This document shows, one piece after another, positions 1-64,000 of a stretch of 64,000 nucleotides of DNA; the first letter of the stretch is position 1; every line of letters starts with the position of its first letter. The stretch lies in NCBI GenBank assembly GCA_963971405.1, contig OZ020486.1, forward strand, positions 1,984,001 to 2,048,000, read 5' to 3'. Source of the stretch: Psococerastis gibbosa (lineage: Eukaryota > Arthropoda > Insecta > Psocodea > Psocidae). The notes beneath the pieces are model-generated. The model ran no database searches, was not told where the DNA came from, and was given only the letters and a program-made list of their open reading frames with translations. A program made the translations under genes and the position numbers.

Positions 1-90
1 ACTGGAATTGGCTGGAACTGGAATTGGCTGGAACTGGAACTGGCTGGAACTGGAGCTGGAACTGGAGCTGGAACTGGAATCTGGAAGGCT
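1..90. repeat. CTGGAA-type minisatellite
   Basis: Imperfect tandem array of CTGGAA/CTGGAATTGG units filling the left edge. The array may continue outside the window. The ORF across it (Trp-Asn and Leu-Glu repeats) is a product of the repeat, not a gene. Confidence 0.85.
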
Positions 91-940
91 GCTTGTTCCG
101 TTGTCGAGGGTCACCAATGTAGCTTGTCGAAGGACGATGCAATTGAATAGGCAGTGTAGACTTGAATTGGTTTGTATTGCAGTGCTTCGACTCAAGTTAG
201 AGTAATTTAACACACAGTGGTTACAATATGAGCTGTGAGACGAGAACGATACATGCTTACAATTAATATTGAATTTGATCCAGCCTGCTTCCATATAGAA
301 AAACCAACTCTGTGTCCACAGCTAAAGGAGCTGATGAGACACAGAGGGTAGATTAAAGATATTATTGAATAAGAGAAATAAATACGTAAAAGGAAGATTG
401 AGGAATATTGAATTATCTGAATGTGAACAGCGCCATCTAACGGGAAAAAGGTGAAGCTGGAAGCAGACTGGTTATTACACATGTGGGACTAAGTGGTCCC
501 CACAAGGTAAATAATAAATTAATACTATGATTCATGATATGAGCTACAAGGGTGTTACCAATTTAAATTTCAGAAACCTATTGTCAGTAATGTAATCTCA
601 TCTCAAAAACATTTTCGATTTCAGCTGAACGTTAAATAAAACATTTTAAAAGATTTGAAATGTGCAGGTTTTCCGCTAAATGCATACTGCATTACTGCTG
701 CCACGGCCTTTTCATCTACTGATTGTCCGTGTCCGACCACCATAATCGATATTCGATTTCGATATAATCGATATTGCATTATTGCTAATTTGCTATTGCT
801 ATTTGCTTTGCTGATCAAGATTTGGTTAAAAATTGTAATTATTTATTATATTTAATTTAATATTAATTTCCTTGTCGTTGTGGGTAGCTTAAAAGCATGT
901 TTTTCTTCAACATTGGTATGCACAGGAAATTTTTACAGCT
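91..940 (+). other. Upstream region of the PHF20-like gene
   Basis: No coding signal recognised. It is AT-rich and should hold the 5' UTR and promoter of the gene starting at 941. A pyrimidine-rich stretch ending in AG lies 2 nt before the start codon, so an unseen non-coding 5' exon may be spliced here. Confidence 0.4.
743..776 (+). promoter_or_regulatory. Paired ATCGATAT motifs, possible DRE-like promoter element
   Basis: Two copies of AATCGATATT about 23 bp apart, roughly 170-200 bp before the first start codon. They resemble the DRE motif TATCGATA found in fly housekeeping promoters, which would suit a ubiquitous chromatin gene. The match is partial and could be chance in AT-rich DNA. 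Confidence 0.3.
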
Positions 941-3900
941 ATGAGTACTGGGGGTGATGCAAATTTGGATTTTCAGAGAACAACAATAAAGGTAAGCTGC
1001 AAGTACTCCTGTAGTTGCCAAGAGTGCAAAAATCGGTAAGAAAACATGAGTTAGCTTTACGTTGATAAATTATTGCTCATATCTACATAGCTTACTTGGC
1101 TAGAGTATGTAAACTAAAAATAATGGGTGCTTTATCCTAAATGGCGTAAGCTTCAGAAGGGATACACCATCTAGAATCATTTGGGATGTTGATAAGTCTT
1201 GATGTAGATACATAAAGGGTGCATGAAGGTATTTCAAAATGCCTGAGGGTTTGGTATTATTTAGAAGTGATACATTGAATATTGATAGAATAGTAACTTT
1301 ATTACGAATGTAGAATGCTGCAAGACGAACCCAATTAATATATTTGATAAGGGTACAGAAGTGAAACGCTGCTGTAACATTTAAAATAATACAAAATTTA
1401 TGTTTTTCCTTATTTTACTATTTCTACTACTACTACTACAACAACAGACATGTAATACTTTCAATTCTCCAAAATGAGAATTTCAGTTTAGAAATTGAGT
1501 CTAGTAAAATGCCCTCCTCCGAATCTCATTCCCATACTGAACTTGTGGCTATTTGCAATTACGCCACATCAATCGGCTTTGGATCATAAATGAAAGTGAT
1601 GCGCACAGCGAGGCCACGTTCGATTCCTCAATAGTAAAGTTTCTTAGTTGAATGGTTCGAGTCCCACGCTTGCTACATTTTTTGACCGTGCTTCGGAGGG
1701 TATGTTAAGCATTCCTAGTGTAATAGAGGGTTTAATAGCCGAACTCCGCAAGGTTGGCTTAGTAGCCTAATAAACCAAAAAGTTATTATTTATTTTAGAA
1801 CTTTCCATTCTGTCACAAATCCAATGTCAGTTTGTTGCATTTGTCTTTACAGTCGGTAATCTGTAATTTACACTCGATCAGTCTCTTTCCAACTATTTTT
1901 CAATATACCATGATGAAGTAGAATTCTGGGCTGGTTTTCATGGGTATGGGTCACTGAGTCTGTCTAAAGTTGCCAATATCAGACATTTTTTGTAATTTTG
2001 GTTAGGTTGAAGAGGAATCAAAGACAATTGTGCCCGGATGTCGCCTTGAAGCAAGAGACTTTGACGGGAGCTGGTATTCGGCGCGCGTGGAGCAAGTCGA
2101 TTGGGAGGACAGGAAGGTGCTCGTGCATTTCGACAAGTGGAGCTGCAAGTTTGACGAGTGGGTCTCCATGGATTCCAACCGGTTGAGATCTATTCAGCAA
2201 CCCCAGCCAAAGTAAGCATATTTTTTCGTTGCTATTCGCGTACGCAGAGCAGATCGTTGGTGCTCGTGTATTACTGTTGAGATCTGGCCGCAGCCCAAGT
2301 ATGCGCTGTTTGTTATCCATTTTTTTCATTGGCACCATTTGCGCAGTGTTAAAATAGCAGTAAAAAGTCAAGTCATCTGAGTGTCTGTCCGCACTTCCAT
2401 GTTTAAATTAGAAAGGGCTCTCAATATACTTATATTTAAATCCCTAATATTGGATGTTGTCATGTTTGCATAATGTATGAATATGTGCTGTAACATGTTT
2501 TTATTTTTAAACTCCTGCACTGAACAGTTGTCGGAAAAGTGTAGAAGAACATTGATAGGATACAAGGACGTGTTAATGAAATGTATTGTAGGTTAATTAA
2601 ATCCTACAAGTCTCCGTTACATGACGATGTATCCATCGCAAATACTAATGATTGTTTCGCGCTTAAAAATTAAAAAAAAATTATTACGGAATCAATTGAT
2701 TACAGGAAAGCGAAGGTTTTCTCCAGAGGCGACTCGGTTTTGGCCATGTGGTCTGCTTACCAGAAATACCCTGCTGTTATATCAAGAGTTCTCCCTGATG
2801 GTAAGTACAATAATTATTAGCAATTTATCTTATAGAAATCCAATACTTAACTCACGGCCATTAGCAATGACGCCCCACCAATCTGAGCGTTGGATTATGT
2901 ACTAAAGTGATACAATGACCTGTCTCTGTGAGATAAGTATGGTGATGCACTGCGCCAATCACAGTGAGGCAGAGTTGGATTATCCTATCGGGGAATTTTC
3001 CATTGTTAATGGTAGCAGATTATAAATTAGACCTTTCAAAACATATTTTATGTTCAACTACGTAGCTTACTTGTTGTGAAATTGTTGGATGTTATACCCA
3101 AAGATAAGAAAATTGAATTGATGGCGCCTAACCATAAGCCGAGTATTGTCTATAGTGGTCAAACGTCAATGAAAATACAAATTTCTAAAATTGAGTTTTT
3201 GGCACCATGAAATCTTTACATTGAATTTATTATCAGAACTTAATTCAGGCATAGCCCAGCGTAAAACTAGTTCAAATATTGGGTTTAGGTTCATTCACAG
3301 GGCAATTAGCTATAGTTTTTGGCTCTCCTGAAAAATTAACTGAGATGGGCTTTCCCCGGTTTTCTTATATACCACTCACATTATACTGCTATGAAGATAT
3401 TGCCAGTAACCTTGCCAGTACCTGCGCGGCGCCTGATGGCAGAAATGCCAAGGGTGGGCGTTGGCTAGTAAGTAAGTAAGTAACCTGTAAGTCTTGTCAA
3501 ACTTACTGGTGTGATGAGATTTGGTTATTGTGTGAGATAGTAGTTGAGTTGCTTTGCTATGGTAGGAATACTCGAACCATAGTAAAGCAAAAATAATAAG
3601 AACACAGATGAGCGTACCTGAACGTAGAAACTAATTGAAGATAATCCTCTCCACTCGGGGGTATTATACTACTATTAATAAGGTGCCCATTCCACATACG
3701 TACAACGTCAATGAAAATTATGAAATTGAAGGTGGTAGCAGACATTAAAGACATACTAAAAATTCTGCTACCACCTTCAATTTCATAATTTTCATTGACG
3801 TTGTACGTATATGGAATACCCGCCTAAGCGTAGTAGCAAGGAATACTCTGTAGGGACACTATAAGCCAATAAGTCCATACGCAACAAACGTACCTCAATT

Positions 3901-6900
3901 TAAAAGAAAATTGTCTGTTGTGTTTCAGGTAAATACGAGGTGTTGTTCGAAGACGGTTTTGTGAAGCGGCTGCCGAGCGGCCGAGTGTGGAAATTGGACA
4001 GCAAGGACGTCCGAGAAAAGCCCGCGCAGACTGTGACGGATGCAGCCGGTATAGGGAGCAAGCAGGACCGTCGCGATCGAAAACGCAGGTTCAGTGGCAA
4101 TGTAGCGGACCTGCTGCGAGGCAACAAACGTCCTGCCAGCTCCACGGCTAAGAGAAGTTCAGGTGAGTAGAGAAAAGTTTCAATCAAAATATGATCCAAC
4201 TTTGAATATAAAAGATACCTCGTCAGGAATAGTCCAGTTGGGAGAAAATTAGACTATGAAACGGAAGGTCGCGGTTCCAAACATGGCATTGATTGCTGAG
4301 CATGTTGATCGCCCCAACATTCCAAATAGTGCAGAAGCCAAGTGAGAGGAGGCTCAATCCTCAGGTTTTTGTTTTAAATTGAAGATGCCTACGGTGATTT
4401 ATGGTAGAATATTGTGCATGGAATTTGTTTTCTGCCACCGTTTGCCATCACCATTAATTTTAGTAGTTATTATGGAGCTTTCTATTGCTGCTTTATGCTT
4501 GAAATTTTCCATTATATTTAGTGAACAATTGCTTATTGTTAGTTAATTCTTTTAGAAGGGCCAAGCGCTACGGTGACACTATCTCAGCACAGCAAAGTGG
4601 CGGCAGCTGTATTGAAAGAGCCGACCACACCAGCGCCCTCCAGCAGCTCACCCCTGCCGGGCCCGCCTTCTGGTGATGCCCACCCGAATGAGCTGCGCCC
4701 ACCTGAAGAGATTGAAGTGGAGTATCTGGACGGGACTAAAGAAAAGTGGACGAAGGTGTTGACGAGACGTTCCGAGGGCAAAACCGCCGGCAGGCTAGAC
4801 ATTGTAATAGCATCGTAAGTACTAATCTCTAAGTCTGTTCGTGCGTCTTTCTCCCTGGAGGGCTTGAAGTGGAGCATATTGACGGGCCCAAAAATTAAAT
4901 GTACAGTAGTCAGGACATGCAAACACCCGGAAAACATCTTAAGACCTGCCAGGCTCTTGTCAGTAGCAGAAGTTCACCAGATTATGTGTTGTATTGGGCT
5001 GCAAAAAAGCTGATGGCGGAAGCCTAATGCTATGGTGTAATTAAAAAAAAAAAAAATGGACATGCAGAGTGGGGGTACAAACTCTCCCGAAAGGTAGTCG
5101 ATTTAAGTCCCACTCTGCTCTTCAGCCCATAAGGTGTAACTGTGCTTGTGGGTTCCCTCTTTAGGTGATAGTTTTAGTCGAAAGAGCTGAAAGAGGGTGT
5201 GTTTTACTCATTTTAGTAATTTCTTCTACAATATAAGTTAATTCTGTAACGTTTATTTGGGCTTACTACTAGTTTTAATAAAACACTGATTTATTGGTTG
5301 TTCGTTCCCTGAGTCCTCAATTATAGCAATCAAGATTAATATTTTCTGTATAAAATTGTGATATTGTGTGTCCGTTAATCACTTAGCCTTTTTCTGTTTT
5401 AGGAACAGTGGGAGGAAGTTTAGGACCCGTACTGAAGTGATCAAGTTCTGCGAAGAACGCAAGATACGCTACGATCCAGTTGTTTTTGATTTCTCCGCGA
5501 AAAACCGCCCTAGGTCTCAAACTATTGCGTATGTGTTAAAATTAATTAATTATTAGTATTTAGTCGTACACTATCAATGCGCCAATGCACAATGTCAGGG
5601 GCCCACTAAGGAGTAGTATGAGGATGACCTCAATCATGATATAAAAGAAAGAAAGAAAGAAAGAAATATATTTATCATACAATACAAAATGAAATTAATT
5701 ATACAACAAATCCACTAAGAAATTAACAATGTTCCTACTAAATATATATATGTATAAATTCCTCCGTTGGCACCTCAATCAAAACCTATGAAATGCGGAA
5801 CCTACTTGGAACTCAAAACAACGGCCCAGGACAGAGAAAATGGAGAACAAAATTGAAAGATTTGCTGCAGACCAATAGGTAGATTGTGGCTAGGGAAAAC
5901 GTGTTATTGCCACTTGCAATGCGAAGGTAATAATAATTACAGCATGGCCACGTTTCTGGTATCCAATAAGCTGGATTTAGTTGGATAAGCTTTATTATCT
6001 TTGGTCTCATATCCGAAAGAAGGGCCAAGTGGATGGGTACGTGATCTGATCCGACACAAACAACTTCTATACACAATAATACAAGGCACCATTGGGGGCA
6101 CCCATGACAGGAGCTGAATTTGGAAGGCGTATGCAGAGACCTCAGGCAAGATATGAGATGATAGTCGTGTACACGCTCAATAGCAGCTGCCGTCAGACTA
6201 GACATTGTTTTTGCTCGTAAACAGGTTTTGACAATATTCGTCTTGAAGGACAAGGTGACCACTGTTCAATTTGCTCATTTTAGGGAGATTCATCTACCTA
6301 TTGAGATGGCGACCAATGTTCGACTTTCGGAAAATTTCTTCACAACTTTTCATTTCATGACCCCCTGAGCCTAAAACCACCCTCCCTTCAAAATGTTAGA
6401 TATATATGTATATCGATTTTAGGAAACACTCTAACTTCCGTAAATATTATCAGATTTGGATGAAACTTGGCACAAAAATTGATCATACAAATGCCTTGAT
6501 CGAGTTCGTTAACCAGCTAGATCCGCTATTTAGTTATAAGATGGCGGCCGATTGAAAACTTATATAATTCATATCTCAGTCAATATTGGTCGCAGAGGAA
6601 TGAATTAAAATCTGATTGAAAGATCGTATTATTATCTACGATAATGGTAATCTACACTTTTTACGACAAATTAACGATTTCAAGATGACGTCCAGTCAAA
6701 GTAAAAATAATTTAATAAGTAAAAGTTCATAGTCGTCATAGTTTGGAACACAAGAGTGTTTTGTGTGTTGATGTTGTGATCGGGAAAATAATGAAATTTT
6801 TTTATATTTTCTATTACACATAGCGTCAGGGGCGTAAAGGGGGGGCAAGTTGGACCGTGCCCCCCCCCCAGCTCCTTTTGGCTTTACCCCCCCCCCCCCC

Positions 6901-9900
6901 AGCTTCGAGCATTGTAAGACGTGGTTCTTACTTCATAGTCCCCTTTGCAGCAATATGAATATGAGCATTCTTTTTTAGCTTTGTAAAATCTACAGCTATA
7001 CTTTACAACTATTAAAAAATGCGTAAAACTCTACAATTTTTCTGTTATATTATCAATTTTTTCTTCAATCCTGCCTGATGACGTCATAAGGTCTACTTAG
7101 TTTTGCCCCCGCCATCATTCTAAAACTTTACGCCTCTGGATAGCGTAGAGGAAAAGCAGGGTCTGCGGAATCTCCCTACACCTGATCGGCCATAGCCGAA
7201 AGGGATTTTTATTTCATGTTTTGTTTTCCTATTAATACGTTTGTATATAGAAAGCTTTGTGACGGTCGAAGTATTCGATTTCGGGATTTCAACTAAATTA
7301 TGCGTTTTGAGGTCGCGGGAACCAAAACGTGTCTTTTTACAAAATGTCTGCTTGTCGCTTTGTTGTTCGCCGTTATGTGGACCAACTACTGAATGTATTT
7401 GGATCAAATTTGTCATGTAGGTTTACAAAAATCATGTCTCTGGAAATTTTTTTATGTTTTGGGCTAACTCTGTTTCGGGGGGGTTTACCCATGTTTATGT
7501 TTTAGGCGCGAAATATAGAAACAAAAAAACCGGTTGCGTTCCGAGACAAGGCTTTGGTTTGAAGGAGAAACTATTTTTTGAATAAATGTGGTTAAACCAA
7601 ACCACAATACATTGCATACCATGCTCTTATTAGTGTTATCATATGCCTGCTTTAACAATTGTCTCATCGATCAATTCAGTACGTTAGAACAGGGAAAAGC
7701 TTCCGAAAAGGACCATTATATATGTACCAGTCAAAAATTCCTAACCTAACCTAACCTAACCTCGTATATGCTAATTAATTAATAGGAAAGCCTGTGCGGG
7801 TTCACTCGTAGCGCGGTAGCGGTTCCTTTTTTGGTTGTTGCTATGTTAATATGTTTAATTGTTTAATATATTGATTTTATTTATTTGTTTTCAGCAAACA
7901 GTCTCCTGTTGTAGTAGCCAAAGAGCCGGAAGTTGTTATTAAGCCCCCACGGGAACCTACACCCCCTCCTGAGCTGCCTCTCCCTCCTGAGCTGCCTCCC
8001 CCTCCTGAGCTGCCTTGCCCTCCTGTGCAGGTTCCCCCTCTTTTGGAGCCACCCCCTCCTGTGGAGCCACCCTCTCCTGTGGCGGGACCCTCTCTTGTGG
8101 AGACACCCAGTGTCCAGGCAAAGTTGCCCCCCGTCCCTTCTGCATTGACCATCCCTGTAGAGGAGCCCATCGAAGAGGAGGCGAAGAAGTATATTGGCAA
8201 TATGGAGATAGTCGTGCTGGATGGACAGTTTATATGTCCTGTGGATGACTGCCGCAAGCATTTCCGCAAGGAGAACCTATTATATGTGAGTGCTGTACTG
8301 GTTATTATTTTTATTTTTTGAATGACGTTTAAAGCTGGCCATTCACGAGGGCTCCAAACGGACTCTGTACACTGTACAATTTGAAAGATTTGGAGCGACT
8401 GGTTCAGCGTAGTCGTGATGCCCCTTTTAAATGGCGCTAACGTCCAATGGAACAGGACGCGCCATTTGGCTTGGCGTGAGTCCATTTGGAGCCCTTCTGA
8501 ATGGCAATGGCCAGTTTTATGTACATATAGGCCTATGATTCATTTACCCTTAGTCTTGCCCCATTGAATGGGCGTGGTTTAAATATTACTCTGAAACTGG
8601 AAGAAATGATTGAATGTGGGGGTAAATCAGGTTGATCAGTTGTCACATCCTCTCGTGAAATTATCTGATTCAAGAAATGGGATAGTATCCTATTCGGACA
8701 ATCAAATATTTGAATAATAGGTGTGTTCTGAAGAATGTTATAATGATATAATATTGCCAAAAAAGTGATTATTTTCGGTATTGTATAAAACATTTTTATT
8801 ACTGTAGATAAAAAATGAGTAGTCGTTTAATAATGTACATAAAATAAAATCAAGGTTTGTTGAACATGACGGTCAAAGTAAGTTGCTTGACTGTCTTCGT
8901 CTGCTTTATTTCTGGGTAGCCAAGTTGTGCATCTGCTTTTTCTTTCTTCTTGTCTGAAAGTGATTCGGATATTCGAGGTTCTATTGTACCTGGACTACAC
9001 GGCCATCGTTGCAGGCATTGCGTACGCCCGCACTGCCAGCAGTATGTCAATCGTCTCGCAGTTGTAACCGGTTTCAACCTGTTTTCAGATGCCCATAAAC
9101 CCACCCTGATCTGTGCAAGCACCTAGACTAAACGACCATCGTTACAGTTGGCCTCCTATTTGTAACCGGTTCGAACCTGTTTTCAGATGCACATGAAGCA
9201 CTACCATCCTGACCTATGCAAGTACCTAGACTACACGCCCAGTGTTACAGACCTTGCGTACGCCCGTACTGCTAGCAGTGGCTTCGCTGTTGAGGTGGCC
9301 TCGGTCTCGCCCCGCCCCGTGGCTCGCCGCTCCCTCGAACCTAAACGCGCCTCCTACGGAACAACGTAAGTACACCAGCTGCTTGTTACTTGTTGGGGGA
9401 CTCGTTGAGCGCTAGTCGCTAGCGCTTGGCAACCAAGCTAACTTATTACTGGGGATCAAAAGATTAAAAAAAGCTATGTATATATATAGATATAGAAAAG
9501 GACTTTTCATTCAAAAATATTAAGTTAATATTTATATATATATATTTTTGAGTAGACCATATGGGTCACAGAAATATGATAATAATGATGGCTTGTTTTA
9601 AATTTCAGGAAGGAATGCCGGGTGGCATTGATAAGAACCGAGAACTCGGACTTAATGCAGCAGGCACAAAGGTAAAATATGTATATATTTTGTTTATATG
9701 TATGTTTTTTTATTATGTATATATGTACTGTATATTGATGGCATATCGATGAATATCAATGACAGAAGGGATAGAATTAGAAATGAAGTTACGATAGGTG
9801 AGTTCCGGGTGGAAGAACCGCTGAACTGACTGAAGATAACGAGTACGAGACTGCAATGGTTTGACACGTAAGGCGGGTATTCCACCGGCGATTTTACTTC

Positions 9901-12900
9901 AAATTTGATTTTGCCATTGACGTTTGTTTTGTTTTAAGGAGACTATTATGTAGATACCTAACTTATTTATTATAAATTAAGTCATATATGGTAGAAACTT
10001 ATTAATGATGTCTGCTACCATATTATAACTTAATTTATAATAGATAAGTTAAGTATCTACATAATAGTCTCCTTAAAACAAAACAAACTTCAATGACTAA
10101 ATCAAATTTGAAGTAAAATCGCCGGTGGAATAGCCGCCTAAAGCAGATGGATAACAGCAGAAAACTGCAAAAATGTATAAAAATGTGTATTCTTTTTTGG
10201 ATAAGTAACTAATCATATTTTTATGTTTGTAATTTTATTTTTTGTTTGTAAATTACTGCCGAGTGCCGCCAGGTGGCGCCACCACTCCCACCTCAGTTGC
10301 CATGGGGACAAAAGGGTACCATAGGCGTACACATTATTGATTTTTAATTATGATGTTATGATTGCAGTCACATTTCTGACGTTAAAACCATGGAAACAGA
10401 ACCACCTGTGGTAGAGGACGTGAAGCCAGAGGTGAAACCCGTCGTAGTCGAAGAATCAGTGCCATCTAGTCCGCTAACACAAAAGCTTCTCCCTATAGGT
10501 AACCAACAGTGCATTATGTATATACCTTGCCTTTATAGTAGGTTCAGTGCATTAGGAGCAAATCGAAGAATTCACAATTGTCTTTAGTACAATATGTAAT
10601 TTTACATTTTTGATCTTCTGAGGGGTTTGAATGGGGGTCACGTACCTTTGAATAAAATTTCTTTTACATTGTGATGCGCAGTATGTGGCCGTACAGTATG
10701 TGGCCGTACAGTATGTGGCCGTCACTAACACATTTGGGAGAAGCTGCGGAAGGCTAGTTGGGAATTTCTCACAACTTCCGTCAAATTTAATTTTGGAAGA
10801 AAAAATATAAGTTTTGCGATTTGCTCTTATGAGACTGTTAGAAAGTATAGGAGACCAATATAGGTTCACTGGTCACACGAGTTAGGTTAGTAGATAAATA
10901 GATCATAATTTCATAACACTGAATGGAAAAATCTGGCACCATCCCAAATAGTGCTGTGAGCAAAAATGGACTGTACTAACCTAAACCTGAACTCAAGGGT
11001 TATCGTGGTTTTATTTTCTGTACTGCCTGGTCCAGTTTCTAGTTCCCTTACATAAACTTTTAACGTCTTTCTATTATTTTGGATCAAGAAAAACCTATAT
11101 TGGTCGACTTGTTGTAATGGTGTTCCATTATAAGCTACCAAAAGTTCTAATCGTATTTCGATTTAAGCTTATACCGCACTACAGTTGTGGCAATGCCAGC
11201 TTGGCTGCAATAGTGGGTAGGAACGCTGTGTGTTTGGCTGTGGCTTACTGCTATCCCTTCCAACTTTGGTTTTAACTACGGGATTGCTTCGACTACTGGC
11301 TGGTGAAGCAGTAGAAACCGTTCGATATGAAAGCGTACTTCCAAACGTTTCGTCAACATCTGCATCTTCAGTATTACTTACCAGCTAATGCCCACCCTTT
11401 TAAGTTAGATATTTGGTGACCAGTTATATATAAGGGCGTCGAATCCGATGGCTGGGTCATGTACACCGTATACAAGCGGAGAGGACGCCGAAGCTGTTTT
11501 TCGAAGACACCTTCAACCAACCTAGGTGTCCTGGTAGGCCAAGACTTAGATGGAGAGACCAAGTGCTCGAGGATGTGCAAGCCACCGGCACCCGAAATTG
11601 GGAGCAAGCGGCGGAAGATCGTCCAAGATGGCGTGGTGTAGTGGTAGCGGCCAAAAGTTCCCTCGGGCTGGACGCGCCAACCTATGTCAAAGTCAAGCTG
11701 ACCAGTTTAGGCGAGATGCCTCGACACCGTCAGTAGTACTGTCGCACTTTGTAGATTTCAAAGATTGTATCTGAGATGCTGAGTAGCAACTGGAAGTACG
11801 GTTTCAGATCGACCGCGGCTTCTTCATCGGACTCCGGCCGTGGAAGTCTTTGTAATGATATTGCTTTAATTACTGTAGTCTTCGTTCATGTCGAATATGC
11901 TTCTAAATGTTGTCATGCTTTACAAAATGACAGAGCTTTTGTTGCAATATACTATAAATATGGTTTTGGAAGATATTTGTGTAGTATATACTCTTAACGT
12001 ACCTTTAAGGGTAAATCGGACACCCCACTAATTTTACAAAGTTGAATAAGTGGGGTTGAATTTCACAGGAAATATCCATTGTAGAGCTATTAAAAATACT
12101 GCATGCGTTCAAGAAATATTGCTCTACATTGATATACTGTAGGGATATAACTCCGATTGGCCACAGTTTTTGAATTCCTTGTTCTGGACACCCTCACCAA
12201 CCCCACCACACCCACAAAGCAATTGTGGCCCATCGGTGTTCAAATGAGGCGCATATCAGAGGTCAAAATGATCATGAAAATTTCTTCTGAGGAATGTGAC
12301 ATTTTTACAGCTTTATAAGCGATGTTTCATGTGACATTTGATTTTTACACTTGAAGACGTCAGGGGAAAAACAGGAAAGGTGCACTTTTGGTCGAAACTG
12401 AGATAATGGTGGTATTCTGTTCAGTTTTTAATGTAGTTTTAGATGACCTAACAAAACCGAAGAAAACCAAGTAAGGTTCTGCACAAATGGCGTAGGGAAA
12501 AAACAGAATACATGGGAAGAAACGGCTACTTTCAACTTTAAATTCAATTTCTGAAAAATCAACTTTTGATCACCTTACCGGTTTTTCCCCTGTCGTCTTC
12601 ACTTGTCAATCTTTTCCTGCTCCGACTGTCTACTTCCTGCAGTTTGTACCAATTCAAATTTCTCTGGAATTATTTATGGTAGAGCTATCATTAGTGGCTC
12701 ATTAGAGAAATGTTCCTCTACATTTTGATGTTGGTGTAGTAGGCTACAATATGCATACTATTATGTGGTAGTTACCGACACCTAATCGGAAAATTGACGA
12801 AAATACTAGACATATGCTTACTTCTGACGCCTTCCATAACCATTATGGAAAATCGATGTTAGTGCTTATTAAAAATCTATCTACTGTATCTACTGAGCCC

Positions 12901-15900
12901 TCAATGATAGCTCTTCAATCATTATTTCATGTCAAGTTTTATTTTGATAGTGAGAGTGAGTGGGGCCTTGATATAGTTCATGAATCAATGGTCTATGATT
13001 AAAATATATGTTGTGCATTATGCTGTGCTAGACCCTGCTGTGTGTCTATCCGGTATAATTCAAATTCAATGCAGCTTTTTTCGTATTATAGTACTGTTTT
13101 TAACCTACGTAAAGTCAACAAGTCTAAATGGTTGCCTGATTTTATTTGGCACTCCTAAATTACGCACTTTTTAATATTTGTAGTACACCGAGTAGCCGAC
13201 GTTTTTTTTTATTGTGGTAAATGGGTCGTTGGAAGATTTGTGACACTAGCATAAAGCCGACCCCTCGATACGTCAGCTCACAAAAATCTTTTATAGCAGA
13301 CTGTGGTTCTGTGAAAAAAACGTCGGCAACTCGCGCGTTCGAATCGCTGATGTGTTCCGGCCTTATACCTTCCACTGGCAGTTGACATGTGTGTTTTTAC
13401 TTCGCTTAGCATGATTATTGGCAGCTCACGGCAGTCGCCAGTTACGTATTACAAGGTACTGTTTAACTTGACAGAAATATTATTTTTCTAGCGAAATAAT
13501 TTCATGGATTGCTTTACAATGGATGGGACCAATTAAATTTTATATAGCTTACTGAATAAATTAAAATTGAAATATACAGACAATTTCTATGAAATATTTG
13601 GGGTGGCTACCACGATTATTCCGTTGTTGAAGTTTCATGAAATGAATATGAAGGAGAGCGCCATGTATTTTTCTGTTGTTATGCTTCCTTGGGATTGAAC
13701 TTTGGGTAACTATAAGCCCTGTCTCGCCATCTGCCAATGCATGGTGGAGCCGCGCTGCATTTCTAACTGAGACTTTTCAAGCGATGATGGGAACTACCCT
13801 TAACAAAAAGTTTCATGGGATCACTTGCGGCCGAAGAGGTTATTCGGATAATTCATTGAATAACTTTTATATGACTAATATGTACGTTAACAAAAGTTCA
13901 TGCTGTCAAGTGTCAAGTGTGTTACACAGACGAATTTACAGGTACATAAACTCCTTGAAGCGCATTTCCAGGTACATGTACCCCCATTGTGTGTGTTTCT
14001 CCCTGTACCTTGTTGTTGCCCACGTGTTTGCAGTGCAAATTGGTTGTGTCGCAGAACCGAAGGAGGAGTCTCCGGCGACCAGCGCTGCCACAGCTGCTGC
14101 AGAAGATACAGGCGATCTGGTGCAACGCAACCCCATACTCAACAACCTGCTCGCGCGACCGGCAGTAGTTGCCCCGCGCGTGCGCTGGCGGCCACACTGG
14201 CGGCGTGGGCGACGTTTCTCGCGGCATCGCCGTCTACCCCTCCCCAGGCCCCCTCGCCCTCCTACAGGTCAGTTGCATGCTTGTGCTGATTGGGCAACGG
14301 TGGGTCAGATTGTTTGGGCTTGAGGTGGCGTAGTTGGTGTTATCGTTAATTAGCAGGTGAATAATAATGAGAAGACCACATCTCGGATAAGCAATAAGCT
14401 CGACAGTAACCGCATGTTACAGGTCTAGAATGACCCGGCACTTGGTTCGTAAATTTAATTGGCTACAGTGCTCAACGGTTGCCCATGAACTTCTTATGAG
14501 TCAAAAAATAACAAAAACTTAAGAGTTTTTGTTATTTTTTGTTTATTAAAATGGAATACCACGAAGTCACGAGTAATCTAATTATTTATCTTCTTATGAG
14601 GTTATCTTCGATGCAAGTAAGGGTTGTCTCTGAATTTGTAGCTTGTTCGCATACTTGTGTGAGTATCTCAGCTATTACCTACAGTGTTGATGAAGTTATT
14701 TGGATGAATAATGTATTCTATACTAGAGATTGATAGTTAATGAAACTAATACTATTATACTATTATTAATACCCTAGAATCTAGATTGTTTTTAGAGCAG
14801 CCAATGCGAAGTTGGAAGGTTGCCGGAAAATGTCCCGTGATGCGGGATAATTTTTTATGAGCTATCAATCTCTAGTAATTATTCGCCTTTTGGGGAACTA
14901 ACCACTAAGTTATTAATTCACTATTGTTATTAATTCATTCTGGCTAGCTCGCGGAAGTTTAATTTAGCCTTAATGGAATGGTCCGTTGGACTGGTGTGAG
15001 TTTTTTTTGTGATTTGTGTAAGCGCTTACCGTACTAAACTCCTCTCCGGGCCTGTGTCCGCTGCATTTCCGCTATTTTTTTTTAGCAATGTCAGATCCTT
15101 TCTGCATAAAACGAACTGCAACAGCCTATCAGTCTGTGGTTTCCTTTTGGCGTAATCCCTATAATCCGTACTAAAAGAAAATTTTAGCAAGTCTTATATC
15201 AGATCCATTAACCTGTGATCTTAAGTTTTAGCATGAGAACAGGCTTTTGCATTGTTTTAATTATGCCTCCACGGTTTTGAACCTTGTTCTTGTACTGCTG
15301 GTACTTCAGTTGGCCTGATATTTAAGTAGTTTCCGAAAGTTGAAAAACAGTTGCCCGGTGTTTTTCCCAATTGGGCACTTTGGTGTCGAACAAATAAGGC
15401 ATACTCCATGCTGTATGACTGCTGTTGAGGTGAGTTGTTACGTTACGCATGCTAATGCATTTGACTGGTGACTGACTACCGCTGCTGCATTATCATTATG
15501 GGTGTCGCCAGCTATGGGTAGGCAGGGATACACACTATTTACACATAATAGTAGTTTCGCACAACTGGCTGTTTTGAATATTATGTTGAATATATTGTAT
15601 ATACATCTTTGTTTATTTATTTATTCAATATATGGTATGGGGTTTCAGGCGAACGGCGATATGGTTTTAGGGCTTGATCCACATTAACATGTACAGGTAT
15701 CGAACTGGTGGCTGACCAAGCGTCCTGTTCAGGAACAACCCGACGCATTTTAGAACTATAAGTATTGAGAAACTGTCATATCCAGATGGGCATTTTACGT
15801 TATTATTCATTACTTTTCTCCATTAAGGGTGACTCCCACCAATTGCAATCCTTCCCTTTGCATCTGAATGGAATTTAATATTTTGTTTAGAATGGAGTGG

Positions 15901-18900
15901 AGTATCGGCTTCCACTTACCGCTGTTTACCTGATACACCCGGCATATACTTTATAATAGTGTGTATTTGTACTAAGAACACAATATTTCCATGTATTTCT
16001 CTATCACCTAATGGTGCCGTTTAGTTGCAGCAGTAGCTGAGGAGGAGAGTGTGATCGCAGCTCCTCCACCGGTGGAGCCGAGTACTAGTCGTTGTTATGC
16101 CGACAAGGTGGAGAAACTGCGCAGACACGAGATCATCAACTGCATTTGTCAGATGAAGGAAGAGGACGGTCTTATGATACAGGTGACCACACCTTCTTAT
16201 ATTATGCAGTGTCGAGGAGTGATCACAGCACTCCTAGCGGTAGAGCCAGGTACTAGTCGTTGCAGGCAGGCAGGTTGTCCCTGGGGAAAATATTAAAATT
16301 GCCTAGGTTGGGAATAATAGATTAATAAATATATTATTTATAAAAAAAAAAATTGAACTTAATTCCGCAACATAAATTTTTAATAGTAACAGCTCCAACA
16401 AGTACCTATTACCGTACTTAGTAAAGAAATACCTGAGTAAAGAAATAAAACAATACACTGAAATACCATGTGTGGGGGACATTAGTCTACGAACCAGCAG
16501 AGTGATAGAACGCAGCTGCGGGAAAATAGTTTCCTTCTCGACGCCTAACTTAGGTAGGATGATATTTAATTGTAAAGACAATGTTGAAAATCTGAGGTCA
16601 GGGGTTTACTAACTGAACTTCAAGAATTGTGACATTACATATGTAGGCCAAACGGGACGAAATGTTAAAGAAAGAATAGCTGAGCATAGGCGAGCGGTTG
16701 GCAAGTAGGACTGCGACTCTGCTTTTGCAGAGCACCTACGTACCTCTGGCCATACCTCGGATTTCTCGATTGTTAAGTTATTATATGATTGTGACAAGGG
16801 CAAACTGTTAGATAGACTGGAGTGCATAGAAATAAGAAATGCATTATGTATCAATTGTAACCTCGGTTAATGAAATAACATTTATGCACACTTCCCCTCT
16901 CTTAGATCTAGTAACAGGAGTGCCCCGCCCATTCCCCTTCCACACTAATTAAGACTGATGTAAAAATAAATAAATAAAAATGAATAACGACTTTATTTTT
17001 ACGTGGGCGAACCATAAGACTAGAAAGTCTTCTATGGGCTAACCCAGGCAAGACAAGGTAATAGGTGCTTGTTGGAGCCAATGGTGTCACACCGAAACAG
17101 CTGTTACTATTAAAAATGTATGTTGTGGAATTAAGTGCAATTTTTATATATAATATACTTATTAATCATGTTTGACTTCCACGGAGTCACTGAAGAAACT
17201 CTCTCGTGGGAATAATAGTTTCAGATGCATGCTTTTAACCCTTTTAGAACATGCACTGGTCTTTTCTAATTCTGTCTCATGTTTCAGTGTGATATCTGTC
17301 TGTGCTGGCAGCACGGGCACTGCCTCGGCATGTCCAGGCAGAGTAATGTACCTGAGACTTACATATGCACTGTGTGTAAGAACCCTTACAAGGGACGCTC
17401 CTCACAACGCTACTTGAACCACCAGACGTGGATGAAGGAGGGAACACTTCCAAGGTAGGTAACAGATACGGTGGATATCCAGTACATATGAAGAACCATT
17501 ACAAGGCGCGCTCCTCGCAGTGCTAACTGAGCCAACAGGCTTGGTTGAAGGAGGATGCCCTTCCAAGGCAAGTAGCAACACTGGAACCCAAAGACATTTT
17601 TTTCAACTAAAAGACACTGAACTCAAAAAGAGCTGCAAACGTTTCAGGCTTAGGAGTGACTCCGTTCTTCAGGAATGAAATGAGGGTAGGTTGGCAGTGC
17701 CTCTATCGAAATATCCATAGTATTGGAGTTAGTGAACTAGTGGAGGGGTAGCATTTAATAGTGTCAGGAGGCTGAAACGATTCAGTTTGCCAAGTTACAT
17801 CTTAGAATTTTCACGTGATTCATGATATGGTTGTTACGTAGCTCAAAATGCATGGTTAACGCAATTTTCCCCCCAATTATTACGTTTATGTTTCTGTCAA
17901 TAGTAACTGAGTAACATTGTTTGTTTTCAGCTTGCCGTATGCGCAAGAGAGTGATGAACGGAGAGAAAAGAGTGCGAGACAGCAAGCTATGTTGAAGCGA
18001 TCGTTTGAGCTGAGTGGGCAGCTGACATTGCTTACGAGATTGTTGCATAGTCTGAAGACGAGGGTCAGCATAGCCAAGCACAAAGACCACCCCAAGCTCT
18101 GGATGTGGGCCAACAGCACCACCACTGTGTGAGTGTTTTATCTTCCAAAGTGGAAACCTGTCGGGTTTGGTAGCCCCAACGATAATGAAATAGTACAGAT
18201 CGTGCCTAACCATAAGCTAAGTATAGCCGATAGTGGGCAAACGCAGGAGGAAATGTGACCATGTTATAGGGTTGCAAACAAAAAACGAAAATATTGGAAA
18301 ATTGAAAGCAAATGAACAATTCAACTGGCAGGGCTGACAAATGAATCGCAGGAGCAAAAGTGCTGCGTGTACATATTATGCCTGAGTTGGGTGGCATTCT
18401 TAATAGCTTGATTTTGCCTGTATTTGGCTTATGGCGAGAAGCTCTGAAGCTCTGTCGCTTAGCAACGGTCGCGTTGGATAAGTAAGCTAAACTAAAGTAG
18501 GACTCCCGCGGTTAGGGTAGAGAAATGTGAATATTAGTATTCATTCTGCAGTGTTCCAGTGTAGTCCGAAGTAAGGTTTATACATACACAGCTGATTCCC
18601 AATTGTTTAATTTTGCTTACAGTAAAACTGAAGACCCGAGGACCCCAAAAGTACCTGAACCAGAGAAACCCATCGATTCGGTTGAGTGTAGACTGAACCT
18701 GCTTACCAATGTAGAACAGTACCAGGAAGCGGTGCAGAAAAGACTGGATGCTATCGAAGCTGAGCTAGAGCGTGAGTATACTATACGGTATACCTTTAGG
18801 GCACATGTAACCAGCGGAGTTGATTTGAGTAGCTATGTTGCCGATCTACAACAGTGGTCTACAACTGTGAACAGCGTGGGCCAGCAAGAGGAGGCAGTGC

Positions 18901-19750
18901 AATAAAGACTCGATGATGTTTCCGTGAAATTACGTTTTTAATGTTGACAAGCCTCGTCGCATAAAACAAAATAATATATAAAAAATAAAAATAGAATCAG
19001 CAAATAATGACATTATTAACTTTTTTTAAAAAGAAAAGTACCTTATCGGAGCTAGGTACCCTTACACTCCACCTGTCAAGTACAGTGTAAACGCATTACA
19101 AATATACAATGTTGAAATTAAAAAAAAACAAAAAAAAAACAAAAACGCACAGACTCACTTCACTCATCTATAGAGCCATGGGACATGAATCCTAGCCTGC
19201 ACTATATTTTAGATGTTAGATAATCATTATCAATTTTTATTTGTTGACTAAGTTGGCTTAGTAATATTACGAATTGTCGTTATTTATTATTTATTGCTTT
19301 CCTATTTACACGAAGTATAAGGAAGGTTGTTGGTTCGAGTCCCACACTTGCTACATTTTCTGGCCATGTTTCGGAGGGCATGTAAAGCAGGCGGTACCGG
19401 GTCTTTTTAGTTATTTAATATTTAAGGAATGCTTTGCGATGTCTTTTGAAGCACAAACTTGTAGACTCTGTCGTAGTTGAACGTGTTGAGCGCCACTATA
19501 GAATGGCGATAATTTAGACGTTTCAATGGCCCACTGATATCTGTTGGGCCCTGCTACCTGTATGCGTAACATTTTTATTCTCTTTAATAATTCTTTATTC
19601 GTTGCAGAACTTGAAGCCATTGAGGCAGAGCTGGACGGGGTAGCGGTGGAGAAGCCAGAGGAGCCCCAGTCATATGCCAAGGATAAGGCGACCGTTATCA
19701 TGCTGAAGAGAGATTTGGACACGCTCGAGAAGTTCTCAAAACTGCCATAG
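941..19750 (+). CDS. PHF20: PHF20/MBD-R2-like chromatin reader, complete 16-exon gene
   Basis: Exons read from splice sites and phase: 941-991, 2006-2211, 2706-2800, 3929-4162, 4556-4814, 5403-5528, 7895-8285, 9187-9365, 9609-9671, 10368-10498, 14034-14267, 16031-16182, 17288-17454, 17931-18128, 18623-18771, 19608-19750. They total 2778 nt and join without a frame break: 925 residues plus TAG. Domains in order: Tudor 1 (about 27-80), Tudor 2 (about 88-140), MBD-like (about 255-312), Pro-rich linker, C2H2 finger (C438, C443, H456, H461), PHD finger (C694, C696, C708, C711, H716, C719, C734, C737), and a Lys/Glu-rich C-terminus. This order matches PHF20 and fly MBD-R2, nuclear subunits of the NSL complex with MOF acetyltransferase that bind methylated lysine. 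No THAP domain precedes Tudor 1, so the N-terminus is PHF20-like. The exon 11 start (14034 or 14055) is the least certain boundary; both keep frame. Introns hold many repeats and decayed exon copies. Confidence 0.9.
1555..1790 (+). repeat. tRNA-SINE-like repeat (family A)
   Basis: Contains GGTTCGAGTCCCACGC, a good RNA polymerase III B box, followed by a conserved body (CTTGCTACATTTT, CTTCGGAGGG, AACTCCGCAAGGTTGG). Related copies lie near 19330, 29460, 30410 (reversed) and 42030 (reversed). The start is unclear. Confidence 0.6.
2006..2211 (+). CDS. PHF20: Exon 2: first Tudor domain
   Basis: Starts in phase 0 after a GTTAG acceptor and ends two bases into a Lys codon. It encodes the compact Tudor/chromobarrel of PHF20: a Gly-Cys-Arg-Leu-Glu-Ala-Arg-Asp start, a Trp-Tyr pair, Val-Asp-Trp-Glu-Asp, and the Phe-Asp-Glu-Trp-Val motif near its end. 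The aromatic residues expected to form the methyl-lysine cage are present. Confidence 0.92.
2229..2310 (+). pseudogene. Shadow of PHF20 exon 2
   Basis: Starting about 18 bp past the exon 2 donor, blocks related to the exon recur in the same order: the TATTCGcgtacgc-type block, TGCTCGTGTATT, and GTTGAGATCTGG followed by a CAGCCCAAGTA donor-like end. A gap of about 14 bp and a larger gap separate the blocks. It reads as a tandem duplicate that lost pieces and its frame. Confidence 0.7.
2706..4162 (+). CDS. PHF20: Exons 3-4: second Tudor domain and basic linker
   Basis: Exon 3 (2706-2800) gives the Tudor start with Val-Leu-Ala-Met-Trp-Ser and Tyr-Pro-Ala. Exon 4 (3929-4162) completes it with Lys-Tyr-Glu-Val-Leu-Phe-Glu-Asp-Gly-Phe. 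A Lys/Arg-rich linker follows, likely a nuclear-localisation or DNA-contact segment. The intron between them carries a foldback MITE at 3679-3827. Confidence 0.9.
2860..2960 (+). repeat. Repeat fragment shared with 1540-1600
   Basis: ACGCCCCACCAATCTGAGCG followed by TTGGATTATGTACTAAAGTG is a diverged match to the stretch just before the family A SINE at 1555. This suggests a shared element head. Nothing else is recognised in the intron up to 3678, apart from a 45-bp motif near 3128 that also occurs at 18205. Confidence 0.35.
3679..3827. mobile_element. Foldback MITE, copy 1
   Basis: Almost the whole element is one inverted repeat. Both arms read about 65 bp from a TTAGGCGGGTATTCCA-type end through a CAACGTCAATGAAAAT block to GGTGGTAGCAGA. 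A short AT-rich spacer separates them. The ends match the MITE at 9869-10141, so this is a family. It is small, carries no ORF and must be moved by another element's transposase. Confidence 0.85.
4222..4362 (+). repeat. SINE-like repeat (family C)
   Basis: GTCAGGAATAGTCCAGTTGG, ACTATGAAACGGAAGG and a GCGGTTCCAA box-B-like motif, then a GCATGTTG ... CCAAATAG tail. A second longer copy lies at 51174. Tail pieces lie near 28280, 38131 and 41330 (reversed). Confidence 0.55.
4556..5528 (+). CDS. PHF20: Exons 5-6: MBD-like domain
   Basis: Exon 5 (4556-4814) encodes a Ser/Pro-rich linker and the first strands of an MBD fold (Trp-Thr-Lys-Val, Gly-Lys-Thr-Ala-Gly-Arg-Leu-Asp-Ile). Exon 6 (5403-5528) finishes it with Gly-Arg-Lys-Phe-Arg-Thr-Arg-Thr-Glu-Val and Tyr-Asp-Pro. 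The pattern fits MBD/TAM domains such as the one in MBD-R2. Whether it binds methyl-CpG cannot be judged from sequence. Confidence 0.85.
4853..4915 (+). pseudogene. Shadow of PHF20 exon 5
   Basis: TTGAAGTGGAGCATATTGAC matches the exon 5 segment that begins TTGAAGTGGAGTATCTGGAC and continues weakly for about 40 more bases. It lies roughly 40 bp after the exon 5 donor, in the same orientation. Substitutions break the frame. Confidence 0.65.
5055..5302 (+). repeat. SINE-like repeat (family B)
   Basis: Carries TCGATTTAAGTCCCACTC (B-box-like), AAGGTGTAACTGTGCTTGTG and a tail TAGTTTTAATAAAACACTGA. A second copy lies at 56460-56697. The spread of copies and the internal promoter-like box suggest a tRNA-derived SINE. 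Confidence 0.55.
5780..6235 (+). mobile_element. LINE reverse-transcriptase C-terminal fragments
   Basis: Positions 6014-6240 read Arg-Arg-Ala-Lys-Trp-Met-Gly and, after a frame break, a His-rich tail typical of the region after the RT domain. Positions 5785-5890 match the far C-terminal end (Trp-Arg-Thr-Lys-Leu-Lys) seen again near 34580 and 56240. The two parts are in reversed order. Old and non-coding. Confidence 0.5.
6363..6720 (+). repeat. Dispersed repeat D, copy 1
   Basis: About 360 bp, colinear with 27755-28150. Shared blocks are TTTTAGGAAACACT, GATGAAACTTGGCACAAAAA, CATATCTCAGT and CGATAATGGTAAT followed by TTTTACGACAAATTAACG. No ORF or clear inverted ends; the class is unknown. Confidence 0.75.
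6827..7138. mobile_element. Non-autonomous hAT-like element with 8-bp target duplication
   Basis: Ends CAGGGGCGTAAAG and CTTTACGCCTCTG form a short terminal inverted repeat. The flanks CATAGCGT and GATAGCGT match at 7 of 8 positions, as expected for a hAT 8-bp target-site duplication. The 312-bp body has long C runs and no transposase. Confidence 0.8.
7221..7490 (+). mobile_element. Candidate Helentron-type element (HINE), decayed 5' part
   Basis: Diverged match to the 5' portion of the roughly 850-bp family: TTTTCCTATTAATACG, AAAGCTTTGTGACGGTC, CATGTAGGTTTACAAAAATC and a G-run end. It is the most diverged copy here, so probably the oldest. Confidence 0.6.
7741..7760. repeat. Interstitial telomere-like tract (CCTAA/TTAGG)
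   Basis: Four units of CTAAC, i.e. the TTAGG pentamer read on the other strand, which is the usual arthropod telomere repeat. Too short to be a telomere; probably an insertion by break repair or chance. Confidence 0.6.
7895..9365 (+). CDS. PHF20: Exons 7-8: proline-rich linker and split C2H2 zinc finger
   Basis: Exon 7 (7895-8285) has a low-complexity run of Pro-Pro-Glu-Leu-Pro and Pro-Pro-Val-Glu units, an acidic stretch, and the two zinc-binding cysteines. Exon 8 (9187-9365) starts exactly in frame with Met-His-Met-Lys-His-Tyr-His and supplies the histidines, so the intron splits the finger. PHF20 proteins carry one C2H2 finger at this place. Exon 8 has two decayed copies just upstream. 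Confidence 0.88.
8330..8519. mobile_element. Small terminal-inverted-repeat element in PHF20 intron 7
   Basis: AAAGCTGGCCATT at the left is inverted at the right as AATGGCCAGTTTT. Inside, GGGCTCCAAACGGACTC pairs with GAGTCCATTTGGAGCCC. No coding capacity. A related start (AAAGCTGGCCACACGACCG) occurs at 21093. Confidence 0.65.
8987..9147 (+). pseudogene. Two shadows of PHF20 exon 8, one with its splice acceptor
   Basis: Positions 8987-9045 match the middle of exon 8 (TACCTGGACTACACGG..., GCGTACGCCCGCACTGCCAG). Positions 9063-9147 match the exon's own acceptor region and 5' half (GTAACCGGTTTCAACCTG, TTTTCAG, ATGC...). The intact exon follows at 9187 behind nearly the same acceptor context. The copies are clearly related but carry many changes, including stops. 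Confidence 0.85.
9755..9866 (+). mobile_element. LINE C-terminal fragment
   Basis: Reads Asp-Arg-Ile-Arg-Asn-Glu-Val, Leu-Gln-Trp-Phe in one frame, with a stop between. This is the pattern after the RT domain in many arthropod LINEs (Arg-Ile-Arg-Asn-Glu ... Leu-Arg-Trp-Phe-Gly-His). Short and dead. Confidence 0.45.
9869..10141. mobile_element. Foldback MITE, copy 2
   Basis: A near-perfect inverted repeat with about 120-bp arms: TAAGGCGGGTATTCCACCGG at one end, CCGGTGGAATAGCCGCCTAA at the other. It shares end sequence and the central GTCTGCTACC motif with the element at 3679-3827, but the arm interiors differ. It lies between exons 9 and 10. Confidence 0.88.
10679..10724 (+). repeat. Three tandem copies of a 15-bp unit
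   Basis: CAGTATGTGGCCGTA is repeated three times in perfect register, the last copy ending GTCACTA. A recent slippage or small tandem duplication in the intron. Confidence 0.9.
11437..11685 (+). mobile_element. LINE RT C-terminal fragment
   Basis: An open frame of about 80 codons reads Arg-Ile-Arg-Trp-Leu-Gly-His-Val-His-Arg, Pro-Gly-Arg-Pro-Arg-Leu-Arg-Trp-Arg-Asp-Gln-Val, Ala-Ala-Glu-Asp-Arg-Pro-Arg-Trp-Arg. This is the zinc-knuckle-free tail of many arthropod LINE polyproteins and resembles the piece at 27172-27513. 5'-truncated. Confidence 0.75.
14268..16030 (+). other. PHF20 intron 11
   Basis: 1.8 kb, AT-rich. The only structure recognised is the perfect hairpin at 14502-14541. No exon, no named repeat. 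Confidence 0.55.
14502..14541. repeat. Perfect 18-bp-arm hairpin
   Basis: CAAAAAATAACAAAAACT, a 4-nt loop TAAG, then the exact complement. The arms have no mismatch, which suggests recent origin or constraint. No flanking target duplication seen. Confidence 0.9.
16031..17454 (+). CDS. PHF20: Exons 12-13: C4HC3 PHD finger
   Basis: Exon 12 (16031-16182) ends with the first Cys-x-Cys pair. Exon 13 (17288-17454) supplies Cys-Asp-Ile-Cys, the Trp-Gln-His-Gly-His-Cys core and the final Cys-Thr-Val-Cys. All eight zinc ligands are present. The intron holds a Penelope fragment. Both exons have a decayed partial copy next to them. Confidence 0.92.
16207..16265 (+). pseudogene. Shadow of PHF20 exon 12
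   Basis: The 5' part of exon 12 recurs about 25 bp after its donor: TGATCACAGCACTCC, GGTAGAGCCAGGTACTAG and TCGTTG, against the exon's GTGATCGCAGCTCC and GGTGGAGCCGAGTACTAG. A short internal deletion is visible. Confidence 0.75.
16350..16870 (+). mobile_element. Penelope-like retroelement 3' fragment (GIY-YIG endonuclease)
   Basis: The linker reads Lys-Lys-Tyr-Leu-Ser-Lys-Glu, Leu-Arg-Ser-Gly-Val-Tyr; the endonuclease then gives Asn-Cys-Asp-Ile-Thr-Tyr-Val-Gly-Gln-Thr-Gly-Arg, Glu-His-Arg-Arg-Ala, His-Leu-Arg-Thr-Ser-Gly-His. This Cys...Tyr-Val-Gly-Gln-Thr-Gly-Arg layout is diagnostic of Penelope GIY-YIG domains. Only the C-terminal part is present, and the copy is broken. It sits in the intron between the two PHD exons. 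Confidence 0.8.
16960..17060 (-). mobile_element. Retroelement 3' end with TTTA-rich tail, copy 1
   Basis: On the minus strand: AGTCTTATGGTTCGCCCACG, AATAAAGTCGTTATTCA, then a TTTATTTATTTA tail. A second copy at 24595-24700 has a TTTCATTTCATT tail. A shared body with variable microsatellite tails is typical of LINE or SINE 3' ends. Confidence 0.5.
17480..17578 (+). pseudogene. Shadow of PHF20 exon 13 with donor region
   Basis: A near-colinear copy of the 3' half of exon 13: AAGAACCATTACAAGGCGCG, CTCCTCGCAGTGCTAA, TTGAAGGAGGATGCCCTTCC, then AAGGCAAGTAGCAACA against the true donor context AAGGTAGGTAACAGA. It begins about 25 bp past the exon. A stop and a GT-to-GC change at the donor make it non-functional. 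Confidence 0.85.
18160..18440. repeat. Dispersed repeat F, copy 1
   Basis: Blocks AAATGAACAATTCAACTGGC and CTTAATAGCTTGATTTTGCC match 41500-41690. The left part, CCTAACCATAAGCTAAGTAT, recurs near 3128. No coding content; class unknown. Confidence 0.5.
18855..18925 (+). pseudogene. Shadow of PHF20 exon 15
   Basis: GGAGGCAGTGCAATAAAGAC and CTCGATGATG match the exon's GGAAGCGGTGCAGAAAAGAC and TGGATGCTATCG. The copy lies about 85 bp downstream of the exon 15 donor. Reading through that donor stays open to 18905 and ends inside this copy, so intron retention would give a short alternative C-terminus. Confidence 0.65.
19295..19420 (+). repeat. HINE 5' tip fused to SINE family A piece
   Basis: TTGCTTTCCTATTTACACG and AGTATAAGGAAGG are the first 30 or so bases of the HINE family. 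They run directly into GGTTCGAGTCCCACACTTGC of SINE family A. Either one element inserted into the other or they were joined by deletion. Confidence 0.55.
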
Positions 19751-19944
19751 ATAAAATAGGCATACAAACTGTTCAATCAATTCATCCGATTGACCTCTTC
19801 AGACGCATCACAAGTAACTGGTTGAGTTAGGACACGTCTCCGATCGCATGATGTGCAGAGATGTACAAGCACGCTATCACCTTCCCGCTGAAGCCGATAA
19901 AGCGACTGCGCGAGAAGTCTCTACAGCATATCACATAGTGTTGT

Positions 19945-20125
19945 GATTTAACTCCCATGTGAATACTCAGATTACTGTTGGTGTTGTCTGGACATATTGC
20001 ACATTTATGTGGTTTGCCCCCATTATGGGTTTTCATGCTATGATAGAGCATACTCCTCATACGTGTGTAACCATTGCCACAGGTATTGCACTAAACTGTC
20101 TTCTTACCCTCATGTGACCTGGCAG
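19945..20125 (-). pseudogene. C2H2 zinc-finger gene fossil
   Basis: On the minus strand: Cys-Asn-Thr-Cys-Gly-Asn-Gly-Tyr, Leu-Tyr-His-Ser-Met-Lys-Thr-His, a linker close to Thr-Gly-Glu-Lys-Pro (Asn-Gly-Gly-Lys-Pro-His-Lys-Cys-Ala-Ile-Cys), then Leu-Ser-Ile-His. That is one finger and most of a second. A stop precedes the first Cys and no exon boundaries are evident. It lies between the PHF20 stop and the F-box gene. Confidence 0.6.
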
Positions 20126-20204
20126 AAATCTACCATAGCCCGCCCAGTCATCTACTACTACTAGCACCTGCATCTACACCTAAACGTACGCCAACTAGCC
20201 ATCA

Positions 20205-20305
20205 GTGACCTGCGAATCATATGCTAAGGTTGAGGCGGCTGGCCGTCGTCATACTCAAGAAATATCTGAACATCCTCGAGAAGTTTTGTACATTATCCTA
20301 CGCCT
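20205..20305 (+). pseudogene. Shadow of PHF20 terminal exon 16
   Basis: About 450 bp after the stop codon, AATCATATGCTAAGG, CGTCGTCATACTCAAGA and CATCCTCGAGAAGTTTTG match exon 16 (AGTCATATGCCAAGG, CGTTATCATGCTGAAGA, CACGCTCGAGAAGTTCTC) in order and spacing. The frame is lost. Confidence 0.8.
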
Positions 20306-21570
20306 CTGGGCTTCATGTTACCCTGGTTAGTTACTAGATTTAAAATATAGCTCGTATTCCGAAGTATTACTTGTGCTTTCTTCCATAGCACATGTCCAAA
20401 TTAGCGTGACCCGTATGATTTCAACACTGGTGCATGGCAAGTCGTGTAGGCTGTGAAGCGATACCCTAAGTAACAAACTCCAAAATTGTGAATTTTCAGG
20501 AATGACAAAAACCAATGTTCTTTTAGAAATTGTACTACGATGGTGGCAAATAACGGTAAAATACTGAAAAATACGCGTAGGGAGCGAAAAACATTAAAAC
20601 ACTAATTTTGTAAAATACCGTATCGATCTTAATAAATAAAAATGATTAATTGACTAAAAATATTATGAAATATATAATATGCCAAAATTGCAGATAACTA
20701 TGTTACCCAGTGAATTAAAAAATCCTTATGATTCCGTGTATAAAATAGTTACAGTATCTACAACTTAGGTGTTTCACAATTTTGATAACTGCGTTGTAAA
20801 TTAAGAGGACATGGAACGTAGATATTGGTCACTCCTGGAACACGCCAAAATCAGTCGCGTTCTGTCTTTTATTGATTTTATTACGTAAGATAAACATGTC
20901 TGGTTTATCCAATTTGAAGAAGAGTATTTCATACAAAAAGTATTACAATTTCGAGTAGCCCGCATGATCTTGCCTTTTTATAATTAGGTTCGATTATTTT
21001 ACAATGGAATACTAGAGATAGAATAATAGTTCAAGGGATAAAAATTACTAACCTAGTGCAACTTGCTTCTATTGGATCTGCGCCAACGTATAAAGCTGGC
21101 CACACGACCGCTCCAAGCCACTAATTTTGGCGGGCTCATCCAAAATCGCATCGTGTGTGGGGAAACCTGTCAAGAATTTCAGTGGAGCAGTCGGACGAGC
21201 TGGATATCCAACCGGTCAGAAATCCATCGCGCCACGCTAATGGATGAGCAAGTCGACGCATCGTGTGTGGGGAAACCGCGCGTCCAAATACACCGCTCCG
21301 TCTGTGGAGAAACCCTGTTTTGGCATATGCCTGCCTGCCTGACTGACTCAGTGCTCACTCAGCCACCTTCGGAAGCAGGCATGACCTCCAAACGAGGGTT
21401 CGTTTTGTCCGTCATTGATTTATATAAGGAGTTGCCATGCCTGTGGCAAGTGTCGAATGGCTCACATCGCATCTTTTCAACAGCCACTGTGAGTGTCAAT
21501 GGGCCAGGGGGGGGGGGGGTTGCAGCTGAGTCTGAACCCCCCCCCCCCCCGAATTTAGTAAAATAGCAAA
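20306..21570. other. Spacer between PHF20-like and F-box genes
   Basis: No gene recognised. An AATAAATAAAAA stretch near 20630 could serve as a distant PHF20 poly(A) signal. A repetitive patch lies at 21085-21330, and opposing G and C runs at 21508-21551. Confidence 0.5.
21085..21330. repeat. Repeat patch with triplicated GTGTGGGGAAACC motif
   Basis: Starts AAAGCTGGCCACACGACCGC, like the TIR element at 8330. ATCGTGTGTGGGGAAACC occurs at about 21150 and 21260, and a variant near 21300. No matching right end was found, so it may be a truncated or internally repeated TIR element. Confidence 0.5.
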
Positions 21571-21581
21571 TTTTTCAGACA

Positions 21582-21587
21582 TTTATT
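21582..21587 (-). terminator. Poly(A) signal for the F-box gene
   Basis: AATAAA on the minus strand about 125 nt after the F-box stop codon, the first canonical signal downstream. Confidence 0.5.
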
Positions 21588-21712
21588 TTTAAAAAAATTC
21601 CCCGGGGAGACCCCTTCGTAATATAATAAAAAGTCATTAATTGACCCCGCTCCTGAAAAAAATTCTAAACGTGTTTGAATCTACTTAAAATTTTCGTGTT
21701 AGGCTGCTGGGT

Positions 21713-23248
21713 TCAAACGTTCATTATACGAGTTAACTTGTCATAATCCCACATGAGGAGCTGTATTTCAGATAAATTTCGATTGAGTGCATTTACCGGG
21801 TATCTATTGTGTGTCAGTGGAAGACTTGATTTGGCTCGCATACCAGCGATATACTTAAGTGTTGGGCACTGAACGAAAATTTTTCGTAAAATATCCTCAT
21901 CACCTAGTTGCGCTATATCTTCAATGAAGAGAGTTCGAAGCAGCGGTAGTTGCAATTTAGTTAGACATGTGATTTTAGATGGAAGAAGGGGCCCCCACTC
22001 GTAGGTATTAATGGCTATTACTAGTACAATTAGGTTAGTTAACTTATTGATGTGGGCTATACACCTTACAACATTCACACTTTCACAAAATTTAATTTGG
22101 AGGCTACGCAGCTTTTTATTATTTTCCGAAATTACACGAAACGCACCTGAAGTAATATGTGGACAAGAAATAAGGTGTAAACTCTGTAAATTGGGCATGT
22201 TAGTAGCCATTGTTGTCAGGTCGTGATTGCGCATTAAAGTCAGCGCCTTTAGGAAGAGATAGGTTATATTTGGGTACCATCTATAACTGAATGACTGTGC
22301 AAACGTGTAAATAGGTCTGAATATAGAGGAAGTCACCTTTAATTTACTTAAATCTGGCAACCCCGCCAATGCAGCCGCAACGTATGAAATAGCAGGTTGA
22401 TTATTGATAGTTAGTGCAACTTCTCGTAGTTTGTTTAAATTGCTGATGACGTCATAATTGTTATTTCCCCAAATGAAATCAATGTGGAGTTTCTCCAAAT
22501 TAAAAAAATTATTGGCAACATATGCGACAATTTCATCAGTTACATATGGACCGTTCAGAAGGTGCAGTGACTTTAAAAGTTTAGTTGAACAGGCTCCTAA
22601 TACGTCTAAAATTGTTAATGACGGTATGAATATATTAGCCAAGTGCAAATCTGTCAAAAATTGGCCTTGCTTGATGAGATACATGGTTATCGTATTCAGA
22701 CATGTCTCAGATAACCAGCTGATTCCTACGAAAGCAAATTGTTCATATTTGGCCTTATATCGGAATAAGTGTAGCAATGCAGTTGTGCTTCTTACACCAT
22801 ATAGTTTGAGGCTTGTTAATCGAGATGTGTCCATCACACATGCAGGATAATTGCAGCTATTATTACAACTGCTATTACATGACAATGTCAATTTTTTCAA
22901 GTTCGGACAATAATTCATAATGTCCGCGATTATCCGTGAATGACAGGGTTTGGAATACGCCACACTCGCAGAAACAAAGCTGTGTCCGAATTCTTGGCAA
23001 AAGGAAATGTGACTTGGGGTGTGGCAATGGCAGCTGAAGAGATGTAGTCTGAAGTTGGTGTACGGGGCTGTCAATGTGACTTGGGAGAGTAGTGTGTAGT
23101 CGGGGACGACTACAACGACGTCATTGATGAGGCATGCTAACCGATTGACTTCACAAAAACGGTGACAAACCAATTTGGCACTCAAACGATCGCTGAGGGT
23201 TAAGTATGAAAATATTTTGGTTAACAGCTCGACTGGCAAATTATCCAT
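21713..23248 (-). CDS. F-box/leucine-rich-repeat protein (FBXL type), intronless
   Basis: One uninterrupted frame of 511 residues. Residues 1-37 form an F-box (Leu-Pro-Val-Glu-Leu-Leu-Thr-Lys-Ile-Phe-Ser-Tyr-Leu, Leu-Val-Cys-His-Arg-Phe), the Skp1-binding motif. From about residue 120 to 490 come irregular leucine-rich repeats of the FBXL kind (Leu-Thr-Ser-Leu-Lys-Leu, Leu-Gln-Ser-Leu-His-Leu-Ile-Ser-Cys, Leu-Arg-Ser-Leu-Gln-Ile-Lys-Phe-Cys). Such proteins are substrate receptors of SCF ubiquitin ligases; the repeats choose the target, which cannot be predicted here. The first ATG opens the F-box, so the start is well supported. Lack of introns in an intron-rich region could mean an old retrocopy, but no poly(A) remnant or target duplication is seen and the frame is intact, so it is probably functional. 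Not assignable to a named FBXL. Confidence 0.88.
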   Translation of the reverse strand: MDNLPVELLTKIFSYLTLSDRLSAKLVCHRFCEVNRLACLINDVVVVVPDYTLLSQVTLTAPYTNFRLHLFSCHCHTPSHISFCQEFGHSFVSASVAYSKPCHSRIIADIMNYCPNLKKLTLSCNSSCNNSCNYPACVMDTSRLTSLKLYGVRSTTALLHLFRYKAKYEQFAFVGISWLSETCLNTITMYLIKQGQFLTDLHLANIFIPSLTILDVLGACSTKLLKSLHLLNGPYVTDEIVAYVANNFFNLEKLHIDFIWGNNNYDVISNLNKLREVALTINNQPAISYVAAALAGLPDLSKLKVTSSIFRPIYTFAQSFSYRWYPNITYLFLKALTLMRNHDLTTMATNMPNLQSLHLISCPHITSGAFRVISENNKKLRSLQIKFCESVNVVRCIAHINKLTNLIVLVIAINTYEWGPLLPSKITCLTKLQLPLLRTLFIEDIAQLGDEDILRKIFVQCPTLKYIAGMRAKSSLPLTHNRYPVNALNRNLSEIQLLMWDYDKLTRIMNV

Positions 23249-23532
23249 GATGACTTCTGCTGGTGTTGGTTATCAACATAATATCTGGAAGAGTGGGTAA
23301 GACAATTTAGATTAAAACAAAGCTAGCGTATTATAAAGAAAACTTAATCGTGAATATCATAAAACTAACCTAAAGTACCGGTACAAGTGAACCCGCATAG
23401 CTTTTTTTTTTCTATTAATGTAGGTACCGGATATAGAAGATAGAATAGCTTCAAAGTAGGTACTTATAGGGTAGAGTGGAGCAAAGGTCCGCAAAACGTT
23501 TTTAATTTTTTCTGAACTTGTTTGCCTGATAT

Positions 23533-24382
23533 AAGAACCGGTCCAAGTTTACTCGAACATGCTTTCCAATTTATCAAAATTAGTGGATAGAGAAAATGAG
23601 TAATTTCATGGTAAATAATTTTCCTATGATTAAATTTCCGATATCTCCGGGAGAAGGGGGGGGGTGTCCACCTGACGTCACTGGAGGTGAGGTAAATTCT
23701 AGATAAGTCAGCCCAACACATTACCACACACCAATACTGGCAGGGCACGCAATGCATTTGACCGTGAATTTTCTATCATTTTTAAAAAAAAAACATTTTT
23801 TTTGTACAAAACCAAATACTTTTCTGGGAAAGCAACCTGTCTGGTTTCGTTACTCAACACCTAAAACATATCATATATAAATCATCGATAGGAAGGTTTC
23901 GCAGAAAAATTATTTTTTAGTCATTTTTCATGAAAATTAATTTAATTTTATTTTCTTACCCCCAGAAGCAAATTACCAAGGGGCAAGCGACCCCCCGCAT
24001 TTAAAAGAAATCGTTGGAGCCGTTTTTGGGAAATAATTTTTTTAGACGTTTTTTTGGAGTTTTTGAGAATAACCCCCCCCCCCAAATTGAGTTAGCCCCA
24101 AATTAAAAAAATGGTCCCGAGGTATGATTTTTGTAAACCTACATGCAAAATTTCATCAAAATCGACCGAGCAGTTTGCCCGGAAATCGACGCACAGACAG
24201 ACACATTTACATACAGGCAGACAGACAGAGAGACAGCGCGACAGACAGACATTTAGTAAAAAACACTTTTTTGGGTTCCTGGGACCTTAAAACGTGTAAT
24301 TCCGTTGAAATCTCCGAATCGGAAATTTGGACCATCACAAAGCTTTCCTTATAGGGCCTACTACGTATAAATTGGAAAGCAA
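23533..24382 (-). mobile_element. Candidate Helentron-type element (HINE), full length
   Basis: 850 bp, colinear with the copy at 25341. In element orientation: a 5' end TTGCTTTCCAATTTATACG, a GTCTGT microsatellite, G runs, then a subterminal inverted copy ATAAATTGGAAAGCA and a 3' hairpin (CGAGT/ACTTG here) before GGACCGGTTCTT. No ORF of note. It must rely on a partner element's Rep/helicase. Confidence 0.7.
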
Positions 24383-24594
24383 TAAAGAAGAATTTTATTA
24401 CTTGTATATAAAGGAACCTTAAGATCTGAGCCACCACTTAAGGAAGATAAATATAGCGTCGTATCTCCAAATATGTAGGTAAGCCGTTTTAACCAATTTC
24501 CAACTATCTGCAGCTGCGGACGTTTGCCCCTCGGTAAATGACTATTATCCAATCAAAGTATTAGGCCTGCATTATTATTATATTATTTTTTGCA

Positions 24595-24700
24595 TGAAAT
24601 GAAATGAAATGAAAAAACGACTTTATTACAAATAAAACAAAAGGCGAACAATAAGACTATATAAAGTCTTGTTTTCATGCATGGACATAAACATAATACG
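24595..24700 (-). mobile_element. Retroelement 3' end, copy 2
   Basis: On the minus strand: AGTCTTATTGTTCGCC, AATAAAGTCG, then a TTTCATTTCATTTCAT tail. Related to 16960-17060. Confidence 0.5.
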
Positions 24701-25340
24701 GACTCGCAACAGCCTACCAGTCGGCAGGATTCCCGTGTTTACATAGAACATTTTTTTTTTCTACGGCCACGTCTAGGCTTCGCGGATCGTTGCCCCATGC
24801 GGATCTTTGCCCCACTCTACCCTATGCTATGCTCAAATTCTTCGGATTTTTAGTAGGCCTACTGGCATTGCACTATTGCTGGTCTGCATACAATGCGCAA
24901 AACCTAGGCCTACATACATACCCTTTTAATTGTATATAGTAGAAACATTCTGTATAGGCTACATACCTTGCTCAAATCCTATTGTCCAAATAATTTCTTA
25001 CATGCAATACACTGTATATAATGATAATATTTAATATGTACAGTAGCTTACATCATGTTATTATACAGTTGATATTTGTATGAAATATGTTTTTTTAATT
25101 TATTTGAGTTGCCTACTATACACGTAAATGCAAGTTGCAACTGGGTCTATAGATCTGAACACGTGACCAAAGCTGGCGTTGCCGTGCACCACTTATTCAC
25201 AATTTTTCTGATTCTATATTATAGGCCTATTGTACAATCGAAATCACGTGTGTTTTTCCACCTACCTACTAATGACATCGTATCGAACTGTACAGGCCTA
25301 ACATGTAGAATTGTAGTGAATTGTTATTTTTACACAATTT

Positions 25341-26191
25341 TTGCTTTCCCATTTATACGTAGTATAAGGAAAGCTTTGTGATGGTCGAAATTTTCGATTC
25401 CGTAATTTCAACGGATTTAGTTTTGAGGTCCCGGGAACCCAAAAAAGTGGTTTTTACGAAATGTCTGTCTGTCGTTCTGTCGGTCTGTCTGTCTGTGCGT
25501 CGATTTCCGGGCGAACTACTTGGTCGATTTTGATGAAATTCGGCATGTAGGTTCACAAAAATCCTACCTCGGGACAGTTTTTTTATATTTGGGGCTAACT
25601 TAATTTGGGGGGGGGGGGGTTATTTTCAAAAACTCATAAAAAACGTCAAAACAAATTATTTCTCCAAAACGGCTCCAAAGATTTCTTTTAAATTCACATG
25701 TATTGTAGTCGTTATTAATGTTGACAAATTGCGGGGGGTCGTTTGCCCCTTGATAGTTTGCTTCTGGGGGTAAAAAATAAAATTAACTAATTTTTAATGA
25801 AAAATGACTAAAAAATAATTTTTCTGTGAAACCTTTCGAACGATGATTTCTACCTTCAGGTATGTTTTAGGTGTTAAATTGAGTAACGAAACCGGACAGG
25901 TTGCTTTCCCAGAAAAGTATTTGGTTTTGTACAAAAATTTTTTTTTGAAAAATTGATAGAAAATTCACGCTCAAATGCATTGCGTGCCCTGCCATAATTG
26001 CTGTGTGGTAATGTGTTGGTCTGACCTATCTAGAATTTACCTCACCTCCAGTGACGTCAGGTGGGCACCCCCCCCCAGGATATCGGAAATTTAATCATAG
26101 GAAAATTATTTGCCATGAAATTACTCATTTTCTCTATCTACTAATTTTGATAAATTGGAGAGCATGTTCGAGTTAACTCGGACTGGTTCTT
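25341..26191 (+). mobile_element. Candidate Helentron-type element (HINE), full length
   Basis: 851 bp. The 5' end TTGCTTTCCCATTTATACG is inverted near the 3' end as ATAAATTGGAGAGCA, followed by a CGAGTTAACTCG hairpin and GGACTGGTTCTT. Asymmetric inverted ends, a 3' hairpin and a central GTCTGTCTGTCTGT tract are the hallmarks of DINE-1/Helentron-related elements. The outer T/T context fits T-T insertion. ORFs in the tract are artefacts. Confidence 0.72.
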
Positions 26192-26451
26192 AAATTTTTG
26201 TTGGTACAGTTCGGCGCTATATTAGCCTAGGATATTTACGTTTTACATTTACATCTACCCACACTAAGTATTGTACAAGCCATAGGGCCGACTTGTTACG
26301 TGGGTGAACATTGTCGTTTTACACAGGATGTGTCGTCACATTTATACATACATTTACGAGACATACAATTTAATATTTAAAAAAGTTAAAAATTTATAAA
26401 TCCAAAAATCTAAAAAAATCGAGGCCTAACTCTGTAGAAAAACATGAACAT

Positions 26452-27145
26452 TGAACAGTGTTCAAATCAAGATTGTTTTTACCCATGTTTTGACGATTAA
26501 TTTGAATTTCGGCAAGTGACACTGGTCTCTAATGACCGATTTTGCAAAATGCAATGCCACCTTTTGCGGATGACAACAGGACAATGACCCGAAGCATTCA
26601 TCAAAGATTTTATAAGGCAGTAATTCGCGGGGAGCAATGTGTCGGACATACCGCATGGCCTGCTCAGTCGCCCCACCTGAACCCCACTGAAAATCGTTGG
26701 AGCCACTTAAATAATTAACTACCAAAGGCACTGTATAAAAACAATATGGGAGGAGGTGAGGAAGACATGGCACTCGATACCTATTTCAAGTTAATGGACA
26801 CTATGCAAACTTGGTGCAAGACAGCCCTGCAAAACAGCGGCCATAGCACCAAATAATGATGTTTTAGTTGAATTATAGGGTTATTTCCACAACAAAACTC
26901 TATCGAGAAGAAAATGACCCAAAAAAGGGCTCGCGTCATTATGTTTTTCTCCCCTTGCATTTTCGAAAAAAATTCAAATCTGCAAAGAGGTGAATTGAGC
27001 AAAAACCAAAATAGTATCGAGCTATATAGCTCTTAGAGGGCAATCAACTATCCAACTATAACATGTCATTCAGATCTCATTAGATAGGTCTAATATGAAA
27101 ATTACAAGAAAACATTTGGTGTCCTTAAGTTTTTCTCCGCCACTG
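26452..27145 (+). mobile_element. Tc1-like transposon, left-truncated
   Basis: The right end GTGTCCTTAAGTTTTTCTCC, GCCACTG is followed by TA and matches the Tc1 terminal style. Inside, Trp-Pro-Ala-Gln-Ser-Pro-His-Leu-Asn-Pro-Thr-Glu-Asn-Arg-Trp marks the DDE transposase C-terminus, preceded by a degenerate Gln-Asp-Asn-Asp-Pro-Lys-His block. Several frame breaks make it dead. No matching left end was found. Confidence 0.8.
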
Positions 27146-27171
27146 TATATGCTGTATAGAACCTTCTTTCT

Positions 27172-27513
27172 TTAATTAGGCGCGATCAGCCCAGGGGGAC
27201 TTTTGGCCGCTCTGACGATTTCCCTCCATCTTTGCCGATCCTCAGCAGCCGCTGTCCAAACTGCTGCCTCGACGCCAACTCGAAGGAGGTCCTCCTGGAA
27301 CTGGTCCGCCCATCTTCGCCTTGGTCTTCCTCTTGGTCTTCTTCCGCGGGGGATTGCTTCCCACACGGCCTTTGGGGGTCTGTGGTCCGGCATCCGGTGC
27401 ACATGTCCTATCCATTGTAGCCTTTTTGCTCTAAGATCGTCAATGACGCCGAGGGCATTGTAGAGCCGATGGATTTCGGCGTTGCATCGGATTCGCCAGA
27501 CTCCGTTGGACAT
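27172..27513 (-). mobile_element. LINE RT C-terminal fragment (113 codons open)
   Basis: Reads Arg-Leu-Gln-Trp-Ile-Gly-His-Val-His-Arg-Met, Gly-Arg-Arg-Pro-Arg-Gly-Arg-Pro-Arg-Arg-Arg-Trp, Glu-Asp-Arg-Gln-Arg-Trp-Arg-Glu-Ile-Val and a stop. This is the standard tail of arthropod endonuclease/RT LINEs. The long open frame and intact motifs suggest a younger insertion than the other LINE scraps. 5'-truncated. Confidence 0.85.
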
Positions 27514-27754
27514 TAAGAACTGTCACTCAACTTTCCGAAGAATTTCTGGATTTAAACTGTTCTACATATCTATTATATATTTTGTTAAAAAAATTATTAT
27601 TATATAACTGACTTTTTCTTAGTTTTAAGTGTGACAGAATTTGTCATCCAACTGGGTATAGTAAATTACACAAATTATAGGCTACAAGTTAGTTTTTTTT
27701 GGCCAATTGATAAGTGGAGTTCCTATCGCCTTACTGTGTTTAGGGACGACCTGC

Positions 27755-28150
27755 TGAGCCTAAGCCAACCCTTCGTTCAAAATGTAATATATTAGGTATG
27801 TACTGTATGTATAGGTTTAGCCTGCATACCCAGTACCTACATAGATTTTAGGAAACACTGTATAACTTCCACAGATATTCTCTGTTGATGAAACTTGGCA
27901 CAAAAATGTATCATACAAATGTCTGGCTTGTTGTTGGTTCGTTAACTAGCCTCGCCATTTGTTTGAAGATAGCGATCGACCAAAACCTTAAAATTTCGTC
28001 ATATCTCAGTTAATCTTGGTTGCAGGGGGATGAAATAAAATATGACTGAAAGTCTGTCTTATTACATCTGCGATAATGGTAATTAACACATTTTACGACA
28101 AATTAACGGTTTCAAAATGGCCTCCACCGGAAGCCCTGTCTTATCCTATT
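27755..28150 (+). repeat. Dispersed repeat D, copy 2
   Basis: Colinear with 6363-6720 over its length, with small indels (GATGAAACTTGGCACAAAAA, ATCTCAGTTAATCTTGGTTG, GACAAATTAACGGTTTC). Confidence 0.75.
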
Positions 28151-28688
28151 ATTACATGCAGAAAGCGGTACTTTTCGTGCCTCATCAACCATGGCCGAAG
28201 TATGTTAGTTTCCGTTTCTTAACCGTCAGTAGCCACTCTGCTTCTATGTATCCGTTCGCCTCAGGACCTGAGCATTAGGGACACGGTCTTGCTGGCAACA
28301 ACACCCCAATGAATTGGTCAAGAGAGAGGGGTTGCTGTAACGTGATAGGGCTGATGGCGTTTTTTCGTTATCGCGGTTATGGATAACTGACCAGCTCATT
28401 AACGGCATAGGTCGTCCTTTCTGGGGTTCCTCATAATAAGCAATCAAGCCGCTGCATGTACGTAGCTGAGCATACAATATGTCTGTCGTCTGCCAGCATA
28501 CCCAATAAGCAATATCTATAAGCCTATACCTGCCATGACGCCAATAAGGACCATTAATTAACACATCAAGGAGCCATGTAAGACACAATGTTACCTACGA
28601 AATATGTATTAAACTGCCTGCCCATACAATGTATACATCCAATTTTTCAGTCTGTCCATAATGAAATGAGCAGCCTAGGTTGTTTAGT

Positions 28689-28727
28689 TATAAAGGTGGC
28701 GGACGCTGTCGTTGCTTGCACTTCAGT
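28689..28727 (+). promoter_or_regulatory. Possible TATA/Inr core promoter
   Basis: TATAAA at 28689-28694 and an arthropod initiator TCAGT at 28724-28728 (A at 28725), spaced 36 bp, slightly wide. A GAGGTAAGT donor follows 150 bp later. The next + strand gene with a matching acceptor is the secreted Kazal-type gene, so this may be its promoter. No transcript evidence is available. Confidence 0.4.
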
Positions 28728-28877
28728 CGACAAGATCTGTGCGATTGTGACCTTTGCTGCTGTAAAGGAATAGCGAGTGCCAGTTTTAGTCGACTTGTTC
28801 ACATCAGGTGCATGGTGCAGTGTGTCATCCAACAAACAAGACTTGTGCAGCTTTTTTTGACTTTGAGCGTATACGAG
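28725..28877 (+). other. Possible non-coding first exon of the Kazal-type gene
   Basis: Bounded by the initiator-like TCAGT and a strong donor GAG/GTAAGT. It could splice to the ATTTTCAG acceptor ending at 32918, 22 nt before the signal-peptide start codon. The inferred intron is about 4 kb. Confidence 0.35.
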
Positions 28878-28905
28878 GTAAGTCAATGCGAATATAGCCT
28901 ACAGG

Positions 28906-29078
28906 CAGGGACGGATCCAGCCCATTTTTTGGGGGAGGGGGGGTAGTTGTGGGTCAAAATAGGAAAAACATATGTAGGATCGATTAAATCAGAGCGTAAT
29001 AAATCAATTTACAATAGATTTAGCAAATTTGGGGGGGGGGTCAGCTACCCCCCTACCCCTCCCCTGTATCCGTCCTTG
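28906..29078. mobile_element. Non-autonomous hAT-like element, exact 8-bp target duplication
   Basis: 173 bp with ends CAGGGACGGATCC and GGATACAGGGG-side CCGTCCTTG; perfect flanking duplications CCTACAGG at 28898-28905 and 29079-29086. The exact duplications point to a fairly recent insertion. A partial sister copy lies at 56078-56215. Confidence 0.85.
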
Positions 29079-29449
29079 CCTACAGGCCACTATTTATTAT
29101 CACAGATTTTGGTAGTAAATTTTATTACTGAAACTTGCGCAAAAATAAGGTGGTAAGGAGCATAGTGATGCCGCGAATCAAATAGTTCTGTATAGGTATT
29201 CCGCAGCGTCATGTAAAGGAAAACGTACCAATTTTCCAAAAATACAACTTAGCCTACCTACTTATTTTTCAAATCCCCCAAAACAATTTGAAATTAATAT
29301 TGATACCCTACTACTGACTTCAGTGCATAGCTATCCTAGGAGTAAGTTATGATGAATGAAAACAACCTTTTTCCGCGTTTTTCGAGAGGTCCATTACGTT
29401 AGGTACTCTTCATACAGAACATGTAGCCTAGATTAGTGTGACATTCACC

Positions 29450-29590
29450 CAAAAGGTTGTTGGTTTGAGTCCCACGCTTGCTACATTTTCTGGCCATGCT
29501 TCGGAGGGCGTGTAAGGCTTTCCTAGTTGAGTGTAAGATAAGGCTTTATAGCCCTAACTCCGCTAGGTTGGCTTTGTAATAGATCAAAAA
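29450..29590 (+). repeat. tRNA-SINE-like repeat (family A)
   Basis: GGTTTGAGTCCCACGCTTGC, CATGCTTCGGAGGGCGTGTA, AACTCCGCTAGGTTGGC: the clearest copy of family A, with the B-box-like motif and conserved body. Confidence 0.65.
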
Positions 29591-30409
29591 GTCAATATGT
29601 ATTTATTTCTTTATACAAAAGCCCGGCTTCTGAACTAAAGAGGAACTCACTGTAAACTCTGCTGCCTGGAGAGGACGTACGCCTTTATGAGGTGGTCCAT
29701 AATGGCAGTAGACAGCAGTTTTGCGTTTTGCGAATTTTAAACAAAACCTGCTGAAGCTTCGGCCCCAAATATTCGGCTTAGCCAAAGCAAAGGGATTCGG
29801 CCGAAACCAGGCTTAGGAGCATACAGCATACAGCATACAGTAGTTTCTACTGTACATAATATGTATTATATTATAATGTTTCTGACGGGGCAAGAGCATA
29901 GCTGTAAGTCAGTGGAATACTTTCGTATGGACGAGATCCATAGTGAAAGGATAGAAAATCCCAGTGTTGTGATTGTTTGGGCTCAAGCATTTTCCGGTAC
30001 GAAAGTAAAGTTGTCCATTCAAAAGGAGGAAAAACACGGCGTAGTCCAGTTAGGCCAGTGGACAGCGATCCTGAAAGCTGAGGTTTGAACTTTCAAAGAA
30101 GATAAAAAATCCCCGGGCTTAGGGCCACCCAATTGACTTTGAGCTTATGTTTTGCACCTGCACCTATACAACCTACATACTGTAGGTACTATAAACCTGA
30201 AGTACAAAAACCAGGGCCGTCGTCAGCCATTAGGGGCCAGAGACTTAAGTGATTCCATTAAGGGTTGGCTGCCAACCTATCCTACGTAGTACGCTTCCTC
30301 GGGGAAACTTAAATAGGTTTGTATATATAAGACCACTTCACACACCGGCCTAACGGCTGCTCCAGAAGGAGAGATTGTTATTTATAAATAAATAAACATT
30401 TTTTTATTC

Positions 30410-30490
30410 TATATAACTATAAGCCAAGCTAGTGGAGTTAGGCCCGAGCCCACCTGCTTTACACGTCCTCCGAAGATTGGCAAGGGCATT
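30410..30490 (-). repeat. SINE family A fragment
   Basis: On the minus strand: TTCGGAGGACGTGTAAAGC, CTAACTCCACTAGCTTGGCT. Body only, with no B box. Confidence 0.55.
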
Positions 30491-31094
30491 TTTTAAACTT
30501 CAATTACCTACAATTGAAAACTGAGTATTCTCAAAAATGTGTCGATATTTTTTGTTGCCTTGATGGGGCTGCAGGCACCCTTTCTGGCCTTCGTATAGTA
30601 GGCTTCTGTAAAGAACACTTATTACAACAAAACCTGAAAATTAGTCACTGTTCAACGGTCTTAGAGGAATTTTTATAGGTTACCTAATGGCAGTAAGTAG
30701 GCTTGGAGTAATAAGAAAATAATGACTAATGGGTTATTCTGTTGATAAGCTAATGTATCGCAACATTAAAAAAATTTCTAGGCCAATTACATCAGCCAAT
30801 TTATGGTAGGCTACGACTTTTGTTGCATAGCCTAAAATGAGCCTAACAAGATCAAGGGTACCTTCGGAGTAGGTCAGATAAAGGGTCCGGTAGGCTAAAT
30901 GTTCGATACCAAATCTCGATAAGCAATCAACAAGCATTTTTCTCGTTCATTGATGGTTACCGTACAGCTATAATTGGTAATTTGCAATGTGCGTATGCTC
31001 CTTCAGCAGAGCTCATTCTTGTCTCTCCACTTCCGATAGTAAAAAAGTGGTCACTGGCGCCTTATTAACTTGGTCCTGCTTTCGCCTGTTTCAT

Positions 31095-31255
31095 TGGGTT
31101 AATGCTAAGCTTGTCTCAACTTGTCCATTATCACTTGTAGCCGGTGTAGGTTGACATCGAGAACGTATACAAGTTTGTCTATGGGAAAAAATTCATACAG
31201 AAACAATACAAACAATGACCGAAATCCAAGGACAAGGGACCAATGGGCCACTATT
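31095..31255. repeat. Dispersed repeat E, copy 1
   Basis: TTGTCCATTATCACTTGTAG, CGGTGTAGGTTGACATCGAG and GGACAAGGGACCAAT match 55650-55808. The outer TTGTCC and GGACAA are inverted, hinting at a small TIR element. Confidence 0.65.
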
Positions 31256-32454
31256 AATAATCAATCAAATAATCAATAGTCGTATGCATTACACAGGTGA
31301 ACTTGCTTGGCTGGGACAATAGGGATACCAACAAAGAAGAGACTCTGTTGAACCAGCTGCTGCTGGGTGCTCTGTCTGTATAATGGGCCAACTTCATAAA
31401 TTGTACCTGGGTCTATTCACCATATACAATAGCTATCTATACGCTTTAGTAATTAAGAATTCTGCGTGGTTTACAAATAAAATTGACGTGTATATGTTTG
31501 TTTTTTTCGGTCAAACGGTAGGTCGGCTACTAATAGACTAAAACTTTAAAGACTCATTTTAGGCAGGAATAAATAAAGAGAAAAATAGTCGAATTTACAG
31601 TTCGCTTTACAAAAAGACTCGTAGAAAACCTTTGGTATAGTCTGCCTAGAGTTCAATATCATATCAGAGATATACTGTATATAGGACGACTTTCTCTTCC
31701 CGGCAAAAATATTTATAGGAAATTTAGGAGCAACCTGCCATGTCTCCTATATGGCCAGTCATTGAAAAACCGTGGGAGGTGGCGCCTGAAATTAAAAACA
31801 AAATACATATATTTTGCCGGATGTGAATGGTCTCTCTTATTTAGAACTCTACAAGGCGGCCAATCAGCAGCGTCTAATAGATGAGAATGTGAGCTGGACG
31901 CTTATAGCGTTTAGATTATTTTTTGTCTAGTTGATGTACCTAGATTAGGTACAATATATATATATATATATATATATAATGCTGTATGGTAATGGATTGT
32001 AATTTATAAAGAGCCTTTGCAGAGGTGAAGGCCACCGGCACATTAATTGTTTGATACAACTCAACTTGGCAAGATTAATTGTGTGGAAAGCCGGTAAGCT
32101 TATTAAAATTATGTCACGCGGCACCTTATACCTGCAGATAAGGTATTTGTGGGTCTACGCAGTACCCGATTTAATTGGCCTGTCGTGCAGTGCACAGTTT
32201 GAAATGTAGGTAACTCATGTTTCTTAAATTAGCCTATATAGGTTCGTACTGTGATGGGTCTATATATAAGAATTCAATGATAGTAGGCCTATATAGATAC
32301 AGGCGAATTGCAAAATAATCTACAAATAATAATAATAGGTATCTATAATAGCCTAAAATATCTACAATATATTGTATAATAAAGTAAAATACTTAAATTC
32401 AGAATTCAGCCCCAAGTCTGTTCATATTTAGATACATTTTACATATCTTAAAGC

Positions 32455-32805
32455 CTGAGGTGTGGGGGTCTTTTAAGGACAACGGGGACACCCACATCTA
32501 CAACACGAGGCAACGGGGAGACCTTGCAAGGCCAGCGCCACGCACAGCAAAGTGCGAGCGACTGGATCCTATATTTCAAGGTTTCGCCTACCTTAGAAAA
32601 CTCCCGATTGAACTGAGAGCGGCGAGAAATGCTTCTAACTTCTCTAAATTGCTTAGAAACCATCTCTTAGAGAAAGCTTTCTACACTGTCACTGAGGCAC
32701 TAGCACAATGACAATGACAGAACTACCTGATTTTGACGATTTTACTTTATACTTTCTTGTCAATTACTTGTTGATTACTTGTATTGCATAATTTAACAAA
32801 AATTG

Positions 32806-32836
<31 letters not shown>

Positions 32837-32870
32837 ATATATTTATTTATTTATTCAAATCATGTATTTA
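32455..32870 (+). mobile_element. LINE 3' end with AT microsatellite tail
   Basis: An 80-codon open stretch reads Ile-Tyr-Asn-Thr-Arg-Gln-Arg-Gly-Asp-Leu-Ala, Lys-Leu-Pro-Ile-Glu-Leu, Phe-Ser-Lys-Leu-Leu-Arg-Asn-His-Leu, typical of the last part of non-LTR RT proteins (Tyr-Asn-Thr-Arg ... Leu-Pro ... Phe-Lys). A (TA)n/(TTTA)n tail follows from 32803. It ends about 50 bp before the Kazal-type gene's signal-peptide exon. Confidence 0.65.
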
Positions 32871-32940
32871 TTGTATAATTTATCTTATAAAATTAAAAGA
32901 CGCTGTGAAAATTTTCAGAAATACACTACTATAGACCACT

Positions 32941-35900
32941 ATGAAGACATATTGGAGTACATCAGTAGTACTGGTAGCGACCGCTATTCTGTGTAGCGTT
33001 GCAAATGCTATGCAACCAACCCCTAGACCCGCTGAAATGAAAGGTAACAAAGTGCACCACTTTCTCCAACTATAAAATACACACCCAACAAAAAGGTACC
33101 ACGGCACTCACCTAACTTGGATAACATCTATTAGACTTCTTTTGTATGAAAATATATCTTGATGGCTCTGGTTGGGTATATGATCTAACAGCCTTCTCCT
33201 TTCAGGGTGGTTGTTCTCATGGTTCATATACCCTCAGGTCCATGCCATCAGGAATTTTTTCGGGATTGTATTGAACGTATTGAGAAGCCTAAGTGAGTGT
33301 GCCTAGGTACCTTTACGTATATTGGGTACCTACTTAATTAAAGGTTATATACAAGTAGTATATTGCTTTCCAATTTATACGTAGTATAAGGAAAGCTTTG
33401 TGATGGTACAAATTTTCGATTCCGAGATTTCAACGGATTTACAAGTTTTGAGATTCCAGAAACCCAAAAAAGTGTTTTTTACGAAATGACTGTCTGTCGC
33501 TCTGCCTGTCTGTCGGTCGGTTCATTTATTTCCAGGCAAACTACTCAGTCGATTTTAATGAAATTTGGCATGTAGGTTAGCAAAAATAATAAATCGAGAC
33601 CATTTTTATTATTATTTTGGGCTAACTCAATTTTGGGGAGATTTATTCTCAAAAAACTTCAAAAACGCCTAAAAAAATTATTTCTCAAAAACGGCTCCAA
33701 CGATTTCTCTTAAATTCACATAATTATATTGTACTCGTTATTAATGTTAATAAAATGCGGGGGTCGCTTGCCCCTTGATAGTTTGCTTCTGGGGGTAAAA
33801 AAATAAAAATAACTCATTTTCCATGAAAAATGACTAAAAAGTAATTTTTCTGCGGATCCTTTCTATTGATGATTTCTACCTTCGGGCATGTTTTAGGTGT
33901 TAAATTGAGTAACGAAACCGGACAGGTTGCTTTCCCAAAAATTATTTGGTTTGGTGCAAAATTTTTTTTTTAAAGAAATGATAGAAAATTCACCCTCAAA
34001 TGCATTGCATGCCCTGTCATAATTACTGTGTGGTAATGTGTTGGGGTCTGACCCCCCCCCCCCCCCCCGCCGAGGTATCCGAAATTTAACCATAGGAAGA
34101 TTATTTACCATGAAATTACTCATTTTCTCTATCTACTAATTGATAAATTGGAAAGCATGTTCGAGTAAACTTGGACCGGTTCTTTGTAAATGTTTTTGGT
34201 TCGTTATTGGATGTTATAGATCTATGGACTGGATCATTTTGAAAAAATTCAGTGGTGATCATCGGCCCTTTAATGGGTGCCTTATGTTTAACGGGAAGGT
34301 ACCCTTGGCTGTAGAATAACTTGCTGAACATATAACATACTAAAGTAGTAGACGTGCTCCCTAGAATAAAAGAAAACAGATCTATTATTGCCACAGTTTC
34401 ATTGAGAAGGGCCAAATGGATGGGGCACAATCTGAGACTCCTGAAAAACATCGTTCCTCAATGGTCGAAGGCATCTCCCAGTAAGACGACGGAGGAGAGG
34501 GGTACCTGGATGACATCAAGAAGAACTTAGGATGTGACACTGACACCTACCTGCAATGAAATGAACCGTACAAAATGGATGAGTGGAGACGGAGATTGAA
34601 GCATTAGCTGCAAACCAATCGATGGATTGAAACTCAAGAAGAAGAGTAGTGGCCAAGGAAGAGCGATCTTCTATCTCAGTCTTTAATCCTGACCACGGGT
34701 TGATGCGTTACGGCGTTTTTGTTTTGTTTTTCCTGCATTGTTAATATATTAATATTAAAAAAGATAATAATAATAATATATTTTAAATGTTAATATTGAT
34801 TGAAATTTGTATACTTTAGATGGTGACGATTCCGAGTGGTGTCCATCTTGGAAAAATCTGATTTGCGGCTCCGATGGCATTAATTATTGGAACGAATGTC
34901 TCTTCAAACATGCTCAAACCCAAAATAAAGGTATGCAGTTCTGTCTCCTTTGCCTTCTACAGTAGGCATTCAAAAATAGGTACAGACAGTAAAGTCTATA
35001 CAGTGCTGAATATCTTACAAAAATATTAATTATCAACAGCCAAATATAAACGCAGGTCGCAGGGGGGTGACCGTGAAAATGTCAAGTCAGCTTAGGCCCG
35101 ATACACACAGGCCAGCCTGACCGTAGCAAACGGGCTATAGCAGAAAATATCTTGTCGATTTCTGAAGCTGGTATGAAGACGACGCCAAGTTCAGTGCACA
35201 AAGGTGCACCTAGTCCCCTGTACACGCCAGCTCACAGAAACCTTCTGAAGTAGACGTTCTGGTATTGTTTTGCATCAACCATTCACCAATTAGTCCTATG
35301 GTTGCAATAAAAAACATTGGCAAATGGCGACTCGTGACTGCTGACTCGACTTGGACTTACACAAGTCTTTTGTTATTTTTAAAAATAATTTTACAGTTTC
35401 CGTCCTTCTTATAAGGCACAGTACAATCTCTAAAGTAACCTGTTACAGTAGAATCCGGGATGATAGGTCGGATGAAAGCGTCCTTACAAACGTTTCGCTA
35501 ATATCTGTGGTACGCTTTCAAATCTACCACGGCCTATCATCCTGGATTCTACTGCTTCCTCACGAAACTCCGGCCATGAAAGTCTTTGTATTTATATTTA
35601 ACCTGAAACAGCCCCCCCCCCCCAAATAACCGAGGCGACTATATTTCTAATATTGCATAATGCACTTCTTGTTCAGAATTAGCCTTCATCCAGAATGGAG
35701 CCTGTGAAGAGTCTGACTGCCCGGAGTGTAAGAACGCCACGGTCAAAAGCCTGGAGACTTACAGTGTGTGTGCCAGCAACAACAAGCGGCTGGCAGACTA
35801 CTGCGCACTCAAATGTCATTTTGAAGATTATTCATGTAAGTCAGTCAAACGATCAACCAATCAACCAGAAACTCCAGGGAAAAAGGCCTATAGCTCAAAT

Positions 35901-38900
35901 ATTTAAATAGCCTTTAGTACAACAACGTAACAACAGCGCCATTTTATAATTGTTAAGGAGCAATTTACATTTCATTTTTTTCGTAATTTAGTTAGGCTAT
36001 TAATCAGACAAATGTAACATATTCAATCACTATAAATAATACGATAAATCCCCGGACAACATCCATTGATAAATACAATCAGTACACCAGTTTAATAATG
36101 TAGGGTAGCCTCTCAAAGTTTCAATCATGTTTTACATTACATAGCATAGCCTAATCTCTTCAGGTTTACCATACCTCCGATTGGGGTGATTGGCCTCACA
36201 CGTGTCCCGTGCCTGAAGGGGTGATTTACACGTGGCGCGTCCGTTACACGTCCGCATGCCTACCCTTCCTATGTTGCTGTTGTTTGCGTACTTCTGTTAC
36301 TTCTACCCTACCTTGTAGGGTTATTGACCTTACCCCAATGGGCCTTTTCTTATTCCTTTCCTTACAGAGCCATTGTTTGGCTGTTGTCTGTAATAAATAA
36401 AATCGCCTCCTTTTTAACTTTGTAATATTTTGAATACATTTTTTAAAATAAATTATATCTCGTCAATATTACATAAAAAAACTAAAAAAACAAAAACATG
36501 ACCGGTTTCGACCTTATGTCATCGTCAAGTGAAAATCCAAGTCTAATTTTAAAAAAGGGGGTCCAGGTCAGCCGGGGGTAAAAACCGGCTGACCTCTTTC
36601 CCTGGCTACGGCCTTGGTAATTCGCATTCCTTCCCTCACATCATCTTTATTTTAAAGGGTATTCCTGCCAGAGACGGCGTAGCTTTCCTTGTTTCCATAA
36701 TAATAATTTCATTATTAACTGTCTTGTCCCATTTCTGTTATGTTCTCAACATATTCTGCTCATTTTTAGAAACTTGTTGCTTATCCCCCTTTTTTTTATG
36801 TTTCCAGTAACAGGTCTTATACGCTTGTCCTATTACTGGAGCCTTTTTATGACTATTCGTCTAAAGATCGAAATCCAGGTGGGGAAAGACGTGATGGAAG
36901 TAAATTCATTGCCTTCTGATCTGCTGGCTGCATGGACTGAGCCACTGAGAGTCTGAGACGTCATTTAGGCTTTCGTTAAGACTGGGCTTAACGATTCATA
37001 TTACCAGATCTAATATATATATTACATATATATATATAGAAATAATTAATTGTTACAGTATTGCACGAGGATTTCTATGGCTGCAATACGGTATACCCCA
37101 GCAATGAAGAGCTCGACAGTGCCAGTGCTGGTAAGTACGGTACTGGCTCACCTATATATACTGTACCTGGTCAACATAAGCATTATCTACTTCATACCAA
37201 TGCGTACAACTACCAATAGCCTAATACTTATACTCACTGGCTGAACCTGAAAATTAATGGGTCTGGGCTATAACGATACTGCGGCAATGAGTCAGTAAAA
37301 GTAGGTGCAATACGAGGATAAGCACAGCATTTTCGATTTCCAATTTTCCAGTCAGAATACAGATTAGCAGTTATCAGTTTACGCAGAGATATCGTGGAAA
37401 CAGGAAACGAGGAATTTTATTTAGGATCGGAATTATTAGTTTGCCGAACTTTGTAAGTATTGTACATAACACCACAACCCATGATGGCTAATTGGTTAAT
37501 GTCAGAACAGGTAGTAGAGTGGCACGGATTGTGAATTTCACCCAGAAAGCTGTTACAGTCCCACACTGGTTTATTTTCTGGTAATGATTGAGAGAGGGCA
37601 TGCCAACCAGGTGTTCCGCGCATGGAGCTAATAAAACTTAGTTTTACTATGTCTATGGTTCCGCGCCATTCTAGTTGAGTCTAAAAGAGGACTGTTTTGT
37701 TCGAACTCCCCTTTGTTGTTGTTTCAGTAATAGAAGAGAAATTAGTATAAATTATTTATTTATAAGTTCCTCTCCGAATTCAGACATATCCCGTGTCCTG
37801 GACGACAAATTAGTCCAGCAGTTGGTAGCGAACCGAGCTATGAGGCCCGGTACACACGGACTATTATCGCTGTAGCGGGTTGCCCACGTCTTTTCCATTG
37901 TAGGAATAGGGCTTGGTCTTCACGCCAGCTTCCGAAATCGTCAAAAAATTGACAATAAATCTTCTGCTAGCCTTATGGCTACAATGGAAAAGACGTCGGC
38001 AAATCACGACTGCGAGAATAGTCCGCGTGTACCGGGTCTTAAACGCAGGGTTGAGGTGGTTCAAGACTCGATAGAAAAGGAACAATTTTCCTCCAGTACG
38101 GAGTCCACCCTATACCCTAATGAGCACCCATGCACCATGTTGCTGACCACAACATCCCAAATAGAGCAGTGGATAAGAGAGAGGATCTTCTACCAGTTCT
38201 CAGGTCTATACTTTCAGCCAGTTGTCATGCCTCGGCATTTTCGTGTCTAGGTGAGATGACTGATTCAGCAGGCCATGGACAACGTGCGCAATAGCCTTAA
38301 TTTCGCTGGGTTGCTGCATTAAAAATCATGCAGAAACATACTACTAGTATTTTGATAAGTTTTTCTCTAAATCCAGGAACTTTCCACGCCCTGGTCGAAC
38401 AACTGATCCAGAGAGCCATGGACAACGTAGTCAATAATGACACAGCCAGTCTGAAGCAGGAGCTGGATAACTTTCAGGGGGTCGTCTCCGGCAACAACAT
38501 GACGTTCAAGATCGTCGGCAGGCAGGGTTGGATGAAGCAGATTGGTGTTATCAAAGTCAGGGATGGCTTCTCCATATCAGCCCAACATCCCGGCAAATTC
38601 CGCTTCGAATTGAATACTGACGATATTGGTCTGGGGTAAGATGCACAAATATTGACACAGAGTTACTACATCAAACGAGATTTTCAATGCGACCTCTTGT
38701 CGGTAGGCAGTCAGGAGTGGATGAAGCCGTCATATCAGGGGTGAATTATCGATATACTACCTAGTACCTATATACCTTCCATCCCATTGAAACTTCAATC
38801 CCAGGGACTGTTTGCACATCTGGTCTGAATTTCGATTTTCAGCCAAACTAGTCGAAATTTTTTGACGAAATGATTCGTCATGTAGGTTAACAAAATTATT

Positions 38901-41900
38901 TTCAAATGGGCCATTTTTAATTTTTTGGACAACTTCATTTTTTAGATTTTTTACCCCAAAAACCCTCATAACAACACAAAAAATAAAATAAATAATCCAA
39001 TATTTTTTCCTGATTTCAGATACGACAAAGTAATAATAAAATCAGGGCGCAATAACATACGAACCTCGCTCGAGATCACTGTCAAGTCCATTTCTCTCGA
39101 ATTGGTGGCAGAGCTGCGTTCCTACGATCATGGAACAAAAATGGTACCCAGCCGCATGACCATCGATCAGTTGCAGAACGTCGAGTTGATAACGTCAAAT
39201 CCACTCCCGGCCGAGATGCCCATAATGCAGTTGCAGAATTCTTTGAAAGAGAAGATGTTTTCGCAATGCGAAAAGGTAAGGTGACTTTAGGGAGAGTTGG
39301 GGACGTGAAGGGCATGCATTATGATCATTTTCATTCAGAATTTTAATTCGAGTTGATAGTATTCACTAACCAGAAATGCCTTTGTTATAGTTACAGAAAT
39401 ATTTGAAAGAAATTTTGTTACAGTTTGAAAATGTGACAATTAGTTTTGGGAGAAATGAGGGGTTCGAAAGGCTTGTGGTTGGATCACGGATTTTATTTGC
39501 TGTATGACCGGCCGATAGATAGGCTAGTAGGTATAGTTTGTCGCGTTCAAAGTATCAAAACCTTTCCCAGAGACGTACTTGATGCAGCTGCAGAATTCTT
39601 TGAAGATGAATTTTATGGCATTAGAGAGGCCCATTGGGCAGAGCATTTTGATTTGATATAATCGAAACCACTCCAACCAGCGGCATTGATAGGCTACAAC
39701 AGCAATATTCCTTGTCAGAAAAAATGTACTTAGATGACTTTGAGGAAGACTTTAAATATACTTTGAGGTACATCTAGCAGTAGGATGGTGGACGCCTATT
39801 GGTCTGATGCAGACATTCTGCTGGTTATAGCATTGAAACCGAATCTGAATGTTTTAAACAGTAGAAAAGGTCAAGGAAAGGTAAGTTTTGTGAAAACGAC
39901 CATTCTCCATGTACTTTACCCGTGAAGGCCGAGATATAGTGAGGCAGTCAACCAACCTAAACAACTGAATTTTATTTTATATGACGTGTTATCACAATTT
40001 ATATAAGTAATGTAGTACTATCACCTGCTCAATGATTATTATTCAAAGGCAATCAAGCTAGAAATTGAACCTGAAATGTTACGAATTGGATTCCTGTCTT
40101 GGGCGGGCCCCAAGTGTATCGGCGCCTTCCAGACCAGATTCTGTAGCTACGACGACGAGAGCGAGGAGGAATCTTCCACCACCACAGAAGAGATAACCAC
40201 ACAAAGGCGCGAAACTACACAAGCTCCAACAAAACCCACCCGCGCTCCTAGAACTACCCGTCCTCCTAGAACTACTCGCGCTCCTCCTAGAACGACCCGC
40301 GCTCCTAGAACCACCCGCGCTCCAAGACCAAAACCTTCGACCCAACCACCGAAAACCATCTCCACCACAGAGCAGCTGACCACAGTTGGACCGGAAACTA
40401 CTCATGAGGAAGAGGAAGCAACTGAAGTTGTAACTGCTGGTGCTGTGACAGAGAGTGAGGAGGTGACAACTCAAGCTGCCAAAGCAGAATAACTTGCACT
40501 ATGAGATGCTGGGGGACCCATTCCTAGTTCTAGGCAGCTTGTCTTTATAAACGTAGTGCGTAGACCTCTTAGAATTGAGAAAGTAGTTGAACTGTGAAAC
40601 TTCCTGGGATGGAATTATAAGATCTACCTGTATGATTGAGTGGTTTTCAGATTTTTTCAGATTTTTATATTGTGTCATACACAAATTAACTGAACAGTTG
40701 AGAACATGTTGACTTTACAGGATAGGCTATTCCTTGTGGACAGTTTTGTCGGAATTGTCTCCTCTCATTGTGATATCGTTAATTTAAGGTTATACCTATG
40801 TATAGTTGCTACAGGTGTAGAAAAACAATAGATCTTATTATTTTTCCGTTAACATTGACGAGGACCGCATAGGCTCATGGAGTAAGAATGTAAATAACAT
40901 ACTACATTTTACATATTTTACATTTAAAATGGCAACCTCAGTACGAAGTATAGGCCCTACTCTATAGAGTCTTCTATCGCTAAAGATTTTGTGCATATGG
41001 TATCGCAAATTATTACATGAAGTCAAGATAATTTAGGAACCACAAGAGTAATTTTACAATACATATAATATAAATATTTTACAATATTCGTTAGTCGAAT
41101 ATTGATTGATTTGATTTGATTTGAATAATTAGTTGGCTATAACAAGTTAAGGGGCAATTTAGAAAGTAAATATTTCGAGAGATGTGGTTTTGTTAACGTG
41201 ACTTTATTAATACGGTACTGAATTACCGACAATATATATATAGATGAGTGCGTTGTGGGATTATTAACTAATGTTGGTGCCAGGTACTAGGTAGTTTTTG
41301 TTTTTTGAAACACTGGATTGCTTGACTAGGTATATATAGAACTCTCTCTCTTGACCACTGGTCTATTTGGGGTATTAGGAGCCGAGAAGTTGTTTTTTCT
41401 CCCACGAGTGAAGGTAAGGCACCCATATGAATTACATTAAGTACAGCAAATTTAGGTAGAAGTGGAAATGCCATGTTCATCGCATGAGCAATGTATGTGG
41501 ACATCATCATTATCATTATCAGCGGGTAACTGACGCTAATAATTAAAGTCAAATGTAAAACAAATGAACAATTTAACAGACAGATCTGCCAACAGAACTC
41601 CGGCGCAGTAAGTTGTGCGCACTTGACCTTGGTCATCTTAATAGCTTGAATTTGACTGTATATTGGACGAGAACCAACTTTTTGTTGCTTCATTGCGTGC
41701 GCTGTGGACGGCCATCCAGCTAGCCTGGAACAGACGCGTAGGCTATATCATATCATTTTAGAGCTTAGCCGATTTCAGTCGATGTGGTCCTATTTTGGTT
41801 TTAGAAGATGCGGTCTCTTCAGTTTTCTCAGTTTATCTGCAGAATGACTCGTATTGTATGTATCAATTAACATTAAAACTAAAAGTACCTAACCCGCATA

Positions 41901-44537
41901 ATTATATAGGTACAATGAGCAGGAATTAATCATTTAGAAAGTTTGACTAGTCGCTATCTTGCTATGCGCCGGACTTGCTTACAAACTGAATAACGTATAA
42001 TAATAATTGTTTCTTTAATGCACTAGGCTCCCCTAGCGGAGTTAGGGCCTTCGGGCCCTTTCTTACACTCAACTTAATTTTTTTTTTTTTTACAATACAA
42101 TACAATACAATATTTATTTATTTCCTTCAATACAATACATTTTTACAATTATTACATTTTTTCATGGTAAGGGCTCTAAGGGATAAGCCCGCGCTGAACC
42201 CTTAATTTATTGAAATTTAAAATAGAAATTATTGAATTAAGAATAAAAACTAACACTACGTGATCTACAACTACTTCTAACTAAACTAAACTAAACTGAC
42301 CCTATAGTAAAATTAAATATAATTAACTAAGTATGCTTATGTTAAACTAATTTATTATAAACGATGATTGATGGCAATGTAATAATTAAGGAAAGTATTT
42401 TATGAATTTAAGGGAATATGTTTAACTTTAAAAGAAAGTTTTACGGTAGGTATATTATTAGGTTTTTATTATTGTTAATATTGTGCTTTAATTTTCCTTC
42501 AGAAATTTAGTAATGGCTGACTTGAATTGGTTGAGTACGGTTATTGATTTTATATGTTCAGGAAGAAAGTTGTAAAGGGCAATAGAAATATAGATAAGGG
42601 AATGCTTATAATGTTCTAAGTTGGGTTTAATGGCTTTGAGGTTGCAACCGGCACCAAGTCTGGTATTAACACCATGTTGTACCAATTCTAAACGCCCATC
42701 TATAGTTCCAAGGCGTTTTAATCTATACAGAAGGAGTTGTTGAGCGTAGAGAAGCGTTAAGGGGTAAACATTGAACTCTCTGTAAAGTGACGCAGCATGG
42801 TAACGGTAGGGTTTGCGAAGAGCAACCCGAATGGCTGTTCTCATTGCTATTTCTAACGGGTACAAGTGGATCTCATATGTACCGCCCCATGCCAGAATAC
42901 TGTATTGAGCTACTGATTGAACAATGGCATAATACACTTGTCTTAGTGTTGATACATCTAGAACGTGTCGAAGGCTACGGAATTTATAAAGAGTTTTTCT
43001 AACGCGCTTAGATGCAACAACTATGTGTTCATGCCATCTCAGATGATTGTCAATAATCACTCCTAGATAACAATAGGTATTTGTTTTCGATATTACGTGA
43101 CAAGTGCAAGTATCCCTAATACAATTATCGTTGGAGTGTAATTTCAGTGATAGGTAATCCGGCGGCTGACCAGTAACTGTTGGTGAGAAGGACATGTACT
43201 TGGTTTTTGCAACATTCAGGGTTAATCGGTTCACTCCAAGCCACGTCTGAACTGAGGACAATAGTTTTTCAGCTTTGCGATACGTTTCTTCCCATGATCT
43301 TCCATTACAGTATAGAACAGTATCATCGGCAAACCCTAAAATTGTGGAATTGTTATCTATTTGAAGCAAATCATTAATAAATATAAGGAATAGTAATGGC
43401 CCAGTTACAGTACCTTGTGGGATTCCAATAGTTACTTTCTTACATGAGCTCATTACTTCATGACATTCACTTATAAGTCGGACTTTTTGCTGTCTGTCTG
43501 CTAAAAAGGATTTCAAAAGTGTTAATATATGGCCTCTAAGTCCCGCTTGGCCTAATTTCTTAAAAAGGATGTCATGACCAGGACCATGACCATGACCATG
43601 AGGGACTAGAGGGCTAGTTAATTATTGTTACAGAGCTGTAGATACAAAAATAGTTGCAATACACAAAAAAGGATAACACTCATTCACACACTCATTCACA
43701 CATGGAGAGCGAAACCACATCAGATATTGGCGAATCTAGTGTATTGTATGTTATATACATTACAAATTATGACGCATAGTACTATATATAGGCTAGATAG
43801 TATGAGTACGACATTGTCGCCAGCTTCCTTTCGGGGCTAGATGTTTCCACTATACACACCGGCAAGGCATTGATCGAGTCTCGAAGGAGCGGTCTTTTTA
43901 ATTGTTTATTTTCACATGTAATGTCCTGAAGAGGTTGCATCTTTAACCAATGTTAATTTAATGATAAATTGAATGGATCGAGTCCAATACATTAGACCTG
44001 TACGTAAGGCGGCTCATCTCATCATTAGGTAGCAAGGGACAGCCTTTGGTAGAATATTAGGTTCTCGTAAGGGTAGACCTATTCGCCTTACGAACCGCTT
44101 CTCGTGTTGTAAAAAAGAATTAAAAACCTGACATTTTTTACCAAAAACAATCTTACTCCACTAAAAGCAATTACATAACCCCCTATGTCAACTAAACGGC
44201 TAGAAATCTGTATTATCACAGGTACAGTATATTGTTGCAGATGTGATTGAAATCTATATGCAAAATATCAGCAATTTCTTATTTTTTCCAGGCAATGAAA
44301 ATGGAAATCATACCTGAAATGTTCCGGATTGGATTTCTGTCTTGGGAAGGCCGCAAATGTATCGGCGCCTTCCAAACAAGGTACTGTAGCTATGACGCCC
44401 CCCAGACTGAGCCCCTGACCAGCACGGCGCCACCACCCGCCACTTCCCCTGCCACCGCGCCACCACCCGCCACTTCCTCTACCACCACCACCAGCACACA
44501 GGAAGAACAAGCCACCACACCCTCCAAGAACAAGTAG
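32941..44537 (+). CDS. Secreted Kazal / lipid-binding-like / mucin-tailed protein with alternative last exons
   Basis: Common exons: 32941-33043, 34820-34930, 35677-35835, 37059-37130, 38377-38635, 39020-39275 (960 nt, 320 codons, all phases agree). They join either terminal exon A (40049-40492; total 467 residues) or B (44292-44537; 401 residues). Residues 1-23 are a signal peptide cut after Ala-Asn-Ala. Residues 35-91 hold a Kazal core (Cys-x7-Cys-Gly-Ser-Asp-Gly, x10 to Cys). Residues 80-140 hold a second, Kazal-like core (Val-Cys-Ala-Ser-Asn-Asn, Tyr-Cys-Ala-Leu-Lys-Cys). Residues 149-350 form a cysteine-poor segment with the length and amphipathic pattern of BPI/group-7-allergen-like lipid-binding folds; this is a weak inference. 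Three Asn-x-Thr sites fit secretion. Kazal modules usually inhibit serine proteases, so an extracellular inhibitor or immune-type role is possible. No named orthologue recognised. Confidence 0.8.
33363..34184 (+). mobile_element. Candidate Helentron-type element (HINE), full length
   Basis: 822 bp in intron 1 of the Kazal-type gene. 5' TTGCTTTCCAATTTATACG, subterminal ATAAATTGGAAAGCA, a CGAGTAAACTTG hairpin, end GGACCGGTTCTT. Same order of blocks as the 25341 copy. Confidence 0.72.
34350..34650 (+). mobile_element. LINE C-terminal fragment
   Basis: Reads Arg-Arg-Ala-Lys-Trp-Met-Gly-His, Asp-Asp-Ile-Lys-Lys-Asn-Leu-Gly (shifted frame), Trp-Arg-Arg-Arg-Leu-Lys-His, the same tail type as 5780-6235 and 56240-56340. 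Frame broken several times. Confidence 0.5.
35094..35345. repeat. Partial member of the CCCGGTACACACGG TIR family
   Basis: TAGGCCCGATACACACAGGC at the left and internal AGCTGGTATGAAGACGACGC resemble the elements at 37843 and 61037. The right end is not recognised. Confidence 0.45.
35446..35554. mobile_element. Foldback element, 22-bp inverted ends
   Basis: CAGTAGAATCCGGGATGATA is inverted at the far end as TATCATCCTGGATTCTACTG. The interior has GAAAGCGTCC and AAACGTTTCG, also present near 11325. Non-coding; lies in intron 2 of the Kazal-type gene. Confidence 0.75.
35836..37058 (+). other. Kazal-type gene intron 3
   Basis: No exon recognised. GACCGGTTTCGACC near 36499 resembles a motif common in arthropod retroelement tails; GTCAGCCGGGGGTAAAAACC near 36568 forms a local inverted repeat. 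A TA-rich tract precedes exon 4. Confidence 0.5.
37843..38040. mobile_element. TIR element, CCCGGTACACACGG family
   Basis: Inverted arms of about 65 bp: AGGCCCGGTACACACGGACT and, at the other end, AGTCCGCGTGTACCGGGTCT; inner arms include CACGTCTTTTCCATTGTAG. A sister element lies at 61037-61320. hAT-like in look, but target duplications are not clear. Confidence 0.8.
38131..38200 (+). repeat. SINE family C tail fragment
   Basis: ACATCCCAAATAGAGCAGTG followed by GATAAGAGAGAGG matches the tail of the copy at 51174 (GCCCAAATAGAGCCGTAGTC). Confidence 0.45.
38243..38300 (+). pseudogene. Shadow of Kazal-type gene exon 5
   Basis: GACTGATTCAGCAGGCCATG and GACAACGTGCGCAATA match the exon's AACTGATCCAGAGAGCCATG and GACAACGTAGTCAATA. 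It lies about 75 bp before the exon, same strand. Confidence 0.75.
38815..39000 (+). mobile_element. HINE internal fragment (decayed)
   Basis: TCAGCCAAACTAGTCG, TTCGTCATGTAGGTTAACAA and GGACAACTTCATTTTTTAG follow the order of the HINE 5' third. Both ends are missing. Confidence 0.45.
39575..39630 (+). pseudogene. Shadow of Kazal-type gene exon 6
   Basis: GATGCAGCTGCAGAATTC and TTTGAAGATGAATTTTATGG match the exon's AATGCAGTTGCAGAATTC and TTTGAAAGAGAAGATGTTTT, about 300 bp past the donor. A weaker echo lies near 39390. Confidence 0.7.
40049..40492 (+). CDS. Alternative terminal exon A (long Thr/Pro/Arg mucin-like tail)
   Basis: Starts in phase 0 after a TTCAAAG acceptor. The first 35 codons encode Ile-Gly-Phe-Leu-Ser-Trp-Ala-Gly and Cys-Ile-Gly-Ala-Phe-Gln-Thr-Arg-Phe-Cys, completing the globular domain. 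An acidic patch and imperfect repeats of Thr-Thr-Arg-Ala-Pro-Arg follow, then a Thr/Glu-rich end. Dense Thr/Pro suggests O-glycosylation. Its acceptor is pyrimidine-poor compared with that of exon B. Confidence 0.78.
   Translation, partial: AIKLEIEPEMLRIGFLSWAGPKCIGAFQTRFCSYDDESEEESSTTTEEITTQRRETTQAPTKPTRAPRTTRPPRTTRAPPRTTRAPRTTRAPRPKPSTQPPKTISTTEQLTTVGPETTHEEEEATEVVTAGAVTESEEVTTQAAKAE
41320..41400 (-). repeat. SINE family C tail fragment
   Basis: On the minus strand: ACCCCAAATAGACCAGTGGT and CAAGAGAGAGAG, the conserved tail of family C. Confidence 0.45.
41500..41690. repeat. Dispersed repeat F, copy 2
   Basis: AAATGAACAATTTAACAGAC and CTTAATAGCTTGAATTTGAC match 18160-18440. Confidence 0.5.
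42025..42085 (-). repeat. SINE family A fragment
   Basis: On the minus strand: GTTGAGTGTAAGAAAGG, CTAACTCCGCTAGGGGAGCC, the 3' body of family A. It abuts the LINE tail. Confidence 0.5.
42091..43580 (-). mobile_element. LINE retrotransposon, 5'-truncated, RT second half and 3' end
   Basis: One open frame from about 43574 to 42488 covers the RT from just after motif A: His-Asp-Ile-Leu-Phe-Lys-Lys-Leu, Gly-Ile-Pro-Gln-Gly-Thr, Phe-Ala-Asp-Asp-Thr-Val (catalytic motif C), Tyr-Leu-Gly-Val, then a Jockey/R1-type thumb and tail ending Phe-Leu-Lys-Glu-Asn. A 400-bp 3' UTR ends with a (TATTG)n-type tail at 42091-42115. The motif A aspartate region is replaced by a GGTCAT-rich stretch at the truncation point. 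The long intact frame implies a young insertion. It separates the alternative exons A and B. Confidence 0.9.
43581..44291 (+). other. Interval before exon B
   Basis: AT-rich intron sequence. I see no gene or named repeat. Confidence 0.5.
44292..44537 (+). CDS. Alternative terminal exon B (short Pro/Ala/Thr tail)
   Basis: Same phase and a strong TTTTTTCCAG acceptor. The first 35 codons closely match exon A (Ile-Gly-Phe-Leu-Ser-Trp-Glu-Gly, Cys-Ile-Gly-Ala-Phe-Gln-Thr-Arg-Tyr-Cys). The tail differs: repeats of Ala-Pro-Pro-Pro-Ala-Thr-Ser and a Thr run. An AATAAA lies about 210 nt after the stop. A and B are homologous and mutually exclusive last exons by phase; tail choice would change charge and glycosylation. 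Confidence 0.8.
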   Translation, partial: AMKMEIIPEMFRIGFLSWEGRKCIGAFQTRYCSYDAPQTEPLTSTAPPPATSPATAPPPATSSTTTTSTQEEQATTPSKNK

Positions 44538-44749
44538 CTACATGCCTACCACCCGGACGCGACCCTAACACTTCTTCTCATAACCTGCCTATCTGCGATA
44601 ATTCCGCTACACCAGGTATACATCGTGAGTTCGCTTAAGAGTGGCCGACGAAATGAACTGTAATGGGCAGTTAAAAACCTCCTTGCTTTTCATTCTATTT
44701 ACTGACGTCACAGTTTTATTTGTTCCATTTCACAAAATAGCTAGTCAAA

Positions 44750-44755
44750 AATAAA
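44750..44755 (+). terminator. Poly(A) signal for exon B transcripts
   Basis: Canonical AATAAA about 210 nt after the exon B stop. No canonical AATAAA was noticed in the 600 nt after exon A; only an AATATAAA-like variant near 41068. Confidence 0.55.
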
Positions 44756-44837
44756 ATTTTTTTCCAGTTGACTTAATAAATACACGCACATACAGTATTG
44801 AAGTATTATTCTATTGGATTCCGCCAACACACAGTGG

Positions 44838-45762
44838 CAGTGCCGGATTAACCACTGGGGGGGCCGGGGGCACAAGATATGGGGGGCCGTGGGTGCAAAC
44901 CAGAGGCGGACGAGGCGGTCCCAGACCTCATAAAAGGGTGAGGCACTTGTCAGTGGCGTAACGATAGGTTTTCGAAGGTGTATAATTCGGCGCCTCTCCA
45001 CCCATTTTCATAAAAGTAGCTCAGGAGACAGAGGGCTGAAATAGTGGGTTTTCCATATTTTGAGAGCAATAAGGCTTACACTTTACAATGAATCGATATA
45101 ATTATGGACATGGGGAGCCCGGGGGGCTCCCCCCGGGGAAATTGTTTGAAAAATAAGGCTGAAATATTGAGGTTTTACACATTTTGAAAGCAATAAATTT
45201 AAGTTTTATATATTATAGGGAATTAATATAATTGTGAACTAGTGGGGCCCGGAGGTCTCCTTCGGGTAAAAGTTTTTGAAAAATAGGTCTGAAATATTGG
45301 GATTCTACGCATTTTGAGAGGAACAAGGTGCTGTATAAATTACAAGCAATTAATATAATTGGGTACAAGTGGGCCTGGGGTCTCCCCCGGGGAAAAATGT
45401 TTGAAAATAGGGCTGAAATAGTCTGGTTTTACGCATTTTGAGTGCAGTAACACTTAGGTTTTAGAGGCAAAGAATATAACTGCTTCCAAAGAAGGGAGGG
45501 GCAATAGCAGATCGCTTCGTCAGCCTCTGGTGCTACGGCCTCTATAATTCATAAACCTACCTACCAGCATTGCAGCAGCAGCAAAAAAAAAAAAAACAAA
45601 AAAAAACACTATTTCCCGCCAATTTCAAAACTTTTAATTTCTAATTTTTTTATATTTTTTTCTAAAAATATCTCATTCTGGGGGGGGGGGGGCCGGAACT
45701 TTAGGCATTTCTGGGGGGCCGGGGGCCTGTGCCCCAAGTGCCCATAGGTTAATCCGGCACTG
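44838..45762. mobile_element. hAT-like composite element with internal satellite
   Basis: CAGTGCCGGATTAACC at the left is inverted at the right (GGTTAATCCGGCACTG). Flanks CACAGTGG and CATGGTGG match at 6 of 8 positions, fitting an old 8-bp target duplication. It contains a tandem array (45030-45480) and long G runs, and no transposase. Confidence 0.75.
45030..45480. repeat. Tandem array, about 125-bp unit, 3.5 copies
   Basis: Each unit repeats GGCTGAAATA, TTTTACGCATTTTGAGAG, AATTAATATAATTG, GGGGCCCGGGGTCTCCCCCG and GAAAAATGTTTGAAAA in order. Units begin near 45035, 45160, 45287 and 45410. Divergence between units suggests an old array. Confidence 0.85.
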
Positions 45763-46833
45763 CATGGTGGGAGTGATCCAAGGTACCTAAATCTGTCAGA
45801 AACCAAAACACTTGCTGGTCTGATGGAGTTGTATTGGCAATGGTGTGTACCTATGCCATAACTACTTGTATATATTAAATAAGGACTGCACCTGCAGCTG
45901 CACTTGACCTAAAGAAAGCGTAACCTGATATTACCTAGCTAGATCCAAGGATTTGAAGAGCAAGTAGACTAGGTACTAATGGACAGCTAGGGATCCTGCA
46001 TGAGTCGTAAGCAACGTTTCTGACTGGATTCTCCAGTAGCGAAAAAATAATTAATCTAACAAAATTAAAAAATTAGGTATACAGCTCAAGTGGTAAAATA
46101 ATACAAATTGTCGAGATTCTTAGAATTAATTTAATTCAGTTAGGTACTTGATTTTAAATATATATAGATAATTAAATTTACAATGCAAAATATGAACTTG
46201 AAACATGAAAATCGCATGCACAGTACAATAGGTTCACAAGTTTACAACTTCCCGTACAAAAACATGTAGAAATACTTATCGAGGATGACGTCATTCCCGA
46301 TAACTTGTATTTCAGAAAATCCGTTTTTAATTAGTATAGCCAAGTTGTTGGAATCAATCAATAATACAAGGTTAGGTACAAGAACGGGTCAGAGTACCCC
46401 AATGTGCATCCATTTCTAATCGGCAAATGAAATAACTCCGAAATATGGGGAAATTGGTTTCGTTTATTTATTTGTTTATCTATATTTTACTCATTGTTAA
46501 AAGTAACTTTGTATAGTTTTACTTAATACTATACAAAGTTAATTTTAACAATGAGTGGCAGCAAGTTTTACAAAGTTACTAAGGAGATGTTTATCTATTT
46601 TTTAAACAAACCAAATACGTATTGTATAATTGATACAATACTAAACACAAACACAAAATAAATAATACCAACATGTCCATAAAGGCGAAGAGACACATCC
46701 GATGAGGTCCACTGATGGCGCGTTCCCCTTATTTATTTAATTATTTGATGTGAAGTAGTGATTTTAATTAATATTAATTATTGTAACTAACACATATTTC
46801 AAGTATATCAGCCAAGTAAAAAAAAAAAAAAAA
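45763..46833. other. Intergenic spacer
   Basis: No gene recognised. Contains the foldback at 46489-46556 and an A-run abutting the HINE piece. Confidence 0.5.
46489..46556. repeat. Foldback of about 29-bp arms
   Basis: ACTCATTGTTAAAAGTAACT and TTGTATAGT are inverted after a short AT loop as ACTATACAAAGTTAATTTTA and ACAATGAGT. One or two mismatches. No target duplication identified. Confidence 0.85.
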
Positions 46834-47085
46834 ATGGTCCCGAGGTATGATTTTTGTGAACCTACATGCCGAATTTTATCAAAATCGAACGAGTAGTTTG
46901 CCCGGAAATCGACGCACAGACAGACAGACAGAGCGACAGAGCGACAGACAGACAGACAGACATTTCGTAAAAAACACTTTTTTGGGTTCCTGGTACCTCA
47001 AAACGTGTAAATCTGTTGAAATCTCGGAATCAAAAATTTGGACCGTCACAAGCTTTCCGTATAGTAAGTATAAATTGGAAAGCAA
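46834..47085 (-). mobile_element. HINE 5' third, truncated
   Basis: On the minus strand it begins TTGCTTTCCAATTTATAC, runs through the GTCTGT tract and stops at CGGGACCATT next to a poly(A) run. Only the 5' part remains. Confidence 0.65.
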
Positions 47086-50000
47086 AAATATATATATTAA
47101 GAAGCAAATAACGGTGGTCAGACTGCAAGAACACAATAAAACACTCTTTCTGCAGCCTAACGATGGTTCAGTGCCGAAACCGGTTACCTTTTAATAATTT
47201 CTATTGTAATAAGCCTACTTGAAATATCACAAGGTTGTGTTACATTCTTTTAATTTACTGTGACGAAGGATCAAAAAGTGGAAGTTAGAAAGTGTAGTGA
47301 AAATGTGAGATACAAAAAAATTTCAATCATGTTTACATTACTGAACTCACAATTTTATTGTTACTACTCGGTACAAAACTAAGATATTAAAAAAAAATTA
47401 GAATAGTTTGTCTCTTATGAAAAATAAGATTTTCGGAGTCTTATGTGATTTGCCCTGCAATTAAGGTATATGGATGTAGCTTAGCTTCTTCAAAAATGGT
47501 TTGACATTGTGTTTTCTGCCTCAAGTAATTATATAATAAATATATATAAATATAATAATATAAAATAATATATAATAAATGTAAACCTAATTTAATTGGT
47601 TCATTATAAGATCTGGAGACCACAACACGAAATTAATGTAAATTTATTACCATAAGTATGCCAGTATAGGAAAATTATCATTCAGTTGAAAGGCCAAATT
47701 AATATATTACGGGAAGTGAACTCTTGAAATTGGTATAGTGAATAAAGTTGAAACATTATAAAAGTCTCAAGTTCATAACTAAGACCATCTAGCTACTTAT
47801 GTGTGTCCCTTTTGAGTAATATAGAAAACTACGTCTTACAGTTCGTATGAGATGACGCTTAAATGCATAAGCTTACTATAAGAGAAAATTCCCTGGTTTT
47901 TGTCTCCAAGAGTGACCAAACTTACTTAGGCTACTTACTGCAACTTCGGTGGAGAAATTATTTATCTATTTATCTGTGTATAGCTGCCTCTCTTTGTACA
48001 CAAAGTATTCAGTTATCATAACTGCACCCTACACAGATCAAACACAGCTATATACAGTATAAACACATATACAAAAAGTGCTACATTTTTCAATTTGCAA
48101 ATAATCACCCAAATTAAAAGTTTAAATCCTGTCTCAGGTGACTGCGCATGACAGAGATAGTTCCCATATGTTACCTATGGGTTTAAAAAAGTGACACCGA
48201 TGGCCAAGTTATGGTATTCAGACTATAGTCAGGAAATTGGGTTTAAATGTTACCAATAGGGTATAAAATACACATCTAGTTCGTTGTGTTGTTAGTCGTA
48301 CAATTCTCAATTTGCAAATTATGATAACTAAGGTGGATATTTCAAAACTTTTCTTAAAAAGCAAAAGAATAGCCGGCTCGAGTCAATTTGACGAAATTAT
48401 TCAATTCCTGTATGAAGACATGAAAAGCATGAAAAATTCACGAAAAATAATATAATGTAGATCGCCGTAAATTTACAATTTTCACTTGAAATAGCAAAAT
48501 AGTAAATTAGTCACGTAAATAGTCTGCTTTTTGAGATAGCTTGAATTTTTATTAAATTTTTCATCGGACCGTTTTTATACCTAATCTTTTATGTTAGTGT
48601 GGAACGACTAATTTAATAATTTTGTCAAATTAACTGGGCTATTTTTTTCAAAAAAATTTAAAATCTCTGCCTTTACGGCTGCGTTTCTTAATAAAAAAAA
48701 TTGAGTTTTTCGGAAAATATATAAGAAAAGCCTTTAGACCTAGGCTACTGTACTATCAAGTACGAATATTACCCGTTAGCCTAAATGCCAAGTATCAAGT
48801 ACAGTATACAGTTTATTCTAGATTTTTAGAAATAATTACAATACATTGAGTGAGTAAATTTCCCACCGGTGAGCGGACTAACTGTCTGGTAAGGCCGGCC
48901 CTACACATAGCAAGTGGAATGTTTTGCCGACCTGCAGAACCATACCAGACTCGTTCAGACTAGTCCAGACTCGGTGCTCCTACATTGCAGCTAGTCTCCC
49001 GCCAAAAGGGGGCAAAATGGACGAGGCATTAATTGATTTAATGAGTTCAATGAAGACCACCGTCAAAGTGAAGTCACCCTGATAAATTCAAAACATATCA
49101 AATCGCTCACGCACTACATCAATAAGTAGACCATTGTTTATTACTATGGAAACCACGAAAATGTAATTAATGTAAGAAGTAGAATTCATTAATCAAGCAC
49201 GCCAACACAGCACAGAGCTTTCCGGCAACTGCAAGAAATAATTTCTGCCAGACCAGTTCAGACCTGATTGTTTTCTTCAGACCGTCTGGTCTGACAGAAA
49301 TTTTTTATGGCGGAAGTGGAGTCGGCGCTTGCGCAAAAATTATAAAAATATTCTAGTGTACTCTTATAGCGCAATATATATATATATATATGTTATCCAA
49401 TTATAAGGGAAACACAGAAAACGCCCCCCCCCCCCGCGAAGTGGTCTGGTGAGAAATTTAGCTTCCAATGTACCATTACCATACCATTCGGCCTACCATT
49501 GCGACAAATATACAGTTTTAACGTTCGGCTGTGCCTGTCAGGCTCGAGCTTGTAAAAATGTGATAGGCCTAATACTGTAGAAGGCTTCATAAAAATACCT
49601 CTGGTAGCAGCTTACTTCCTAGGCATAAAAAAAACGGTATCAATGCAATTATGTATGTAGATTAGTGAAATTAATAAATCATTTAAATATGCTTTCACCT
49701 TGCCTTAATTGAAATAGCCTAAATCTCACCTGTCAAAGGTATAAGATGTCACAGCATGTGAGATTTATTTATTGGCTATAGTATTTTTACGAACCATTCT
49801 GAGCCGCCTCATTTATTACAATTTTTTAAGACGTCCCATGCTTTATGCTTTATCAGATAATTTCGCGCCCGAAAGGCATACCCCAATCAAGATTTGAGTT
49901 GTTACAAAATCGCCGTAGGTGCACAATGCATCGCTCATCATCTACATCTTTTGCTTCTATGTTTAATCATAATAGTAGGGAGATTAAATGGGTTGTTTTG

Positions 50001-50090
50001 GTAAACGCTACAAATATACTGATTTCTCATTAATTTATATAAAACTTAAGATATTATTATTATCATATTATATATATATATTATATTATT
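47086..50090. other. Intergenic spacer, AT-rich
   Basis: No gene recognised. GCCGAAACCGGTTACC near 47173 is a motif common in arthropod retroelement ends. Around 48890-49320 a patch with repeated CCAGACTCG/CAGACC motifs may be a non-autonomous element, but no ends could be set. (TA)n at 49376-49391; C run at 49424-49434. Confidence 0.5.
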
Positions 50091-50628
50091 CCTCCAAAAT
50101 GGCTCCATAGTTTTCTTTTAAATTCACATATATTGTAGTCGTTTTTAATGTTGACAAAATGCGGGGGGTCGCTTGCCCCTTGATAGTTTGCTTCTGGGGG
50201 TAAAAAAATAAAAATAACTAAATTTTAATGAAAAATGACTAAAAAATAATTTTTCTGTGAAACCTTTCGAACGATGATTTCTACCTTCAGGTATATTTTA
50301 GGTGTTAAATTGAGTAATGAAACCGGACAGGTTGCTTTCCCAAAAAATTATTTTATTTTGTGCAAAAAAAATGTTTTTGAAAAAAATGATGGAAAATTCA
50401 CGGTCAAATGCATTGCGTGCCCTGCCATAATTGCTGTGTGGTAATTTGTTGGTCTGACCTATCTAGAATTTACCTCACCTCTAGTGACGTCAGGTGGACA
50501 ACTCCCCCCCCCCCCGCCCCCCGAGATGCCCAAAATTGAACTATAGGAAAATTATTTACCATGAAATTACTCATTTTCTCTAGCTACTACTTGATAAATT
50601 GGAAAGCATGTTCGAGTAAGCTCGGATT
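50091..50628 (+). mobile_element. HINE 3' two-thirds, 5'-truncated
   Basis: Starts inside the element at CCTCCAAAATGGCTCC and keeps the 3' side: GGTTGCTTTCCCAAAAAATT, C runs, ATAAATTGGAAAGCATG, hairpin CGAGTAAGCTCG. It ends a few bases short of the usual terminus. Confidence 0.65.
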
Positions 50629-51173
50629 TTAAGACAGGCTTACCATACTTTAGGTTTTCTAAACATTTGGGTTGGCTCCAAATATGACGACCCTGCCAGA
50701 CAATTTCTACATAATGATCATAAACCCACCGATACAGAAAACTATACAATTAGGCCTACAGTAGGCGTAGATACACAAGAGTACAGTATACGTATGAGAC
50801 TATTGAAGGCAGCCATTACCGGAAACAAGAGGCATCTACGGTGATACAACTACAGTATTTTTACCACTACAACGTACAGTATGTAACAACATTTTGTTTA
50901 CATAGGCTAACTACGATCTACAAATTAGTTAAAGCTTACCCAGCAGCTCCATCTTTAGTCGATGTTTATAATTTATCGTTAAAATATATTTACAAAAGTA
51001 CGGACACACAATTTATTACACATACAGTACATAGTATAAAATATAATAATTTTGTCCGAAACGTGAGTAAACAAAAGTTTTATTAAAATAAAAGAAGACG
51101 CGAGTGGATGTTGGTGTTAAGTGATCAAGTTTTATTTTACAGCTCATTGTCGAAATGAAGGTCAATAAGAAAT

Positions 51174-51385
51174 GGTCAGGAATAGTCCAGTTGACAGGGA
51201 ACTGGACTATGAAACGGAAGGCCGGGGTTCAAGGCTTGAGATAAAAGGACAATTTTTCCGCTTTGGCTGGGTCGACCTAACCGTTATGGGTCCCTTACCC
51301 CTTTACCAGTAAAGGAAAAATGCGGCTGCTGGGCATGTTGCAGACTGCAAATGCCCAAATAGAGCCGTAGTCAAGAGAGATGTCC
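51174..51385 (+). repeat. SINE-like repeat (family C), longest copy
   Basis: GGTCAGGAATAGTCCAGTTG, GAACTGGACTATGAAACGGA, a GGGGTTCAAGGC box-B-like motif, then the GGGCATGTTGCAGACTGC and CCCAAATAGAGCCGTAG tail. Confidence 0.55.
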
Positions 51386-51946
51386 TCTAGCAGTCCTTAT
51401 ACGATATCTATCAAATCATTCGGTTGTCATGAGACTCTTAAAGAGACCCTTTCCGATGGTACTATGATAAGTGTGAAGCAAAATTGAAGCCACATAGGCC
51501 CCATATTCAGAGTCAATGAAAGTGCAATACTACAGCAGTTGCAATATATGTAGCAATAAAGCAAACTTCGTTTTAAAAGTGCGAACTAACACCTTCTTCC
51601 ACTCATGTCTACAATTATAACATGGATAGGAGTGCAAACAAGACTTAATTTCTTGCGTCGTTCCCCTAGAAAATCGTTGGTCCAATAGTAATATCAATGA
51701 CAGTCTGTTTTACTTCGTAAATAGGCTGTATGTAATAAAATATTATACCGAAGAGTTAGATTGAAAAAAAAGTTGATTAGGAATATACACTCCATGCCAT
51801 TAGACACATCTAACTGATCTAACAATTATTCATCTGATTATAATGGAGGGGAGTGGAGGCATCGATACCACATGTTGCTGCCAATCAGCCAGCCGTCTGT
51901 AATCTGTTGTAGGCTGTTTATCAGTAGGCTACTTTAGCGTAACTTT

Positions 51947-52037
51947 TTGCTTTCCTATTTATTATACGGTAGGATAAGGAAAGCTTTGTGACGGTCAAAA
52001 TTTACGATTTTAGAGCATTAACACGTTTTGAGACTAC
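51947..52037 (+). mobile_element. HINE 5' tip
   Basis: TTGCTTTCCTATTTATTATACG, GATAAGGAAAGCTTTGTGAC and GGTCAAAATTTACGATTTT, then unrelated sequence. A truncated or aborted copy. Confidence 0.6.
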
Positions 52038-55000
52038 CTCTACCTACAAAGTAATCAGTAGTTGCTTGCACTCACTATATTCACATCATTCTCAGTTATA
52101 GAATTAAGACGCAGATTTCAAATTATTTTTTATTGAAGCAGACTTGTGTATTTTGAACCAAATCAATTAATTCCTACGTTTCACAGGAAATGGTTCTATT
52201 AAAAGTTTGTACAAAATACGGATTACAAATATCTTTAATGCACTTTATCGTGTTTTTCACCGGCAATAACATTTTAGGTTAACCCATTGCAAATTTGGGC
52301 TACTAAGAAAGTTTCCATTTTTTAATGATTTTCAAGGTCTTTTTCATTTTTGGCTGTGAAATTAAGCATCAATTAATTATGTCAAAAAAACCGTACCCAT
52401 GACTGCTTTAGTTACAAAATCTTTGGAAACCTCTGACTTAACGTTGAAGGTTCGCAACAAAATAGGGCAGCTATATTTAAAAAAATATCATCCACAAAGA
52501 TATTAAAATCGAAGACGCGACATTTATTAGGTAATTTAAGTTATTTAACTGGTCCACCTTCCTTAGCTGTTTTATTTAATTGTGTCGAGACATATTTAGA
52601 ATATTTTTAAGCTGAGAATAGTTATAAAAATCTTGTACTTAAAACTTGCACAATACACTTTATAATCAACACGACACATAGATTTTTTTACGAAATACTG
52701 CAAATTTTTAACCTATCGTTAAGATTATTTTATTGAAATGAATTAGGCCACCAATGCAGTGAGGAGTGACACAACGGTTTATTCACACTGGCAGTGTTAA
52801 CACCAAATGCTTCTAAAAAAAACTAGGGCCGACTGCCGACTGTAACATTTCCATGCTGACTGTTTAGACTTCTATACATGGGACCGAGGCCGTGGCCAGG
52901 GTTTGATTTCGGGGGGGGGGGGGTCAACAATTTTTTTAACGTAATTTATTACTGAATTGATGGATAAATTCATCAAACCATACAGGTTTACATACAAAAA
53001 TGTATTTCGGGGGGGGGGGTGGTTCATGATGTCTGGACCCCCCCTGCACGAGACAATAATTAACCATTAATTAGATTGCTCTGCGATTGACAATTAAAGC
53101 AGAGATTTCCAAATATTTTGCAAACAAAGGATGCCCGGTTTTTTTGACACAATTATTTAATTACTTGTTCTACAGCCGCAATGATTTAAAAATAATTTTA
53201 TGGAAAATTCGTAGAAAATAAAGGCTTTCAAAAAAAGTTGAAAAACCATTGTCTATACTTTTCTACAAAATTCGTTTAATCTTTATGGACTTTGCTGCCG
53301 TGTTTTTCTCAAGTAATAAGAATCTACTTTATGTGCGAAAATGCAAATATAAGTACTACGAAAACTCGTAATTTTTTGTACATTCTTCATAAGACAGTTT
53401 ATATCTCGTGGCTGCTGTGGTACGAGGAATTAAGTGATTTAGTCAAAAATGCGTTAGCTTCCTTTGCTCACAAAATCTTAAAATACCTTCTCTGTCTTAA
53501 TGTTGGCTAGGTTATTGCGAGACTGAATTCTAACTAATTTCCTTCTAGTAGTATTTCTTTCTAGCTTTCAGTGAATTGCGTGTACGGAATTTTGTGGTTT
53601 CCATAATTTTTCGAGAACAGCTAATGTAAGTACTCAACAGTGCTTCCTGTAGAAATGTACACTCAATAAGTACCTATCTACCTACAAAAATCCAGCTTAG
53701 AAAGATTGCATACGACGGATACGATACGTCGATACGATCGTGCTTGGGCGTTTTGTAATCAAAATATTCCTACATAATTTGCTCCCGTTTAATAAGCCTC
53801 TGGTATTAATACCTCTGAGTGAATAGGCATTGTCTAAAGAAACTTGGAATGGTTTTGTGAGGAATAGTGGAGGAATGCTGTGCATTAGAACGGGGGGGTG
53901 CAGACTTGTTTGTTGTTATGCAGTATAGCTAGCGGCACCTCCATGCTCCTATGCGTAGCGTGCCTCCACTTTTCCCCCACCAAAACGGCAGGACCGCGCC
54001 TAATTTGGTAATTATACAAGGGACAAAGACGACATCAATTAAATCATCTAATAAGGTGATTGAAGGAAATGATTAAAATACACTGTATAAGTCACCGTCA
54101 AATATAGGTACGTACCTACCAGAAATATATAACTTCTCCTCAAGAAGAAGGCATTTATTTTTGGTTCACAACAGTATTTACGGAATAAAAATTCGTTTAG
54201 TGACAATAATTCAGGCATGATAGATTGGTCTCGTGTTACAGATATTTCTAATAGCACTTGAGAAGTTAGGCATTTTTTATATTATAACAATTTAGTAAAT
54301 ATTTTGTAAATATAGGATTTACACAATGGTTTAAGATTACTAAACACAATAAATTTTCATTCAAGTATTAAATTAAGAATCGAATGAAAAAAGGGTCGGC
54401 GATTTTGTCTTCTCCAGCCAGAATTGGATCTCTGGCTAAAAAAATCTGCTAACTAAGAATGCTAGTAAGATTTCAGAATACACTATACAAGGGTAACTTC
54501 ATTTTTAAAAGTATGATCAAAATTATGTCATATCTTTCCAATTCTGAAAACTCAGATGAAATTTTACATTCTAACCAAACAAACCCTATAAGCCTATAAG
54601 TAGGACGGGAAATTATACATTTTTCACTTTTTCAAATGTTGAGCTTTATGTGAGCTAGTATCAATAATTAGGTAATTCATCATCAGTTATTATTTTTTCT
54701 CTTCAAAATTCATGTTGGAAAACTAGAGGGTTTTGACCAATAAAATAAGATGTAATAGCATGTATTAGGATGATGATAAGGCTAGACTCAATTTTCTATA
54801 ATACAAGACGTCAACTTTTTAACTAAAGTCTATAAGAAACGAAATCACAGGCAAGTAATAACACTATGTACAAAATCAATAGACAACAAGACACTTTCCC
54901 ATACACTTCTCCTTACAGAAGTTCATAAAGATCACTTTTACGTAGTTTACATCTACGGCATGATGTCTATATTTATTAAAAAAACAAACCATCATGAATG

Positions 55001-55324
55001 TCATAAATGACAAATCAGAAAGCGAATTCTGTGTCGAATTTGAAAACCACAAGAATAAAATTATTTTTAATGTAACGGCTATAACTTTACTTAATTCACA
55101 GAAATCAATCAATTTTTCCCATTTCTTATGTAATAAAAATTATATCAAAGGTCAAACACATATTGCAATAGGTGCACAATAGAAAACTTATGAATAAATT
55201 TACTAAGTCAGTAAATGCACACAGCACATCGTACATCGTCCATCGTTTAAGATAAAACCACCAGCCATCTCCAAGCGTTGTTCTCAAGTAAACTACGATG
55301 CTCCACAGGAGAAAATAGAAGAAG

Positions 55325-55356
55325 ATTGTTTAAAGAATTTATAGTCTTTAAACAAT
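55325..55356 (-). ncRNA. Stem-loop just after the KCNQ stop codon (3' UTR structure)
   Basis: ATTGTTTAAAGA and TCTTTAAACAAT form a perfect 12-bp stem around an 8-nt loop. It ends 15 nt past the TAG, so it lies in the mRNA's proximal 3' UTR. It might affect stability or translation; function is unknown. Confidence 0.55.
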
Positions 55357-55370
55357 TATAATGCAGTTCA

Positions 55371-58300
55371 CTAAACGTCGTCTTCTAAGGATTTAGGTAT
55401 CGGTACAACACCTATTGCTATTTGCTGTTTTTGTGCCACAGCGTTCAAAACATGCGACAGCTGATCCATTTTCTTGTCCATAACATACAACTGTCAACAA
55501 TAACAAATATTAAGTAACTTATTAGCATACAGTTAGGGATATTTTCTTGCTGTGCAAGCCCGGCCTACGTCATTATTAAAATGTAAAGTAACTTTACTCG
55601 GAGTCGTATCTGCATGCGCTTGCGGTCATGCTCTCACCTGTTAATGGTAACCTTGTCATAGCTTGTCCATTATCTCTTGTAGCCGGTGTAGGTTGACATC
55701 GAGGACCTAATATACCAGTTTGCCAATGGCCAAAATTTCTTAAGGAAACAATATAAACAATGTCCGAAATCCATGGAGTCGTTAGCATTGGACAAGGGAC
55801 CAATAATACGTCCTTCAGGACATTATTACTTACATACAGTTAGCTTAATTAATTGTTGTAATGTAGTTGACAAATTTAGTATAAATAAATATTATGTAAT
55901 TAACAAGAAATAGGTAATAAAAAATAGTCGAATTTTGTTAGCAAAGGACGGCACTTTCGGTCATGACCCCCTTCAAATAAAAAGCTGGATCCGCCACTGA
56001 TTGTAACAAGGGATCAACTATTTCCTTTTTTATTATATGAAGTTAAGTTTATTATTTATTTGTTATATAGTCTATTGCAGGGACGGATCCAGCACACTTA
56101 GGGGGGGGGGGTTAGTCTTGGGTCAAAATAGAACAAACATGTGTGGAATCGATGAAATTAGAGCGCAATAAATTAACCTTCAATAGATTTACTAAATTTG
56201 GGGGGGGGGCAGCAAAATATGATATATAAGATATGCGGAACCAACTTGGAACGCGAAAAAATGACAGAGATGAGTGGAGAAGATAGTAAAAGATTTTCTC
56301 TGCCAACCAATCGACAGATTGCGACCCAAGAAGAATTAAGAATTAAAAAAATAGGGGAAAAACAGTGAACGGCATAATATTCACACAATCATCAGGAAGG
56401 GGTAACCAATCTACCCCCCTTCGTCCCAATAGCAGCTCGCAGTCCTATGTGAACTAAGGTGTCCTCTCCCTAGTCAAATCTGCATTTTCTCTTTGCGTTG
56501 AGCAAGCCTCAAATCATGGATAAGGTGTAACGTGTAACTGTGCTAGTGGGTTTCCCTCATCTTCCCGAAAGCTGTCAGGGGTTTTTACATCTGCACATTA
56601 GTGGGTTTCCGTGATTTACGCTAATTTTTTAACGTTGGGTTTTACTAATACTAGTTTTAATAATAAGTTTTAATAAAACGCTGATTTATTGTTTGATCAA
56701 GAAGATGAAGCAAGACAGGACCAGGGGCGTAATTCACGAATGATCAAACTTGTTTGGAGGTGAAATCACCAATCAGGATAAAGGAAAGTCGTCGATCCTG
56801 ATTCGCGTTAGGATGGCAGATCTACAACAGATGCAACCATGCTCTTTGTTTTATAAATTTGTAAGCAATAGTTAGATACCTGCTGCTCCACCCGGTACAG
56901 ACGAGCCCCTATTGTCATTGGCTTTGCATTACCCGATCTGTCGACGCCAGTTAAGTAGCTTCCTGGTTTACCCAAAGTTTGATCTAGCCGCCTTTGAAGT
57001 TCCTACACAGAAAAAAGATAACACTGGTAATTAACAACGTGTTTTGGGTCCTTCAACTTCTCCTGTCCGCTTTTGAAGTTCATATAGGATAAGCTACTGG
57101 ACAATTTTTGAAAACCGATTTTAATGCATTAGTACAACTATATTATGCTCCTTCAATTTATTGCTTTCCAATTTATACGTAGTATAAGGAAAGCTTTGTG
57201 ACGGTCCAAATTTTCGATTCCGAGATTTCAACGGATTTACACGTTTTACGGTCCCAGGAACCCAAAAAAGTGGTTTTTACGAAATGTCTGTCTGTCTGTG
57301 CGTCGATTTCCGGGCAAACTACTCGGTCGATTTTGATGAAATTCGGCATGTAGGTTCACAAAAATCATACCTCGGAATTTTTTTTTTATTTGTGGCTAAC
57401 TTAATTTGGGGGGGGGTTTTATTCTCAAAAAACTTTAATTTTAAATTTTAATGAAACCTTTCTATCGATGATTTCTAACTTCAGGTATGTTTTAGGTGTT
57501 ACATTGAGTAACGAAACCGGACAGGTTGCTTTCCCAGAAAAGTATTTGGTTTTGTGCAATTTTTTTTTTTTTTTTTGAAAAAATGATAGAAAATTCACGG
57601 TCAAATGCATTGCGTGCCCTGCCAGTATTGCTGTGTGGTCTGACCTATCTAGAATTTACCTCACCTCCAGTGACGTCAGCGGGACAACCCCCCCCCCCCC
57701 CCCCCCCGAGATATCGGAAATCTAACCATACGAAAATTATTTACCATGAAATTACTCATTTTCTCTATCTACTAATTTTGATAAATTGGAAAGCATGTTC
57801 GAGTAAACTCGGACCGGTTCTTTTTTCCTAGAAAACGTTATTTAGAAGAGTAAAACAATACTTTTTGCCATCCATATACAGTTATGGAAGAAATACTAAG
57901 AACGCGGAGCTTTTCACTAATTTTTCTGGAACTATTTGAGATAATGGCACCAAACTTGGACATGAGCACCACTACCTGGAGGCACTTCATTACTGTTACC
58001 AACAGTTATAAGCAATGTATACTTCTTCAAGAATTGAAGATAGTTGAAAATGGCTGGCAAAAATAATAAGAACGCCGTCAAAATTTTTACAATTTTTAGC
58101 TTTATTATGCAAAAACTTCAATTAAATTAACATTTGGTGTGTCTGCCTATTGTTTTGCATTGCAGCATTGCAGCAGTTTCTCATCTACAGCACCAGGTAT
58201 TGACATACAATGATGGGTATCATCTCCCGTGTCTTCTTCACTTGAAGCCGCAGTAGTAGAAATTTTTTCATGAGGTAGACGGCTTGTCAGGTCATTCCAC

Positions 58301-61300
58301 AAGTTTTTGATGGGGTTGAAGCCGAGTGACTGCGCTTACCGCGGTAAAACATCGACTCTGCTGTCCACTAACCACTACTTCACTAGTATGAAGGAGTTCT
58401 TGGGGACATTGTACTGCTGGAAAACCCATTTCACTGGCATTTTCTCGTCAGGATAGGGTGGCATTACGTCTTGGAGTATGTCTCTGTAACTCTCTTTCGT
58501 CAAGATATCTTCTATACGATGTATTGGGCCAACTCCCTAGTAAGAGAAAAAGCCCCACTCCAAGATGTTACTGCCACCGAACTTAACTGTCTTTTTTGGG
58601 TACCCGGAATTTAAAGCAGCATTGGGCAATCCTCTGGGAATCTGTTTTCAATAAGTACCGAAGAGATAACTTTTGTTTCATCACCCCACAAGCCGTTGTG
58701 CCATGACCCCCGATCACAGTTCTTAGACACGAAGGCAAGACGGTCTGTATTCTCTTTTTAGATGGAAGTGGAACATTTCTCGGAGATTGACTAGGTAGGG
58801 AGGCTTCAAGCAACCGTCCCATAGTACTTCGTTCGCTGATGGGAGCGTCTAGGCATTATTGCCAGGTCTCGAGAACTTACAAACGGTGTCGCTTTCGAAA
58901 TCCCTTAGAGCTATTGGTCAAAACACGGTGTTGTCTTCCCCTTTCTGCCCCTCGCTTCACTCTTGGGGTCCAGTTTCAAAGCTTGAAAAATAATTGATTC
59001 CTATCTTTGCAAGAGGTAACTTATTTCCGTCATTTCTCCAGTCTTTCCAAAGAAGTAAGATGGCGGGTCTCTCCTCGGCCGAGCAATACTGTGATCGCAC
59101 CATATCTTCACAAGTACACTGTTATAACTTATTAACAGCAGAACAGGGAAAAATGTATCGTGTCATAGCCCAAATAAACAAAATACATCTCGCGTTCTTA
59201 TTATTTTTGCCAGCCATTTTCAACTATTTTCAATTCTTAAAGAAGTAAGCATTGCTTATAACTGATGGTAACCGTAATGAAGTACCTCTAGGTAGTGATG
59301 TTCATGTTCAAGTTTGGTGCAATTATCTCTAATAGTTCCAGAGAAAATAGTGAAAAGCTCCGCGTTCTTATTATTTTTTCCATGACTGTAAGTGTGACGG
59401 TTAAAAAGCAACGTGACGTGAGAATGTGATGTCATTTGTGACGCGGCGGAGTAGCCGCTAGTACTAATTCCCTCATGCCCAATACAAAATGTGACGCCAT
59501 TTCAAGGTCACCCATCTGACCCATCTGTGCCGACGCGACGTGTTTGGGCTCTTGTAAACACCAACCTTTATTTATTTCTAATAATATTATGTATTTCTTG
59601 TACAATTTTGTTCATGAAAAAAATTGAATTATTATTGTTAGCCTATATGTTCCTTATCCAGCATGTTTTATATTTTATTGTTACAACTGTCAAGTAGCTT
59701 ATTATGTCGTACAATTGAGGTCCGTAAACATCTGTTCAAAGGAGGTAGGCCTACCGTGAATGGCTCATCTTGACATCACCAAATAATATACGGATGCGAC
59801 TCTCCGTCGACCATCAGTCCAGTCAGTCTATATCAAATGATCGTCTGTTTTTGTTTGTTTTTGTTTGTCCTCACTGGTTACTCCACCAAGTGAGGGAAAT
59901 ATATTGAAAAAAATAAAATTGAACAAATTATATATCGGCGCAGGTACCTCCGGATGCAACACACAATGAGGCCCTAGGCCCAAACAAATACATGCCATAA
60001 CTATTTCTGTTTCCCGATGGTTACGGGGTTGAATCTAAAAATAAATACATAGGTATATTATAAGGAAAATAAGTAGATTATAATATAATTATAATAATTA
60101 ATTAAATCAATTAATTGAACAATCATCATAATTATTTTATATATAGATAAGTAATTATATTCAATATAAGGTAAATAAGGTAAATAAATTGTAAAGTAAA
60201 GGTTTAAGAGAGAAAGAGAGAATTATGAGTTTCTATACGACTTGGAGCCATTTTTTAAGTAATTTTTTGACTTGACCTATACGCTGCTTATTTTTAAGGT
60301 AAACAGGCATCCTGTTAAATAATTTAGATACAAACACTGAGTTGGTACGGTCACCATACTTGTTTCTGGTTGCTGGTATTGGGAGTTTATGACAGTTTCT
60401 CGTAGGGTGGTACGGTATTAGTAAATGTTGGATTGTAATAGTTATTTAAGATTATTTTGTAATCCAGTAAATTCCTGAACAAGTTATCGGTTTGGTACTT
60501 TTTTTAAGTACCTCGCGGATAATAGGTTTTTTAATATATGGTGATGCAACTTCTGCAATGAGTCTATGCAGCTGTTGTCATCTCTGGCCCTCTGTTCGGC
60601 CACTTGTTCAGAAAAAAGAGAAATTTTGTAACAATTACCAAACTTATGGTGTATGCACCTATTGACATTATAGCCAATGTGCGAGCTCACCTTAATTCGA
60701 ACCATCATGTTGAGATGTCCCTGACTGTACTGCTCAATGACATCTCTCACGTCGTACGGTTTCCTAGCCTGTTGAAACTTTCTGCGCGCGACAAAATATT
60801 TGATCTTCCGTATGGCGCGGATGGCATTCCTGTGCACATCTGTCAGCCTAGAACATTCAATCCTCTGTCAATTATTGCGAAACAGCCTAGTCGAAAGGGA
60901 AGCAAAGTGTTAGTGACAAATCTGTGCTCAGTGATTAGGTTTTGAAAAATTCATGCTTTTGCTGTGTTGGAAATTGGAAAACAGAGCAAGTAACAAAAAA
61001 TAAAGAGAATCAGAGAGAAAAGATTATACTGTATGCAAGGCCCGGTACACACGGACGGTTTTTGCAGTCGCGATTTGCTGACGTCTTTTCCATTGCAGTC
61101 ATAGGGCTATCAGAAGATTTCTTTTCGATTTCTTGAGGATTTCGGAAGCTGGCGTGAAGTCGACGACACGAAATTGCACGGTTTTCGCCTAGATACGCAA
61201 GTTCATAGAAATCTTCTGAGCAGACTCTGCGAGTTTTCACCATTCACGAGGCCCTAACCTTACATTGGAAAATACGTCCACAAGTTGCAACTGTGAAAAT

Positions 61301-63633
61301 AGTCCGTGTGTACTAAGCTTACCAGTAAAGTTTATCAATGGAAATGAAGTAGATACTGTAGGTATAATAATTAAAGGTTTAGGTACGACAAAAATTTCAA
61401 AGACCTGCAATAAATTATTCCTCGTCAATATTCAAGTGGAGGAATCTGATATTCTAGAGTTCAAAATTATAAATTGGAAAACTATACCTGGATAATATTT
61501 TTAGCAGCGAAGAGAAGCCAATTAGGCGTGTTTGATGCATTTTAAGAAATAAGTATGTGAATGTATTTATTTATGTTAGGTACGATACATTTCTACATTA
61601 CAATAATTAAGAAAGTGATTTTTTGGTTTTGATTGTGTATTCAGATAAGTACGGTAATAGGTAAATATTTTCTGTACCTGCATGTAAGGTGAAGAATATA
61701 TAGTATGTATAGAAAATATTACAATACATTCATGTTTGTAGTTGCCAATAATTCGTTGAATAGAAACAAATTACAAAGACATTGTAAATGTATGCATTTC
61801 AAGAATGCAAGGCATGAAGAAGGCAGACATAATTTAACAAAGGCACATCGGGGCTACTAAGAAAAATAGTCAAAAAGAGTTATTATTATTATTATTTTAT
61901 TTATTTGTCCAAAAAGAATAGTTATGCATAAAGTGAAAATGAAGTGAAAGTAGACTTAAATATTGAGCTGGCATATACGATAACTGTACTGAAAAAGATT
62001 TGAGGTAAGGAAAGAGAAGAAGAGATCAATTGAAGCTGTTAAATGTACTAAATGGTATTAGAACGTGAAGTAGGCAAGAATATAGGAAGAAGGGAACATT
62101 TTAATTTTGAATTTGGTAGTTGAAGAGGTTAGGACAATTAAATTGTTTAACTGGGTACGGAACTCACTGAGTAACACGCTGCGGCTCCTCCGGGTATTCG
62201 AGATCCATGTCATCGCTGGGGGCCTCTGTCATACTGCTTGCTTGGCTCGCGAACAAGCTCCCACGCCCTTCACGACGAACTCTACGCCCAAAAACATAAA
62301 AATAAATAAACTCGTGCCTAAAATGTGCAACACCTATCATTTGCTATTCTTTTGGAGATGTATTATTCAAGATCCAGCGACTCTGTCATACTGGCTGCTT
62401 GGCTCCCAAACAAGCAGTTACCTACCTCATGGTACTACGATAGCTTAAACATACTGCAGACTAAATCTTCATTTATTATTATTTTTTAATTACATTCTTA
62501 ATTCTGAATTGCATTCATAGCATAATTTAGTTATTTATGTGCAACTGCGTGACATTCTCATTCAGACCCAGACCAGAAAAAAGTGTCAGCGAGATGTTAT
62601 AAAGTGAGCATAGTGATTGAATAATTTAAATTACCAACTGTCTGTAAAAAATTAAGGTCTAATCAGGTATACTCCTGGAACTGGACTAGGGCGTTCGTTG
62701 TCTTCTCGGTGGACCAGTTCCCGGTTCCTCAGTTCAGGTTGTCAAAAGTTGTAAGAACTGTTTTAGACAGTCCCTAGGCAACCTCGTTTTCCAGTGCACT
62801 CCTGATAGTAGTACGCTTTACCAAAAGGGAGCATTATCAGAAGATCCACCCTTACCCCCAATGTCTCAGCTTATTAGTGAAACAGAGATGGATGTTGCCC
62901 TTGCAGGTAACGTGTGGTTGGCGTGCAACCAGATGATAGGTTTGATAAGATTAGTAATAGCAGGTTTTTTTTTTTTAATTCATTGCTTTTTTGACTGAAG
63001 AACTACAAAGGTTAAATTCATGTACCGTATATGAATTGTTGAAGTACCATTTACCTAATAACTTAATACAATATTTATGTCCAGCAAAATAAGTTCTGGG
63101 TTAGTTTTTAATTGACAAAACTTTCCACGACCAGACCGCGGATGAGTCAACAGACTGGACTAAATTATGAAACTGCAGAAACCGGGCTGATGGGCTTTGA
63201 AAAATGACGACGAAACATTTGTAAATACTCTTTAAGAACGACCGCGGCCCATCAGTCCGGATTCTACCGGTTTCATAATCTAGTCAAGTGCGTTTACAAA
63301 GGAAAGAAATTCTAGGCACTTGGCTCACTGAGTCAGCGTTGGAAACAGTGGCTACCACCAGGCCCATCAGCTTGTTGTGTAAAATATATCCTAAAAAAAT
63401 TCACTTCAATCATCATCGATGTCAACTTTCACCGATTGAAAGCGGCAAAGGAAAAGTGGAGCCTTGCTTATGATCGACACATTGCGTACTGACCTGTTGG
63501 GTGTCGCAGCTTTCGGCTCCTCCATGTAGAAGACTACCTCCGCGTCCCCATCTGACTTCTCGACGCTCTGCTGCTGCGGGTCCATCTTGTTGCGGCTCTT
63601 GCGGCGCTTCAGGACAGAGGCTCTTTTGGCCAC
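55371..63633 (-). CDS. KCNQ: KCNQ (Kv7) voltage-gated potassium channel, C-terminal five exons (partial)
   Basis: Exons in transcript order: 63494-63633, 62168-62281, 60691-60847, 56880-57002, 55371-55490. All phases agree, giving 217 residues and TAG. Exon 1 here is a basic/acidic linker. Exon 2 ends Asp-Asp-Met-Asp-Leu-Glu, as before KCNQ1 helix B. Exon 3 is helix B ([19 protein letters not shown] and Glu-Gln-Tyr-Ser-Gln-Gly-His-Leu), the calmodulin/PIP2-binding part. Exon 4 is helix C (Leu-Gln-Arg-Arg-Leu-Asp-Gln, Gly-Lys-Pro) through Ile-Gly-Ala-Arg-Leu. Exon 5 is the helix D coiled coil that sets tetramer assembly, with a short tail. Motifs are closest to KCNQ1. Membrane segments, pore and helix A lie beyond the right edge. 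The channel gives slowly activating K+ current at the plasma membrane. Confidence 0.93.
55650..55808. repeat. Dispersed repeat E, copy 2
   Basis: TTGTCCATTATCTCTTGTAG, CGGTGTAGGTTGACATCGAG, GGACAAGGGACCAAT; matches 31095-31255. Lies in the last KCNQ intron. Confidence 0.65.
56078..56215. mobile_element. Non-autonomous hAT-like element, right-truncated
   Basis: CAGGGACGGATCCAGC start and the GGTCAAAATAG, AGAGCGCAATAAATTAA, CAATAGATTTACTAAATTTG blocks match 28906-29078. The right terminus is missing. Confidence 0.7.
56240..56345 (+). mobile_element. LINE C-terminal scrap
   Basis: GCGGAACCAACTTGGAACGC and GACAGAGATGAGTGGAGAAG encode the Asp-Arg-Asp-Glu-Trp-Arg-Arg tail and match 5785-5890 and 34575-34640. 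Confidence 0.4.
56460..56697 (+). repeat. SINE-like repeat (family B), copy 2
   Basis: AAGGTGTAACGTGTAACTGT, TAGTGGGTTTCCCTC and the TAGTTTTAATAATAAG, TTTTAATAAAACGCTGATTT tail, as in 5055-5302. Confidence 0.55.
57040..57085 (-). pseudogene. Shadow of KCNQ helix C exon, with acceptor side
   Basis: On the plus strand GTCCGCTTTTGAAGTTCATA and GGATAAGCTACTGG echo the exon edge and intron (GCCGCCTTTGAAGTTCCTAC ... GATAACACTGG). It lies about 40 bp upstream of the exon in transcript sense. Confidence 0.6.
57161..57822 (+). mobile_element. HINE with internal deletion
   Basis: 662 bp with both ends intact: TTGCTTTCCAATTTATACG at 5', then ATAAATTGGAAAGCATG, the perfect hairpin CGAGTAAACTCG and GGACCGGTTCTT at 3'. 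About 190 bp of the middle is absent. Best-conserved ends of the family. It ends 56 bp before the Tc1 element. Confidence 0.75.
57879..59388 (-). mobile_element. Tc1-like transposon with IR/DR ends, decayed transposase
   Basis: 1510 bp, starting CAGTTATGG and ending CCATGACTG, flanked by TA on each side. Terminal inverted repeats are about 195 bp (57879-58074; 59192-59388). Each holds an outer and an inner copy of GGAAAAATAATAAGAACGC-type sequence, the IR/DR layout of Sleeping-Beauty-like Tc1 elements. On the minus strand, remains of the DDE transposase read [14 protein letters not shown] and [10 protein letters not shown]. Stops and frame breaks make it inactive. Confidence 0.92.
59389..60199. 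other. KCNQ intron remainder
   Basis: AT-rich. I see nothing coding and no named repeat apart from short (TTTTGTTTG) runs near 59850. Confidence 0.5.
60200..60640 (-). mobile_element. LINE C-terminal fragment next to the KCNQ helix B exon
   Basis: On the minus strand: Ile-Pro-Tyr-His-Pro-Thr-Arg-Asn, [13 protein letters not shown], [12 protein letters not shown], a LINE tail (Thr-Arg-Asn ... Leu-Phe-Asn ... Leu-Pro). Frame partly open, truncated. It begins within about 50-200 bp of the exon donor. Confidence 0.55.
61037..61320. mobile_element. TIR element, CCCGGTACACACGG family
   Basis: AAGGCCCGGTACACACGGAC at one end; AGTCCGTGTGTACTAAGCTT inverted at the other. The interior shares GACGTCTTTTCCATTG and GAAGCTGGCGTGAAG with 37843-38040. 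No coding capacity. Confidence 0.75.
61321..62167. other. KCNQ intron
   Basis: AT-rich, with a (TTA)n stretch near 61880. No other feature recognised. Confidence 0.5.
62370..62432 (-). pseudogene. Shadow of KCNQ linker exon
   Basis: On the plus strand AGCGACTCTGTCATACTGG, CTGCTTGGCTCCCAAACAAG echo the exon's GGCCTCTGTCATACTGC and TTGCTTGGCTCGCGAACAAG. About 100 bp upstream of the exon in transcript sense. Confidence 0.75.
62433..63493. other. KCNQ intron with foldback element
   Basis: No exon recognised; holds the inverted-repeat element at 63158-63285. Confidence 0.5.
63158..63285. mobile_element. Foldback element
   Basis: GACTAAATTATGAAACTG and GGGCTGATGGGC are inverted at the right as GCCCATCAGTCCGG and GGTTTCATAATCTAGTC. 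About 128 bp, no ORF. The middle GAAACATTTG motif resembles the element at 35446. Confidence 0.7.
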
Positions 63634-64000
63634 CTGCAGGAGCAACGACTGAGATACCATACCCATTATTTGTTATTAAACATCAAACATTGATTAGTCT
63701 ACAGGGAACACTACAGCAAACCTGCCGGGCTCAATGTACATGCATGTAATAGTAGCCTCAGGCGTTCTGTTACATTACTATGGCATTTAATCACACAAAA
63801 GCAGTTGGAGCAACATAATATGTATATATTTAAGTCCATTTCAGCCATATTTAACAGAAAAAAAGGTTTGAAATCGTAGCCCATAAGTTTACGAAAATCA
63901 ACTCCAGATTCATTGAAAACATAAAAAAAATATTTACAGCCAAAACAGCTTATTTTCGCTGCACCAGCCGAGATTTATGCTCGGTTGGTAATAACGTATT
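63634..64000. other. Right edge, KCNQ intron
   Basis: Pyrimidine-rich acceptor side of the first KCNQ exon in the window, then AT-rich sequence. Nothing else recognised. Confidence 0.5.

Follow-up and report, generated by a model that had tools for sequence, protein, structure and literature searches.

The window analysed here, a stretch of 64,000 nucleotides (G000:C3:1984001-2048000) from a genome of 409 Mb in 68 contigs that is animal judging by its genes, contains a PHF20-like gene on the + strand, a KCNQ gene on the - strand, and a third gene between 35.7 and 40.5 kb that is multi-exon in appearance. In the PHF20-like gene the Tudor exon matches PHF20L1 (E 4.5e-16) and the PHD_5 domain is split over two exons. 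The initial annotation had labelled the third gene Kazal-type; domain and homology matches bear out its other two gene names, whereas a scan of ORFs, reading frames and three exons at 35.7-40.5 kb recovered neither a Kazal domain nor any other family above the cut-off. Exon borders were read manually from open reading frames and splice sites, and the assignment of the copies described below to introns rests on this reading. The exon list is incomplete and comprises 19 exons (5.3 kb), of which 18 were scorable; the score of 320 obtained for the exon 7895-8285 is an artefact of masked letters, and this exon was counted as not scorable.

Several further elements are present in the window. A - strand ORF of 377 aa (42491-43621) encodes a reverse transcriptase (RVT_1) and is likely a retroelement, a Tc1/mariner-like transposase fragment is found on the - strand at ~58270-58596 (Sleeping Beauty match, E 1.2e-18), and a - strand ORF of 518 aa (21713-23269) contains an F-box. 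There is also a tandem array with a unit of 123-130 bp and a GC-rich stretch (45025-45489), two long palindromes of foldback or MITE-like type (9871-10139 and 3689-3817), and a stretch that is repeated ~8 kb apart in three collinear pieces (25314-25991 and 33335-34016).

Parts of exons of the three genes recur nearby, on the same strand and in degenerate form:

4702-4751, + strand: parent, part of a PHF20-like exon (~4530-4815)
4854-4904, + strand: copy of 4702-4751 in the downstream intron, offset 152, 76% identical
9149-9250, + strand: parent, beginning of PHF20-like exon 9187-9365 with its 3' splice site
9051-9147, + strand: adjacent upstream copy of 9149-9250 with the 3' splice site, offset 98
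8986-9043, + strand: second upstream copy, of 9222-9279, 84% identical
16045-16110, + strand: parent, part of a PHF20-like exon (~16030-16191), first half of the PHD finger
16214-16277, + strand: copy of 16045-16110, offset 168
17364-17475, + strand: parent, 3' part of the PHF20-like PHD exon (17288-17454) and its 5' splice site
17476-17585, + strand: directly adjoining tandem copy of 17364-17475, offset 112, donor now GC
18854-18919, + strand: copy of 18688-18754 (PHF20-like exon ~18570-18786), the weakest of ten
20197-20300, + strand: copy of 19653-19749 (exon ~19570-19745 with donor), offset ~545
38238-38293, + strand: upstream copy of 38381-38436 (exon 38377-38635)
37737-37818, + strand: far upstream copy of 38332-38411 with the 3' splice site
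38703-38727, + strand: short downstream copy of 38514-38538
39348-39436, + strand: downstream copy at offset 167, of 39181-39279 (exon 39020-39277 and its donor)
39529-39622, + strand: second downstream copy, of 39169-39267, offset 360
62195-62258, - strand: parent, part of a KCNQ-gene exon (~62170-62285, frame read manually)
62364-62415, - strand: copy on the 5' side of KCNQ exon ~62170-62285, 88% identical, 12 bases deleted
57063-57086, - strand: possible copy of the KCNQ exon part 56984-57007, under the global cut, passing a targeted test

We aligned the window with itself, gapped and on the same strand, at offsets of 20-600 after masking of low complexity (match 5, mismatch -6, gap -20/-6); 5/-4 scoring was not used for this global scan because it yielded long random alignments in shuffled sequence. 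The window contains 23 pairs with scores of at least 80 and 13 with scores of at least 100, as against means of 0.25 and 0 in eight dinucleotide block shuffles, in which the top single score was 86. Five control bands at far offsets gave 0-5 and 0-4 pairs at these two thresholds. Self-alignment with shuffled controls, which the initial annotation had proposed as a check, thus upholds its central claim that decayed partial exon copies exist. The scan recovered 10 of the 12 positions which that annotation had named: nine (4853, 8987, 9063, 16207, 17480, 20205, 38243, 39575 and 62370) score above every shuffle, and 18855 has a score of 82, which one shuffle exceeded. Among the remaining two, 57040 stands by a targeted test (score reached by 2 of 1000 shuffles with 5/-6 and 1 of 1000 with 5/-4), and 2229 is marginal (8 and 38 of 1000, respectively). 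The copies at 37737-37818, 39348-39436 and 38703-38727 are additional to the named set. The parent-copy spacers measure 0-513 bp, close to the 20-450 bp given earlier, and the occurrence on both strands that had been stated depends solely on the KCNQ gene.

At the level of exons, same-strand copies (score at least 80, at most 700 bp away) are found beside 9 of the 18 scorable window exons, a share that is biased upwards, as several of the listed exons entered as parents of named copies. Opposite-strand copies within 700 bp are found for none of the 18 (top score 73), and none of the 4-8 far placements tried per exon reaches 80 (top score 68).

Outside the window we sampled 20 random 10-kb regions and surveyed 32 conserved exons without internal stops, hand-picked from family searches blind to copies (20 of 134 kinase, 7 of 101 ion-channel and 5 of 28 SET matches). 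Same-strand copies occur beside two of the 32 survey exons and inverted copies beside none (scores of 70 or less). In the kinase exon of locus L038 the HRD region recurs 160 bp away in broken form. The voltage-gated-type channel exon of locus L050 (Ion_trans) has an upstream partial copy at an offset of 193 and a downstream copy at an offset of 184 and then 312. Copy-bearing exons are therefore more frequent in the window, with 9 of 18 against 2 of 32 (Fisher p 0.0007), given a window chosen for the feature and a biased exon list. Over the 11 copy-bearing exons of window and survey, copies are on the same strand rather than inverted (sign test p 0.001). Among local pairs of any kind inverted ones prevail, with 38 against 23 direct pairs in the window and 183 against 59 in the random regions, and many of the inverted pairs are palindromes; the same-strand rule is thus limited to exon copies. 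The phenomenon is recurrent and not universal: the earlier description of it as a genome habit holds in that copies recur at L050 and L038, and fails as to rate, which is 2 of 32 survey exons and not about half. Local same-strand pairs of any kind have a similar density in the window (23 in 60.0 kb unmasked) and in the random regions (59 in 190.4 kb); in the former they are mostly exonic and in the latter mostly repeats. One repeat family, internally duplicated at 71-72 bp, recurs in many of the sampled loci (L014, L017, L022, L025, L026, L042 and L045).

The repeat content of the random regions, together with the two of 12 named positions that the global scan did not support, could suggest that the copies are chance similarities, transposon pieces or products of misassembly. 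This reading is already largely refuted, and we regard it as the least probable of all those considered: shuffles are nearly empty, the far and inverted placements of the 18 exons are empty, and the stretch 17364-17590, the only exonic pair checked in this way, occurs a single time genome-wide. Moreover, copy and parent differ by 11-33%, unlike haplotype duplication in an assembly.

The state of the copies was assessed on a set of 16, namely 13 from the window, one from L038 and two from L050. Indels are found in most of them, and, within the traceable homology, a splice site is missing in all 16: the acceptor end in the nine copies located downstream of their parents and the donor end in the seven located upstream. 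In 59 of 63 comparisons (p 0.004, with relative positions entered by hand) downstream copies correspond to the 3' part of the exon and upstream copies to its 5' part, the exception being 16214-16277; this pattern could also arise from short offsets alone. For 15 of the 16 copies (38703-38727 was left out, and in two instances two copies derive partly from the same parent) we counted mismatches at codon positions 1, 2 and 3. These are 65/273, 53/283 and 95/274 in the 12 window copies, 18/95, 15/94 and 29/98 in the three survey copies, and 83/368, 68/377 and 124/372 (23%, 18% and 33%) in the pooled set. As controls we applied the same count to two tandem pairs of intact exons from this genome, with 14/53, 4/53 and 36/52 for a dynamin pair (L016, one of the random regions) and 4/41, 4/41 and 22/41 for a channel-pore pair (L061, chosen for overlapping family matches and outside the survey). 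The third-position share of changes is thus 45% in the copies versus 69% in the intact pairs (p 0.0002). The rather flat spectrum fits drift of the copy by ~0.2 per site and a parent confined to silent changes, and neither the spectrum nor the indels give any sign of coding constraint in the 15 copies. Codon-position spectra and missing splice sites together argue for neutral decay.

The dynamin exons (Pfam Dynamin_M; L016:623-780 and 841-1000) are both intact, lie at an offset of 218 bp with a third-position bias, and are probably mutually exclusive. The potassium-channel pore exons (Pfam Ion_trans_2; L061, reverse strand, ~404-672) lie at an offset of 143 bp and are both apparently constrained; the ~13 bases between their presumed splice sites are too short to splice, and steric exclusion may therefore make the two exons mutually exclusive. 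A further locus, G000:C19:32574405-32578062, matches the same 60-80 residues of the myosin head seven times in succession at intervals of 375-691 bp, and resembles the alternative exon clusters of muscle myosin.

Intact pairs of such fitting size in the same genome raise the question of whether the copies are remains of alternative, mutually exclusive exons that once functioned, were maintained by selection and subsequently disappeared. In line with this, the 12 bases deleted from the KCNQ copy are a multiple of three, and the L050 channel exon ends at what we take to be the site of the alternative exon pair of vertebrate sodium channels, a coincidence that would favour such an origin. However, a long functional phase would have loaded third positions, as seen in the 69% of the intact pairs against the 45% of the copies, and over the traceable homology all 16 copies are partial and lack a splice site. 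With their stops, indels and missing splice sites there is no intact mutually exclusive pair among them. The codon-position test does not favour former alternative exons, and we consider this origin unlikely.

Still more improbable in our estimation is that the copies act in splicing or expression, as decoy splice sites or poison exons, or serve as templates for gene conversion. A good 3' splice site (near 9088) is retained in the copy at 9051-9147 and a GC donor (near 17567) in that at 17476-17585, features that a splicing role might use, but the nearly flat codon spectrum, the indels in most copies and the lack of any complete exon among them speak against function. Among the roles proposed in the initial annotation, decoys and conversion templates hence find no support, while a source of new exons is plausible in view of the two intact tandem pairs with strong third-position bias. 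No function is indicated for the copies themselves; it is the duplication process that is a plausible source of new exons.

The offsets of the window copies range from 98 to 595, so that the donor is local (within 5 kb), as expected of repair-mediated duplication by SDSA capture. Only 2 of the 13 are directly adjacent to their parents, with spacers of 0 and 1 base, and in the other exonic pairs the spacer has no clear homology to either flank (z of 2.0 or less). Spacers resemble the flank in the non-exonic pairs L027 and L047 (z 9.9 and 4.1). Plain head-to-tail duplication is therefore unlikely as a general origin, since likeness between spacer and flank is absent in most pairs; it would explain some copies, and spaced local copying the remainder.

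Across all sampled DNA, 184 pairs have a score of at least 80 and an offset of at most 3000. Forty of these have no further match in that DNA and span less than 95% of their offset; of three pairs searched for in the whole genome, each was found once. Among the 40 unique pairs, 34 have an offset of no more than 600, and half of those 34 (17) fall at 139-193 bp, compared with four each in the neighbouring ranges of 84-138 and 194-248. Five of the 14 pairs not known to be exonic also lie in the range of the exonic set, 143-193 (p 0.005). This peak was recognised post hoc and is unexplained. Nucleosome repeats and Okazaki fragments have sizes near 140-195 bp, and exons position nucleosomes. The peak and its partial recurrence in the pairs not known to be exonic might reflect, in this lineage, a specific replication- or repair-linked process of same-strand duplication with a preferred step of ~140-195 bp, about one nucleosome repeat or Okazaki fragment, that is favoured at exons; exons would then shed decaying fragments which rarely survive as alternative exons, like those of dynamin and the channel pore. 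Flap-derived duplications with an internal spacer, described for Okazaki maturation in the sections of PMC12633238 drawn on here, would offer a precedent. On the other hand, the numbers are small and the range was chosen post hoc, several pairs come from one exon, one of the 14 pairs (L027) lies inside a larger array, pairs covering at least 95% of their offset were left out, and the minimum offset is also set by exon length and the need to fall outside the exon. We consider such a process unlikely.

The initial annotation had noted that intronic duplications might be equally common but harder to see, and had proposed a comparison of exonic with intron-only matches. The 23 window pairs comprise 13 exonic pairs, one that joins two copies of one exon, two unique pairs without known exon overlap (21147 and 48077), and seven that were excluded. 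Of these seven, 8018, 40179 and 40213 are repeats within coding sequence, 45025 is an array, and 12059, 52906 and 59191 recur at other places in the sampled DNA. Exonic pairs thus number 13 against 2 (p 2e-10), or 13 against 5 if the three repeated elsewhere are included (p 1e-8), where pairs from one exon are not independent; counted by exons the figures are 9 against 2 (p 4e-7) and 9 against 5 (p 9e-6). Simulated detection under constant birth favours exon-derived copies 1.5-1.6-fold. As the excess in the window is far greater than this, either a factor beyond detection contributes there or introns turn over rapidly, which would itself add to the exon excess. In the outside survey two or three exonic events stand against 12 non-exonic ones in an estimated ~230 kb (p 0.19 or 0.05 by event counting). 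The exon bias is therefore strong locally, in a window picked for the feature, and the excess outside is not significant.

Taken together, the copies derive from exons of the same gene, lie in a neighbouring intron, are incomplete and show no coding constraint, and can be described as degenerate partial tandem exon duplications. They are on the same strand only, with a nearly flat codon spectrum, and single-copy in the genome for the one exonic pair checked. We interpret them, with a probability of roughly three in four, as scars of small same-strand duplications that arose by ordinary replication or repair errors, were tolerated and decayed neutrally. An error of this kind would copy part of an exon, with or without a splice-site flank, leaving ~25-145 recognisable bases on the same strand 100-600 bp away, either directly adjacent or behind an unrelated spacer. 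Lacking at least one splice site, the copy would probably not be recognised as an exon, and as a partial exon invisible to splicing it would be harmless, so that it could be fixed and decay. The parent would be held by selection while the copy drifts, and because the parent is conserved, copies of exons should still be recognisable at an age at which intron-intron copies no longer are. The alignments against shuffles, the exon-level search and the codon-position spectrum all support the claim of local same-strand duplication followed by decay. Several observations count against the neutral-scar interpretation: the exon excess in the window exceeds the simulated detection advantage; most spacers show no residual flank homology, so that simple head-to-tail duplication is insufficient for most cases; none of the window copies is young (divergence of 0.11-0.32 per copy at codon positions 1 and 2), although under simulated constant birth about one third would be expected below 0.10; and the same-strand rule applies to exons only.

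Short paired duplications termed doublets are reportedly defined by exact matches. Like the window copies, doublets (Thomas et al. 2004, as cited in the sections of PMC2671141 used here) are short, same-strand, nearby or almost tandem, and abundant; unlike them, the window copies are decayed and are recognised via the conserved parent. The relevant sections of Pace et al. 2009 (PMC2671141) describe repair-mediated duplications of proximal DNA inside vertebrate transposons, with an average distance of 1.2 kb and, for the proximal ones, lengths of 162 bp (mean) and 147 bp (median), which include partial exons and splice sites, two complete exon copies without constraint, and one inverted exon copy. 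The window copies are similarly short and local and include partial exons and splice sites; they differ in that offsets are mostly below 250 bp and no exon copy is inverted. At their age, breakpoint marks such as microhomology, filler or deletion would no longer be readable. Alternative duplications from Okazaki flaps, obtained in mutant yeast and inhibitor-treated human cells (PMC12633238), share the same-strand orientation and internal spacer; in the sections of that report considered here they have no exon link or preferred offset. Surveys of tandem or intronic exon duplication (Exonize, PMC12343006; Ivanov and Pervouchine 2022, PMC9013439), as far as the portions drawn on here describe them, covered annotated genomes (20 eukaryotes from Ensembl; human, fly and worm), whereas here about half of the scorable exons in one stretch are affected. 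The copies belong to an ordinary kind of small duplication, and no new kind is required; their density around the window genes is unusual, and this density and the offset peak merit counting across the genome.

Partial exon copies of this type are both raw material and by-product of tandem exon duplication. As their parents are conserved, they record small duplications older than intron-only copies can. A genome-wide count would provide a clock for small duplications, and would test both the rate of duplication at exons over introns and a nucleosome-linked duplication length.
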